Below are positions 1 through 64,000 of a stretch of DNA of 64,000 bases, in pieces; the stretch's first letter is position 1, and the number at the start of each line of letters is the position of its first letter. The stretch covers positions 1-64,000 of the forward strand of contig JBAMJV010008861.1 of NCBI GenBank assembly GCA_037951105.1, given 5' to 3'. The notes under the pieces are model-generated. The model was not told the DNA's origin, made no database searches, and saw only the letters and a program-made list of their open reading frames with translations. Made by a program: the position numbers and the translations under genes. Source of the DNA: Echinarachnius parma (Eukaryota; Echinodermata; Echinoidea; Clypeasteroida; Echinarachniidae).

Positions 1-1434
1 TGTAATCATAATGATACACACACTTACATATTCATGCAAGCTTGATATCCGAACTTATGGAGCGTATATTGGTACATAACATACATGCATACAATGTGAA
101 ATTAACAAATATATGAGTTAATCAAAACAGTTTTTAGAACTCAAAAATTTGCTTATTTTATTGCAGAGAGACGTCAGAAGTGATCGGATATTGCAAAGGC
201 CCTTTGACGTTAGTCCGTGTGTTCCTCTGTGCAATAGGTACATACTTTCCCTTCCCCCAAACGTTAACCCTAATATGGCCGGGGGGGGGGGGGGGGGGCA
301 TCATGGGGGGGGGGGAGGGGAGGGGGCAACATGCCCCCCACCGCGATTTTTCTGATTGCTCCGGAACACGTAAAGATGACGCCCCGCTGTTTAGAGACTT
401 TTTTCATTTGAGTCTTGCGTATCTTTTAAAACAAAATTCTCGAAAATAGGACCTACCGTTACAAAGTCACGTGACCTTTTATCTATGCATGTCAGCCCGT
501 AAATCACTAAATTTCGTGATTTGTGTACAAAACATATGGAAATATCAGTTTTCGTAAAAAGAGATATACCATTGGTTATTTGGTCTTGTTTACACTTTAG
601 GTGTTTGTTTTGGGGGTCAAAATAGTTGAATTATAGTTAGAAACAAAATAAACAACATAAACAATAAAATACATAAGTAAAATAACAAATAAATACATAA
701 GAAATTATAAAATCAATAGAAAACATAAGGAACAAGCTGGCTCTTAAAAATTTTGTTGTTGAATTATTATTCCAAATGGTCAAAATAATGTATGTAGTGA
801 AAACCAATGTTTAATTATGAAGAACATATTAATTATGAGTCAAAATATGAATTGTATGACCTTATTTGCATAAATTATCATAAATATGCAAATTAATGAA
901 TTTTCCAAAAAAAAATCACCATAGTATTATATACATTTCACGTAACATGCGTGCAGATCTTCACGGTGATCGGCCGTAGAAAGACCTCAAATAGCCCGGC
1001 CCTTTTTGGGCTAAAGGTATCGATAAAGGCATGCATCATTCATAGCCTTATTAAAGCTCCACAGACAAGAAAACTACCTCAAAATTGTGTTTTACTGTAT
1101 CTTAGGTAGATTTTCATGAAGATTACTAATAAAAACATATTTTCCTCGTGGGAAAACCCGGTAAAATAAAAAAAAAAATCAACTTGTAAATTCACTTTAG
1201 GAACCCCCGTAAAAAAATGAGTCCAGGCGAAGAAAAATTACGTCATCTTTGTGACGTCAAATAAGGACAATCGCAGTAGACGTACACGCTGAGTGCATCT
1301 ACTCACGTTGACAGAGAGATATTATTTCGATTTTTTTCAATATTTGCAAACATTTGTTTAAGTTTATATCATGGAGGATCCACACTCAGATGTGTTGCTG
1401 CATCCTGCTACAATGCATTTCTTAGGCATTTCAG
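1..1434. other. Intergenic, AT-rich; poly-G tract, no gene seen
   Basis: AT-rich sequence with a G run at 281-298 and a second at 305-315 followed by GAGGGGAGGGGG; the short frames here are carried by that G-rich repeat. TTTTATTGCAG at about 155-165 looks like an acceptor but no exon follows convincingly. Confidence 0.5.
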
Positions 1435-1970
1435 TTAAAGGGGTATTACAGCTTTGGTAAGGCTGCACTTTAGTAACCAAACCTGGACAGTAACATTATA
1501 AACTAATAGTTATAACTCCACCATGCTCGAAAGGTATACACAATTACAAACGACTAAGTAAATAACCCATTATCTAAAAAAAGAGCCATAAAAACACAAG
1601 AGGGCGCTTTCTAAAAAGGCTTTGGTTTCAACCAATTTTTCATACAAAATTATGCATGTGATGTTTTATTTAAATAATGATTAAATAGAGAGATCATCAA
1701 CAACTATTTAAAAAACGCTTTTGATTTTTTTTTCAAAAGTGCAAGCATTTAAAAAAATTAAAAAAAATCATCTAATTATTTGGGCCCCAAATAATTATAA
1801 GATGAGATATATTTATTGATATTTCAGCCGTTTCTGGGTCGATTTAAATAAAATTTATTCTGCCATTAAAACTGCATGTTCTCTCAAATTCGACACTCAG
1901 TTTTTCATTACCTCACAAAAAAATTGTGATGTGCAGCGCCCTCTCTACCAAAACTAAGCTACCCCTTTAA
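1435..1970. mobile_element. MITE, family 1 (TTAAAGGG ends)
   Basis: Ends TTAAAGGGGTA and TACCCCTTTAA are inverted. Inside are blocks shared with 10493-12368, 37632-38120 and 59080-59300: TTTAGTAACCAAACCTG, CACCATGCTCGAA, AGAGGGCGCTTTCTAAAA, GATCATCAACAAC and a closing GCGCCCTCTCTACCAAAACT. No coding capacity. Confidence 0.78.
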
Positions 1971-3004
1971 ACCTCAATATTTCCAAGTAAATACGAGTTT
2001 GTTTTACTAGCTAGTCAAAGACTCTGCATGTAAACCATGCACATTCGAAATTTGAACTCCGTGTTGTGGTCCTCATGTGACATCAGGACCTGATGGGCAC
2101 GTACACACGCGCGCGCTCCGCTATAAATAACTTGTTTAGGAGTATGGAATGCCGATGCGAAAAAAAGCCAAAAAGTTGCATGAAATTTACCTTTTTTGCC
2201 CAACTTAAGGATTTCTTTGAAAAAAAGAGTGTGGTATATCAATAAAGGCACATATTCAAAGCTATAAAACTGAATCAAAGCCGGGATTTCACTATACCTT
2301 TAATGGACTCACAGGTAAACTGCTCAATGTAAAATAGAGAGAGAATTGCCTTTTTTGCAATGGTTAGTCAAAAGTCTGTGACAAGTATATGATTTGCATA
2401 CTCCCTCTTTGTACACTGTTGTTGGCAGATACATACTTGCATCTGTAATACAACAAACCAGTCTAATTTTATCCCGACACAAAATTCATTCATGCCTCTG
2501 AATCATGCCCGGAATTCGAAATTATTTGAATTGACGATGGTATGAAAAGAATGGGTGAAGAAAGAACCAAAAACAAGCGTTTTAATCACTTTGAAAGGTT
2601 GGAAATAAATGACAACCTATTTTGTCTTTATTACATGTAACATAATTATATTCAGGTCGTCAGACAGACAACATAACTAATGACGTAAAATAATGTTTTA
2701 AATTTGTAGAATACAATTGAAGAATTATTATTTATACTGCTTTTACCACCTGCAACGTACTCAACATTTAGAGCATTTCAAGGTCAGACGTCATATCATT
2801 ACAAGTACAATTTTTGTTGAGGCGCACTGTATACTCCGATTTTCTAATAAATTGAATAGTTAAATGATGATACATAGTAAGGGTAAAATTCCTATATTGT
2901 GTAATGCTTAGGAGCTGCATTCCTGTTACAGGGGATTCAAATGATTTGAAATTTCACTCATAAAGGTAATTAAAATACTAATTTATGTTGTTTTTCTTTT
3001 ACAG
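1971..3004. other. Intergenic/intronic, no feature recognised
   Basis: AT-rich sequence without repeated blocks or exon-like frames that I can support. Upstream of the orphan Ig exon I looked for a signal-peptide exon with a phase-1 donor and found none. Confidence 0.4.
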
Positions 3005-3343
3005 TTTTGCTACTGGGAAGTGCAGAAGTACATCTAACTGAGTCAGTTCAAGGGAAAGGAGTTGCGAACAGTTCAATTACCATACCATGTAACATACCAG
3101 AAGGCTTTGATACTGAATCAGTCAGATGGTTCGTCAATGCTTCGACTAAGCCACTTTTGACATACTTTCCTGAAGATAACTTGATTTTGCCAACTGACCA
3201 CGATCCTCGGTTTTCTATAACTGACTCTGAAGGACTCATCATATCACCTTTGAATACATCTGTTTCTGGGGTGTACAAGTGCCTGGTTACAACTGCATTG
3301 CCAGTGGAAGATGTAGAGTCTGCAGCCAATCTCACTGTTCTAG
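3005..3343 (+). CDS. Orphan V-like Ig exon, paralogue of the Ig-sushi gene exon 2
   Basis: Acceptor TTTCTTTTACAG, donor CTAG-GTAAAT, phase 1-1, no stop. It begins with the leader tail V-L-L-L-G-S-A and carries the same Ig core with C, W and C kept, but D-S-G-V-Y-E-C has become V-S-G-V-Y-K-C. Comparison by eye over 94 residues: 77 identical. Similarity runs into the following intron (TAAATAGTGGTYCATTTACA). I see no signal, sushi or transmembrane exon for it within the window, so it is either part of a gene extending to the left with lost 3' exons, or a gene fragment kept open by recency. Confidence 0.72.
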
Positions 3344-3467
3344 GTAAATAGTGGTTCATTTACATCCAATTATCTCGGATTATTCATCACAAGCAATTAT
3401 GCAAAGATGGAATTATAAAGTGTCTCAAGGTTAGTTGAGCTCGGAAATTAATTAAGATATGGCGTAT

Positions 3468-3640
3468 ATTAAAGGTACACTTGAGTATTGGTACTTCCCG
3501 AAATGCCACTTGACACTAAAATTAGTTGGTTTTAATTCTATTTGAAAGTTCGTTAAATAAAACATGTGAAATGAGAATCATTCCCTTTCAAATGCTCTTA
3601 TAGTTGTAAGATTTTCTATAAAAGCTATACAATCAAATGA
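3468..3640. repeat. Partial copy of the 5841-6621 TIR element (left end)
   Basis: Begins TTAAAGGTACACTTGAGTATTGGTA and follows the left end of 5841-6621 for about 170 bp (shared TTCAAATGCTCT.A.TTGT); the right end is missing. Confidence 0.6.
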
Positions 3641-5004
3641 ATATGATAACATTATGTACTCCAATAATACTTGCTGGCTAGATGCTATAGGATCGATGAG
3701 TTAACAAGAACGAAATGTAATGTTTTATTACGCGTATGCTTAACCTACTTATGCGAATATGAGAACATAAGAATGTGTTGAATCTGTGTAAAACATTAAT
3801 CAAGATAAGGAGAACAAAAACGGATTATCGCTCGTGATGTGGAGTTCTGACTCAACAGTTATGTGTACATATAAAATGTTGGTTATAAATGCATAACGAT
3901 GAACCAATAATAGTTAGATAGTTTAGATAACAAATATCAGCAGAATTGGGCTTTGAATAACAGTGCATAGTTTATAACATATTTAGGTTCAACTAACTAG
4001 AAGACTAATTTAATAAACAATCCAGGTATTTGTAAATACTTGAAAATTACATTCATCATATTACACATTTTGTATAATATTTTTTTAATATAAAAACTAT
4101 ATGTGCCACAATGCCGTGCGTGTGAATTAAATCAAAATTTATGCCGTGACGAACTGTATTAAAATAATTTAGATCATAACTCAAAGCTCATAACTGAAAA
4201 CCAGCAATAATCAAATATTTTTTGATAAGCGGATATAAAAATACAAGTTTGAAAACTTACATTAGAGTTATTGGTTAGAGTTATTAGTAAACATAATGTC
4301 GAACAGTAACCTTCCAAAAGCGCTTATCTTACACATCCTATGATTACAGCTTGCAGATCCGTGAGCACATTATTGTTTTATTATTACAGTGTTATGCTTT
4401 GATCATTATGTCATGTTAGATTCAATAAATTGCTTGAACGGTATCTTTATAATTGCTGTCTGATGCCACTTTTTTACCATAAAATAATGTCGTAATGCAT
4501 GACTAAAATTTACATCACACCAAAATGATAAACAAATTCGCATATTGATTTGTATTCCTTTTATTGGTACATTAGAAGGAATTATTATTACAATGTGATG
4601 ATAATCGATAAATAATTTTATACATAATGTTTCTATAGTGATTCTTATTCATATTTTCTTGTACTAATCTCCCAACATGTTTTATTTTCATTCCCAATTT
4701 CATTGAATGATAAATAAGAAATTATGTATTGATATTCATAGCTCATTCATAAAACCAATACATTTTCGTTGCAACATTATTTAAGTATCATCGTCATCAT
4801 TGAAGATTAAATATTAAATATTCACCCTTTTATGGGCAATAAAACAACAATAGTGCACTAGATTTTCAGGTTAAATAAAGATACACAATGCTAGTTTGTA
4901 TCTATATAACAGTCATACATAGCTACGTTTACACACATGTGATATGATAAATAAATATACAAATGCATGCAATCAGACTTAGTCCTTTAATTTGTTTCGG
5001 GTGC
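3641..5004. other. AT-rich non-coding; block at 4320-4470 resembles 59610-59825
   Basis: No exon seen. CAGATCCGTGAGCACATTAT and TTCAATAAATTGCTTGAACG in this stretch have close counterparts in the same order near 59.61 and 59.78 kb, with about 100 bp extra there. Either an old repeat or part of the local segmental duplication. Confidence 0.4.
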
Positions 5005-5262
5005 GGCTCGTTATTCCGAAGGTTCGTTATTCCGAAGACGCATATTTCGCATACTTGGGGTTCGTTAATCAGAAATGAAAAATATTTTTTATCCGAATTT
5101 TTGTTGCAATAATCCGAAGGTTCGTTTTTCCGAAGGGTTCACATTTCCAACCGTTCGTTATTCCCAAGGTTCGTTTTCCAATATGATATAGCCGGGTTCA
5201 CTCTTCCGAAGGTTCGTCAAACCGAGAATTAAATGGGGTTCGTTAATCCGGATATTGTTATA
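5005..5262. repeat. Degenerate 16-bp tandem repeat (GGTTCGTTATTCCGAA)
   Basis: About a dozen diverged copies of GGTTCGTTATTCCGAA spaced irregularly, some as single units among AT-rich sequence. Non-coding; resembles dispersed satellite-like tails seen in invertebrate genomes. Confidence 0.7.
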
Positions 5263-5271
5263 ATTGAGCAT

Positions 5272-5600
5272 GGGTGTCAATCAAGTGGGGGGGGGGGGGG
5301 GGGGGGGTGGGGGAGAGTGGGGGCATAGCCCCCCAATATTTTAGGTGGGGATAGGGATGGCCTGTATTAGTATCCACCATCACATGGGGTCCTTAAATAT
5401 AAAACAATTTTAAAATAAAGGGAAAGGGTGCTAAATTGGTCAAATCAAAACTCATCCGGGGGCTGTGCTACCGTGGACCCTTATTCGGCCATCTGACCCA
5501 GTCCTCTTGACACAATTATTCAGGATTTCTCGCTATGCGCAATACAAATGGGCTATAACTATATATAACTTATTATATTCCACGTACTAAGAATCCTGCT
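5272..5600. repeat. G-tract interspersed repeat, copy 1
   Basis: A 21-G run at 5287-5307, then GCCCCCCAATATTT, ATCATCCGGGG-type and TTATTCGGCCATCTGACC blocks and CAGGATTTCTCGCTATGCG. The same order recurs at 6985-7325 and, in part, at 16490-16850. Transposon class unknown. Confidence 0.68.
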
Positions 5601-5840
5601 CTACGATCAGTCAAAAGTTAATCACGTGATGAAAAATAGTTTCGCCCATCAATGATGGGAGAAGAAAAGTTCGTTACACTGTGTACTATCTTGGGTGAAA
5701 GTGCGTTGCACTCACTACTATCTTGGTGAAAGTGCGTTGCACTTTGTACCAACTTCAATTTTTCGCGCGCAAGTACGCGTGCGCGTGTTAGTGCGCAGAA
5801 AGGTAGCGCGCTAGTGTGCAACGTTTAAGCGCGGCTACGC

Positions 5841-6621
5841 TTAAAGGTAACGTTGAGTATTGGTAATTTCCAAAGTGCCCTCCCCCCAAAAAAAATTAAT
5901 TGTAACGGATTTGGTTGATTTCAATTCCATATGAAAGATCATCGAAAAAAACATGGGAAATAATAATAATTCACATTCAAATGCTCTAATTGTTGTGAAA
6001 TTTGCTTTCAAAATATTTATAAAAGTGATTGACGTCCGGGTATCACTTTTTAGAGAACGCTAGAGCGAGGCGCAAGCGTTCTAGGTCCTCTTAATACGGG
6101 ACTGAAAATTAATATTTGTAAGCACGCTAATTGTGCTTAAAACTATACATATGATACGGTACTTACCACCAATTCACTCTCCATTATGTGATCCAACTAT
6201 CGGGTGGATTAAAATTATGATTTTTCCCTCCATTCCGCAAAAAATCAGTGATATATGCGCCTCCTCGACTTCTCTCCATGTGTTAGCGCGACTCCGAACA
6301 GAATTTTGAACGAAAGATGATCGTGATGGCCGCCGTGGCGCGCCAATGCGAAAGGCGAACGGGGCGTGCAATACACATGAATATTCGCGGTACTATTAGG
6401 AGGACCTAGAACGCTAGCGCTTCGCGCTAGCGTTCTGTAGAGTTAATTTGACACTTGAGTTGTAACGGCTCTTTTTGAATGATAACAGGTGTTTTACTTT
6501 GTCGTTTGTAATTGTGTATACCTTTCGAGCATGGTGAAGCTATAACTATTAGTTTGTACCATAATCGTGCAGGTTTTGGTTACTAAAGTTAAGTTTGACC
6601 AATACTCAACGTTACCTTTAA
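5841..6621. mobile_element. TIR element, family 2, with a nested MITE
   Basis: Ends TTAAAGGTAACGTTGAGTAT and its exact complement. Inside (about 6050-6445) is a second element with ~45-bp inverted ends around AACGCTAG..GCGTTCTAGGTCCTC. The right part of the outer element carries family-1-like blocks (TACCTTTCGAGCATGGTG). Non-coding. Confidence 0.78.
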
Positions 6622-6821
6622 TATACAATGGTATAAGCGTCTTTGACTTTTAATCATAAATCTTGTTCATGTGAAGGATTGACGAAATTAAAATAAAAGA
6701 CTCAATCAATTGCTCAATATTCCATTTGTTTAGTCCTTTGTGTTAGCTATAGGTCCTTTGTGATAAAAATAATTGATGTGGAATATAAATCAAATAATCA
6801 CATTTTGGTTTTAGGCGATGG

Positions 6822-6925
6822 CAAAATATCACTTCCTCGGCGATCTGATTGTATATGCTATCTTTTCTCAGCTTCGCTTCGGAAAGATAACTACATCCAG
6901 ATCGCCTCGGAAGTGATAGCTTGAC
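6822..6925. repeat. Hairpin, 21-bp arms
   Basis: TATCACTTCCTCGGCGATCT and its complement AGATCGCCTCGGAAGTGATA are separated by about 48 bp. Perfect or nearly so; a small fold-back relic. Confidence 0.7.
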
Positions 6926-6984
6926 CCATCACCTTCACCAACGGTAATTATTTGCTTACTATTTAAAAGCTAAGTATTTAATTA

Positions 6985-7640
6985 TATTTTTACTATCCCC
7001 AAATATTTGAGGTAGGAGGAGGCTGCATGTCATGCATGTGGTTGCTTGTATTATTATCCCCCATCACTTGGGGTACTAAAATATAAAACAACTTTAAAAT
7101 GAAGGGCTACCCCCTCTTATTCATTATGTGAAAGTTGATGAAATAGTATTCATTAAACCACATATTGAGGGTGCTAAATTGGTCAAATGGAAAATCATCC
7201 GGTGTCTGTGCCCCCGTGTACCCCTATTCGGCCATCTGACCAAGTCCTTTTTACACAATTATTCAGGATTTCTCGCTATGCGTACTAAAATGGGTTATAA
7301 ATATATACAACTTACTATCTACTTGCTAAGTATTTTACAAATTTAATTATAAACAACATCTTTAGTTCTGGATATCGAAAACCAAGAGTTGTCTTGGGGC
7401 TCAACCCCTGGACCGCTATTGAGATTACCAATGCATGTATCATGGGGGCTCTGTCCCCTGGACCCATGCAGGGGATAAAAAGCAGTCCCCTTCTTCCCAC
7501 CTTGTAAGGGTTTCTTGCCAAAGTGCTCATAAAGTATGCTACATGCAAACATTGTCCGTTGTTGACTTTAGGTGTCATTTGGTTTGAAACAATTTTCTGT
7601 CCTCCATGGGGTCATAGCTGTGACCAATGCAAATCCTTAA
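6985..7640. repeat. G-tract interspersed repeat, copy 2, plus CCCCTGGACCC block
   Basis: Repeats the 5272-5600 blocks to about 7325, then continues with two GGGGCTC..CCCCTGGACC units (7395-7475) of a type that recurs at 16915 and 17175. No coding. Confidence 0.6.
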
Positions 7641-7709
7641 CAAATTTGGGAGGGGACACCTCGTTTACGGGGCTGAATTGTCAACCAGTGTAAGTTTGCG
7701 GTCTTGCAC

Positions 7710-8015
7710 TTAGTACTCAAGGGGTTGATTTACGACGTCTGTGAAAGAAGAGGGAACTAAATACCCATCCTCTGATTCTGCAATGCGAGTCTCGGGTTTT
7801 ATCCAATCGTGTTCTTCAGAACCTCTTGTCAAATCGATTTTTTTTTCGGAGTTCCATCGAGACTGAAGATCAGTCTCGTGACAAAAACGTATTGGCACCT
7901 GGACATCCTTGTACTCGTACTCCTCAAACGATGTTTCAGAATCGCCATTCAGCGATAAATCGATCTGCATGGATTCCATTGCCGCTCTGTCCCCCTGTCC
8001 TGTTAGCTTGTGCAT
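7710..8015 (-). CDS. Exon 9: terminal tail exon
   Basis: Acceptor AACCTTCAAACAG, phase 0, then 101 codons and TAA. Residues 613-713 are acidic and contain F-E-E-Y-E-Y-K-D-V and D-G-Y-L-V-P (pYxxP shape), ending P-L-E-Y. These are plausible phosphotyrosine docking sites; no catalytic domain is visible. No AATAAA was found just downstream. Confidence 0.75.
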   Translation of the reverse strand: MHKLTGQGDRAAMESMQIDLSLNGDSETSFEEYEYKDVQVPIRFCHETDLQSRWNSEKKIDLTRGSEEHDWIKPETRIAESEDGYLVPSSFTDVVNQPLEY

Positions 8016-11000
8016 CTGTTTGAAGGTTTAACAAGACAGAAATGTATTGGGCAAGGATGTAGAAAACAGATTTTTCTCATGACGAATTAATTTTCTTTTC
8101 GCTTGTGTTATTTCCACACCAAACGCTGCAAACTCAAGCCACTCCCTTCCACGTATGCCTATGATTTGACCATCAAAGTCTTTTGCGGGCTGGGGTGCTT
8201 AAAGTAATCAATTTACTTTTATTCTCCCCAAAAATGAATATTTGAGACTTCAGTCATATATCAGTTTATTGTAAGATAATTGAGAAATAATGTCTGATTT
8301 TATCCCGATCGTTCGCCTGAAGTATCCCAATTCCGATACTATGGACGATTGAGTATCTGAATTCGGACACTCTTGACTACGGTCGAAAGCGTCCACAGAC
8401 ACTTTGAAATCAATCTTACATATTTCTATACTACGGGAGACATTTGAAAAGTCAAAACCCATTTCATTCTTATAGAGTCAAACCTGTCTATAGCGACCAC
8501 TCAAGGGACCGGCGAAAATCGGTCGCTATAGACAGTTGGTCGCATTAGACAGGATGGCGGCCATTTTGAATTTATGGTCGCATATCGTGACTATATGCAC
8601 ATGTTTAATTAATTGACATCTGTAAACGCACGTTTCGATAGTTAGTTACATTTAGTATTTGTTGTATGAATAACCACAATAAAACTGAAATTATGTATCA
8701 ATTGCGTTATATGTAATATGATATTAGATGTGTGTATTATCTTTCAAGTGGAATTGAAAATACAAAATGTGTCAATGTACCATTTATGATGCTTGTCATC
8801 ATGACAAAATCAGCTACGCTTATGCACAGTATAGTTTTCTATAGAATTCTGAAGTAAAAATGCAAAATGCAAAATGCAAAATAGTCACAACAATTTAGCG
8901 CAAGGATTATCATTGAAAAGATTGAGAAAAACTCCGCCTCGGCGATTAAAATTTGTTAGTGATGTTAAGTATAGTGCCTTTGTTCAACGCATTTCTGTAT
9001 CAGCACCGTGTACTGAAGAGATTGAATATGAGTTGAAGCACTTTTTGTCGGTAATTTAGCGTCTGTCTGAAGTTCATTGTCATTTTAAAAGCTTGTTTTA
9101 TGCATTGACATGCTCTGAGTTGGAGCTTTGAGCGACCAGAGGCAACATATTTTATGCCTTGGACGCTCAAACGCTAGTTTTGTGGTCGCTATACACAGAT
9201 TTATATGTGTGTCGGGACCCAAAAAGGGTGGTCGCTGGTCGCGTTAGGCAGGTGGTCGCATTACGCAGGTCGCTTAACACATAATTGTTCACGGGGGGAC
9301 CATAGAGCGGTCGTTGTGAGCAGGTGGTCGCTATAGACAGGTGGTCGCATTGGCAGGTTTGACTGTATTACCATAAGCAAAACCACAAGGTACAAGAAAA
9401 AGAGTAAAACCTCCAAGTGTATTTGGTTGGTGTGACTGAGATTTTGCCATGTATATGGCATATACTTACTTGTAGCTTCTGTGTGACTTCATCAAAATTA
9501 CTGTTTATCTCCTCATAATCCATATCTAAGTTTGATGATTGCTGCAATGAATATAAAATGTGTAGAAACAAGTTAATTATTTACTCCTTCCACTCCTCGA
9601 AATAAATCGGCCACAATCATTTGTCATTACTGAAATCAGACCAATACATATCAGGGGCGGATCTAGCTTTTTGCTAAGGGGGGGGGGGGGGGGGGGGGGG
9701 GGGGTTTGACCCAATGACGATGCGGATACTGTGTGGGTCTGGACACATGATGGCGTTTTTCTATGCACATCACATTTTCACTTGGCAGCCCAAGGGGGGG
9801 GGGGGGGGGGGGGGGTTAAACCCCCTAACCCCCCGTAGATCCGCCACTGCACATGGCAAGCAATGTATAACAATGAATTACTGTATATTTTATCTGGCAT
9901 GGGACTGGCGTCATTTCTCCCAACAGTCTGACTGTATTTATCGGCCCAGACGCTAGCAAACACATCAAATAAATTATTTTTTAATGTAATAATTGATGAC
10001 CAAAATTTAATATTGCACCATAACTGCTATTTTATATAGTAATTCAATTACAGTAAATATGTTTGTTCTACTGTTCACCTGCTGTTGCTGTCCTTGTTGG
10101 TGTGTATAGCCTCTGACTTCAAGATGGGGACACGTATTGACAGCTTGCATTTCCATGTTCTGGATGGTTTCATGAAGCTGTGACATGATCGATGTCAAGA
10201 CCGTGGGAACATTTACCACGGGGACATTCCATCGTGGTAAACCCATGGCATCAGCCGTATCAAGCCCACTGATCACAGAAGACATATGGGGAAAGTGCAA
10301 GTCTTTATGATGTGGAATTGCTTGAATGACTTGCGCAGTTCGCTGATCTTGGTTGTGTGAATGGCTTGCTGACACATTTGTATGTCTAGGACTGTAAGAA
10401 GAACTGCAACCTTTATCAAAAAAGAAGAAAAGAGCGTGTCAACCTTATTAATAATTATATTAATCTAATTTTAAACCATTGTATATATTTCTTTAAAGGG
10501 ATAGTTGGGTTTTGTTAAAGAGAGTACAGTTTTGGTCAAAATAAATTTTAGTAACCAAAACCTGCACCATTACAAACTAATTACAACCATTACAAACTAA
10601 TAGTGATAACTCTACCATGTTCGAGGGGTATTAAAACAAATACAAAGGACTAAGACATTCAAAAAGAGGGCTTGGTACGAACAGTCACGTCACGTTCACG
10701 TTCGCGTCACGTGAACGGTTCTGTACCTTTTGTGAAAAAGGTCACCCAAATCTACGAAGTGTAGGGTAAAGTGACCCAACAATTTGTCGTTTTCCATGCC
10801 GGTAAAACTCGAAGTGTCGCGTTAACCAAATCGTGACGTGAGCGTTTAATCAAGATTTTTTAAATTGCAAACGCTTGTTACTAAGACTAGACATACACGC
10901 ACAAAATGTCGACGAAAATGCCGATACCCCCAAATCAAATCTTTTCAATCATTATGTTTATAATATGTACGTGCATAATTCAGAGTAATCTGAGACGATA

Positions 11001-14000
11001 ATATGCAGTTCTGTCATTTAGGTAATGTACAACCATACCACTTGCATTATTTGTCTTGTTATTGGAGTATTTCTAAAGACGTATCGTGCGTGGATTTTGG
11101 CAAATGTTGATTTCCAGCTGAATTGCTACACGCAGCGGACAATTCAGTTCGCATACGCCTGAAGTTCCCGTGCTCGACGTCTGCGCGTACTGGCGCTGCC
11201 CTTAACGGCGTTGTATGTGCATGCCTGTGAAAGTGAGTGAGTGAGTGAGTGAGTGACTGGCAGCAGTGATCAATGAGTTTAAAAGTAATAAAACAATGAT
11301 TTGATTAATAGTGTTTATTTATGGTTATTGAATCGAGTCAATCTATAAGTCAGTCATTTAATCTAATAAACAATCAATTAATCAGTCAATCATTATAATG
11401 ACACAATCACACCAACCAATCAATATTAAATAAATCAATTAATGTATTTGACATTCGAACTAGGTAGCTACTTGTAGGCAGTGGCGTACCCAGGATTTTT
11501 TCAAGGTGTGGGTGTAGGGGGGGGGGAATATTTCGTCAGACAAATTGATGTAAGTGGGGGGAGTGTGGGTAGGGGGTGTCCGTAGAAAATGACCGCAGCC
11601 GAGGACGAGACCAGGACCGGTCACAAATTTCGAGGCCGAGACCAAGACATTTCTTGAATTATGTAAGGGGGTGGGGATGGGGGTAGGGGGTGTCCATCCC
11701 CCAGCCCCCAGGCCTGTGTACGCCTATAATTGTATATTACAGTATAGGTAGGACGGGTTCGTTCACGATTAAATTTACCGAGAATTAGTCTCTTCTCAAC
11801 GACAATTTACATTAATTTGTTTTACGCAAGCGCCAATTTACGTGAGCTTTCATGAATTGCATATAGTATATCTACAAACTGTTGGGTCACGTAACCCAAC
11901 ACGTAGATTTGGGTGACCTGTTTCACAAAAGGTGCAAAACCTTCACGTGACCTGAACGTGAACGTGACGTGACTGTTCGTACCAAGCCCAAAAAGAGCCA
12001 TTAAAACGCAAAGGGCGCTTTATAAAAACCCATTGGTTTCAACCATTTTTTATACAAACTTGTGCATGTGATGTTTTGTTAAAAACGATGATTAAAAAGA
12101 AAGATCATCAACAAATATTTTTAAAATGTGTAAGCATTTACTTTTTTCATCGGCTGGTTCAAAATTATTGAATTATTGTGGATCCCCGCAATAATTACAC
12201 ATGGTCATAATTATGGATATTCAGCCGTCTCTGAACCGATTTGATCAAAAAAAGTTACACTGTCATCAAAATAGTAAGGTCTTTCACATTTTAGGTTTGT
12301 TTTTTCGTTACCTCACACCAATTATTTTGTGTAATGCCTTCCATAACAAAACTCAAATATCCCTTTAATTTCCATTAATTTCTCCCTTATAACAATTTAT
12401 CTGTAAAACAGAATTAAACTTACGTTTAAGATAGACGGTGAGGCGAATGATGACAACGAGGAATATTGAAATACCAAGGGCTATTCCAGTAACTGATCCA
12501 GAAACTACCAGAATAAAAGCCGTATCTACTTCTGGCTTTTCTGTAGGATTCGCCCCATCATCTGTAACAAAATGGAATATAATTTGAATAGTCATAATAA
12601 AATGTCACCAGTTTGAAGTGAATGCTGAATATTTACCTCACAATACATTACGGAAACTTACAAACGAGCAAACAAATACATAACGTGAAATTCGCAAAAC
12701 AATGCACATGCAAACAAAAATCATCTATCTAATAAAACAAAGTTTGCAAGCGAAGCAAAGCATTTGATTGGTATGACAAAAACGTTCTTGCTCACGTTTT
12801 TTCCTTTTTCGCTCGGAATTGATTTCTTAGGTTTGTTGAATCCGGGGTCACATACCGTCAATAGCTACTTTTATACTCGCGCAAGTGGCAAAGTCACACA
12901 ATGAAGAAAATTAGGTGGCATAAAGGCTATTACATTTTCTAAATACCGTTGATCTAACAAGAGGTGGGGGTTGGGACCTGCATGTCCCGACTTGACATAT
13001 GCTAGTTAGCCTTCGCTTTCATTCAGAATACAATTATAATATAGGTATGGTACTCAGAGAATGAATATATATATGTTTACCGTTACCGAATGCCACTGAA
13101 AGGCCAATCGTTTTTCTGCTTTCACCAATTTGATTTCTTGCGATACAAGAAATATTCCCAAATTTCCTCGCTGAGGTTGTAGCAATGACCAGAGAGGCAT
13201 TTACAATGGTGCCATAGACACTTTCGGATCTGAAGAGATTTGTTGATTCTTGAGACGGGTTACCCTTGACAGCATTGCCTGACATGTCAATCCACGTGAT
13301 ATTTGCTCTTGGATAGGACTCACTCGTGCAGAAAATGTGAATGGTTCGTAGATCATCTTGTGTTCCCATTCCTAAGCCAATATCACGTATTTTGGGTGAA
13401 TCTGTGTCAAACAAATGAACAGAAGAACAGAAGAATTTCATTTTCTTTAAACAATTTAATCAAACATACATATAGCAATATTGCATACTACAACCAAAAT
13501 TGGAGGAACTGGTTTTTATCTCGTGTCAACGATTGACTAAACAATGACCCCGCGTTGCATAAAAAGATACAATCGAAATTTGCGCGTTTCATCCAATCAG
13601 ATGTATGCATTGTGAAAACATTATCTCACTTACATTTAAATGTAACTCACAATCGATTCTATCTCTTTTTGCAACGGGGCCAAGATGTATTATATTGGAA
13701 ATAATGTTATAGTTTTCATTGTTGATAATTGGTTCATTTTGTACGACCAAATCAGCTTGCTTAACCTTATTTCACTTGAAATAGATATCATTAAATGTTT
13801 AATTGCACGTGTTCCAATATTGAGGTCAAAGGTGAACGACGTATGAATTGATCAGTTTAGGACGGCAGTTGATATGCAAACATTTGTTTAACGATATTTT
13901 GGCACTGATTTGTACTGTTATGTGACAGCTATGGGTTTCTTCGAACAAGTCGATATCTCATTACGCTGTAAGGTGGAAGAAGAACTTTCTTACATTGAAC

Positions 14001-17000
14001 GTTAAGTTCAATCTCATCATGGACTGGGCCGACTGACGTATTTGAGGTGCAAATGTATACGCCCGAATGTTCCACTTGTAACTTGCTGATGTGTATAATT
14101 TGATCACCGGTCTTGTCCAATGTAGACTGGTCAAAGGTTGCATTGGGGTATGTTGACCAAATGAATGGACGTTTCGTCATATTGGCTGGCAGCGAGCAAG
14201 TCAGCTTGAAGTTTTCCATCCCTTCTGCAAGGTAATCTCCCTGAATATTCGATGTTATTGTAGGTGGACCTTGGATCGAGCGTTGAAAATGTAGATACAA
14301 ATGAGTTTTAGTTGAACACTTTTTTTTTTCAACGATGACATATTTCAAATTTAGTTTCAGATAATATAATGATAACTCAGTTTGTTCTGATTATTATAAC
14401 AAAAATTAAACTTCTGGTGGACACGGTGGTTAATCATTAATATCAGTGAAGATCATTCACATAAAGGCTTTCACCTCCTACCGGTCCCAATTTATACACC
14501 TGTGGATAAATTATCTTGGTGAAGGACATACGCGGTGGATATGGTTCGAACTCGGTTTTATAGAACACTGCATTTATCCTAGTTATTTCGATTTAAAACA
14601 TCGGTGTCTTAGCTCAAAACGTAGAAAGATGACGCATACAAGTCGCCCAATTTATTAAAACCCATGCAAAACCGTGCAAACCGTGCAAAACAGTGGTTTA
14701 TAACACGGCTCTGGTAAATTCAGTAACGTGATTGGTTAAATCCTGTCACGTGACTATTCATTAAATTTCAACAAACATGCACGACCGTGCAAAACAGGGT
14801 GCAACCCCATGCATTACTCGTTTTCGTTGCGCAACTTTTTGCACGGCTATGACGTCACAATGCTTGTTTACATAGTTCTATCGGAGACAAACTTGCGAAA
14901 GTGATAAAAAAAAAAGATGGAAAAAGCTTCGTTTTGTAAATTATCGGTATTGTAGTAAATCAATCTTAGCAGTTTCGTAAATTATATGGTATGTGGTTTG
15001 ATATTGGTAAGTTTTGGAATGGAAATGCATAAAATGCTTTGATAATTCTCATTTTACGGGAATTTTTTTTCGGCAATTTCTGGTGGACTGCGTTTGATCT
15101 GCTGAGCTTCACATTCAGTGAAGCGAGTGCAGGTAGTCGGATGGTGAATTTTATAAATTCATATTCACACTCTAGAGGGTAGATAGACTGGGTTTGTGGC
15201 ATGGCAAGTCTGTTTTAAAAAATCCAGCAAAATAAACGATTCCGTGGTTGAGCTCGTGTTATAAAACAAATAATACACGGTCTCAATTATCGTGCATCAT
15301 GTAAATGCATCGCGCTCTCGGCTCTGTTAGCTGTGCGTTGCGCACTCGGCTACGCCTCGTGCGCAACGCACAGCTAACAGAGCCTCGCGTGCGATGCATT
15401 TACACAATGCACTCTAGACAGTGTATTATTTGTATAGCAACCGGGGTGCATTACTCGTTTTCGTTGCACAACTTTTTGCACGGTTGATGACGTCACAATG
15501 CTTGTTTACATAGTTATACAAAGACAAATTTGAGAAAGTGATAACAAAATAGATGGAAAATGCTTCGTTTTGTAAATTATCTGTTCTGTAGTAAATAAAT
15601 CTTAGCAGTCTCGTAAATTATATGGTATGTGGTTTGATATTGGTTAGTTTTGGAATGGAAATGCATCAAATTCTTTGATAATTCTCACTTTTACGGGAAA
15701 ATTTTCGGCAATTTCACATCGACTGCATTTGATCTGCTGAGCTGCAGAGTCAAATTCAGTGAAGCGAGTGCAGTCGTGATGATTAATTTTGTAAATTCCT
15801 AATAAATTCATACTCTAGAGAGTAGATAGACTGGGTTACTAATTGTGGCAAGACTGTTTTCAATAATCCAGCAAAATAAAACAATCCGTGGTTGAGCTCG
15901 TTTTATAAAACAAATAATACTTCGGTCTTATTATCGTGCGACATGTAAATGCATCGCACTCTCGGCTGTGTTTGATGTGTGCATGCGCACTTGGCTTCCG
16001 CCTCGTGCGCAACGCCCAGCTAACATAGCCTCGCGTGCGATGCATTTTCACAACGCACTCTAGACCGTGTATTATTTGTATAACAATGGCGTGCGTTATC
16101 AACGCTATGACAGGCGGAACGTGCGATGTATCAAGCACCGGCTTGTTAACAAATGACAAAAAAGAAAACCTGACATGGTGTCACTCACAGCGCTCTAAAA
16201 CAAAAACTACACGACCAAATTGACTGTTCTTGGTGTCGTTGTTCATTTGAAAAGACACCCTATCCGATGGACATAATACCTTTGTTACTATATTTTGGGA
16301 AGTGCCCCGTTCCGTTTGTTTTGGGCCACCCTGTATGTTATTATTATTATTATATATTATAAGTGCCCTCCTATACCAACACTCATCTATCCTTTTAATG
16401 ACTGACTGAATGCATAATGAGCAAATCAAAATTTCAAAATAGTTTATTTCAAATGGCTACACAGGGACGTCGATCACGGGGGGATGGAGGGGGGGGGGGG
16501 GGTGGATATATGCTCCCAATATGTCAGGTGGGGGGATAGCCTGTATTATCACACCCCCCCCCCCCCCCCCCAATATTTGGGGTTCAAAAATATATAATAA
16601 CATTAGAATTAAGAAGCAATGCCCCCTCTCATGAATGGAAGTTCTTACTATAGTCTTCTTTAAACCCCCTTTTGATAATGCTGAACTGCCCAAATCCAAA
16701 ATTTTCCGGGCCTGCGCCCCTGGAACCCCCATTAAGGTTATTTGACCCAGTCCCAGCCCTGTACTCATTAAATAGTTTTATTCAGGACTTCTCTCTTGGC
16801 AAACTTTCAGGCGATCCTGGCCCACTGTGCGTCTGCGCTTCGCTCACTAAAATTGAGCTAACTATTCAATATATAATTGTATTTCTGGGCATTACAAATC
16901 CCAAAGCTTCCGGGGGCTTCGCCCCCTGGACCCCTAATAAGCTTTCCAATGTGGGTATCCATTGACTTATTCTATTCAGGGTTCCATCAGGATGATTGCA

Positions 17001-20000
17001 ATCGACAGTATTTATCTATCAGACTAAAATTCATCCATACTTGGACACTGCCCTCATCATAGGTATAATCTTGCAATCTCTAAACAGCTAAATCAAAAGC
17101 CAATTAACTAAAGAATAGTTAACTCTATATTTACATATAGATATCTGGATATTATAAATCCCAAAGCTTCCGGGGGTTCCGCCCGCTTGACCCCAAATAA
17201 GCTTCCCAATATGGGTATCCCATGATTGATGCTATTCAGTGTTCCATCAGAATGCTTGCAAATATGTATCTATCAGGCTAAAGTTCATATTGGACAAAGC
17301 ACAGCTCATAACATGATGCTTGCAATGTACACTTAATAATCTTCCAATTTCTAAACAGCTGAATTCAAAAGCTTTGGGGCCCCCTAACCCCCCCCCCCCC
17401 CCCTCAGCCATAAAAACCCGGGCACGCTGCTGGGTTGTCGCTTCGCTCCCTCGCCAGAGATGGTCAAAATGACGAATCATCCCCCCTCCCCCAATGGCGA
17501 GAAGAAATCGACGCCCTTGCTACAATATATTTCAGAACGATTACTCGACCAGTACACATCATGCGGCGCGGCGCTTCATCAGTACGTGGGTGCGTTGTAT
17601 CGATTGTGTGCACGCAGATTTCCGAACTGTTTGCATTTAGGTCGAAGGACTATCCCAGGTCGAAAAAACAGTTGAAACCAGTTAAAACCAGTTGGAAAAT
17701 CAACTGGCTTTAACTGGTTTTAACTGGGATCATAAGGTACCAGTTAAAACCAGTTAAAGCCAGTTAAGATATATTGATAGCATTATAATACCAGTTAAAA
17801 CCAGTAGAAATACCAGTTGAAACCACTTTGAAATTACCAGTTGAACCCAGTATGTCTTATTGGAACCTGTGTACCGGTTTATTCATAAAACCTAGTTGTC
17901 ATTACTGGAATACCATATGTCATGCAAGTTTAATACCAGTTAAAACTAGTAAGAACACCAATTGAAGCCAACTATAGGTGTGGTGTTCTTACTGGTTTTA
18001 ACTGGTATTAAACTTGCATGAAATATCGTATTCCAGGAATGACAACTAGGTTTTACTAGAATAAACTAGTACACAAGTTCCAATTAGACTAACTGGTTTC
18101 AACTGGTAATTTCGAAGTGGTTTCAACTGGTCTTCTTACTGGTTTTAACTGGTATTAAACTTGCATGACATATATGTATTCCAGTAATGACAACTAGGTG
18201 CACCAGTTATTCCAGTAGTACCTAGTTGTCATTACTGGAATATCATGTAACCATGCATGGACCCTACTACCATGAAATAGTGGATAAGCCAAATGTAGCA
18301 TCCTTTATTCTGTGTGATTGTGCTTGGTGCTTCAAAAATATATCATTCATATCAAATATCATATAACAAAAACTGATGTCAGCAACTAGTACACTTGGTT
18401 ACTTCATGGTAGTAGGGTCCATGATGTACCCAGGTGTACCAGTTGCTGACACCATTTTTAAAATATGATATTTGATATGAATGATATATTTTTAAAGCAC
18501 CAAGCACAATCACACATAATAAAGGATGCTACATTCAGCATATCCACCATTACCCAGGGAAAACGAACATTCCTCCAGCCACTTTTGATGTACTAATAAT
18601 ATGTCGACTACCTGATGCACAATGTGTAAATTATACTGCAGGTACATACTATTGGTATACATAGCACATAGCACATACAACCTCTCTGCATAGCATGCAT
18701 ATTGCCTATGCATGCATTTGCAAGGTTTCTGATAACAGCTGTGTAAACATGGTCCACTGACTTCCTTATAAGGGAGTTCTTCCCTGTTATCCCCTTCCGA
18801 TCCCGCGGTAGCGCTGTGTGTGTGTGCGTGCAACCATGCATATCTCATGCAGAGTCAACGTTGCCAGATCTGGCATAATTATGCTTTCTGGCATAATTTT
18901 GACCCTTTTAGCATCTGGCATTATGCCTGGCATAATTTGGCCTATTATGCCTGGCATAATTTTACTCTTTTTAGCATAATTCTGGCAGAATTTGAAGAAA
19001 AAAAAGGTCTCGACAATCATCATCAATGATCTCGTGGTCTTGGCCATGGAATTTGTGTAAAAATCCTGGTCTTGCCTCAAAAATGTGGGACTGGACCTGG
19101 TCTTGGTCTCAAAAACGGCGAACACCCCTAGTCTCGACTTTGAAAAAATTTCTACGACTACCCACCCCCCCCCCCCCCCCCCCCCCGCTTACAGGATTTT
19201 CCCAACCAATGGGTCCTGGTATAGGCCTCGAAAGTTTGGGACGGGACCTGGTCTCGGCTTCGAAAATTTTCTACGACTACCCCCCCCCCCCCCCCGCTTA
19301 CAGGATTTTTCTCAACAAATGGGTCCTGGGCTAGGCCTCAACATTTCCTGGTATCGGTCTAAAAAATGACTCTCGGCTCCAAAAGAGGGTTTGGCATAAT
19401 TTTTGGCGATTTAGCATAATTTTCGCTGCTCCCCTAGCATAATTGTATTTTTTCACTGACAACGCTGTGCAGAGTGCATGTGCAGAAATGGAGTACCACA
19501 CACAGAGTACTGGCGGCCATTGCGTGGTCCACTGCTACACCAAGGAACACTGTTTTCATATAGCTCTCTTCTTCATAAGACATGTAGTTATTGTACATAA
19601 CCAACCTATAGCTATATGGATGTTAATTCATTGTTGGCTTCTTTGTCTTCTTTTAGCACTGATCATTTAATTCTAGTACTGCACTTCCAAGCATAAATTG
19701 TTGAGGTCTTCAATGCGCATTATTTTTATGCATCACTCTCACAGTACTTCAGGCCAGGGAGATTGTTTCTTTATAACATCTTATATATCGCCATTATGTT
19801 CGCTGCTACATGTACAACGTGCTCGCTGATCATGGATAATGGATGGATCAACATATTATCAGCCAGCAATATATAGCTCTTGATTTCTTGCGTCCTTGTG
19901 GAATTCAAACTAATTTGACTCTTTAAAATACCCGACAGGAGTACATCAATTTGACAGCATGCAGTCTAATTTATTAAACACTGTTTAAAATTATATCTTA

Positions 20001-23000
20001 ATATTAATAAGGCTTGTCTGATCATATTGTCCATCATCCTTTGTAAAAGAATGTCCACACTTATAAATGTCTTTTTGTTGACAATACCAATAACTATTTT
20101 AAAAAGTAGTATCGTCAACAAAAAGACATAAGTGTGGACATTCTTTTACAAAGGGATGATGGACAAGATGATCAGACAAGCCTTATTAATATTATGATGT
20201 AATTTCAAACAGTGTTTAATAAATTAGACTGCATGCTGTCAAATTGATGTACTCGTGTCGGGTGTTTTAAAGATTCAAATTAGTTAAATAGACTGTTATA
20301 ACAGTCTATTTTAAAGAGATGTGAATTACCTTGAATGAAATGAGTAAATTGAAACACATACATGCAACAACAAACGAACAATAGTCCTACATACTTAATT
20401 CTAATAATATTCACAATTGCATCGACACCGGTAAATCTACTGTTTTTTTAAATCGCGTTTACTGTGTTCCTGCAGGTTTCTTGCTGGTTTTCAACTTGTC
20501 ATTACTGGGTTCTGCTGGTCTCTTCTGGTTCTTACTGGTTTCTTACTGGATTCTTACTGGGCGTTTACTGGTCAGTCTTACTGGTTTGCGTGGATTCTAA
20601 CTGGTATCTATTACTTGTTGCTTACTGGGCTCTTACTGGTCAGTCTTACTGGTCAGTCTTACTGGTTCTTACTGGATTCTTACTGGTTCTTACTGGTTCT
20701 TACTGGATTCTTACTGGTTCTTACTGGATTCGTACTGGTATATATTACTGGTTTCTTACTGGGCTCTTATTGGTCAATCTTACTGGTTTCTTACTGGTTC
20801 TTACTGGTATCTATTACTGGTTTCTTACTGGGCTCTTACTGGTCAATCTTACTGGTTTCTTACTGGTTCTTACTGGATTGTACTGGTATATATTACTGGA
20901 TTCTTTACTGGTTCCAGTTGATTCCAGTGTAGCAATTTCCATATTGAAACCAGTTGGCCAACTGGTATATCAACTGGTACCAGTTCCAACTGCTACCAGT
21001 TGGCAACTGGTTTCCAACTGTTTTTTTTCGACCTGGGATTATAATAGTCCTGTATTTCCAGGACCTGGAGATGTACTTGAGTTCAACGTTGTTTTAATTA
21101 TTCATGTTCTTAATGGTTTCTAGAAACAAATTTGCCTTGATGCCATCTCGGAAACTTGTTGTATAAACATTATAAACATAATGAGCTGATTTGCATATTT
21201 TGGAAACAAGGTCAGGGGTAATTTGTTATATCTAGGAATAGTACAATAGTGATTAAAAAACGTCCCTAGGGTAATTTCGGGGCAAGGAACTACCATATAG
21301 GCAACACCCTGAACTGTAAGATGGCCGCCCCTAATTTGCATATTCATGAATATTATTGATTGTCGGTGGCTACAGCCTCTAATAAGCAATAATAACAGGT
21401 TATTAAGATTTAATCATGCCCTTTATGTGTATTAAAGATACTTCAGCTTGGTTAACGCCTTGTCAACCTCTGGCAATGCATTACATTAGCATAATCATAT
21501 TATTTACCTAATTGGCATATTTCCCAAACAAATTTAATACTTCATGAGACCAAAAGTTATAGTATTAATCTAATATAAACAAAAGAACGAAGTCATGTAC
21601 CATAACATGTTTAATTTTAGGAGCAGCCATCTAGTATTAGAGAAGGCTGCCATGGAAATCAGAAATTGATTTGTTGCCCTCCAAAACCTTTTAAAATTTG
21701 CATATTATATTCCCCGAACTCAAATTGTTGATAACATATGTGATATTTTCATTGATAATCATCATTGATAATCATCATTTAGAACGCAAATATGATTCAT
21801 AGTAACTTTTTAGGGGTCATTATTGATGATAATTTGAGTTGGAATCAACATTGTTCATACATAATCTCGACCATATCAAAATCAATTGGAGTGTTATATA
21901 AATTAAAAGGCTTATTACCAACTTACACTATGATTATTCTATATAATTCTCTTATATTGCAATATTTACTTTACTGCAATATAGCATGGGGCAAAACCAC
22001 CAAGAAAAACACAGATTCTTCACATATATTACAGAAAAAAATCTCCCAGATTCTGAACAAACACAGATTATCTAGCTCATACAGACCCCTTGTTTAATGA
22101 ATACAGATTTTTTTAAATATGTGATATTCATTATTTTCAAATGGCTATATTTATGTATAAATGTATTCATAACAACCTTTCTGATCGATTTTGTGATATG
22201 TTTATACGTAATATTCAGATTCATGATTATAGTACAAGAAATTGTGACGACTTACCAATCCTAAAACTATTGTAGCATGTAAATCAATTATACACTGTGG
22301 ACCTGACATTTGGAACTCCCATCAGTACACGTACACGTCTTATGCATGTACAACAATACGATAATGTGTTAAACAAGGTATTTTTACATACGCATTGATG
22401 AATGTGTAATACTGTAGAATCAATTAATATAAATATTTGTAGTTAAGGATATTATTGTTTGTATTGACAACTCAAAAACCGAATTGGGGGGGGGGGATGC
22501 ACCTGCTTCACCTTTCTGTTTATTTTTGTTAATTTGAATTATATAATAATTATGGAGTCGAAATTGTATTATCTGAATTTAAATTATGCTTACATTTTTA
22601 CACCGGGTTGTCCTTTCGTCAAGCTTTAGCTTTGCGGACTTCCCATATTTCCAATTGTATTAATCATACTCTTATATATTATTATTATGACTCCGCCCTA
22701 TCATAATAGGATATTTAATTTGTGATATTAATTTTGCACTGTAATATTTTGTCATTTTGATGTTTTAATATCGTTGGAAATTTAATTTCATGTAATTTAT
22801 ACATTGCCGGCTCCGAATATACTCAATTTAAAGGAAAATGCATTTACGATTAATGACGTAGCAGGTGGGGCGATCGCGCGATCGCGCTCTCAACCCCGCG
22901 CACACTGCACGATCCGCTGTATGCTTTGTGTACTGTACGTGTATGTGTAAATGCCACTCGAACGCCAAGTATCTCATCACAATGTCCGATCTTGAGGCGG

Positions 23001-26000
23001 AATTAATTCTACTAAATGTTGCGTAAACGTATGTCAAACGGAGAGCAAAATTTTCCATCCGTTCGTATGCGTTTCTTGTCCGTTCCTTGTCCGGTGTGTA
23101 CGCTGTTCTATGTTTTGTACATGAAGCAATGGAGACGACTTTCATCAAGGGATAATTTCATTTCGCAAATTTTCTATTCGTTGGGCATTCGTTTCCGCTA
23201 TCCGTTGATATCTGACCGGGCCAAGAATGAATTCATGGTCTTCTCCGATTCGTCCTCTTCCTTCTATCTCTCCTACATCATCATCATCCTCGTCATAATC
23301 ACTATCACTACCACTGCCAATATATTTTGTGGAGCTGTTTGCATCAACTTCGATGTCTACATTTAGTAGAATTAATTCCGCCTCAAGATCGGACACTGTG
23401 ATGAGATACTTGGCGTTCGAATGGCATTTACACATACACGTACAGTACACAAAGCATACATCTGATCGTGCAGTGTGCGCGGGGTTGAGAGCGCTCTCGG
23501 TCGATCGCCCCACTTGCTACGTCATGAATCGTACCTGCACACAGGGGGCAGTTTCAAGGGCGAAAAACGGGTGGCAATTTCATCACTTTTAATAGCAGAT
23601 TAATCAATTCTGGGATAAGTTTTTAATATGAATTATTAGAAAATTGTAACATTTCATTTGCAATGATTCCAACATGATTAAGGTTACAAGCATTTTTAAA
23701 TCTTCGCTCAGGTACTTTAAGCTAGAGGTTGCTAAGGAGGCAACTAATCTGAAATATCTTTACTACATATTTACAACATGATTGAAAAAACATTAATCTG
23801 GAATAATTGCTTATTATAGGCTAAATATAGCCACTAAAATAAGCAAATTAGGGGTAGCCATCTTAGATTTCAGTGTGTTGCCTAGATGGCACTTGCAAAT
23901 GAGCAACGGAAATGGTTTCTTTGCCCCAATTGACTCTAATATAGTTGTTTTGATCACTATTGTACTATTCCTAGATAGAAAATGACCCCTGATCTTATTA
24001 CAGAATATGCAAATTAGCTCATTATCTTCACAATGCCTGTACAAAAAGTTGCAGAGGTAGCAACAAGTCTGAATTTTCTCTAGAAAACATTGAGAACATG
24101 AATTATTAAACAAACATTGTACTAAAGAAGGTCTTCAGGTCTCATACACACAATATAAGACCATCAACAGGTCTAACTACTTCATGACCTTCGCACAGCG
24201 CGGCTGTGCAAAGAATCCCGCAAAGTCTTCCGCGGGACTGTTTTTACAGTGTTTAATGTGTTTTAGGAAGAATATGGCCGTTTTCACAGTTGGCTTGTGC
24301 CGAAAGGGTGGGTAGCGTCGCGTTGTGTCGCGTTGACTGGAAGCGACCATTCGTCCAAAGCCCCCCCCCCCCCCCCCCCCCCGGTTTTGCCGAGAGGGTG
24401 CGTTGGGAGCGTTAGGGCGCGTCAGTTCAAATAACGCTACCAAATGGCACATACGGAGAAGGGGGGGGCTTATTCCGAATGTACGCGTTTAGAAAGTGCC
24501 AACCGCGCGTGCGCCTATAGGACCACCTAGCATTGAATGTTGATGCATGGCAGCTAGCTCTTTGTCGCGATTCGTATTCGCTAATATACGGCCAGGACTG
24601 GACGGACTGCTACATGCATATCATGCACGCACTGCTCATGCAAAGTTGTACTGCACTACTGGCGGTGAGGCTGAACAACTGGAGAGTTATTTACAAAGTT
24701 AATTTAATATGGGGCAAATAGAAAAATTGTAAATGAAAAAGTGTCGTTTGCCATAATGTGTGAGAGTGGATGTATGTTTGTGTATGTTCTCGTCTCGTAC
24801 CTCATTGGTCTATGTGTGTTTGTGTATGTTGATATATATGTGTGTTTGCGTGTGCATGTATGTGTGTGTCCTCGTCCGTGTCTTTCTGTGTTTGACGTCA
24901 CATATTTAGTTTATGTGAATAATAAAAAATAGTTTTAAAAATTGTTCAAGCAACTCAAGTTGCAATAATAAATCGATAAACCGATAGTTCTGCTTCTCCA
25001 TCTTTTTCTTCTCTTTCTTCTTTTTCTTCATTTCTTTCTTTATTCTTTTCTTCTCTTTCTTCTCCATCCCCTTAATCTTATTTTCGTTCTTCCTCCTGTG
25101 CAATTTAAGATATCATTAGGTATGTTGTTCTTCTTATTACAATTATTGTTGTTATTAACAACAAAAGTAAAACAATTCGCAACCGGCGAGGGGGGGGGGG
25201 GGGGGGGGCTTTGGACGAATGGTGGTGTTCCAGTCAACGCGACGCGACGCTCCCAACGCACCCAGTCATCTACATCGTAATATATTAGGGTAACAACGGT
25301 TTATATTTTGTTCACTCACCTCGTGCTTCTATGTAGATGGTCTTATTCAAATATCCTTTGCTGCTGATGCTGTCTCTCATTTCCAAAGAACATGTCAAAC
25401 TAGATGACAACGGTCTAGAAATGTTAACATCAATAAGAATGTTGCCGTGAAATGCATCCTGAATAGTCTGTTGGAAAAAGTTGTCATTCCGCCAATCCAC
25501 TGATGTTGTCCATGTCAGATGAAATAGCGACTGGACAAGGCTATCAGCGAAACATATAAATCTTTGTTTACTACCAATGATGAGGTCGGTACGTTCACCG
25601 TCAACATACAACTTATCTGAACCATGACGTATAAAGATATCGTTGGGTGGGGCTGCAACAAATAAACAAACAAACACACATCAGACCAGAATTAACTTGA
25701 AAAAGCTTATTTGGCGCTAAAATGTTTCATAACATGATATGGAATTCATATGCAACAAAAATATAAGTTCTATAAATTGATTCTGGACATAATCTGGACA
25801 TAATCAAATCATACAAACAAACTAAAATATTGTTGTTTTTCTAAAACAAGAGGTATGCTCGCGAGGCCGTGTAGGTGTGAACAGTATCGTAATATAAAAT
25901 TAAGAGGTATTAAGAGGTTAACTTTAATTTATACTTAACAATGAATTATTTAGCTTTGAAAGGAAAATCACGTCATCCGATATTTCATCGCAAAACGTTG

Positions 26001-27199
26001 ATTGTGTAAATGCAAAATAAAGTGCTTAAAAATGTCCCATTTTTATAGCATGTTGCTGCTCACCCATAACTAGTAGTTCAACCAAGATTCTCGTGTAGTC
26101 CTCGCCTCCCGAAACAAGACATGTGTAGTTTCCTGCATCATCGCTGTTCACGTCCGTCACAATCAGAACACTTGATCGGTCATTTCGGTTAACAATAATG
26201 GCATATCGCCCATCTGTTTTATTTGAACAACCAATTCCACACCGTATGATAGCTTCCTCTCTAAAAGTCCAAGTTATTGCTGGTGGTGATACGTCGCCAC
26301 TAGAATGTTTGCAGGGCAGATAAGCATCCTCTCCTTGTATGATCTCTGTCTTGGACGAGGAAACAACTTGAATTCCGCAAACTGGGTGCCCAAGAATATT
26401 CAAATCAAATGATAAGTAGCACGCCCGAAGTATGTTTTAGTGTATAACTCTTTTCGATTACAAACAAATATCATGGACAGTATTTCATTGACAATTTATC
26501 TATAAGTTTGTATCTAATTCTTATATTCGTGCATGTCTCACAATGATCAGTTTCGTACTTACGACCAATCTGTCATAACACTTAAATTAATAGAAACACA
26601 CAGAGGTTTGGTAATATGAGTTGGATGCTTGAAGTTTTACATATTCTGAAATATATAGTAAACATAGATTGAACAAACAAGAAAAAAGTAATTAAAAACA
26701 AAATTGAATACACTATTTACAATTTACGAGTACAAATGCTTGATTTCTGCACTTAGATAAGATGATTAGTATTAGTGCGTCAGGTGCAATTGTTACAAGA
26801 CAGACTTGTTCAATCGTGCAATATGAAATCACCATTACAACGCTTCAATGAATCGAGGACTCCTAAAAAGGAATAATCATAGATTACTAAAATCAATATG
26901 CTTCTCATGTGATATGTAGTTGTACATCAGTATAACCTCGTGAGAGAAAGCCAGTGTGAATTTGTTGGGGTAAATCAAAGACATAGTTGCACAACCCTTT
27001 AACTAAACCACAGGCTGTAACCCGATAACGTCACCGGGATTCATTTGATCAAGTAAAGACAAGCTTTATGTTAAACAAAGTTATATCAGAATTGATGTTA
27101 AAAGCTACAAAATAGAATTATGATATTATGACAATATTATGTCTTACCAAAATGATGCAGAATAAATGTAAGAATAAATACTGCGATGTTGAAGATCAT
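7710..27199 (-). CDS. Four-Ig-domain transmembrane receptor with tyrosine-motif tail (9 exons)
   Basis: Predicted type I membrane receptor of the immunoglobulin superfamily; ligand unknown. CDS = join of 27199-27148, 26381-26064, 25652-25320, 14269-13994, 13401-13087, 12561-12424, 10410-10079, 9541-9470 and 8015-7710 (complement). Every junction is GT..AG, phases match (1,1,1,1,1,1,0,0) and the total of 2142 nt is a multiple of three, which strongly supports the model. Order: signal peptide 1-20; Ig1 (C41, W55, C105); Ig2 (C157, W171, C211); Ig3 (C259, W272, C308); Ig4 (C351, W363, C412); transmembrane helix about 446-470; tail 471-713. The tail holds Y597-E-E-I (a classic Src-type SH2 ligand shape), Y645/Y647 and Y697-L-V-P. 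One-exon Ig domains with phase 1 borders are typical of IgSF genes. It is divergent from the Ig-sushi gene. The family is recognised only as IgSF; I do not assign an orthologue. The 11-kb intron between Ig2 and Ig3 could hide further exons I did not see. Confidence 0.8.
8250..8468 (-). CDS. Possible alternative terminal exon of the four-Ig receptor
   Basis: A phase-0 acceptor (CTATAAG) is followed by 72 codons and TGA, with S-E-L-G-Y-F-R-R and L-S-Y-N-K-L-I-Y-D. It could replace exon 9 after the YEEI exon. The acceptor lies exactly at the edge of the TIR element 8473-9367 and lacks a good pyrimidine tract, so it may be a chance frame or an exon exposed by the insertion. Confidence 0.3.
   Translation of the reverse strand, partial: NEMGFDFSNVSRSIEICKIDFKVSVDAFDRSQECPNSDTQSSIVSELGYFRRTIGIKSDIISQLSYNKLIYD
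8473..9367. mobile_element. Tc1/mariner-superfamily-like (pogo-type?) non-autonomous element
   Basis: Inverted ends AGTCAAACCTGTCTATAGCGACC and GGTCGCTATAGACAGG..CAGGTTTGACT, flanked by TA on both sides. Many GGTCGC subterminal repeats at the right end. It contains a 61-codon frame at 8874-9059 of no recognised function. It sits in the last intron of the four-Ig receptor. The superfamily call rests on TIR style and TA flanks only. Confidence 0.68.
9470..9541 (-). CDS. Exon 8: 24-residue tail exon with YEEI motif
   Basis: Acceptor TTCATTGCAG, perfect donor CAA-GTAAGT, phase 0-0, 72 nt. Residues 589-612 contain M-D-Y-E-E-I-N. pYEEI is the textbook high-affinity ligand of Src-family SH2 domains; Y-x-x-I with Met at -2 is not a canonical ITIM. 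Too short for an ORF scan on its own, but its borders and frame are exact. Confidence 0.75.
9650..9850. repeat. Poly-G repeat with GGCGGATCTAG inverted ends
   Basis: Begins GGGGCGGATCTAGC and ends TAGATCCGCCACTGC, with G runs at about 9680-9703 and 9796-9815. Short non-autonomous element inside the intron between exons 7 and 8 of the receptor. Confidence 0.65.
10079..10410 (-). CDS. Exon 7: cytoplasmic tail, His/Gln-rich segment
   Basis: Among several AGs, only the one at 10411-10412 after a long pyrimidine tract gives the phase 1 needed by the transmembrane exon (C-GT = Arg). Donor CAG-GTGAAC, phase 0. Residues 478-588: Ser/Tyr start (C-S-S-S-Y-S-P), His clusters and a Gln run at the end. 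There is no recognised domain. The intron upstream is almost wholly a nested transposon (10493-12368). Confidence 0.72.
10669..11988. mobile_element. Long-TIR transposon with 9-bp target duplication (Mutator-like)
   Basis: Element of 1320 bp starting GGCTTGGTACGAACAGTCAC and ending in its complement; the inverted similarity extends about 130 bp (through GGTCACCCAAATCTACG). It is flanked by the exact 9-bp duplication CAAAAAGAG (10660-10668 and 11989-11997). Long TIRs plus a 9-bp duplication fit Mutator-like non-autonomous elements. It carries a (GTGA)n microsatellite and no transposase frame. Confidence 0.8.
11231..11260. repeat. (GTGA)n microsatellite
   Basis: About six GTGA units; a degenerate AATC-rich stretch follows at 11335-11450. 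Confidence 0.85.
12424..12561 (-). CDS. Exon 6: stalk and transmembrane helix
   Basis: Acceptor TTTTGTTACAG, strong donor AAAC-GTAAGT, phase 1-1. Residues 432-477: a short acidic stalk (D-D-G-A-N-P-T-E-K-P-E) then about 25 hydrophobic residues with small-residue GxxxG-like spacing (S-G-S-V-T-G-I-A-L-G), stopped by R471 and K477 on the cytosolic side. Confidence 0.87.
12562..13086. other. Intron of the four-Ig receptor, nothing recognised
   Basis: Between transmembrane and Ig4 exons. No repeat family or further exon seen. Confidence 0.5.
13087..13401 (-). CDS. Exon 5: Ig domain 4 (membrane-proximal)
   Basis: Acceptor TTTGACACAG, donor TTCG-GTAACG, phase 1-1. Residues 327-431. Core C351, W363, C412 with F-G-N-I-S-C in the F strand (Tyr replaced by Ile). 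Three N-x-S/T sequons at 360, 394 and 409. Confidence 0.84.
13994..14269 (-). CDS. Exon 4: Ig domain 3
   Basis: Acceptor ..GATCCAAG, donor CAAT-GTAAGA, phase 1-1. Residues 235-326 start G-P-P-T-I-T. Core C259, W272, C308 with H-S-G-V-Y-I-C, 49 residues between cysteines, i.e. a short I/C2-type domain. A decayed copy of this exon and its flank lies at about 60.40-60.85 kb. An 11-kb repeat-filled intron separates it from Ig2. Confidence 0.85.
14800..16110. repeat. Two tandem copies of a ~640-bp unit
   Basis: GCATTACTCGTTTTCGTTGC starts at 14811 and again near 15450; the two copies agree through CAATGCTTGTTTACATAGTT, TTATATGGTATGTGGTTTGA and GTGGTTGAGCTCG. Each ends with a strong hairpin built on GCTCGGCT..GTGCGCAACGC around ATGCATCGCRCTC. 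Non-coding, inside the 11-kb intron. Confidence 0.82.
16135..16335. mobile_element. Half of a palindromic MITE (GGTGGCC ends)
   Basis: Matches the right arm of 49465-49885: CCTGACATGGTGTCACTC, AACAAAAACTAC, TGACTGTTCTTGGT and the end GGGCCACCCTGTAT. Confidence 0.72.
16455..17410. repeat. G/C-tract repeat block with CTTCCGGGGGCTTCGCCCCC units
   Basis: Begins with G and C runs (16490-16503, 16554-16572) and the 5272-type blocks. From about 16885 a ~267-bp unit occurs twice (AATCCCAAAGCTTCCGGGGG at 16907 and 17157), each followed by GGGTATCC and TTCCATCAG. Ends at a C run (17390-17403). Such GCTTCGCCCCCTGGACCC repeats are common in marine invertebrate genomes. Confidence 0.68.
18255..18556. repeat. 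Nested fold-back
   Basis: ATGGACCCTACTACCATGAA is complemented by TTCATGGTAGTAGGGTCCAT; the right side then repeats TATTTGATATGAATGATATA and ACAATCACACATAATAAAGG as complements of the left. Two interleaved stems rather than one simple hairpin. Confidence 0.72.
19021..19400. repeat. GGTCTCGGC-type minisatellite with C tracts
   Basis: Units of about 80-110 bp: ACCTGGTCTCGGCTTCGAAA, TTCTACGACTACCCCCC.., GCTTACAGGATTTT, AATGGGTCCTGG. The same family forms 39405-39990 and a fragment is at 11590-11650. Confidence 0.78.
19909..20288. repeat. Large palindrome, ~175-bp arms
   Basis: Left arm from CTAATTTGACTCTTTAAAAT to GTCTTTTTGTTGACAAT; right arm is its near-complement starting ATCGTCAACAAAAAGACAT; spacer about 25 bp. 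The arms differ by a handful of substitutions. Confidence 0.85.
20463..20925. repeat. TTACTGG(T/A)TTC tandem minisatellite
   Basis: Roughly forty units of 11-13 bp (TTACTGGTTTC, TTACTGGTTC, TTACTGGGCTC). A higher-order block (GGTATATATTACTGGTTTC..GGTCAATC) occurs three times. It creates an uninterrupted frame by chance. Confidence 0.88.
21120..21750. repeat. Interspersed repeat, inverted copy at 23630-24110
   Basis: CTAGGAATAGTACAATAGTGAT and AAGATGGCCGCCCCTAATTTGC at 21230-21340 match the complement of 23850-23990. A further fragment (GCAGCCATCTAGTATTAGAG) is at 21623. Non-coding. Confidence 0.68.
21760..22360 (+). mobile_element. LINE fragment, C-terminal part of reverse transcriptase
   Basis: Frame from 21792 reads F-L-G-V-I-I-D-D-N-L-S-W-N-Q-H, then I-S-K-S-I-G-V-L-Y-K-L and Y-N-S-L-I-L-Q-Y-L-L-Y-C-N-I-A-W-G, the standard post-YADD block of CR1/L2/Jockey-like LINEs. 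After a break it continues with Y-K-C-I-H-N-N-L-S-D and H-D-Y-S-T-R-N. 5' truncated and broken; inside the receptor intron. Confidence 0.88.
22361..22845. other. Intronic AT-rich sequence, nothing recognised
   Basis: A short G run at about 22487-22495 and no exon or repeat match noticed. Confidence 0.4.
22846..23535. mobile_element. Fold-back element with ~180-bp TIRs and a coding-like loop
   Basis: TIRs run from ACGATTAATGACGTAGCAGG to TTAATTCTACTAAATG on the left, complemented at 23345-23530. The loop (23030-23350) on the minus strand has an acidic frame with S-D-S-D-Y-D-E-D-D-D-D and R-Y-Q-R-I-A-E-T-N-A-Q-R, and a following K-H-R-T-A-Y-T-P-D-K-E-R segment. It may be a transposase remnant; family not determined. 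Confidence 0.75.
23630..24110. repeat. Interspersed repeat, inverted relative to 21120-21750
   Basis: TTAGGGGTAGCCATCTTAGA, ATCACTATTGTACTATTCCTAG and ATGCAAATTAGCTCATTAT are complements of the 21.1-21.4 kb copy. Confidence 0.65.
24180..24460. repeat. C-tract repeat (GCGTCGCGTTG), inverted copy at 25180-25265
   Basis: A 22-C run at 24361-24382 is flanked by GACCATTCGTCCAAAG and GGGTGCGTTGGGAGCG; complements of both flank the G run at 25191-25209. Confidence 0.7.
24741..25100. repeat. TG-rich and CT-rich simple sequence
   Basis: 24741-24900 is GT-rich (TGTGTGTTTG variants); 24990-25095 is a polypyrimidine stretch of TTCTTTTTCTTCTC units. Explains the long frames on both strands here. Confidence 0.75.
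25320..25652 (-). CDS. Exon 3: Ig domain 2
   Basis: Acceptor TTTGTTGCAG, donor G-GTGAGT, phase 1-1. Residues 124-234. Core C157, W171 and C211; the usual D-x-G-x-Y-x-C is replaced by S-S-S-L-T-C, so the domain is C2/I-like and divergent. N-glycosylation sequons at about 200 (NIS) and 226 (NKT). Confidence 0.83.
26064..26381 (-). CDS. Exon 2: Ig domain 1
   Basis: Acceptor CACCCAG, donor G-GTGAGC, phase 1-1. Residues 18-123. Core cysteines C41 and C105 are 64 apart, with W55 and the F-strand signature D-D-A-G-N-Y-T-C. An extra cysteine pair C65/C69 lies in the C-C' region, and an NKT glycosylation site at 71. The spacing is V-like or long I-set. Confidence 0.88.
26459..26715 (-). mobile_element. 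5'-truncated LINE 3' end
   Basis: GCATGTCTCACA, CTGTCATAACA and ATAGAAACACACAGAGGT in the same order as in 50270-50480, the 3' end of the LINE at 50.26-51.72 kb. Lies in the first intron of the four-Ig receptor. Confidence 0.65.
27148..27199 (-). CDS. Exon 1: start codon and signal peptide of the four-Ig receptor
   Basis: The open frame reads MIFNIAVFILTFILHHF and then a split codon (G) followed by donor GTAAGA, phase 1. It joins to the Ig1 exon (V-C-G-I-Q) to give a hydrophobic leader of about 20 residues with a plausible cleavage before the Ig domain. The ATG has A at -3. This is too short for an ORF scan; I chose it because it is a hydrophobic ATG stretch I found upstream on this strand that ends at a strong phase-1 donor. 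Confidence 0.78.
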
Positions 27200-28337
27200 G
27201 ATTACGCCGTGTCGTCATTAAGTTCGGAAATATTTCTGATATTTGTTGTTTTAGTCCCGTATATCAACATTCCTCCTCAGTTTACATGTACAAAGATAAT
27301 GTGCGTATAGTGTGATGGAAACTTTCACTAATGCAACGCAGCGAATCCCAATGAGGAAATGATACATGATTGATATTGTTAAACTTTCACCCGTTATAAG
27401 TCTACGTTTCAACTGCATGGGCGGATAACTACATTCAATGGAAATTACTACATTTTCTTCAGGCACTTATGTTGCGCATCTACTATATTAATATTGTACT
27501 GCGCATATGAAGTATTGTTTTCTATATCACCATAGGATTTCGTGAATTGTGGATTCAAAGCACATGGCATGTATTGAAGGATCTTAATGCATGCTCATTT
27601 GATATGAAGTTGGAATGTATTTTCAGATGACCTTTAAGTTAATTGTGTGTTTCAATCATGCTTCGGTAGGCAGATTGTATTCAAAATTGACACTTATTCA
27701 CCATCGAGAACTGAATGGGATGGAATTGAGTAAAACAGAACAGCATTTTTTTTCATCCAGCTCCCTAGAATGTAAAACATCGAAATTACCATTCCATTTC
27801 AAATTTTCTGATGTTGGAAATATTATAATTTGAAGGAACGGAGGTAAACATAACAGGGAAAGCAGAATATAGTTTAAACATTACAATGCATTGATTGCCA
27901 AACAATCGGATTTCCCAGTAATACCTCTCTAAATGTCAATAAAGACGTCAAAAGTATCTCGGTCAAAGCAGAGGCAAAGTTCACATCTAAGTACCATTTA
28001 CATTATCACGCTGTATTGATTTTTGCCACGTGATGACTTAACATTAGTTGTGCAGTAGGAATTATACAGTGGATATGACAGTAGACTGCGGTATGTTGCA
28101 TTGTAGCTTGTACAACAAGGCGATAACTATAACCTCAGAACTACGCTGAATATGTTGAGTAAAGACAAACTCAAATAATGGTAAGCACAATTTTCTTCAT
28201 ACTGTTATATAAGTGGTATAACTACAAACCATTGGAAAACTCATTACAGATATATTTGTGTTGTGTTGCTAGATTAACCTGGTATATAAAATGAATAGGA
28301 AATATAAGCATTAACATCTGTTCTCATTATTTTACAG
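27200..28337. promoter_or_regulatory. Shared upstream region of the divergent receptor pair
   Basis: The two start codons are about 1.18 kb apart on opposite strands, so any 5' UTRs and both promoters must lie here or in untranslated exons. A likely untranslated exon of the plus gene ends at 28180 (GTAAGC donor). A perfect E-box CACGTG sits at 28027-28032. No convincing TATA box was seen for either gene. Few repeats are evident compared with the flanks, which fits a conserved regulatory block. Confidence 0.45.
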
Positions 28338-28378
28338 GGAGTCTAGTTGTATGGAGATATTCCACAGAGGATTTCACG

Positions 28379-28406
28379 ATGGCCAGAGTATTCTTTTTGG
28401 CAATAG
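28379..28406 (+). CDS. Exon 1 (coding part): signal peptide start
   Basis: Starts M-A-R-V-F-F-L-A-I and a split Val codon, donor G-GTAAGA, phase 1. Joined to the Ig exon it gives a 20-residue leader ending ..D-V-L-A. The exon itself begins at 28338 after TATTTTACAG, so its first 41 nt are 5' UTR. An upstream ATG at 28351 in another frame overlaps the true start. A likely untranslated exon ends at 28180 (ATG-GTAAGC). Confidence 0.75.
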
Positions 28407-31400
28407 GTAAGATTTATCATACTATAATGAATCACGTTAATGTAAAAAACCAAAAAAAAACACATGAAAGATGACTAAACAATAATCCAACTTTCAGTAA
28501 ATTCACAGTATTATATTGCATGTGGATAGAAATAACGTTTTGACTTTGTGAACACAATTTCGTGCAGTCTTATGGAACATATAAAGAAACTGACCAGAAA
28601 TATATAATGTGATCATGAGATTCCAACGGTATTCGAACCCGAGACGTCCGGATTGCTAGACCCTAGACCGGTGCTCTTACCGACTAAGCTATAGAAAACC
28701 CTAGTACGGCGTTCGTCCTTGAAACCCCTTAATTTTGATTTCTTGAGTGGTCAGAAGCTATTATAAACCTGAGGTAAACATGAAGGAGAGAAATCAACTT
28801 GGGGATATATGCGAGGGTTCACCAAGGTGATGCAGCTTTTAAAACAATTAATTCAAACATATAAAGAAACTGACCAGAAATCTATAATGTAATTGAAAAA
28901 GAGCAAAGAAAATGGGATTATGTCGTGATGATTATAATTTTGAAGAGTGCCAATCACTAAATGTGTATTTCTTGTGTGAAATATACTCCCCAAAATTGCC
29001 AAATCATCGTAAAACTTCCTGCCAATGGCTGGTAAAACTGAGCGCTACGTCGTTGGCCTCTGCCAGATCTTATATTGTGCACATTCCATGTAGCAGATCA
29101 CAACTAAGCAGGTGGTCCATGGTCTGAAAGCCTTTACCGCACTCCCGGTCTGATGCACCTTCGATGTACATGTATCCCTAGTTCATCATGTTGGACTTGC
29201 ATCTTCCCACGCCTGTCCGAAGCCTATTCAGGCTACGCCATGTCATCCAGGGTTGGTTGAATCCTGCTGGCAGTTTCTCTGATAGCTGTATAGGCATACG
29301 CATCTCTACTAGCATGTCCTCCAGACTCTCTTTCCAGAGTTTAAGTCTCTTGAAGAATCGCTGCAGTCCAGTGGGTCAACAGATGAAAGGTAGCTTTTCC
29401 GTGACTTAAGGTGCCGAGAATGTAGTGGGTGGTCTGGGAGGTGATGTCTAACGTCCTCTGTTAAATGGTTTGTCCCAGTCGTTCCTTCTAGTTAGCAGCC
29501 ACTCTCCTCATGTCAGGGGGTGTGATGTCAGTCTTTGTTGGTCTCATACATCATGTGATGTAACGGCATCTTGTGTTAAGCACAGGATCAATCTTAGTTG
29601 TATGTGCTGAGCGTTCCCACACCAGATAGGCATATTCTGCAGCAGAATAGCAGATAGCCAGAGCAGTAGCATTGATTGTTGACGGGTTTGCTCCCCATTT
29701 GGATGTGTTCAGTTTCCCGTGTGTACGTCAAAGATCTATCTAAGGTCACCTAAGTAGACAGTACTGTCATAGTGTTCCAGTCTAGTTCCATTCTAGGTGA
29801 TCTTCCGTTTCCGGTTTGCATGCATGTTGTTCAGGTGAAAGCGGCATACTTCAGTTTTGGTTGGATTAGCATCCGGATGGTTCTTATTTTGTACAAGGAT
29901 AGGTTGGAAAGAGGCTCACATAAGGTGGCTTCTGTCTTGGGAAGTCATCACTTTGCGTGGTGAAACACAGGTCGTCTGCATAGTTCAAGATCCTAGTTTA
30001 GGGTTGGATAGGTCGGTCTTTAACATATATGTTGAACAGAGTTGGTGCCAGAACGCTTGGGGGAAGCCATTCTTTTGCCTGCGCCAACGACTATTTTTTT
30101 CCCCGACAGCTCGACGAAGAAGCGTCTGATCTCAATTAGGGTCTTCACCATGTTGGTTTGGTGCATGTTGTTAGTTACATCCAGTAGTTTGTGTACGAGC
30201 CTGTGGTGTACTAAAACGTGTACTAAATACTGTCCATTATTTTGTTTAGGGTACTATTTTGCCGTCAAATATAGGTTAAGTACAATATCAATGTCTAACT
30301 GTACTACACTGTTGGTCATAAAGTTGGAATATTTGTTTTGTTCCAACTTAATTCCCCCCCCCCCCCTTTTTGCGCCTAATGAACCATTTTAGACGAAAAA
30401 TAAAACATTTTATAATATTTCTAAGCTACCAATGTACAATAAATAGTTGCATGAATTTGCATTAATTAATTTAACTTTTTGTTTTGAGCTTTGAAAGGCA
30501 GGACCTTTGATGATTGCCCATTTTCCCTCTCCAAAGCGTATGTCCAACAAGTCACCGTTATGGGTCATTTCTAAAAATTGGGTGTACAATTTTCAACCAA
30601 AATTGGGACAGATCTCTCTAGGACATACTCCATCCAACGCCATGGGCTGCACGCCAAACGATGCTTGTGCTCCACCAGGAATGGGTGTCAACAAGTAATG
30701 TCCACTATTTCGTTGGAACATCGCAGGTTACGGTCTGTAAAATCCTCAGACATTTTTTTAGAGGAGGGTCAATTAAAGCCACGGGAATCTCTAGGACATC
30801 CACGATTAACCACCAGGATAGATTATTGCAAATTGCTTGACATGTGCCGTAGAAACCGGAAATGCCAAAATGGAGCCTTCCCCGTCTATGAAGAAAACAC
30901 TATAATCAACGCCTTCAGCCAAACTGTAGATCAGAGATCGCTATAACATGGTCACCGAGCAAGACAAACTACCAAGTGCCCACCCCATACTATACAGCCA
31001 ATATTTACCGGACGTCCCTGGACTAGGGAGTACAGAAGATCGCCGCCTGGACACTCGTGATATGTCATCTTAATGGGTACGAGCCATACCACTATTGGGC
31101 CGTCACAACCTCAAGTCGTTTTGCGAATGCATAAATTGTGGAGTTTCTCGCCACGTAATCGATGAACTCTTTGTCTTCCATCTGTTTGGTCAAGGATGTT
31201 ATGGCACGTACCCATTAAGATGACATATCATTAGTGTCCAGGCGGCAATCTTCTGGGCTCCGTAGTCTAGGGACGTCCGGTAAATCTCGGTTGCATGGTT
31301 TGGAGTGGACACTTCGTAGTTTGTCTTACTCAGTGACCATTTAGAGCAATCTCTGATGTACAGTTTAGCGAAAGGCGTTGATTCCATAGTGTCTTGTTCA

Positions 31401-34400
31401 TAGATGGCGAAGGCTCCTTTTTCGCATTTCCGGTCTCTACGGCACAAGTTAAGTATTTTGCGATAATTTATCCTGGTGGGTCAATTAAAGCCACGGGAAT
31501 CTCTAGGACATCCACAATTAACCACCAGGATAGATTATCGCAAATTGCTTGACCTGTGCCGTAGAAAACGGAAATGCCAAAATGGAGCCTACCCCGTCTA
31601 TGAAGAAAACACTATGTAATCAATCGTGGACAACCTAGAGATTCCCGTAGCCTTAATTGACCCCCCTCTCGATGATGTCTGAGGATTTTACTGACCGTAA
31701 ACTGCAATATTCCAACGAAATAGTGGACATCGCTTGTTGACACCCCTTCCTGGTGGAGCACAAGCATCGTTCGGTGTGTAGCCAATGGCGTTTGAAGGAG
31801 TATGGCCTAGAGATCCTCTGTGCCAATTTTGGTTGAAAATTGTACAGCCAACACTGAGAAATGACACATTATGATGACTTGTTGGACATACGCTTTGGAG
31901 AGGGAAAGGGGCCTGCCTTTCAAAGCTCAAAACAAAAGGGTAAATTAATTGATGCAAATGCATGCAACCATTCATTGTATATTGGTGACCTTACACCACA
32001 AAACGACCGTTATGTCGCCGTGGTAGTTTGTATGTTATTAGCTGATATAGCCAAATTTTGTTTAAAATATGAAATTCAGGTTTTTTGTATTTCCTGAATG
32101 AGGGTATCATAATCTACCTTTTGTGAAATTTTGAGCATCAGAAATCATGTTTAAATATGATTTTTAATCAAATAAATATGATCAGATTACAGTGCTTGAA
32201 TGGACGCCGATCTTTGAAACGGCCCGTTTTCTCTCTAACTTTGAAACTGATTCAGCCATGTTCCAAATCTTGGCTGCTAATTTTGAGAGGGTTCGCCTAG
32301 TCCAAATGTGACAAATTATATACCATTTTAAAGGTATTGACTTCTACTTTAATGTCATGTAAAAATTAGCACAATCATTTTTCCCGACTTATTGGTCGTT
32401 TTGTGGTGTGAGGTATTATTTGGTAGTTTGTTAACATTATATAATCATCTTTTTTAAGTCTAAAATTATTCATTAGGCGCAAAAAAACAGGGAAAATGAA
32501 GTTGGATCTGAACCCAAAAATTCCAACTTCATGACCAACAGTGTATATTCATTAGAATGTACATTAATAAAAGGTCATTTTTTTCTATAAGGTAAAGTGA
32601 ACACAATTTTGTAAAGCTTATTTTATCATCAGGGTGATTTTGAATCTGGAGGTGTCATTTTTGATGGTTTTTATACAAATTCAAAACACCAAAAATGACC
32701 AAAACTAGATTTTAAAAAATTGTTATTGGGGCTCCAAATCACTTTTTATAGAAATCTTACTAAATACGTTGAATTGTTCTTATGTGTTACTATGTTTGGG
32801 GCGTTAACCCAACATGCACAATTTGGACTGTGCCGTAACCACAATAAATAAACAGCTTTTCTTCAAAATTAGAATCATCACCATATAATAGTCTACAATA
32901 TATTAAAGGTTTTATTTTTCCACCAAATGGAGAAAATATGGCCTGTTTTATGACCTATTCCAAGTGCGTATTAAAACAACCAATTCATATTTTACACAAA
33001 AAATGGGTATGGTGGCCATTTTTAATATAAATTGTGCCCTAAAATCAATGAAAAACAGTTTTTAGTACACATTTAGTTTCATTTACAAGGTAGTTAACTC
33101 AAGGGACACAATCCTGTTATATTTAGGTATGAAAAATGAGGTTATATCATATTGGGGGCTAAGAGAGGCAAATTTCCGTGATTCGTCGGCCATTTTGGAT
33201 GTTTGCACTTTAAAGAACACCCTCAAGGTTTCTTGTCTGGCACTTGGCAAATTTGGAATCAGCATCTCTAAATTGACTAGAAACCACCAAAAAAGCATTA
33301 CATATGTCAAAGATTAAGTTTCCGATGTATTCTAGTTAATTAGTCTTGCAATTTAGAATTCTACGATTTGTAGTCCAAAAATGTCAAATTTTGTAGTTGT
33401 GGCGGCCATTTTGATTTGTTAAATTGACACAAACACAATAAATGTTGTGATTATCACTCTTCAGTTTAAGAACCAGCATAACAAAACAATCTAAAATCAA
33501 TAGAAATGTATATTTATTCTACGATATGGAGACTTGGCCCATTTCTTGTACTACTGATTCCATGTTTATATTCTTACCAATTCATACAGTACATAATTAT
33601 ACAAATTGGTTTGGCGGCCATTTTGAATTTAAATTGTGCCCTTTACACAATGATAAACAGCTTTGAGCAAATATGCCGTTTCATTTGAATAATAATTAAC
33701 TTTAGGAACAAAATCCAATTCAATAGATTTGTGTTAAATGTCTTTACATTGAGGTTATATCATTCTGGGGTCTAAGAAAGGGCAAATTTCCCTGTTTTGG
33801 CGGCCATTGTGGATTTTTGCATTTTAAAGAAAACAAATCAAGGTTTCGTGATTGGCCCTCTTTAGATTTAGAATCAGCATGGCAAAATAATCTTAACTAA
33901 ATTGAAAATACAATTTATTCCGCCATATGGGAAAAATTAGGACTACTTTAAATGACATTCCATTTGTACATTGAAATACCCATTCATATTGTACATAAAA
34001 TGGATTTGGCGGCCATTTCGAATTGTAATTGTGCCCTTAACACAATAATAAGCAGCTTCTACCATATATTTAGTTTCATTGTATTGCTAGTTAACTCGAG
34101 AACAACATTTGATTTGATTTATTTGTGTAAAATGGCGTTTAATTTGAGATTACATCATTCTGGTGGGAATAAAAGAGACAAATTTCCATCTTTTGGCGGC
34201 CATTTTGGATTTTCGCGTTTAGGAAAAAAAAAACGCTCAAGATTTCGTGTCTGGCATCAAGCAGATTAGGAATCAGCACCCCCGAATTGACAAGAAACCA
34301 TCAAAAAAACGTTGTATATATATTAACAAAAACAAGCTCAGGTGTTCTCTAGCTCAGACTATTAGAATGATGATGCGTTTTCCAATTATATATTTTTTCT

Positions 34401-37400
34401 GGAAACATATTTTTGTGAACTTGTTAATGGAATGGAATACTAAAGATGTTACCTTTCATTTATAAGAAAATTATGTTTGGGTGGTGGTACCCTTACGTTG
34501 CATGAATATGAAATGAATCCCGGGATTTCTTTTCATTCAAATTAAAAATTTAATATCCACATAACATGGAATACTCCTAAAAAATGGAAACTACAAATGT
34601 TTGTGTCATTCACGTAGGATCTATATTGATAATATCTGGGATTTATATTATTTCGTATCTTTGATATTCTTATTTGAATGCTTTACTCAACAGTTATTCT
34701 ATTGGGAACAATAGACGTACTAGCTTTCCAAGGCGTTATCAACAGTTCAATCACCATACCCTGCGAAATACCAGAAGGCTTTGATACTGAATCAGTCAGA
34801 TGGTTCTTCAATGCTTCGACTAAGCCACTTATGACGTACTTTCCTAAAGAAAACTCGATTTTGCCATCTGACCACGATTCTCGTTTTTCTATAACTGACT
34901 CTGAAGGACTCATCATATCACCTTTGAATAAATCTGATTCTGGGGTGTACGAGTGTCGCGTTACATCTACATTGCTAGTGGAAGATGTAGAGTCCGCGTC
35001 CAATCTCACTGTTCTAGGTAAATAGTGGTCCATTTACAAATTGAATAATCACCATAAAATGTATTATGTCACAATACAAACATAATTATAACGATCTAAT
35101 TAGTCAGAATCGGAACTGTTATTTAAGTATTGCATATACTTGCTGAATATATAGTGTACGATGGTCTCATCATTCTTTACATATCCGGTAGGAGTTTGTC
35201 GTTACAACATTATTTTTTTAAAAGGAAGAGACTGGAGTTCATTTCAAACTTTTAGCACAGGTAATGACTGGTACTTTACTTATAGTTTATCTTTCTGCAA
35301 TCGATGTAATTTTTTAAAGCACGTTAACTGAATGTGACGTCATTAGTAAGTTTGTTTTATTACGTTCTAGATGGATGTGTCATTTGGGCGTACAGCCCGC
35401 CTCTCATGGCTACAAGCAGCGGATGTTCATCAGGCGAAGTAATAGCATATGCTCAACAGTGTGACTTTACCTGTCATCAGGGCTACCAGTTAATTGGAGA
35501 TGCCTTTAATGAGTGCCAGGGTGATGGCCAACTAGCAAACGTCCGTCCTTACTGTGAAGGTAACATCCTTAAAAAAAAAAAAATAGTCCAAGCAGCGCTG
35601 GAGCCCTTCCTATGATAGCGATTGTATTTATTAATTGATCACATAACCTTAAAAGTGAATATAAAATACAAGATTTTAAAATATATGTTCTATGTAAACA
35701 CATAGGTACCTACATCTTTTTTTTTATCTTTGCATGAATTTTTATCTTTTTCTTTGCCATGTAGATAGCTTACCATACATTTAACTATTAAACTAATTGA
35801 ATGTAAACATTTATTTGTAAGCTCATTTTGTTCTCATTATAATGAGTACGTCATTGGTATTTTACCTACATACTTGAGTGTTAATGTCCTCTCTTTGTTT
35901 CATGCATTATGTTAGTAATGATCCATCCCTTGTTCTGAATCATCAGATCATGTCGTCGCTTTTTTATTGTTTACCTACCTTCCTGGAAACGTAAATTTGT
36001 AGCATGGGTTCGGAAATTTTAAGTTATTATTCTTAATTTTCTCTCGTTTATTTCATATATATTTCTATATCTCACCCTTTCTCTTTCTCACTATCATCCT
36101 CTTCCTATTGTTTGTGATTGTGGGGGTAATTTACTTTCTATTACCTGTCATTATACCTCTTTTACCCCTTTCCCATTTAACTGTATATTTAATTACCTCT
36201 ATTTCTTTTCCTCCTAATCTCAACTGCATTTCTCCTTTTATTATCTGTAATAACCGTCTCCTACCCCTTCTTTTCAATTTTCATCTATCAATCCATTCAT
36301 ATCCGCCTCTTAATTACACCTCAAATACCTCATATTTCTTTCATTTTCCATTTTCGCTCCGCAATCTATCTCCCCTATATTATACCCTCCACATATTTCG
36401 CCCTTCATTTTTCATTCCCCTACGTTATCACCCCTTCTCTCGGCCCCTCCCTCTCTATATCAACCCTCTCTTACAACACTGCAGAAGTGACCTGTACAAT
36501 CGGCAACCTCTCCTCTCACCTGATCGATAAGAACAAGACCTGTGTAAAGGATGCGCATATTCCTTATGGAACAATTTGTGATTTTGAGTGCACCACTGGT
36601 TACAGCTTAAATGGAAAAGGAACAACGCTGATTACTTGTGACGACGGAGATATTCCCGCTTTTCCACAATGCAATAGTAATAATGAAAACTTCCATTATG
36701 CAATTTGTTTTAAGTAATGAGATATTTAAGTCGTGTAGTTGAAAAAAATATAATATCTAGAGTAACTAGCATACAACGTAAGCGATATGTTTACAATGAA
36801 ATGGAGAACAAATTTCTACTTTTCCTACCCAAAAAATATACAATTTATAACATCGTGTAAAATGATGAATCATTCTCATAATGATTAAAATGTGGATTGT
36901 TAATTGTTATTCTATAAGTATTAATTTGTATTATTACTTTTAATTGCTTTGCTTTCTTGAAATGCTTGAAATGCTATTAATAATTAAGATTTTAATGCAA
37001 ATGTGATTTATGGAATTAAGAACATGACGAAGTAGGCGAATAGTATTACTTTTATACTTTTATGTTGTAATATATAATTTAAGAAAAATAAACAAAATCA
37101 CACATGAGAATGAATATGTCTTTTCATATAATTTTGGGAAAGGTGTCGCTTACAGTAGGTGATCTTAGTTGTTTCCGTTATGATCCATTGTTTACAGGTA
37201 TAATAGTTATTAATTTTTTCTCGCTGCCATTTTAGAGGAATCAGGGCGACAGAATCGTTGGTATATTGCACTCATCGTCATCTTACTGGCGGTTATTGGT
37301 ACTGGAATTGGCGCACTTGTATGGTGGTTCCGCAGAAAAAACGAAGGTATTATATCATTGACTTATATCATCAGGGCATAACAATTCAAAAATCACTGAT

Positions 37401-40400
37401 TTAGTATGTGATATATCTTTGATTATTTCCGAAAGGCGCTAAATCCACTTACCATGAAAATTGAGGTAACGATATCAGCATTAGTAAGCTACGCGAAGTT
37501 GTTAAGAAATACTAATTTCAAGATGAATTAGACAATACAAATTTGAATATGGAACGTTCCATATTCATATTCTCATAGGTATTATTATGTAGAAATTTGG
37601 TCAAGGAAACCTGAAACCTGAAATTTTGGAATTGAAGGGATATTACATGTTGGGTCAAACTGAATTTTAGTAACCCAAACCTGCACCATAACAATACAAA
37701 CACTCCACCATGCTCGAACGTTAAACAGACTTACAAACAACTAAGTAAACAGCCTGTTATCATTAAAAAAAGAGGGCGCTTTCTAAAAGCGAATTCGTTT
37801 AGATAATTTTTTAGAAGAAAAATGTGCATGTGATTAAATGGAGAGATCATCAACAACTAGTAATAAACGTATTTTGTAAAATTAAAAAAAGTATAAGCAT
37901 TTTATTTTTGTTCATCATCGAATAAACCTGGGGCCCCAGGTTTATTCCGATTTGAAATATTTATTGATATTTCAGCTGTTTCTAAACTGATTTTGATCAA
38001 ATAAAGTTTATTCTGTCATTAAAATTGTTTGCTCTTTCAGATTCGACATTAAGTTTGTCATTACCTCACAAAAATATCATTGAAGCGCCCTCTATACTAA
38101 CACTGAACTACGCCTTTAAGATCTGAATACATTTACTTGATTCAAATTGGACAATGATATTGTTCATAGTAAGACAATCACTTGTACCATTGATGAATTC
38201 ACGTATGTGCTCATAATTATGTTTCATATTTTACACCAGACATGGATTACAATGTACTTCTGCGCTTGAACAGTTTTAAAAATAGAATTTAAAAAGTTTG
38301 TGGTACAGCAAACATACTGTCAAGGGTTATTGCCATTGTTTTTATTTCAGTTATTGAATATCTCTGTTGTCATTTAAATTTTTTTTTTTTGTATAAAGAA
38401 GAGATGGTTCATACTGAAGGTCTCATTTATTTGTCTCGTACGCGTCATACCGTTTTACATTTCAGTGTATTCCATAACAAGTTGATGACTGTGCCATATA
38501 AGTGGCCATTATTAGCACTACCATTACTATTATCTTTCGTGATGTTTGTATAGGTTATCGTTGGCACTTTCGTTGTAAATGACTATTAACATAGGCTAAT
38601 ACAAGTCATCGGGGATGTTTATAACAGTTTATATGGATCGTGCATGATGTACCTGACAAAGTATGACAATATGTTAGGTTTTTAACCTAATGCCATGCCT
38701 GGCCTTGTCAACGAGGCTATCGTGTATGTTTATGACATTTTTTTCATTCTAAATACAGAAAGTACTGTGAAGCCTGATGCAGAGGGCAGCGGGAATAGCT
38801 ATCCTTTGATTGCGGTAAATAATATTTCTATAATTTCTCCTCAGTAAAGACATTTTTAAACTGATATTCGTGAGCAAAAAACACACAGTTATTTTGACCG
38901 CTCGAATGTAAAAAATTATGTTGGCGTATGATGTTTATACTGATGGCGTCATATCTAGCATTGCTGGCGTGTATGCATATGTTCCATGTAAAGCGAGGAT
39001 GTAACAGTCTTATGTTATCACTTTATTCTGAATACCTCACTTGTATCGTGTTTGCTATGTAACGTTTGGTTGAAATAAATATTCCTTTGTTGATAAAGAT
39101 ATTTCAACATTATTTATCGCACTTACAAAATTACTTGTTTCAATAATACAGGCGAACGAACAAAAGAATGACCATGCTGACGTGAACATCGACGAAAATA
39201 ATACTGCTCCTTTGATCACAGTAAGGCCTATTTTCTTTATTCTCTAGAAACATATTATTGATATATCAATACATTTTTCTGCCATCCGATTCAACTCCGC
39301 TCGAGTGTGAGCAATTATGATGTGTGGCGTATCCGTTTATTATGTTTAAAACAAAAATCTTATTACTAGGTCATGTGACATTCATTTACTACGGAATTTC
39401 ACACATAGGCGTACCCAGGGGGGGGGGGGGGATTTAACCCCCCCCCCCCCCCCTCCCCCTTTGACCCAAAAATTACTATTTTCAAATTTTAACTGGTCTC
39501 GAGACCAAATTTTAGCGATCTCGACCGTCATATTCGATGATCTCGGCCTCGAAAAGTGCCAAAAACCGTGGTCTCGAAAATGTTGATAATTGTTGGTCTG
39601 GGCTGCGAAACTTTTTCCACGACTACCCCCCCCCCCCCCCCCCCCCCCCCACAGGGTTCTCAACCACTGGGTCTTGGTATCGGTCTCTAAAATTGTGGAC
39701 CGGACCTGGTCTCGGCCTGGAAAATGTCAACAATTCGCGATCTCGACTGTGAAAATATTCTACGACTACCCCCCCCCCCCCCCCCCCCGCTTACCGGATT
39801 CTCAACCACTGGGTCTTTGTCTCGGCCTCGAAAATTGTGGACCAGACCTGGTCTCGGTCGAGAAAATGTTGAAGGTACTTGGTATCGGCTTCGAAATTTT
39901 TCTACGACTACCCCCCACCCCCCCCCCCCCTGACAGAAATTTTGTCTGAAGAACCCCCCCCCCCCTTAAAAAAATCCTGGGTACGCCACTGATTTCACAC
40001 ATCACTCAGTTGTTGCATATGACAAAAAAATTCTCATAGAATCATTTATCAGTTTAATTGGATGAAGGGAGATACTTTTAGTATTTGTAACGGTCTGTAC
40101 GCGATATGTATATATTAATCTTGGAAGGAAAGATGTGTCGCTAATGTGCGCACCGATATACATACTTGTGAATCTGCTTTTTATATTTGTTTTAATATTT
40201 GTTTCATGATTTTTCCTAATCTATTGTAAATATAGTAATTTGTTTAGTAATGTTTGTTTCTTATTATGTTAATAACTTGTAAATATTGTGATCTGCCTTG
40301 ATTTTTTCAATAAAACACACAAATATAAAAAATACTTAAAACAAAATTCCTTTTAAGCTGTGTATTGTTATCAAAGAGTATATTGTTTTTGATAAACATA

Positions 40401-43400
40401 ACAATATAATCAATCTATATCGTTAATTTTGTTTTCTTTAATACCTATTTGGTATCGTGATTTTATTCTTGATTTATCGTAAGTATATAAAATATCAATT
40501 TCAACCGAAAGTTATTTAAATATTTCACCACCATTCCATGTTCTAACAAAATGCCTTTTGTCAATGACACAGACATTTGAAGGTTTCATGGACTTATTGC
40601 GGGGACTACTTGGTGAAAGCTCTGCGGCAATGATAAAGGTATTGCAGACATTACAGCAAGCCGAGTTAAGCAACATGCCGATGCTTTCTAGAATGCAATT
40701 TTGTGTGAATGTAAGTATATAATTGAAACTAGTGAATGGAAATGACACGGCTACCATAACCGCCTTTACTAATTATGGTCTATTTAGGTGACTACTGATT
40801 TAAAATCAGTAAATAATTAAATATACCTTTTTTAAATAGTGAATATGAATTCGTTGGCACAAAGTAGAGGAAGAGAGGCCATGATGATTGAGGGAAGCAT
40901 GCATTTGAGAGCATAATATAAAGTCATATAGAGCGCATGAGCATAAAAAAGAGGGGAGCATAATAATATGACTCGTGTACTCAGCACATAAAGTGTACTC
41001 ATGTGCATTTCGAATCACACAAATGACTTTTTGGCCTGTCGTGTGTTGGTCATGCAATCAATTCCACTTGAAGATCTCATTAAAGGGGAAGGAACTCCTA
41101 GCCTTTTGACTTACTGGATGTGATGAGAGCATAACTCTTGTAATTAGTTTCTAGTCACTTATTTCCTCATGAATATTTCTAATAATGAAAATAATAAATA
41201 TTTTATGGCCCACGTCTGCTTTCAATGCCAACAAGAGGCGGCCATTTCTTCAACTTCTCGCGGTGAAATGACGTGTCAGGCGGAGAACACAATAGCGGAT
41301 TACGATAATGTTATTGTGTTCTCCGCCTGCCACGTCATTTCACCGCGAGTAGTTGAAGAAATGGCCGCCTCCTATGGGCATTGAAAGCAGACGACAGTGG
41401 TCCATAAAATATTGATTATTATTATTCATCTAGAATAGAACACATTAAATTTTCATGGTCAAACGTCAAGGGCATAATGATAAAAATATATATTTAAAAA
41501 AATAAATTTACCTCTCGCCATTCTCGCCGATACGTGGACAACAAAATAGGAGGTGATAATTGCTGCCGTGCATGCGTCGGCATGCACCAAGACGATAATC
41601 GAAAGCGTGCAAACAAATTGTAGGTTCCGTTAAGGACTTCGGGCAGCCTATTTTTACCTCCGCCAACGAATTTGAGCTCAATGTCACGCAAACAACAACA
41701 TTCAAGTGGTGGCGGAGGTATGCACTCCTAGGGTGCACTGAGTCTAGTTTAATATTGTAGCAGAAATCTCGATAAAAAATATTCAAAGCCAGTTCTAGCT
41801 ACCAAGAAGAAGTTCAGCACATGCCAAACTATCAGTGTATTTCAACTATCATGACGATTCCACTTGTGGTTTTCAGTAAGATTCATGTGGACAGTTTTTA
41901 TTTTATCAAAGCAAAATGTGGACATTCTTCTACAAATACAACATTCAGGAACTTCTGAAACGTTCGCATGAGATATATGAGAAACTGTTCGACAAGAAAT
42001 CAAATTTAAAGCGTCACAAACTAACAACCCATTTAGTACATTTCGTGTTAAATTTGCCAGAAACAATTTAGAAGAAGTGACAAGTTCAAGTATGATTGAA
42101 CAAAATCACTTTATCTCATATACAATATAAAACAGCCCATTTCAAACCAATAACAAATTATAACTAAATTTTGAATTCGTCACTTTTGACGAATTAAGGT
42201 ATACGTATCGATTTCTTATGATAAAAGCATGATTCCAAAAATAACTACTCAATCATCATATAAATAATAAATATTATTACATCCCCCGGCAAAAGAAAAA
42301 AACAAAGAAGAAAGAAAAAAGTAAAAACAAATATTGCCTTGGATTCGAACCCACGACAATTAGACAGATCTAGAGTGACAGATTCGTACCACGACACCAG
42401 CCCTTGTTCACTTGACAGAGATAAACAAATGATGGAATATGAGTAAAAGATTGCACTGTGCATTTGCCAATACAAGATATAATGTTAATGCGTGGAAGAC
42501 TTATCATAATTGTATAAATACGCAATATTAACTTTAACGCTCAATATGGTGACCTTATAACATTTACTTGGCATAAATGAGGAATGAATTCGTATCTACA
42601 ACTCATAATCTTCCGAATATTAAAATAAAATTGGGTGTTTGTGGACTTTTAAAAAAGTTATGGCCGAATAAAAAAACAATGTTTTTACCATATTTGGCCA
42701 ATTTGCGTGTGCGTGTAATTTTGACTTTGACGCGCGCATACTCCGTTATTAAGAGTCAACAATGACTCAAATTGATAGGGTGAGTTGAGGGATGTATCAG
42801 GATTGGAAAACATGTGGAAAATCGGCGTTTTTCTTATATATTTGCGTTACGCGCGCAAATACGCGTGGCAGACTAATCACAATTGTATAGAGACACATTA
42901 TAGTTCCTGAATTCATATTATTAGATAATTTCAACCACCGCACTTTTAGAGTATAACCTCAGCTACAACATATCGAAATCTGGGAGAAAATAAACGGAGA
43001 ATAAGCGAGATATGGTCGGAAGTCTGCTGTGATTGATTTCAAAATCGATTAAAATAAGTTAAAATGCGCATTTTCAACTTTAACCGTCGATATGATGACT
43101 TTATAACATTTACTCGGCATAAATGAGGTATGAATTCGTATCTACAACTCATAATCTATCCGAATATTAAAAGAAAATTGGGTGTTTGAGGACTTTTTAA
43201 AAAGTTATGGCCAAATAAAAAAAACAATGGCTCAAAATGATAGGGTGCAGTAAGTATGGCAAAACATGTGAAAAAACGACATTTTCCTGTTCATTTGCGT
43301 TATGCGCGCGGAAATTTTTGAAACGCTTAAAATTGTCTGAAACATATAGTAAATTACTCGGGTTAGGGTTTTGAGCATTTAAAAATTTTTTTTTTTTAAT

Positions 43401-46400
43401 TGACGGACGCATACGCGCGTGTCTCCGAGTGTAATTGCATGCGCATGAGCTTAAAAGATGAATATTGACCTGATAAATATTGATGCGAAATTTGAATTGA
43501 AATTGATATTTCATGACTGAGATATGATTATTAAAATTTGACAAAATGGCGTCTTGATGACGTCATAGTGATGTGACGTCACTGAAAAGCTTCGCAGTTC
43601 TAAGTTAGATCATGATCTATCATCATGTGACGATTCATGACAATTGATTCATGCGATCTTGAGATATGCGACGGACAAAATCGGAAGAATAATAATAATA
43701 CAAATTCGAACGAAATCAATAGGTTATACGTATGATATACGTATAACCTAATTAAGGATACTCATACATACATGTAATATTATACGGTAGAAGAAATGTT
43801 CTCCAATTTTAAATGTTACCTTTCTCGCATTTCGTTATATTTTGACATATTTTTGGCACACCTTATAGTGTTGTTTTAAATAACCGTCATGGTATGTACA
43901 TTACGGAAAATGTGCAATAAGAAATGGTTATTATACAGGGTGTCTCAGAAAGAATGCAACACCTACGATCGTTAATTCCATCAACATCATCGACCAAATG
44001 TCATTGTTGTTTTGTTTGATTGGGTAGAACATTCTTTTTCCAACAAAATGATACCATAAGCATTGATATTGGGTAAGGCGTTTGGATCATAGGGCCATTC
44101 TTCTGAGGCAATGTCGTTTCCTAAATTTGCTACTTTTTTCGTCTCCAGCGATCCTCGGAACACTGAGGCATTCTCGCCCCACGGGGTACTCGATTACGCA
44201 ACATTGTCTTCTTTATCAACGGGAGAGCAGTCATGCGGTTCTTCTGTCTATGGGAGGCCGTGGGGCGAGAAAGTCTCAGTGTTCAGAGGATCGCTGGAGA
44301 CGAAAAAGTAGCAAATTTAGGAAACGACATTGCCTCAGAAAAATGGCCCTAGGATCCAAACGCCTTACCCAAAATCAATGCTTATGGTATCATTTTGTTG
44401 GAAAAAGAATGTTCTACCCAATCAAATAAAAATAATGACATTTGGTCGATGATGTTGATGAAATTAACCATCGTAGGTGTTGCATTCTTTCTGAAGAATT
44501 TGTTGCATTCTTTGCTACTTTTTCGTCTCCAGCGATCCTCTGAACACTGAGACATTCTCGCCCCACGGCCTCCCATTGACAGAAGAACCGCATGACCCCG
44601 TATAAAGAATATTTACGCAACCGTACAGAATAGAGACTTACCAAATATAAAACATAAGAAATTTTGGTGAATAATGAATTTAAGAAATCTAAAAATACAT
44701 ATTTTAAACAGAAGTTTGATAGTGCTAAGAGTAATATGAAGCACACTTGGACTATGCTCTCACTTTCCATGATTATAATACAAGATCTGCATCGAACTAT
44801 CATTTACCTAAAGTTCGAACAATGGTTTATAAACATTCTATATTTTATAAACGTATTATGATTAGGAATTACGTCACTTTAGAAATACACAGAAGTCCAA
44901 CTCTCAATACTTTTAAACGAAAACTCACAGCACTGTTTTTGTTACAGAATGTATAGATATGCAATGGTTAGGGCATGTATTTGTGTTTGTGTGGGTATGT
45001 ACTCGAGTGTGTGAATTTGTATGTATAGGATATAGGCTGCATTTATAGGATACCTTGTTTGCAATATATGTAATATATTTTTGGATCTTAAAGTGTCTTT
45101 TGGTTTAATTCCACTTACACTACAATATTTACTTTCTTAATCGGGGTCAACACCATATAAGGCTTCTGCACTTTTAACTTGGCCCCACATTCTCAATTGA
45201 TTTAATTTGCTATTTAATTATGTTTGATATTTATTTTGTAAAACTTACATTATATAACAAATAGTTTAGGTATTGTATCTTCTGATGTTTTTTTAAAGAA
45301 GAATGTAAATAAACTGAAACAAAATGAAATAATAATGCATAACTTCACGCGTCTTGGATGTAAATTGATACATATACATCGACTTGGATGAAACTTATCA
45401 TGATCTCTTGTATTGTGAAAGCCCAAATGTTGTCCAAAAAGATGATTGCACAAAGTTACATTATCTTATATGCAACGTAGCAAGTTATGTACCAAAATAA
45501 AGGTCCAATCAAGGTCAATCGATTATGCATGTAACATTTTATTGGGTGGAAAAGATTTTTCTTCAATTACAATATTGGAATAGTACTTTTTCGGTCTCAT
45601 TTTGGTCATATTTTAACCCACTTGTTTGACACACCTACATAATTGTTTTAAAACAGGAAATGTGGAGTCCTGGTAACATTTATTTTGTTTAATGTTTACC
45701 TTCATGTGTGTTGGATGTCAATTCGTAACAATATTTTGACTTGAATCAAATTTGTCATGATTTCTTGAAAAAAAAACACTCAGTGTAACGTTTACGGGCC
45801 CAGTTCAAAACACACGGCCATATACGTTTGACAATCTTGCACATTCTAAATGTAATAAAAACATAAGGTGTTGTACAAAACAATATTATCAATCTAAAGC
45901 GAAGTAACATAAGCATTTTATGTGGACTTTATATCTTGGTTGATAAGAAGAAAAAAAAGGAAGTTAAGCGGGACCAGTACTTCGCTCTTGAAGAAACCTT
46001 ACAATTAGCTATTTAATTATACATTTGATTATGTTCATGTTATCAATTAATCACTGGAATATGAACAGTTCTGTTGTAACTTGGATCCAGTGTGTAATAA
46101 TTATATTGATTGATTTATTTCAGAAAGCAGTTGCTAAGGAATCGGTACTTGACGCCTTTGTCTGGTATGTTGCTGAAATTGTCCGGTGCATAGACCAATT
46201 AAGTCCGAGGTTGGCTCTTGAACTAACATCCGACATCATATTATCCGCGGAGTACATCACATCAGAAGGTTCGAAGAAGACTGCATCAGTTTTTTCTCTT
46301 GAACAAACAGATGACAGCGGGACTGACATGAATAAGGTAGTTATATTCGCTGTTTGGGAACAGAACCCAATACATGTTCAATGTCAGCAATGTATAATGA

Positions 46401-48414
46401 CAATTATACTTATATAATTACCGATATTTCTTGGGTTTATTAAGAGATTAAAAGAGTATCATTTTGTAGAATCAATTTATCGTTCATGTGCAATATTGAT
46501 TTAATTACTATAATGTAACTTTGTAAATTAACGATATTCAATTAGGACAATTCAGAAATAAATCCTTGGCTTCGAACAAACGCCAAACAAAAAAGGCTCA
46601 TAGTGATGACTTCAACTATTCTTTGTTAATATTGCCTCCTTATTTCTCCCTGACAGAGCTATTTTGAAGTGGTCCAGTCTGCATTTATGAATTTGCTCGT
46701 TGCCTTGCAACACAACATCAAGGATACAGACGTCGTGAAAGAAAGGACTACCAATGTCACCAAGATGATGAAGCTTTATTTCAGGGATAAGAAACGAGAG
46801 ACACTAGAGGTAATGGACTCTGAACTCATGTCTAAAGAGGTATTTTAAAGAGGGATAATTCATCGATTGAAAACAATGGACACAATACAAATTATACAAA
46901 TAGTGTAAACAGTTTATAAACAAAATGTTCAAACATAACTTAAATTAACCATTATACTTTAAATGTGTTTATGATATGATATGATCAGAATAACACAATT
47001 CAGACATAATATATCTACATGGCCAAAAGCTGATTTAAAGAGAAATTTAATTACAAACATGTTTAATCGATGTTACCAAGGATCGTAATCATTTACAAAA
47101 ATATAATACCGGTATACACAGTTAACCCTATTCCCATTGCGTTATTTTGATCACTTGAGTCCATTAGGGGAGGGGGGCATTTTGGCCCCCCCCCCCCCCT
47201 CAAATCTTGGCAACGAATGGACCGATTGACTTGAAAATTGGCACATACGTAAAACAAGTCAAGTAGAATAAGAATTAAAAAAAAAAAAAAAATTGGCCAT
47301 TATTTTTTTTAAAAATAATTAATTGAAATTTTGAATATGCAAATTGTTGACGAATTTGGGGGAAAATTGGGATTTTCATCTAAAATCAAGAGAAATTAAA
47401 GGATTTCTTCAGGTTTTCTGTAAAAATACTTTCAAATGATGTAATTCATCATATCCATGTTTTGTTATGGTGATAAAATATATCACTAATTTGCATAAAT
47501 TATGCAAATTAGTATTCCCGGATTTACCCACATTGTTTTCATTCCTATGTATTTTATTGTTTTTATTGTTGTTTTTTTAGTTTTGTTTTAGAAGAATTTA
47601 TCTCTGAAGTGTATGAATTAAACTAATAACAAAGAAATAATCCAAATTGTAATTCAATGTAACAATTATAACAGATATTGAGTTAACACGGCATTGGATA
47701 TATATGAATTACATAGAAACCTGTACAAAAATTGCAGTTTTTTGTGACGGTTGAGCAGTTATCGACCTCTAAAATCAGTTCTACATGTCCGACCGGGGTG
47801 AATTATATATCAAAACATGCGGGAGACTTGAGAGAAAAAAGTCATGAAGTTTGAACGTAAAATTCAAATCGGTCTAGATGGACGTCGAAAAAAAAAACGA
47901 CAGGGGGAGGGGGCCAAAATGGCCCCCCCCCCTGGTGGGATTAGGGTTAAGTACGCAAGGCTATATCTGTCCATATAACATGTAATAAGACAATTTATAT
48001 ATGCATATGATTTTTAGTCATGAGTTGAGAGATTAAAATGAAAAGGATACAAATATATGCTGGCAGGATAACTCTACCAAGAAATATCATGTAACCCATG
48101 ATTAAATGTTCATACTTCAAACAAGACAACAGTTGGGACTTTTTCTCGTAGATTGCAGGCATTTGTTATGTTGTCGAGAATTGAACAAGTTTAATATATT
48201 CGTGTTTCTCCTCGCACCATTTTCTTTTCAGACAACACCATCAAATTGGGCTGGATCGAGTGACGGGGCCGACTTTTTTGCAAAAATGTGTGTACAATAT
48301 ATCGACAAGTGCTTGAAATTTAATGACAGAATACTAATGCGCTACAAAATACTAAACATCATGATCCAGTCGTCTGATACAACAAATGGCAACAATACAT
48401 TATTTGCAGTATAA
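28379..48414 (+). CDS. Ig-sushi-sushi transmembrane protein with novel helical tail (11 exons)
   Basis: CDS = join of 28379-28406, 34694-35017, 35371-35559, 36485-36676, 37236-37346, 38759-38814, 39152-39220, 40573-40710, 46124-46336, 46657-46809 and 48232-48414. All junctions are GT..AG, phases match (1,1,1,1,1,0,0,0,0,0) and 1656 nt gives 551 residues plus stop. Order: signal peptide 1-20; V-like Ig (C33, W46, C97 in D-S-G-V-Y-E-C); sushi 1 (120-179, six Cys); sushi 2 (184-243, six Cys); transmembrane helix about 254-276 followed by R-R-K; tail 277-551. The tail begins with two short exons that both end P-L-I-x, then about 228 residues rich in Leu, Met and Ala that look helical and match no family I know. 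Ig plus CCP ectodomains are known in complement and adhesion receptors; the role here is inferred to be cell-surface recognition. The Ig exon has a close paralogue at 3005-3343. Confidence 0.8.
28576..28890 (-). mobile_element. tRNA-like element flanked by a 35-bp direct repeat
   Basis: AACATATAAAGAAACTGACC and the following 15 bases occur at 28576-28610 and 28856-28890 with one mismatch. Between them, on the minus strand, is a tRNA-like module (28697-28622): TAGCTTAGTCGGTAAGAGC (box A), a stem CCGG..CCGG and GGGTTCGAATAC (box B). The module is at the 3' end of the insert on that strand, unlike ordinary tRNA-headed SINEs. Confidence 0.68.
28900..30145 (-). mobile_element. Decayed LINE reverse transcriptase
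   Basis: The minus strand, across frameshifts and stops, reads L-A-P-T-L-F-N-I-Y and then L-N-Y-A-D-D-L-C-F-T-T-Q (the RT catalytic YADD) near 30060-29950, and further down L-N-T-R-C-R-Y-I-T. Plus-strand frames here are shadows. Located in intron 1 of the Ig-sushi gene. Confidence 0.78.
30303..32541. mobile_element. 2.2-kb composite fold-back element, TA-flanked
   Basis: Ends CACTGTTGGTCATAAAGTTG and its near-complement CAACTTCATGACCAACAGTG, each next to TA. Left 30480-30760 is complemented by 31660-31930 (TTTCGTTGGAA, GCACAAGCATCGTT). A 145-bp block (TCTAGGACATCCACRATTAA..CACTAT) appears directly at 30770-30915 and 31477-31622, and a related inverted copy at 31200-31450. TIR sequence and TA flanks suggest a Tc1/mariner-type end; there is no intact transposase. 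Confidence 0.75.
32890..34315. repeat. Tandem array of a ~400-600 bp unit (GGCGGCCATTTTG)
   Basis: Two landmarks alternate: type A (GGCGGCCATTTTGAATTT..AATTGTGCCC at about 33014, 33612, 34010) and type B (CAAATTTCC..GGCGGCCATTTTGGAT..TTTGCA at about 33187, 33795, 34193). A-to-B spacing is constant at 173-183 bp. An extra partial unit at 33400 enlarges the first period. Intron 1 of the Ig-sushi gene. Confidence 0.8.
34355..34500 (+). repeat. Interspersed repeat, inverted copy at 57839-57980
   Basis: ATGATGCGTTTTCCAATTATATA, CATATTTTTGTGAACTT, GGAATACTAAAGATGTTAC and GGGTGGTGGTACCCTT are the complement of the 57.8-kb copy. It ends about 195 bp before the Ig exon of the plus gene. Confidence 0.82.
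34694..35017 (+). CDS. Exon 2: V-like Ig domain
   Basis: Acceptor CTTTACTCAACAG, donor CTAG-GTAAAT, phase 1-1. Residues 10-117: end of the leader, then C33, W46, R-F-S-I-T-D-S-E-G-L and D-S-G-V-Y-E-C (C97). Sequons at 26 (NSS), 49 (NAS), 88 (NKS) and near the end (NLT). The reading frame is 82 % identical over 94 residues to the orphan exon at 3005. Confidence 0.9.
35371..35559 (+). CDS. Exon 3: sushi/CCP module 1
   Basis: Acceptor TACGTTCTAG, donor GAAG-GTAACA, phase 1-1, 63 codons. Cysteines at 120, 136, 148, 152, 166 and 179 with the CCP core C-x3-C-x2-G-Y-x-L-x-G. The usual Trp before the last Cys is replaced (G-Q-L-A-N-V-R-P-Y-C). Six rather than four cysteines suggests a third disulfide, as in some selectin-like CCPs. 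Confidence 0.87.
36050..36484 (+). promoter_or_regulatory. Long pyrimidine-rich tract before sushi-2 exon
   Basis: More than 400 nt dominated by C and T (CCCTTTCTC, CCTCTTTTACCCC, CCCTCCCTCTC) leading straight into the exon 4 acceptor. Candidate splicing enhancer or PTB-type site; it also produces a spurious 140-codon frame. Confidence 0.5.
36485..36676 (+). CDS. Exon 4: sushi/CCP module 2
   Basis: Acceptor CAACACTGCAG after a >400-nt pyrimidine-rich stretch, donor AATA-GTAATA, phase 1-1, 64 codons. Cysteines 184, 200, 212, 216, 232 and 243, core C-D-F-E-C-T-T-G-Y-S-L-N-G. Again the consensus Trp is missing (D-I-P-A-F-P-Q-C). Same six-Cys layout as module 1. Confidence 0.87.
37236..37346 (+). 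CDS. Exon 5: transmembrane helix
   Basis: Acceptor GCCATTTTAG, donor GAAG-GTATTA, phase 1-1, 37 codons. Residues 254-276 form a hydrophobic helix with G-T-G-I-G-A, flanked by R/N/R outside and R-R-K-N-E inside, which sets an N-out orientation. It has no in-frame ATG, so an ORF scan misses it; phase and position after the sushi exons identify it. Confidence 0.82.
37632..38120. mobile_element. MITE, family 1
   Basis: TTGAAGGGATATTACATG ..ACTACGCCTTTAA ends with internal TTTTAGTAACCCAAACCTGC, CTCCACCATGCTCGAA, GAGGGCGCTTTCTAAAA and AGCGCCCTCTATACTAA. Intron 5 of the Ig-sushi gene. Confidence 0.78.
38759..38814 (+). CDS. Exon 6: short juxtamembrane tail exon (PLI motif)
   Basis: Acceptor CTAAATACAG, donor GCG-GTAAAT, phase 1-0. 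Nineteen residues, E282 to A300, ending N-S-Y-P-L-I-A. Resembles the end of exon 7 (N-T-A-P-L-I-T), suggesting an exon duplication. Y296 is followed by P-L-I. Confidence 0.65.
39152..39220 (+). CDS. Exon 7: short acidic tail exon (PLI motif)
   Basis: Acceptor CAATAATACAG, donor ACA-GTAAGG, phase 0-0, 23 codons (301-323). Asp/Asn/Glu-rich, ending N-T-A-P-L-I-T. Phase-0 symmetric, so it can be skipped without a frameshift. Confidence 0.65.
39405..39990. repeat. GGTCTCGGC minisatellite between GGCGTACCCAGG ends
   Basis: Opens GGCGTACCCAGGGGGG and closes CCTGGGTACGCCACTG, i.e. inverted ends. Inside, four units of TTCTACGACTACCCCCC, TCTCAACCACTGGGTC and GGACCTGGTCTCGGYC. C and G runs at 39418, 39627-39650, 39770-39788 and 39911. 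Intron 7 of the Ig-sushi gene. Confidence 0.8.
40573..40710 (+). CDS. Exon 8: start of the helical intracellular region
   Basis: Acceptor CAATGACACAG, strong donor AAT-GTAAGT, phase 0-0, 46 codons (324-369). Leu/Met/Ala-rich with heptad-like hydrophobic spacing (F-M-D-L-L-R-G-L-L, then M-I-K-V-L-Q-T-L-Q-Q). No family recognised. Confidence 0.68.
41160..41425. repeat. Palindromic MITE, ~100-bp arms
   Basis: GTCTGCTTTCAATGCC..GGCGGCCATTTCTTCAACT..CGCGGTGAAATGACGTG..GGCGGAGAACACAATA is complemented on the right after a 20-bp loop (GCGGATTACGATAATG). Ends in an AT-rich AATATTTTATGG / CCATAAAATATT pair. Confidence 0.88.
42335..42412 (-). repeat. tRNA-like relic
   Basis: Minus strand GGGCTGGTGTCGTGGTACGA (box A-like) followed 40 nt later by GTGGGTTCGAATCCAAGG (perfect box B). 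The anticodon arm does not pair well, so a SINE head or a dead tRNA rather than a working tRNA gene. Confidence 0.45.
42480..43320. repeat. Tandem duplication, ~545-bp period
   Basis: TAACATTTACTTGGCATAAATG and TGAATTCGTATCTACAACTC, AAATTGGGTGTTTG.GGACTTTT and AAGTTATGGCC.AATAAAAAA recur in order at 42556-42685 and 43098-43230. Confidence 0.78.
43721..43748. repeat. Short perfect palindrome
   Basis: GGTTATACGTAT, a 2-4 base loop (GATA-type centre), then ATACGTATAACC. Confidence 0.75.
43938..44500. mobile_element. Palindromic element, ~230-bp arms
   Basis: GGTGTCTCAGAAAGAATGCA..ACATTTGGTCGATGATGTTG arms; TTGCTACTTTTTCGTCTCCAGCGATCCTC is complemented around a CCCCACGG / CCGTGGGG centre. A third, partial copy of one arm follows at 44505-44600. 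Frames here are palindromic shadows. Confidence 0.84.
44640..45045 (+). mobile_element. LINE remnant with internal deletion
   Basis: K-N-T-Y-F-K-Q-K-F-D-S-A-K-S-N-M-K-H-T-W (44664 frame) is the pre-RT segment of CR1/L2-like LINEs; in the next frame H-D-Y-N-T-R-S-A-S-N-Y-H-L-P and T-L-N-T-F-K-R-K-L are the extreme C-terminus. The reverse transcriptase between them is deleted. Confidence 0.8.
45340..45780. repeat. Imperfect ~360-bp duplication
   Basis: CACGCGTCTTGGATGTAAATT..CGACTTGGATGAAACTTATCATGATCTCTTG near 45345 resembles TGTGTGTTGGATGTCAATT..TTGACTTGAATCAAATTTGTCATGATTTCTTG near 45705. Confidence 0.55.
46124..46336 (+). CDS. Exon 9: helical intracellular region, part 2
   Basis: Acceptor TGATTTATTTCAG, donor AAG-GTAGTT, phase 0-0, 71 codons (370-440). 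Amphipathic start (V-L-D-A-F-V-W-Y-V-A-E-I-V-R), later an acidic/Ser stretch (T-D-D-S-G-T-D). A 5.4-kb repeat-filled intron precedes it. Confidence 0.72.
46657..46809 (+). CDS. Exon 10: helical intracellular region, part 3
   Basis: Acceptor TTCTCCCTGACAG, donor GAG-GTAATG, phase 0-0, 51 codons (441-491): F-M-N-L-L-V-A-L-Q-H then K/R-rich. A second in-frame donor 30 nt downstream (AAAGAG-GTATTT at 46840) would add ten residues beginning V-M-D-S-E-L. Confidence 0.72.
47118..47951. mobile_element. TIR element with poly-C/G subterminal runs
   Basis: Left ACAGTTAACCCTATTCCCA..GGGGGCATTTTGGCCCCCCC and right GGGGGGCCAAAATGGCCCCCC..TGGGATTAGGGTTAAGT are inverted. Non-coding, AT-rich core. Intron 10 of the Ig-sushi gene. 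Confidence 0.72.
48232..48414 (+). CDS. Exon 11: terminal exon
   Basis: Acceptor ATTTTCTTTTCAG, phase 0, 60 codons and TAA. Begins T-T-P-S-N-W-A-G, then a K/Y/I-rich amphipathic stretch (M-C-V-Q-Y-I-D-K-C-L-K-F), ending L-F-A-V. No AATAAA seen close by. Confidence 0.72.
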   Translation, partial: TTPSNWAGSSDGADFFAKMCVQYIDKCLKFNDRILMRYKILNIMIQSSDTTNGNNTLFAV

Positions 48415-48539
48415 CACAAACGTGTAGCGCTGGTTTATTATGACAATGAACTTCGAGAACAAATTGGTACAAAATTTCAAAATGATTAGTGTTGGATTGT
48501 CTGATATAAAGTGGTATATTTTTTCAACCATAAAGCAAC

Positions 48540-48661
48540 GCTCGAAATTAGCATAGGCCCGATGGCCCGGGGCCACCAAAAGTTGCTGTCGGGCCAGTAA
48601 AAAACTCATATTTAAAAGTTTGGTGGCCCGATCGGGCCAGCAAAAAAAAAAAAAAAAAAAA

Positions 48662-48696
<35 letters not shown>

Positions 48697-49414
48697 TACC
48701 CTGTAGTCATGTTTAGTCCTGTCTAGGGCATGACAAGAGCTTGCTTTTAAATGTAGCATTCAGCAACTTATACCCTTTTCTCACATACAAAATATTGGTT
48801 AGTTAAAAAGTTGCAAGTTAATTGAGCAAGTAACACAGTTGCCAATGAATACATTCTTGAGCAGCAGTATTTTTCTAACCAGTTGTTATAAAAAAAAAAT
48901 GTCATATTAAAAATCGTTGTTAGTAATTTCAGTTATTTTGCGTATTTTGCATATCTAATGAGCATCATGAATATTCATAGATGCTGCTCATGAATATTCA
49001 TATATTACTACTATCACAATTTTAAAATATGTCTTTTGTCTAAGGTGTTCAGACAACACTGCACAGAATTTTGAGGTCAAATTGATTTTTCTCTTTTTCT
49101 ACCATTTTTGTTTTGTCACCTAGACCCTGACTATGTATGACTGGAAGTGAAATTGTTACTCGTGTGTATTCAATCGCTGTGATTTTTGTTCATGTTTATT
49201 TAATACATCTTAAAATGAAACAAAGGGGAATGAAAAAAAAAAGTATTGCCTAGTACCCTGAAACTATTCATGGTTATTGTATTAATTTTACTTTTGTTTT
49301 TCCTTATTTTTTTCGGGCCAGTAGTTTTTGGTTTCGGGCCACCAAATTTGGAAAAATACTAATTTTACTGGCCCGACCGGGCCACCAGCAAAAAAAGTTA
49401 ATTTCGAGCACTGC
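48540..49414. mobile_element. TIR element with GGCCCGATCGGGCC repeats and A/T tracts
   Basis: GCTCGAAATTAGC at the left, GTTAATTTCGAGCACTGC at the right; both ends carry GGGCCAGTA..TTTTGGTGGCCCGA..GGGCCACCA blocks in inverted order. A 22-A run abuts a 31-T run at 48641-48694. Just downstream of the Ig-sushi stop codon. Confidence 0.72.
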
Positions 49415-49464
49415 ATAAAGGTAAACAACAGTTATTTCTTTGAATGGCTATTTTTCTGGCTTTA

Positions 49465-49885
49465 CAGGGTGGCCCCAAACAAAACGGAACGGAGCACTTC
49501 CCAAAATAATAGGGTGAGAAACGACACCAAGAATAGTCATTTTGGTCGTGTAGTTTTTGTTTTAGGGCGCTCTGAGTGACACCATGTCAGGTTCCCATAG
49601 CATTGGACAACTGTGCCCATTCATTCGTTTCACAGCTGAATTCACACTAACGATGGCGCGCGAACTGCTCCGCTATAACGGGCCGTGAGTGCGATTTATC
49701 GGGCACTGACTTGGTAAAAATTGACAAAAATGGGAACCTGACATGGTGTCACTCGCAGCGCCCCAAAACAAAAACTACTCAACCAAAATGACTGTTCTTG
49801 GTATCGTTTTTCGATGGAGATAATAATTGTGTTACTTTATTTTGGGAGGTGCCCCGTTCCTTTTTTGGGGGGCCACCCTGTATAT
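49465..49885. mobile_element. Palindromic MITE (ACAGGGTGGCC ends)
   Basis: Arms CAGGGTGGCCCCAAACAAAA..GACACCATGTCAGGTTCCCA and their complement, around a ~110-bp centre. One arm also stands alone at 16135-16335. Confidence 0.85.
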
Positions 49886-50259
49886 CTATTTTCTGGCGAA
49901 AAACATGATATCAATATAAGCCAAAATACATACCATTTGTGGATTATTTTCTTATAAACAATATCCATATGAATAAAAAAAATTTCAGTTTGAAATACCA
50001 AAACCAGTTTTTAAAAGAAATTATTAAGTAACCATGGTGCGAGAAAGTGGAATAATTTGCCAATTACTTAGTGTTAATTAATATATTGCTCAATATAACA
50101 AAATATGTCATTCATAGCATGAATATTGAAATGTATATTTTTGTTTTATTTTCTTCTTCATATTTATGATATTATACTAATGATTGATGTTCATCTGTTT
50201 ATACTATGTATATTCTCTGTTTTTCTTAAGTTACGATCATATTTTTTATCATTTTTTAA

Positions 50260-51720
50260 ATTTATTTATTCCTGCATGTCTCACAGTAAACAATTTCGAA
50301 CATAAAAATAAACTGTCATAACATCGAAATAGAAACACACAGAGGTCGGCAAGCTAGAAGCTTGAAGTGATGCCATACCTAAGATTTTACAAGTTTTACA
50401 TATTCTTAAAACATAGATAAACATAAATTAATACATACAAGAAAAAAAGTAATAAAAAAACAAATATAAAACATTATTTACAAGTAGAGAGAAAGATGAT
50501 AAATTAGTCTGTACAGTATGTTCTAGAGCAGGAAGAAATGTAGCAGGCATGATAGAAAGGTACAGTCCATACTGGAAGAGAAATACGGGAAACAGAGAGA
50601 GAAAATAAAAAGTGGGGGAGAGTTGAGTTGAGAGAGGGGGAGAGAGGTGTGAAGATGCCTAAATGTAATTAATTAACAGTGACATGTCATGCCGAATTAC
50701 ACATACAAATATATATAGAATACTACAATACATGTTATCGTAGGAATTAACAAACCAACTGATTGAACAAAATATCGTACACAAAAACGTTTGCAATGAG
50801 CATGCGTTTGACTGCATTTTTAAAAGAGTAAATTGTAGGCAAATTCCGTGTTTCAATTAACAAAGAATTCCAGACGTCTGGACCAGTATGTCTCACTGAT
50901 TTATGTGCCAGTACTGTACGTGGATTAAACAAATGCAAGTTTGCTGCTTGTCTTGTCGAATAAGATTGAATCGCATTGTTTTTCAAAAACATAGAAGTAA
51001 ACGAGGCAGGCAAAATGCTATTATTATAACGATACATACATATAGAGGTTTGAAGAAAATTAATTTCACCGACTTTAACACATTTAAATCTAACAAACAA
51101 CGGATCTGTGTGCTCACGATAACCAACTCCGGCACAAATTCTTAAAGCCTTTTTCTGTAACAAGTAAATGTCATCTGTTACACTCTTTCACACAGCCCAC
51201 AGAATTTTACAGTATGGAATATAAGGCAAAATCAAGGAATTATAAATCATTAATAATATTCTGTCAGACACAAGATATCCACTCTATATAGAATCCCAAT
51301 ACTCCGAGAAATTGGAGTCATTATACTATTCCGGTGGTCATCCCAGTCAAGCTTCTCATTAATATGAACACGAAGGAACTTAGTGCATGCCTTTCTCTCC
51401 AACACAACACCATTCAGTCTAACAACTAATTGTTGCTCATTACAAATCTTTCTTCCTTTAAAATGAATATAGTTCGTTTTTGATACATTTAGAGCTAACA
51501 TGTTACTTCGAAACCATTGTGTTAACTTAGGAAGCTCAATATTAATTCTAGTCTCGACTGTATGAATATAACGATGAGAAAGGAAAATGCTTGTATCGTC
51601 TGTAAATAATATATATTGTAAGACTGTAGATGCATTACATATATCATTAACATAAATAAGAAACAACAGTGGCCCTAGAATCGAACCTTGAGGGACACCA
51701 CATTTTAAAGTAAGAATATA
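50260..51720 (-). mobile_element. LINE, 3' half, with broken reverse transcriptase
   Basis: Minus-strand frame 51666-51250 reads F-L-I-Y-V-N-D-I, then L-F-T-D-D-T-S-I-F (catalytic YADD position, here FTDD) and L-N-V-S-K-T-N-Y-I-H-F; frame 51163-50747 gives Q-K-K-A-L-R-I and T-G-P-D-V-W-N-S-L and F-K-N-A-V-K-R-M-L. A frameshift separates them. The 3' non-coding end to about 50260 is shared with 26459-26715. Confidence 0.88.
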
Positions 51721-52364
51721 AGAATATACAGAATTCTATTACATAACGCTCGTACAAGCATTCAGAGGGTTAGCATTTCCGAGTGTCTCGGACAGTGCAT
51801 TATCACAAAAGGTATTCAAAGTAGTTAAAATTCCAACGACTGGAGTTCGCTACTTCGCTATCGCGCCTATAAAGGGGCACGTTCTCAATAGGTATTCATC
51901 TTTCTTTAGTGTGACGACAGTGCAACTATGTCGAGTGACGAGATTATAGAGGAATCAGAGCTGAAGCGCTAGGAGGAGAATTTTGCCTGCCCGGGCCGAG
52001 CGGCCAAGCCTGAGCTGAGGCGGCCGTCGGAGGAAGCGACCCGCTTGGCTGGCCAGCAGGATGGCCTTGGTTGGTCAACAGGGTGGCCGTAGTAGACCGC
52101 TCTTTTCATCCACATCGACGGCCTTTAACAGCGACGATTTGCTTAACGTTATGGTGGGCAGGCGGAGGGAGTTTTAGAACCCATTCCTTGATATGCTTGA
52201 TGCGCCTGCTTGCAGGCAGCTCGGCTATACAGGGTAATAACATACATCATGTATGATGCGCCTAGGAGAAGAATTTCTAACTTGTTGTTGTCTATTAATT
52301 TATATTATTTAAGGGAAAACAACGGGTCAGTCGTATGACCTACTTGGAACGTTCGAATATACCC

Positions 52365-52530
52365 CACTAACCCAGTTGTATAGGTTAAGTGGAATCTACC
52401 CCAGTTGTATGGGGTAAGTGGAATCTACCCCAGTTGTATGGGGTAAGTGGAATCTACCCCAGTTGTATGGGGTAAGTGATATGTGCCCCAGTTGTATAGG
52501 GTATGTGGACTTTTCCACAGTTTTATGGGG
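52365..52530. repeat. 29-bp minisatellite, ~6 units
   Basis: Unit GGAATCTACCCCAGTTGTAT plus GGGGTAAGT; the three central units are identical, the outer ones diverged. Confidence 0.9.
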
Positions 52531-53934
52531 TAAGAGGACTTTGACGCCATCTTCGAGGAATTAGAAACCGTGTCTTGTCCCGTAATAACGCTTGGTGGGA
52601 AGACTATAACCCAAGCGGGCAGCCTACCTCCAAGAAGGACGCAATCGAGAAGGTTACACGAGTAATGTATATTAATCGATCTCTAATGCCGTGGCCACCC
52701 GGCGTGCCCCTCAAGTGGGCCAGGGATTCGGGGCTCTCTTCCATCGGTTGCCGGGCGAGCACCGCCTAAATGCAAAAAGGCATAGGCTCCAGGCAAAGGA
52801 TACATCCCGGTGTCGACGAATGGCCTCCAGACTACATGTGTCATGTTACATATATGCATTGCGGATATTTTTAATCCGATCAAGGCGCCCGACGGGTAAA
52901 TAGGTAGATGCATGTCGACAAATGTCGACGGTTAGCCTTGGATGGTTTACCTATGACGAGACAATTTAGCCAGTTGCCAGCTGGGCATGAGGCGCCGGGA
53001 AAGCCTCAATCGGTACCCGACCCCTGGTATCTCGGCTTGCGTGTTGGGTCGGTTTCCGTTTAGTCCAAACCAGCCCCTCCCCTAACACATTCCCGTGTAG
53101 AGGCGGGGAGGCTCAATTTTCGATGCACATGATGGTGCTATATCGGGTTGTGAATTTATTTAGTTCATATGCCTATTCAATACCGATGACCAGCAAACAT
53201 CTCCAAGGAGACTGTGGATGTCGGGATTCATACCCTTTATGTCAGATAGGACATTCGTCAAAAAAGCATACAACTTTTGTTCTGCAATCTTCATTATAAT
53301 TGGAAGGAGATTGAGTCTTAAAACAGAGAAGGAAACAAACATCACGATAAGGATGACATGTTATTTAAACCATGGACCCTCAACAGAGTAGTCAGTTAAA
53401 GTGCATGGCTTCGCCAGCTTTATTGGCTCACTTTTGTTCTTTCGTGTCGGAAGTGTACATAGCTGGAAACTGGAATGGGCAAGGTCTCTTCAGGTATAAT
53501 GGCGTCTTCGATTGTTTGATGCCACTAAGGTCGAAATACAACAAGGAAGCTTGGAAGGTGGATACAGGGTCGGTCGCCAGATGACCTTTCTTTCCATATT
53601 CATGACCCGCCAGTCTCTATTGTTCTATTCACAGAAAGCATGTTGGGAGCTTTGTGTCAGAATGATTATTCCCCTTTTTCAGGGGGTTTGTGTCCCGGAT
53701 ATGAATCAACGTATATTGATGCCCTCGGACGTCTTATAATCAATCGCTACTAAACATGTATAAGTGAATTTCTGACATGCACAATCGTTCGTATACCAAT
53801 ATGGGCAATAACACGTTGTTCGTCTTCTTTAATCAAATACGTGGCATGAGGAGTTGGGTCCCGTACTTTTACGGACCCCTGCGTTCATGTGTTATTACAC
53901 CTACGTTTAAACAAGACATCTAAAAATTACAAAC

Positions 53935-54300
53935 GGGTCTCGGTATACGTCGGATAGGTGCTTGACTGCGAGCACGGGAGCCGAGTTCGATCCTAAATCG
54001 ATTCCCCCAGTACAGCACTTGTGTCCTTCAGCAAGGCACGTTATCCATATTGCTGCTCCCAACCCAGGTGCAATATGGGTATACTTGACATGAATGAGGG
54101 TGTGTAAAGCATGAGTGCACTATAAAGTAGCACCTGCTGCAATGCTCCCCAGGGAATGGAGATAGTGTACAAGTGCGGATGGGTATCAGATGGCTGTGGC
54201 AACAAATTATATTAATTACAGGTTCCTATATGGGACAAAAGCAAAAGCACCGAAGAGGCTAACCTGTTGGTAACTTGATTAAGATTACCGAAGGAAGAAA
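53935..54300 (+). mobile_element. tRNA-derived SINE
   Basis: Head GTCGGATAGGTGCTTGACTG..GAGTTCGATCC (box A/B layout) followed by TGTCCTTCAGCAAGGCACGTTATCC, a body motif well known from deuterostome SINEs, then CCAGGTGCAATATGGGTA and CCAGGGAATGGAGATAG. Inserted within the 5-kb element. Confidence 0.75.
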
Positions 54301-56740
54301 GAAAGCAAAAACATGATCTTAATGCACCTGTTATTGATCGATGTCCGATATCATGGGATCTTCTTCCTCATTCTAGAACTTGTAATAATCTGCAGACTGA
54401 TACTACACGATCTGCAATAATAATCGCCCGTTTGGAATACCCGACCGTGGCCTTATAGTTTGTCGCCCGCTCATCCTTTTTCCAGCGAAAACGGATTAAT
54501 TACGTAGTACGCCAGTTTCGGGCGATGCTGGGATGCAGCGGACCTTTTGCCATGTTTGCGACTTGCTCTTTCGGGTATGATCGGCCTCTTCTTGAGCGAT
54601 CAGACTAGCAGGCAATCTAAATCAGCCTGTCAGCAGTGGACTGATCAGATCAGTCCACTCTCGCATTCTATAGCAACTAGTGTTGAAATAATTTCTGACT
54701 AAGTAAGTAACATTCCTTAGGTAAAGTTACTATCGGTTCATACAGATTTTCTTTTTTCGGTTGTTCTTCACATCACATCGATGGTCGTGCAGTGGGACAA
54801 CATCCCCTTGTAGTAATTGGTACTAGTGGACGGAATATTCAGTCATAGCCTCACAAACCTTCGTACAGAAACGATTCGGGCGACTCTATTGAATTGAGTT
54901 TAAATATATATTCTTGACCAACTACTACGTAACCCGAATATGTTACCTTCACAATTTACAGAAATTGGTATCTCATATACTTGTACGGGCTTACAGGTCA
55001 CAGACTTTGTCGTGTTTCTTCATGTTCAATAAATGACAGTAAGGCGACATTCTTCAATGATTTGTTAAAGACGACGTTAACTATAAGTAGTATAAGTACC
55101 GTCCGAAAGATAAGACCATGGAATTAGGAGGTCTTGATAAGACAGTCAAAATATTCGCATATAATACATTGAATAGAGAACTTGTGTGTTATCCACTCAT
55201 TTTTGGACGTATTTTTGGCCCAGTTCAGCGAGATGAACAATAATTGTTACTTGGATTCGGCTAATAGAATAGCAGAAACACAACCATGAGACAAGATGAA
55301 GAAGCCCTCTATTCATTGTTCGTCATTTTGACCAAATAAATTTGGCCAGCTCTAATCACCATACTATTATTGCAACCATATTGAAATCATCCATGTGACA
55401 TCATTGAATAAACTTCTCTTGTATGCCACGGGGAAAGTCTCAGGAGTAGAAAAATAACACACAGAATTCTTCGTTTTACGAATCTGGGATATGTATTCTA
55501 TATTTTAAGCAGTCGTACGGCAAATCCCTGACCACGCCAATCAGTCAATCTGATATGCCTGACCTAGTACAGCATAGTTCTTGTGATTATTGGCATGCAT
55601 AGTATAACCTGCATGTTTGTTCAGCGGTAAAATTGACGTTGCCTAAATTAGCTAACAGTTTTTAATCCGCCATACTCCGGTCAAGGAGCGAGGGTTACCC
55701 CTATAATAGCTAACATGATGAGCGAGAGCATGCGCAGATGGAAGCTTGTAAATCGCATCGACTGATTATCCTTTTTTACGTTGTAAGATCAATGTCACTC
55801 CGCGAATTGGAGGATTTAAGCCACACATTGTTCAGGCAAGCTCTAAGATTGTATTTTCGTTCATATAGGACAATAATCTTGCAACCTATGTATTTTGCCT
55901 TGCAAAAGGCGGACAGTATCTTAAGTTTAGAAACGTGAAGATAAACAAGACAAGACATATGTATATTCATAATAACTTTCTTTACCTTTCGCCAACGTCT
56001 ATCGAGGTCAAAGAGATTGACTTGCTCCAATTTATTGCGATTATTTGTGGACAACAGGAAGAAAAAAAGCAAACAGACGAATTTAGGGGGATCATTGTAC
56101 CTCTGATGATAGTAGTTCAGTCATCGTAATGAACTATTCTGTGACATGCTTTCTGTTCATGTCAAGGCCTATAGCTATAGAATATTTCGGGTCAACTTCT
56201 GTATCTTACTTTGAACATGCTAACCCTCTGAATGCTTGTACGAGTGTTATGTAATATAATTCTTAAATTATGCAAATAATATGAAGTATAATTGGAATTC
56301 TATTAATAATAATGAAGTACAAGTAGAAGAGGGTCCCACCCTGTGACACTTTGGTGTTACCCACCCATTATACACGGGCACAGAAGTTGACATGATTGGC
56401 AAAATATGGTTTTGCAATGTCCTATATCTATATTATAAAATGGTGTTTGGACTTAGTGGTATTTTTCAGCGCATTTTGGATATTTGAGATGGAAGGTGCG
56501 CTATATTATCATTAATGTTATTATCACTGATGGTACAGTGAGACTGCATACCGGTAAATATTTATTTGAATTATTCGCTTAAACCTGTGAAAAGATGAAT
56601 ACCTATTGAGAGCGTGCCCCTTTATAGGCGCGATAGCGAAGTAGCGAACTCCAGTCGTTGGAATTTTAACTACTTTGAACACCTTTTGTGATAATGCACT
56701 GTCCGAGACACTCGGAAATGCTAACCCTCTTCTACTTGTA

Positions 56741-57838
56741 CTTCATAATTATGAATAGAATTCCAATTATACTTCATATTATTTGCATAATTTAAGAATT
56801 ATAACATGTATACTGCCTTCTGTTAGATAAATAACTAGAGAACCATTTCAGAGCGATACCCCTCACTCCATAATGTTCCAATTTACACAACAAGATTGAG
56901 TGGTCTAGAGTGTCTTGAGATTTTGCGTGTAATCCATTGCCAAAATCTGTACAAACAATTTGTATATGTGGGATAGTGGGAAACGTAACAGAGTAATGTA
57001 GTTATCCGAATTAAAAACGAATATTGACAGGAAATTCGCATTTTTGTATGAGGTTACATTGACAGGAATATTTAATTCTGATAATGCTGGATTTTTTTGT
57101 AAAATATCTGTTTGACTTCGTTGGTGTGGAATTTGTTTATATTGGACAGTACGTGTACATCGCATATTGTTTAGGGACATTTTAATTTCTGTATAATATA
57201 ATATATAATGATGACTTCATCGGTGTTGTTTCTGTTAAAATGCATATTTCACTATTATTTTTACTTTACAGAATGCGACAATACGAATCGAAAAAAATGA
57301 CATGTGGTTTTGTGAATGTTAATACAATTATGGTTTAATGTACTGAATGTTGATAATAATTTGATATGTTACTGTATACTTTAATTTATAAATTGTTAAA
57401 AACCCTTTCTCCTGTCATTTGGTGTAGTATTATATTCTTTCAAAAGAAATAACCCGTACATTAAAAACAATATTTGTTAGTATAGTTTGTACGTTAAAAA
57501 CAAACAAATAATTGAACAAACATGTAGTTGTATTTATATGATGTTTGTTTAGAATATAATTACGTAAGTATTGTGTAGAGCATTATTTTGTATAAACCTA
57601 CTATGCAATATGAGTATACAAAAAAGAGTGTCTGGCTAATTATAGAAACAACCATTTAAGAATTAAGGGAAAGGAATAAGAGTATAGACCGGAGTCGGTG
57701 GGAGGTCTATCACAGCAGGAACATGCACATATAAACAGTGTGCAACATAATTATACAATCAAAGTTATTCGATACTAATTTAGATAAAGCATCAGCAGGT
57801 GTGGGTTTTGAATGACAGTGCAACTGATAACTAATTAA
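56741..57838. other. Intergenic AT-rich, nothing recognised
   Basis: Only short chance frames; no exon borders or repeats matched. Confidence 0.4.
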
Positions 57839-57980
57839 AGGGTACCACCACCCAAAAATAATATTCTTGTTATAGAAAAGTAACATCTTTAGTATTCCAT
57901 TCCTTCAATAAGTTCACAAACATATGTTTTCAGAAAAAAATATATAATTGGAAAACGCATCACCATTCTCAACCATGCGT
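57839..57980 (-). repeat. Interspersed repeat, inverted copy of 34355-34500
   Basis: AGGGTACCACCACCC, AAGTAACATCTTTAGTATTCC, AAGTTCACAAACATATG and TATATAATTGGAAAACGCATCA complement the 34.4-kb copy. Confidence 0.82.
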
Positions 57981-58769
57981 TCATGCGGTCTGAATGCGAA
58001 GACTATAATGTGCGCAGAGCCATGAGCGCTCTGTGCAGAGCGAACGAATCATCCGGGATTCTATTGACGTACGCGTGAATAACATTGGCGCACTCGCAAA
58101 TATTTGGCCCATATGGAACCAGGAAATAGCCGTGGTTCCGTAAGTGGTGGAAATTAATTGCTCTATTTATGAATTACACAACCCTTTGCAAAATGTTGGG
58201 TATCTATTCGATATCACAAAACGGTACCAAAACATATAATAATGTGTTGTCCTTTGCCTGGTGGTCCCCTTTAACTCTAAACTCTAAACAAAATGTCAAC
58301 ACTTCAGGTATACCGGATCTTTTTTTGTTTAAAATATTTGAAAGTTGTACTTAATAACCACTGAATTTACATCATAAAAGTAACTTGTAGTTGCTAATAT
58401 GTTCAAAAACATTTTTGCCACGATGTCGTACATGTAAATGTCATGGAATTATGCCGTGGCAGATTTTTTATGAATTAATAGAAGAATCATCAACCTGAAG
58501 ATGTCATTAAAACCTTTTTATGAGGTTCAAGTGTGTTTGTTTTGAGATATCAATAGAAGTAAATCAATATATAAACGAACTGAACAATCGGAAGGGATCA
58601 AAGCTGTCATATAATAAACGTTTTTATCTAACCCATAATAAGCAAATACAAAATAAAAATGTAAACAAATACTATTGGTTTGAATAACCGTGTACGCGTG
58701 TTGGGTTGTTTTCACGCTCGATATACATGAACTATATAATGGTAAGAACTACATCAACTCCCGACACCT

Positions 58770-58975
58770 ACATCCACGCCTCCGCTTCTTAGACCCCCCC
58801 CCCCCCCCCCCCCCCATTCGAAGTTGGCTGAGGCTAACCCCCAATCCTAAGATCCCCGTTTTGAAGCACAACCCCTCCCCTCACCTCCTCTCCTTACACC
58901 CCTGTTTCGAATTTGGCTGAGGCACACCCCGCCAAATGATAATTCGAGTACCCTCCGAGGGAGCACCCCTGGTAC
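58770..58975. repeat. Poly-C repeat
   Basis: A 21-C run at about 58795-58815 between TTCGAAGTTGGCTGAGGC and, later, TTCGAATTTGGCTGAGGC; short CT-rich repeat of the G-tract class. Confidence 0.6.
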
Positions 58976-59079
58976 CTACTCCAACCATCCGATGCTGTTC
59001 AGGGTAATAGTTGAGCAACTTTTAGATTTACATCCCCGGTATCCGTTTATCGGGCTCTATACTTCGAGCGCTAGTTCTG

Positions 59080-59300
59080 GTCACACTGAACTTTAGTCAC
59101 TTAAACTTGTAAGATACATTACAAACTAGTGATTATAACTCAACTGTATCTAGAATGGTAGAAAATGATATACAAACGGCTAAGTTAGAAGGCTGTTTTC
59201 ATTCCCAAAGCAGTCGTTAACACAAGCGGGCTCCCTCTAGACAACTGGCAGTTTCAACCATTACTTTTCAAAAGTGTGAATGCGATGTTTGTTACCATAA
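59080..59300. repeat. Diverged family-1 MITE relic
   Basis: ACTTTAGTCACTTAAACTTG, ATTACAAACTAGTGATTATAACTC, ATACAAACGGCTAAGT and GTTTCAACCATTA..TGTGAATGCGATGTTTG follow the order of 1470-1660. Confidence 0.6.
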
Positions 59301-59952
59301 AGATTCAGTATAGAGATTATCTAGAATATATAAAATCCATTTTGGTATATTTTTGAAAATCCGTAAGCATTATAAACATTTCTTACATCATCGAATGATT
59401 GTGAGCAGGTGAGGGCAAACAATATCCCTAAGAATGTATCCAATTAAATGATCATTATGATAGCAAATGTAGTGAGAAAGACCTTATTCTTTGTTGAAAT
59501 ATAATATTGGAATTGTAAACGGTAAATGACGATATAAGAAGAAATGTTATATATATGACGTTAAATGTACGCTGTTTTTTAAAAATTAGTTAGGGTTAGT
59601 TATACTTAATTTCAGATCTGTGGGCAAATTATTGTATTATCAGTACAGTTTAGTGATTTGAATGGGCCGAGTCTTTTCAGTTGCCGATAGTGCTGGAGGT
59701 GCATTTTACTTTGATATTCGTTTGCGACATCTTTATTAAGCAGTTAAATCTGTCAATGATATGTTGGTGTTATATATTCAATAAATGGCTTGGACAGTAT
59801 CTTTGTGAAAGTTGGTGCCTCTATTCGATCGCGAATTAATTGATGTTGTGAAATGTGTCACGAATACAATTGACATCACGAAAAGGTAAATAATAACAGT
59901 ACAATCATTTTCAACTTTAAAATATGAAGGGTACTTTTGTCAGTGTAAAATA

Positions 59953-60300
59953 ATGAAACATAATGCTACTACATGCCTTACATTCATTTCAATTACATGT
60001 AGCATTATCAATGTGAAAGTGCATCGGACTTACATTTTTCAAATAGAAAATTTAAATAATGAATATATTGTTAAAGTTGATCTCTCAATCACATTAAACT
60101 ATACAAAGATCATAAAAATACATTATTTGAAAATGTCCTTTGACATCTCCAAATTCATCATTTATACTGTCTTGACCAGAAATATTTTTATTTGGATCTC
60201 TGGCAATACTCACAGACCAATTCATTTTTATGCACAATGGTTTTCATGTAAAAGTTACCACATAGAAAACACCGAAATCGGAAACGTTTACCAAAAGTGA
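59953..60300 (+). other. Unassigned 115-codon open frame
   Basis: An AT-rich frame with Ile/Thr/Asn-heavy composition and no domain, signal or exon border that I recognise. It lies next to the Ig3 pseudo-exon. Probably a chance frame. Confidence 0.2.
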
Positions 60301-60399
60301 GTACAATTTGTACAACCGTTTAGCGCAAGGCCTGCCACCTGATGACGTAAAGGCAGCTGATTGGTCGAATAGGTCCTGAAGAAGATCGGATGGCTTTGG

Positions 60400-60850
60400 G
60401 ACGATCGTTGATATGTAAATATTTGTTTTAATAATATGTTGGCGCGGACTTATGCTGTGAAGTATGATTAGGCTACCAACTAGTTAGACGTTAGTGGGAA
60501 AGGATTCTTTGAACAAGTCGATTCTCATTACGCAGTAAGGTGGAACTAGTATTTGTTTACAACTAATATTATTTCGATTTATTCATGGACTGGACCCAAT
60601 TACGTATTTGAAGTGCATGTGTATAATTAATTTTAAACTCGATAATCTGTATAATGTGATCATCTAGCTCGGTTAACGTAAACTGGTCAAATGATGAGTT
60701 GGATTCATCCTATTTTTACCACTGGAGTCGACGCTTGGTCATCAGGTCATACTGGCTGGCCGTGAGAAAGTCACGTGAGGTTTTTCATCCCTTCTGTCAG
60801 GTAATCCGTTTGCATCATAAATGCAATGTTAGTCCTTTACTTAATAAAAC
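60400..60850 (-). pseudogene. Decayed copy of the four-Ig receptor exon 4 (Ig3) and flanks
   Basis: Aligns by eye with 13861-14290: shared blocks include the intron stretch GTTGATATG..ATTTGTTT, the block GAACAAGTCGAT.TCTCATTACGC, CATGGACTGG.CC.A.TACGTATTTGA.GTGCA, and TTTTTCATCCCTTCTG. The exon is broken by indels (one in the region of the core Trp) and its donor block is rewritten, so it cannot encode an Ig domain. It shows that a second receptor copy once stood to the right. Confidence 0.75.
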
Positions 60851-61459
60851 GTTGATCACATGTCCATGGAATTCGCTGTCTAAATGGTTTCTTCTGAAGG
60901 GGGAAAAAACGTTTGGTAACCGTTATCATTAGCCATGGATAAATAAACTAACATTGTATTAACATTTGTATATGTACGGAAGCATCTTTACCCCACCTTA
61001 CCAGTAGGATATCAAGGTATATTCTTAAATATGCAATTATATCTTAGTGTAACTACAGTTATCTCGAAAATGTAAATGTGGTTTCAGATGGTGCAATTAC
61101 ACAATTGTAATTAGTCAGAAGATCCGTGGTCTACAATTTCCATTAAGCCGCATTTAACGATTCAGCAGCGGATTTCATTTTGATTAGAGTTCATCGAAGC
61201 AAATGTTTACTCCCTACTTCATAATATTCTTCGTGTTAAAAACAATTGTTAACATATAAATACAAAATAAAGATTATCATGTCTTAGATGTCATACATTG
61301 TAAGCACAAATAATTTACGTGGTTGTGAATTTTTGTGTTAGAAGGTGCCTTATAGTATTTTTAGCGAGGTAGAGAACTAGAAGAATGAACTCAAAAGCAC
61401 ATAATGTTCAAAACAACTTTTGTTTTTATCATAATCTGTTTAAAACTGGCTGACATAAT

Positions 61460-61610
61460 CTATACAAGTCATAGGCGCCGGAAGTGGGGAGGGGGGGGGG
61501 GGGGGGGGGGGGGCCAGGGAGGGGGCGGCCGCCCCCCAATCCAAAAAGTGTGGGGGGGGGGGGCAAAACGCAATTTGGCCCCCACCCCTGCCAAATGTTG
61601 TTTTTTTAAG
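61460..61610. repeat. Poly-G repeat (GGCGCCGGAAGTGGGG)
   Basis: G run about 61489-61512, then GGGCGGCCGCCCCCCAATCC, a second G run at 61551 and GGCCCCCACCCCTGCC. Explains the proline/glycine frames on both strands. Confidence 0.7.
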
Positions 61611-61792
61611 AATGGGATAGACACAATCAAATGTATGAGCTAACGTTTCAAAAACTAGTTTATACAACCATTTTCAATTTTCGCTGCGCGCTTCGTGCGC
61701 GACAGATTATCTCAGTTTGTTGTAAACATCCAATGAGAGCATAGACATTCTATTATTTTTTTGTTTAACTCGGATTCTAAATTTCCTTCACA

Positions 61793-62458
61793 GGTATAGC
61801 ATGAAGTGCACCAAATTGCACCATTTCAAGTATATAAATGCAAAATCTTCCCCGTGGGAGGGGGATACCCCCTCCCAAACATTCCCCTGTGGATCTGCCC
61901 AAGCCCTCGGTCGCTTCGCTCCCTCGGGATTCATTATTGGCTGCCTGTAGGCCATGTTGTTGGATCATACATGCGCCATATGGTTTATGTTGGAACTGTG
62001 TATGACACTAAATGCAATATGTATGTGTGCGTTTGGGTGCATATTTATTAGTGCGTCAATTATTTGTTTTCTTCGTGAAAAATATATCAAATCATAACAC
62101 GCTTTCCCAGATACAGTTAATCTTAAGCCCGAATTTCATATCTAGGTATGCACTAGAGTGCACAATTTCAAGTCCATAAATGCAAAATCTTTCCTTACCG
62201 TGGGAGGGGGATACCCCCTCCCAAACCCTCCCCTCCCTCCCTGCCCAGCCCTCAGGCACTTCTCTCCCTCGGGCCTCATTATTGGCTGTGTGTTACATAA
62301 TGTTACATAATTATGGTTATGTTGTTGTGTGTGTGTTTTGTGTTACATATTAATTAGTGTGTCAATTATTTGTATTCTACGTGAAAAATATTTTAAAACT
62401 TTCTGGTTGATCAAATCATATCACGCTTTTCCAAATTCAGCAGAATTTCTTATCTAGG
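61793..62458. repeat. Two tandem copies of a ~330-350 bp unit
   Basis: CATTTCAAGTATATAAATGC / CAATTTCAAGTCCATAAATGC, GTGGGAGGGGGATACCCCCTCCC, GAGGGA-type CTCCCTCGG, CATTATTGGCTG and GTGTCAATTATTTGT recur in order; each copy ends TCTAGGTATGCAC. Confidence 0.84.
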
Positions 62459-62605
62459 TATGCACACATTTGAAAGCATTAAAACCTATTTACATTAACA
62501 ACAGCAACAAAAACACACATAGAGGAAGAGAAATGAAAGCAAGATTTACAATATGAACCATTCAAACAATTTGTTAATGCAAGAAAATCGAAAGGGGTGC
62601 CATAC

Positions 62606-62935
62606 AAATAAATAACAATTGCACACCAGATAATCTATTTTTTCATAACTAATTATTCAAAAATTATTGAAGATCGAATGGTCTGTATAAAATAATCATA
62701 CCATGATACCTAAACAAATAAATAACCATTGCGCACCAGATAATCTTTTTTTTTCATTAGTAATATTCAAAAATTATGGAAGATCGAATTGTCTTTATAA
62801 AAAAAATCATACCGTAATACCTATTAAAATGAATAACAATTGCACACCAGATAATCTAGTTTTTGCATAAGTAATTATTCAAAATTTATGGAAGATCGAA
62901 TGGTCTGTCTGACATAATCATAACATTATACCTTA
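62606..62935. repeat. Three tandem copies of a ~111-bp unit
   Basis: ATAACAATTGCACACCAGAT..TTATTCAAAAATTATTGAAGATCGAATGGTCTGTATAAAATAATCATACC repeats at about 62608, 62718 and 62829. Confidence 0.85.
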
Positions 62936-63585
62936 ACAAATTTATCAATACATTGAAATAGATACACAACAGTTGAGAGTCTACGAGGTAAAACACATTA
63001 ATATTCACAATTAACATTGAATAGTTACATTATTAAAAGTAATATAAAATTATTCAGATCAATATATTTTGTCCATACTTCTGTCCTGAGTTCTTAAATA
63101 ATATTTAGATAAATCCAGTATATCCAGAGGTGAAATAATTACAATTTATTGTAAAATAGATATTAATAATACGATTTAAATCAGGAACGCTTTGCATTAA
63201 GTTTTAATATTTCCATAACTAGGGAGAAATCTGATTTAAAAAAATCTAATCCATTTCATTATCATGTTACCATAAGTCAAACAGCAAAAGTGTTAATTGT
63301 TCTAGGGATATAGGATGCCTCCGATTTGTTAAGAAATTACCAGAGATGTCAATAGAAAGAGAAAAAAAAAAGGAGCAAAGATAATAGCTGGTGCACGATA
63401 AACATTAATTCGAACAAATATAATCATGAAGATTTGTTGTAAAGTAAAGGGGGAATAGAAATAAGAATTCGTACGTAAGACATATTGAAAGGGAAAACAA
63501 ACACACTATACCTATACAAAATATGAATTAATGGCAGCTTTGTACCAGACTCCGCTAACCACCATTTTGTTTGTCTTGTTAGTAA
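62936..63585. other. AT-rich non-coding, nothing recognised
   Basis: No exon or repeat match seen. Confidence 0.4.
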
Positions 63586-63589
63586 TGTA

Positions 63590-63650
63590 TGCATGTGTGT
63601 GTGTGTGTTGTGTGTGTGTGTGTGTGCGTGTGTGCGTGTGTGTGTGTTGC
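63590..63650. repeat. (TG)n microsatellite
   Basis: Interrupted TGTGTG tract with TGTGCG variants. Confidence 0.9.
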
Positions 63651-64000
63651 GTGACCCAAAGATGGGAATTGTTTTTCCCTGTTTACTTTAGTTTTTGTCC
63701 CTTTCTTTCCCCTTTTTAAACAATTTTTTTCTTTATTCTATGTCAATATTGTGATTCAGTATGACTAGATATTTTATTTTGTATCATTTGTAAACATAAT
63801 GTTTTAGTTACAGATTTTTTAGACATGTTTAAATATGTATAATTTGAAAACATAATTTTGTATTATTTATAAAAATGAAGACAATTATTACAAAACATCA
63901 CTTTCTGACAGATAAGCTTACCTTATAATTAACATTGTAGTCCTATCCCAACGTATTAATCTTCACGCCAAATTAGTATTGGTATAATGATCAAATTTAC

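Follow-up and report, generated by a model that had tools for sequence, protein, structure and literature searches.

A duplicated head-to-head pair of immunoglobulin-type receptor genes in Echinarachnius parma

In Botryllus, the FF (fester) and FcoR receptors are encoded as gene pairs and are co-expressed, as described in the main text of PMC12065747. According to the same description, FF comprises a signal peptide, an Ig domain, one sushi domain, three transmembrane (TM) segments, and a short tail, while FcoR comprises an IgV domain, a sushi domain, two C2 Ig domains, a TM segment, and a tail with an ITIM, a hemITAM, or a Y-x-x-I/L/V motif (PMC12065747). That main text does not use "head to head," "bidirectional," or "orientation." Adjacent genes that are transcribed apart from a shared region are described more generally as divergently paired genes, as outlined in PMC2670823. 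For echinoderms, no such receptor pair was named in the titles and abstract openings of the literature searched, and the germline-expansion section of a 2026 review of echinoderm immunity deals with Toll-like, NOD-like, and scavenger-receptor-like families, not with paired Ig receptors (PMC13428168).

Here, we analyzed a locus of Echinarachnius parma whose closest known counterparts are the Botryllus fester/FcoR pairs, likened by the architecture described in PMC12065747 and not by sequence. The window is a stretch of 64,000 nucleotides (C8845:1-64000 of 75054), and the genome searched was the assembly of 1.2 Gb in 14790 contigs. In that assembly, COX1, identified by Pfam, reads in the echinoderm mitochondrial code (AAA as Asn and AGA as Ser at conserved sites), and frames that appear to encode ND4L and COX2 follow it on one strand, an arrangement typical of sea urchins and sea cucumbers; these mitochondrial genes agree with an echinoderm origin.

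Structure of the two receptor genes

The initial annotation recognized two complete, in-frame receptor models lying head-to-head with about 1.2 kb between them. Both were rebuilt independently from the DNA as spliced models; all introns are GT-AG, the phases chain, and the frames are free of stops. The start codons lie 1179 bp apart. The genes are referred to here as MINUS and PLUS.

MINUS runs on the minus strand from 27199 to 7710 in 9 exons and encodes 713 aa. Its introns are in phase 1 as far as the first tail exon, after which they are in phase 0, and its layout by exon is a signal peptide, four Ig exons, a TM helix, and three tail exons. Exon 1 (27148..27199, MIFNIAVFILTFILHHF), which ends at a phase 1 GT-AG intron, holds the start codon and a signal peptide with 76-88% identity to the signal peptides of three other pairs. 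Ig1 in exon 2 (26064..26381) matched Pfam Ig_3 at 6.9e-10 on the reading frame and has 43 other strong matches in the genome. Ig3 in exon 4 (13994..14269; Ig_3 9.8e-6) and Ig4 in exon 5 (13087..13401; 2.4e-5) are each below Pfam's own cut-off when searched alone, whereas the spliced ectodomain matched Ig over three stretches with an E of 4.8e-22. Exon 6 (12424..12561) encodes the TM helix, with a hydropathy of 2.48 across 19 residues. The best solved relatives of the ectodomain in PDB are neurotrimin, other IgLON proteins, and adhesion Ig proteins.

The description of MINUS as a four-Ig receptor stands in full for three of the domains; by Pfam, the Ig fold signature is present in Ig1, Ig3, and Ig4, as well as in the Ig of PLUS. 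Exon 3 (25320..25652, minus strand) gave no Ig match in the Pfam search, and its two-sequence AlphaFold model, which places strands near the cysteines, was of low confidence (pLDDT 53) and too poor for a fold search. The count of four therefore depends in part on the spacing of the cysteine pair (157/211) and on the position of Ig2, which is probably a divergent Ig domain.

The cytoplasmic tail of MINUS is encoded by exons 7 (10079..10410), 8 (9470..9541, with DYEEIN), and 9 (7710..8015, with EEYEYKDV, DGYLVPS, and the stop). Its tyrosine motifs are YEEI at 597, YKDV at 647, and YLVP at 697, and YEEIN, EYEY[KE]DV, and GYLVP are conserved among MINUS paralogs, in which exon 9 is 66-83% identical. 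The ITIM pattern is [ILVS]-x-Y-x-x-[LIV], and an ITAM consists of two Y-x-x-[LI] motifs spaced 6-12. The MINUS tail of the window showed no ITIM match and no ITAM spacing; its two Y-x-x-I/V motifs are 50 residues apart. Neither the MINUS tail nor the PLUS tail matched any Pfam family when the spliced models were searched.

PLUS runs on the plus strand from 28379 to 48414 in 11 coding exons and encodes 551 aa. Its layout is a signal peptide, an Ig domain, two sushi domains, a TM helix, two short exons, and four tail exons. The exon with the start codon and signal peptide (28379..28406) is alignable in four pairs. The V-type Ig exon (34694..35017) matched Pfam V-set at 1.7e-8 and gave 54 strong match rows in the genome, its own included. 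Two sushi exons follow (35371..35559, cysteines 120-179, and 36485..36676), each with six cysteines, where four are usual. On the spliced ectodomain, Pfam identified the V-set (E 1.4e-7) and two sushi domains (E 3.5e-6), the latter with 27.8 bits against a cut-off of 20.7 for PF00084 over two stretches; each sushi exon alone is below the cut-off. The sushi region matched CR1, CR2, and factor H in PDB. The Ig-sushi-sushi order given by the initial annotation was confirmed on the spliced protein. The TM exon (37236..37346) reaches a hydropathy of 2.83 across 19 residues, and the two juxtamembrane exons (38759..38814 and 39152..39220) are joined in phase by GT-AG introns.

The PLUS tail is a conserved domain of 228 aa, whose four exons (40573..40710, 46124..46336, 46657..46809, and 48232..48414 with the stop) recur genome-wide. 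It had been called an unknown helical tail. A known family was rejected, with none found in Pfam for the window's own tail; among seven tail members, nine Pfam families each matched one member (best, MitMem_reg at 3.5e-4), and PDB gave no match (best E by profile, 0.48). Its helical character is suggested by a single proxy, the amphipathic-helix moment, which is 3 SD above shuffles for the PLUS tail and 0.7 for the MINUS tail.

Intron 1 of PLUS is 6.3 kb long in the window, and its counterparts on C7483, C8723, and C4563 measure about 0.8 kb. Within the window's intron, at 30300-34320, the segments 30428-30807 and 31622-31986 form an inverted repeat (84%), and 32860-34319 holds direct copies that have diverged (69-72%). 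Other features of the window are a tandem array at 20502-20913 of about 37 copies of the 11-bp unit TTACTGGTTTC, open in several frames, and two frames that by eye resemble non-LTR reverse transcriptase, at 50747-51735 (minus) and 21783-22361 (plus), mutually about 35-61% alike. Rfam and tRNA searches of the window gave no match.

Paralogous fragments of both genes had been noted at the window edges. Both were found, although they are weaker than that description: one is a solitary exon and the other a pseudo-exon. At the left edge, an intact PLUS-type Ig exon (about 3004-3342, plus strand) shows 90% DNA identity to its paralog over 309 bp. In the stretch from 3.3 to 7.7 kb, no sushi, TM, or tail exon was recognized, so the idea that this edge holds another complete PLUS gene was rejected. 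Exons of a similar subtype occur at C2072:47638 and C11564:47921, with no sushi matches among those listed, and in each case a MINUS gene has its Ig4 exon 7.6-10.4 kb away. The left-edge exon may be a conserved short family member and not debris. At the right edge, a degenerate MINUS-type Ig3 paralog with in-frame stops (about 60502-60806, minus strand; 69% DNA identity) lies downstream of PLUS and convergent to it.

Recurrence, orientation, and divergence in the genome

Both genes belong to large families. The PLUS tail matched at least 126 exons (150 of 183 candidates scored, E up to 0.01), the MINUS ectodomain at least 106 (101 of 235 scored), and the PLUS ectodomain at least 151 (150 of 595 scored). 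With all first-look candidates scored at E up to 1e-5, MINUS Ig1 gave 47 matches from 105 candidates and the PLUS Ig gave 56 from 136; the Ig exon of each gene has more than 40 strong relatives, probable alleles included. For the orientation count, exons with E above 1e-8 were left out (C1201, C3041, and C8607 for MINUS; C11270 and C8994 for PLUS), retaining 44 of 47 and 54 of 56, and two C2360 pieces of PLUS Ig were merged, giving 53. MINUS-type Ig1 was located on 41 contigs, PLUS-type Ig on 48, and both on 24.

The initial annotation had proposed a search of the assembly for further pairs and had named their absence as evidence against it; further linked pairs were found. All 8 of the 8 neighboring MINUS/PLUS Ig exon pairs separated by up to 10 kb are divergent, i.e., head-to-head, as are 10 of the 12 separated by up to 20 kb. 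Against an expectation of one in four, the latter gives a binomial p of 3.8e-5, although related units are not independent. At larger distances the bias fades, to 15 of 28 within 50 kb and 16 of 30 over all distances, with 6 of 18 divergent among neighbors 20 to 75 kb apart, which is barely above one in four. The non-divergent neighbors comprise 8 tandem cases, all from distant subfamilies, and 6 convergent cases, 3 of them on close-clade contigs.

The arrangement depends on relatedness. Counting the window, 13 MINUS Ig1 exons show at least 77% identity. A divergent PLUS-type Ig neighbors 12 of them, in nine cases within 20 kb; the neighbors on C11564 and the second on C2072 are at 21-22 kb, and that on C2360, whose PLUS Ig is broken, is at 41 kb. 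The sole exception is C10294, where no PLUS-type neighbor was found. In contrast, only 4 of 15 neighbors with both members distant (66% identity or less) are divergent. Therefore, the head-to-head unit is assigned to the close clade, and the distant subfamilies appear to lack it, unless their true partners were missed. Family-wide, a divergent partner within 20 kb exists for just 10 of 44 MINUS Ig1 and 10 of 53 PLUS Ig exons. There is no partner at all on 17 of 41 MINUS contigs and 24 of 48 PLUS contigs, which short contigs may or may not explain. The idea of a divergent, co-amplified pair is thus supported for the close clade, through recurrence, conserved intergenic DNA, and parallel divergence, and appears not to extend to most of the distant subfamilies. 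Within this one clade, the two-gene unit stayed together, head-to-head, during duplication.

The exon order of the window recurs on C7483, C8723, and, for the part read, which excludes the MINUS TM and tail, on C4563. Recurring exons on other contigs mostly show 50-88% protein identity. C7483 carries two MINUS-type genes. The second (68.9 to 52.2 kb) has a tail resembling that of the window, while the first has a different TM and tail that are 89% alike those of C8723 over the first tail exon. Exon 7 of the window is 64-69% identical to its own tail class (C8723, C7483) and 32-38% to the other. This second class, located at about 28.6-17.6 kb on C7483 and about 30.3-37.9 kb on C8723, has VGYEEIN where the window has MDYEEIN, and VGYEEI fits the ITIM pattern, whereas the window's sequence does not. 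Given this fit, the units may differ in signalling sign. A search with exons 8-9 of MINUS, in which 38 of 38 candidates were scored, found 14 matches spread over 11 contigs. This is below the number for Ig1, and the MINUS tails therefore probably fall into several classes.

The distances among MINUS Ig1 exons and among PLUS Ig exons correlate, with a Mantel r of 0.80 for 14 pairs and 0.73 for 11 close pairs; 0 of 20000 permutations reached either value (p = 5e-5). Since parallel divergence is expected from block duplication of a pair, this is no proof of interaction. Between C8723 and C8163, similarity is 94% for MINUS Ig1 but 79% for PLUS Ig; therefore, their partners may have been exchanged or converted. 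C4563 and C9922, which are 99% and 95% identical, may be alleles. The assembly is fragmented and probably partly allelic, and some of the recurring contigs are probably alleles; sushi matches of equal or near-equal score also occur on the contig pairs C1441/C2536, C1620/C1934, and others. Such contig pairs resemble alleles or recent duplicates, and the copy numbers counted here set upper limits on the number of loci.

Positive selection on the Ig exons, suspected from the protein versus DNA identity of the left-edge copy, was rejected at the whole-exon level. That copy has an NG86 dN of 0.095 and a dS of 0.173. Among 11 close pairs, the median dN/dS was 0.49 for MINUS Ig1 (54 comparisons) and 0.46 for PLUS Ig (55), with maxima of 0.82 and 0.83, respectively. 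These values below 1 indicate no sign of diversifying selection at whole-exon resolution.

The shared upstream region

The region from start codon to start codon (27200..28378) is conserved in three other head-to-head pairs, in which the corresponding distance is 2522 bp (C7483), 3995 bp (C8723), and 2428 bp (C4563). The window's 1179 bp are alignable over 78%, 74%, and 66%, respectively, compared to only 24%, 21%, and 14% for introns of up to 1.3 kb. Under a stricter placement, the values for the same three contigs were 78%, 61%, and 66% for the intergenic region, 13%, 10%, and 2% for all introns, and 77%, 77%, and 36% for exons, the 36% reflecting the partial C4563 sequence compared. Two short introns (38815-39151 and 46337-46656) are likewise alignable, at 99-100% in two pairs, and the aligned intergenic blocks are just 69-82% identical; constraint on the region is therefore likely but not proven. 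Ahead of the PLUS start codon, all four aligned regions have a splice donor and acceptor in common, which delimit a probable intron in the 5' UTR (28181..28337, plus strand), so PLUS probably has an extra non-coding first exon.

A 16-bp element, GAGGCAAAGTTCACAT (27971..27986, plus strand), is identical in the four pairs read, where it sits 404-420 bp from the PLUS start codon. It has 10 exact copies in the 1.2 Gb, against 0 for the reversed-pattern control. Nine of these are flanked by a pair's divergent Ig exons and are on the strand of the PLUS gene (C1626, C2072, C4563, C7483, C8163, C8511, C8723, C8845, and C9922). The tenth copy is on C10294, a contig that yielded no PLUS Ig, and lies upstream of a MINUS Ig1 at a distance of 9.4 kb. 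The element was chosen from four of the ten copies; the other six played no part in that choice, although C9922 may be an allele of one of the four. The exact 16-mer is absent from the divergent neighbors on C3488, C11564, C10385, C1991, C2360, and C4570 and from the second on C2072. The element may resemble a nuclear receptor site of the DR1/HNF4 type.

Interpretation and comparison with known systems

We favor, with a probability of roughly 0.55, the interpretation that this locus is a duplicated two-gene receptor unit whose products would occur together in a cell and cooperate at its membrane as a recognition repertoire. From the shared upstream region, two type I receptors would be transcribed: MINUS, with four Ig domains and a tyrosine-bearing tail, leftward, and PLUS, which combines a V-type Ig with two sushi domains and a conserved helix-rich tail, rightward. 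Both would be produced in the same cells and act jointly at the membrane. PLUS would offer the IgV-CCP recognition face. MINUS would signal, a Src-family kinase phosphorylating DYEEIN and the nearby YKDV and YLVP so that SH2 proteins could dock. Through duplication, such units, with their varied ectodomains and two or more tail classes, would supply a germline repertoire for recognizing self, microbes, or damaged cells. Here, we infer co-expression, a physical complex, phosphorylation, and immune use from the domain content, the tail motifs, and the Botryllus parallel.

Much of the same evidence would also fit two independent receptors with a common bidirectional promoter, duplicated together in one block but having separate ligands and pathways. 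Conserved upstream DNA and block duplication suffice for this without joint function, each gene has its own long tail of differing content, and the possible partner exchange between C8723 and C8163 suits independent receptors. Nevertheless, the arrangement persists in each of the 8 pairs found within 10 kb, whereas short introns have lost most of their similarity. This may point to a requirement for co-expression, but not for contact, and we regard independence as a real but doubtful possibility. It is unlikely that MINUS and PLUS form a linked receptor-ligand pair, in which the products of one haplotype would bind in trans as self markers in allorecognition. At self/non-self loci, receptor-ligand linkage is expected, and the linked, duplicated Ig ectodomains with N-glycosylation sites agree with this, as does the sequence difference between the probable alleles C4563 and C9922; against it, both proteins are long-tailed and there is no excess of amino-acid changes.

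The similarity of the MINUS ectodomain to neurotrimin, IgLON, and adhesion Ig proteins raises the option of adhesion or neural-type IgSF molecules expanded for non-immune reasons. We consider this quite improbable; more than 40 Ig exons per type (alleles included), degenerate copies, several tail classes, and a PLUS sushi region closest to complement receptors and factor H are all more usual for recognition families. Finally, exons of unrelated genes might have been chained by eye, or only assembly duplicates observed, and the assembly does seem to hold allelic contigs, with near-identical match sets on some contig pairs. The recurrence of exon order and orientation on several contigs, mostly at 50-88% protein identity and thus far beyond allelic difference, makes an artefact very improbable, and this explanation appears largely contradicted already.

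As an extension of the favored two-gene unit, we tentatively propose an echinoderm germline repertoire of heterodimeric receptors. In it, a promoter that is bidirectional and specific to the unit would tie a multiplied IgV-sushi receptor to a dedicated signalling partner with four Ig domains; partners could be exchanged, tails could switch between activating and ITIM-like forms, and PLUS would contribute a novel kind of intracellular domain. For finding such units in related genomes, the 16-mer and the tail module provide a genomic handle.

Vertebrate activating and inhibitory IgSF receptors carry ITIMs or ITAMs. The present locus resembles them in its Ig ectodomains, type I TM segments, and SH2-ligand tyrosines, and the other tail class (C7483, C8723) fits V-x-Y-x-x-I. 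In contrast, MINUS of the window has neither an ITIM nor ITAM spacing, and its partner is a divergent gene with sushi domains. PLUS resembles the complement receptors and factor H through its sushi region, which matches CR1, CR2, and factor H in PDB, but it has only two sushi domains, with six cysteines each, behind an IgV domain. Compared to divergently paired genes with transcription start sites under 1 kb apart, as outlined in PMC2670823, the MINUS/PLUS pairs have start codons 1.2-4.0 kb apart and belong to a multiplied receptor family.

With the Botryllus FF/FcoR pairs, as described in PMC12065747, the locus shares a multigene Ig-sushi type I receptor adjoining a long-tailed Ig receptor with tyrosine motifs, as well as the presence of many pairs and of more than one kind of tail. 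The MINUS/PLUS unit may work like FF/FcoR, while its domain architecture departs from that description at two points. PLUS has two sushi domains, one TM segment, and a conserved 228-aa tail, unlike FF, and MINUS has four Ig domains and no sushi, unlike FcoR, yet its tail carries YEEI and YKDV. Pairing of the FF/FcoR type is indicated for the close clade, where 12 of 13 MINUS Ig1 exons have a divergent PLUS-type neighbor, but family-wide a divergent partner within 20 kb is seen for just 10 of 44 MINUS and 10 of 53 PLUS exons. With a recurring divergent pair in another deuterostome, the question of whether paired-receptor recognition predates the chordates or arose repeatedly becomes directly testable. 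If the proposed heterodimeric repertoire is real, the MINUS/PLUS unit would represent a second deuterostome paired-receptor system beside Botryllus fester/FcoR, either convergent or derived from a common deuterostome ancestor.
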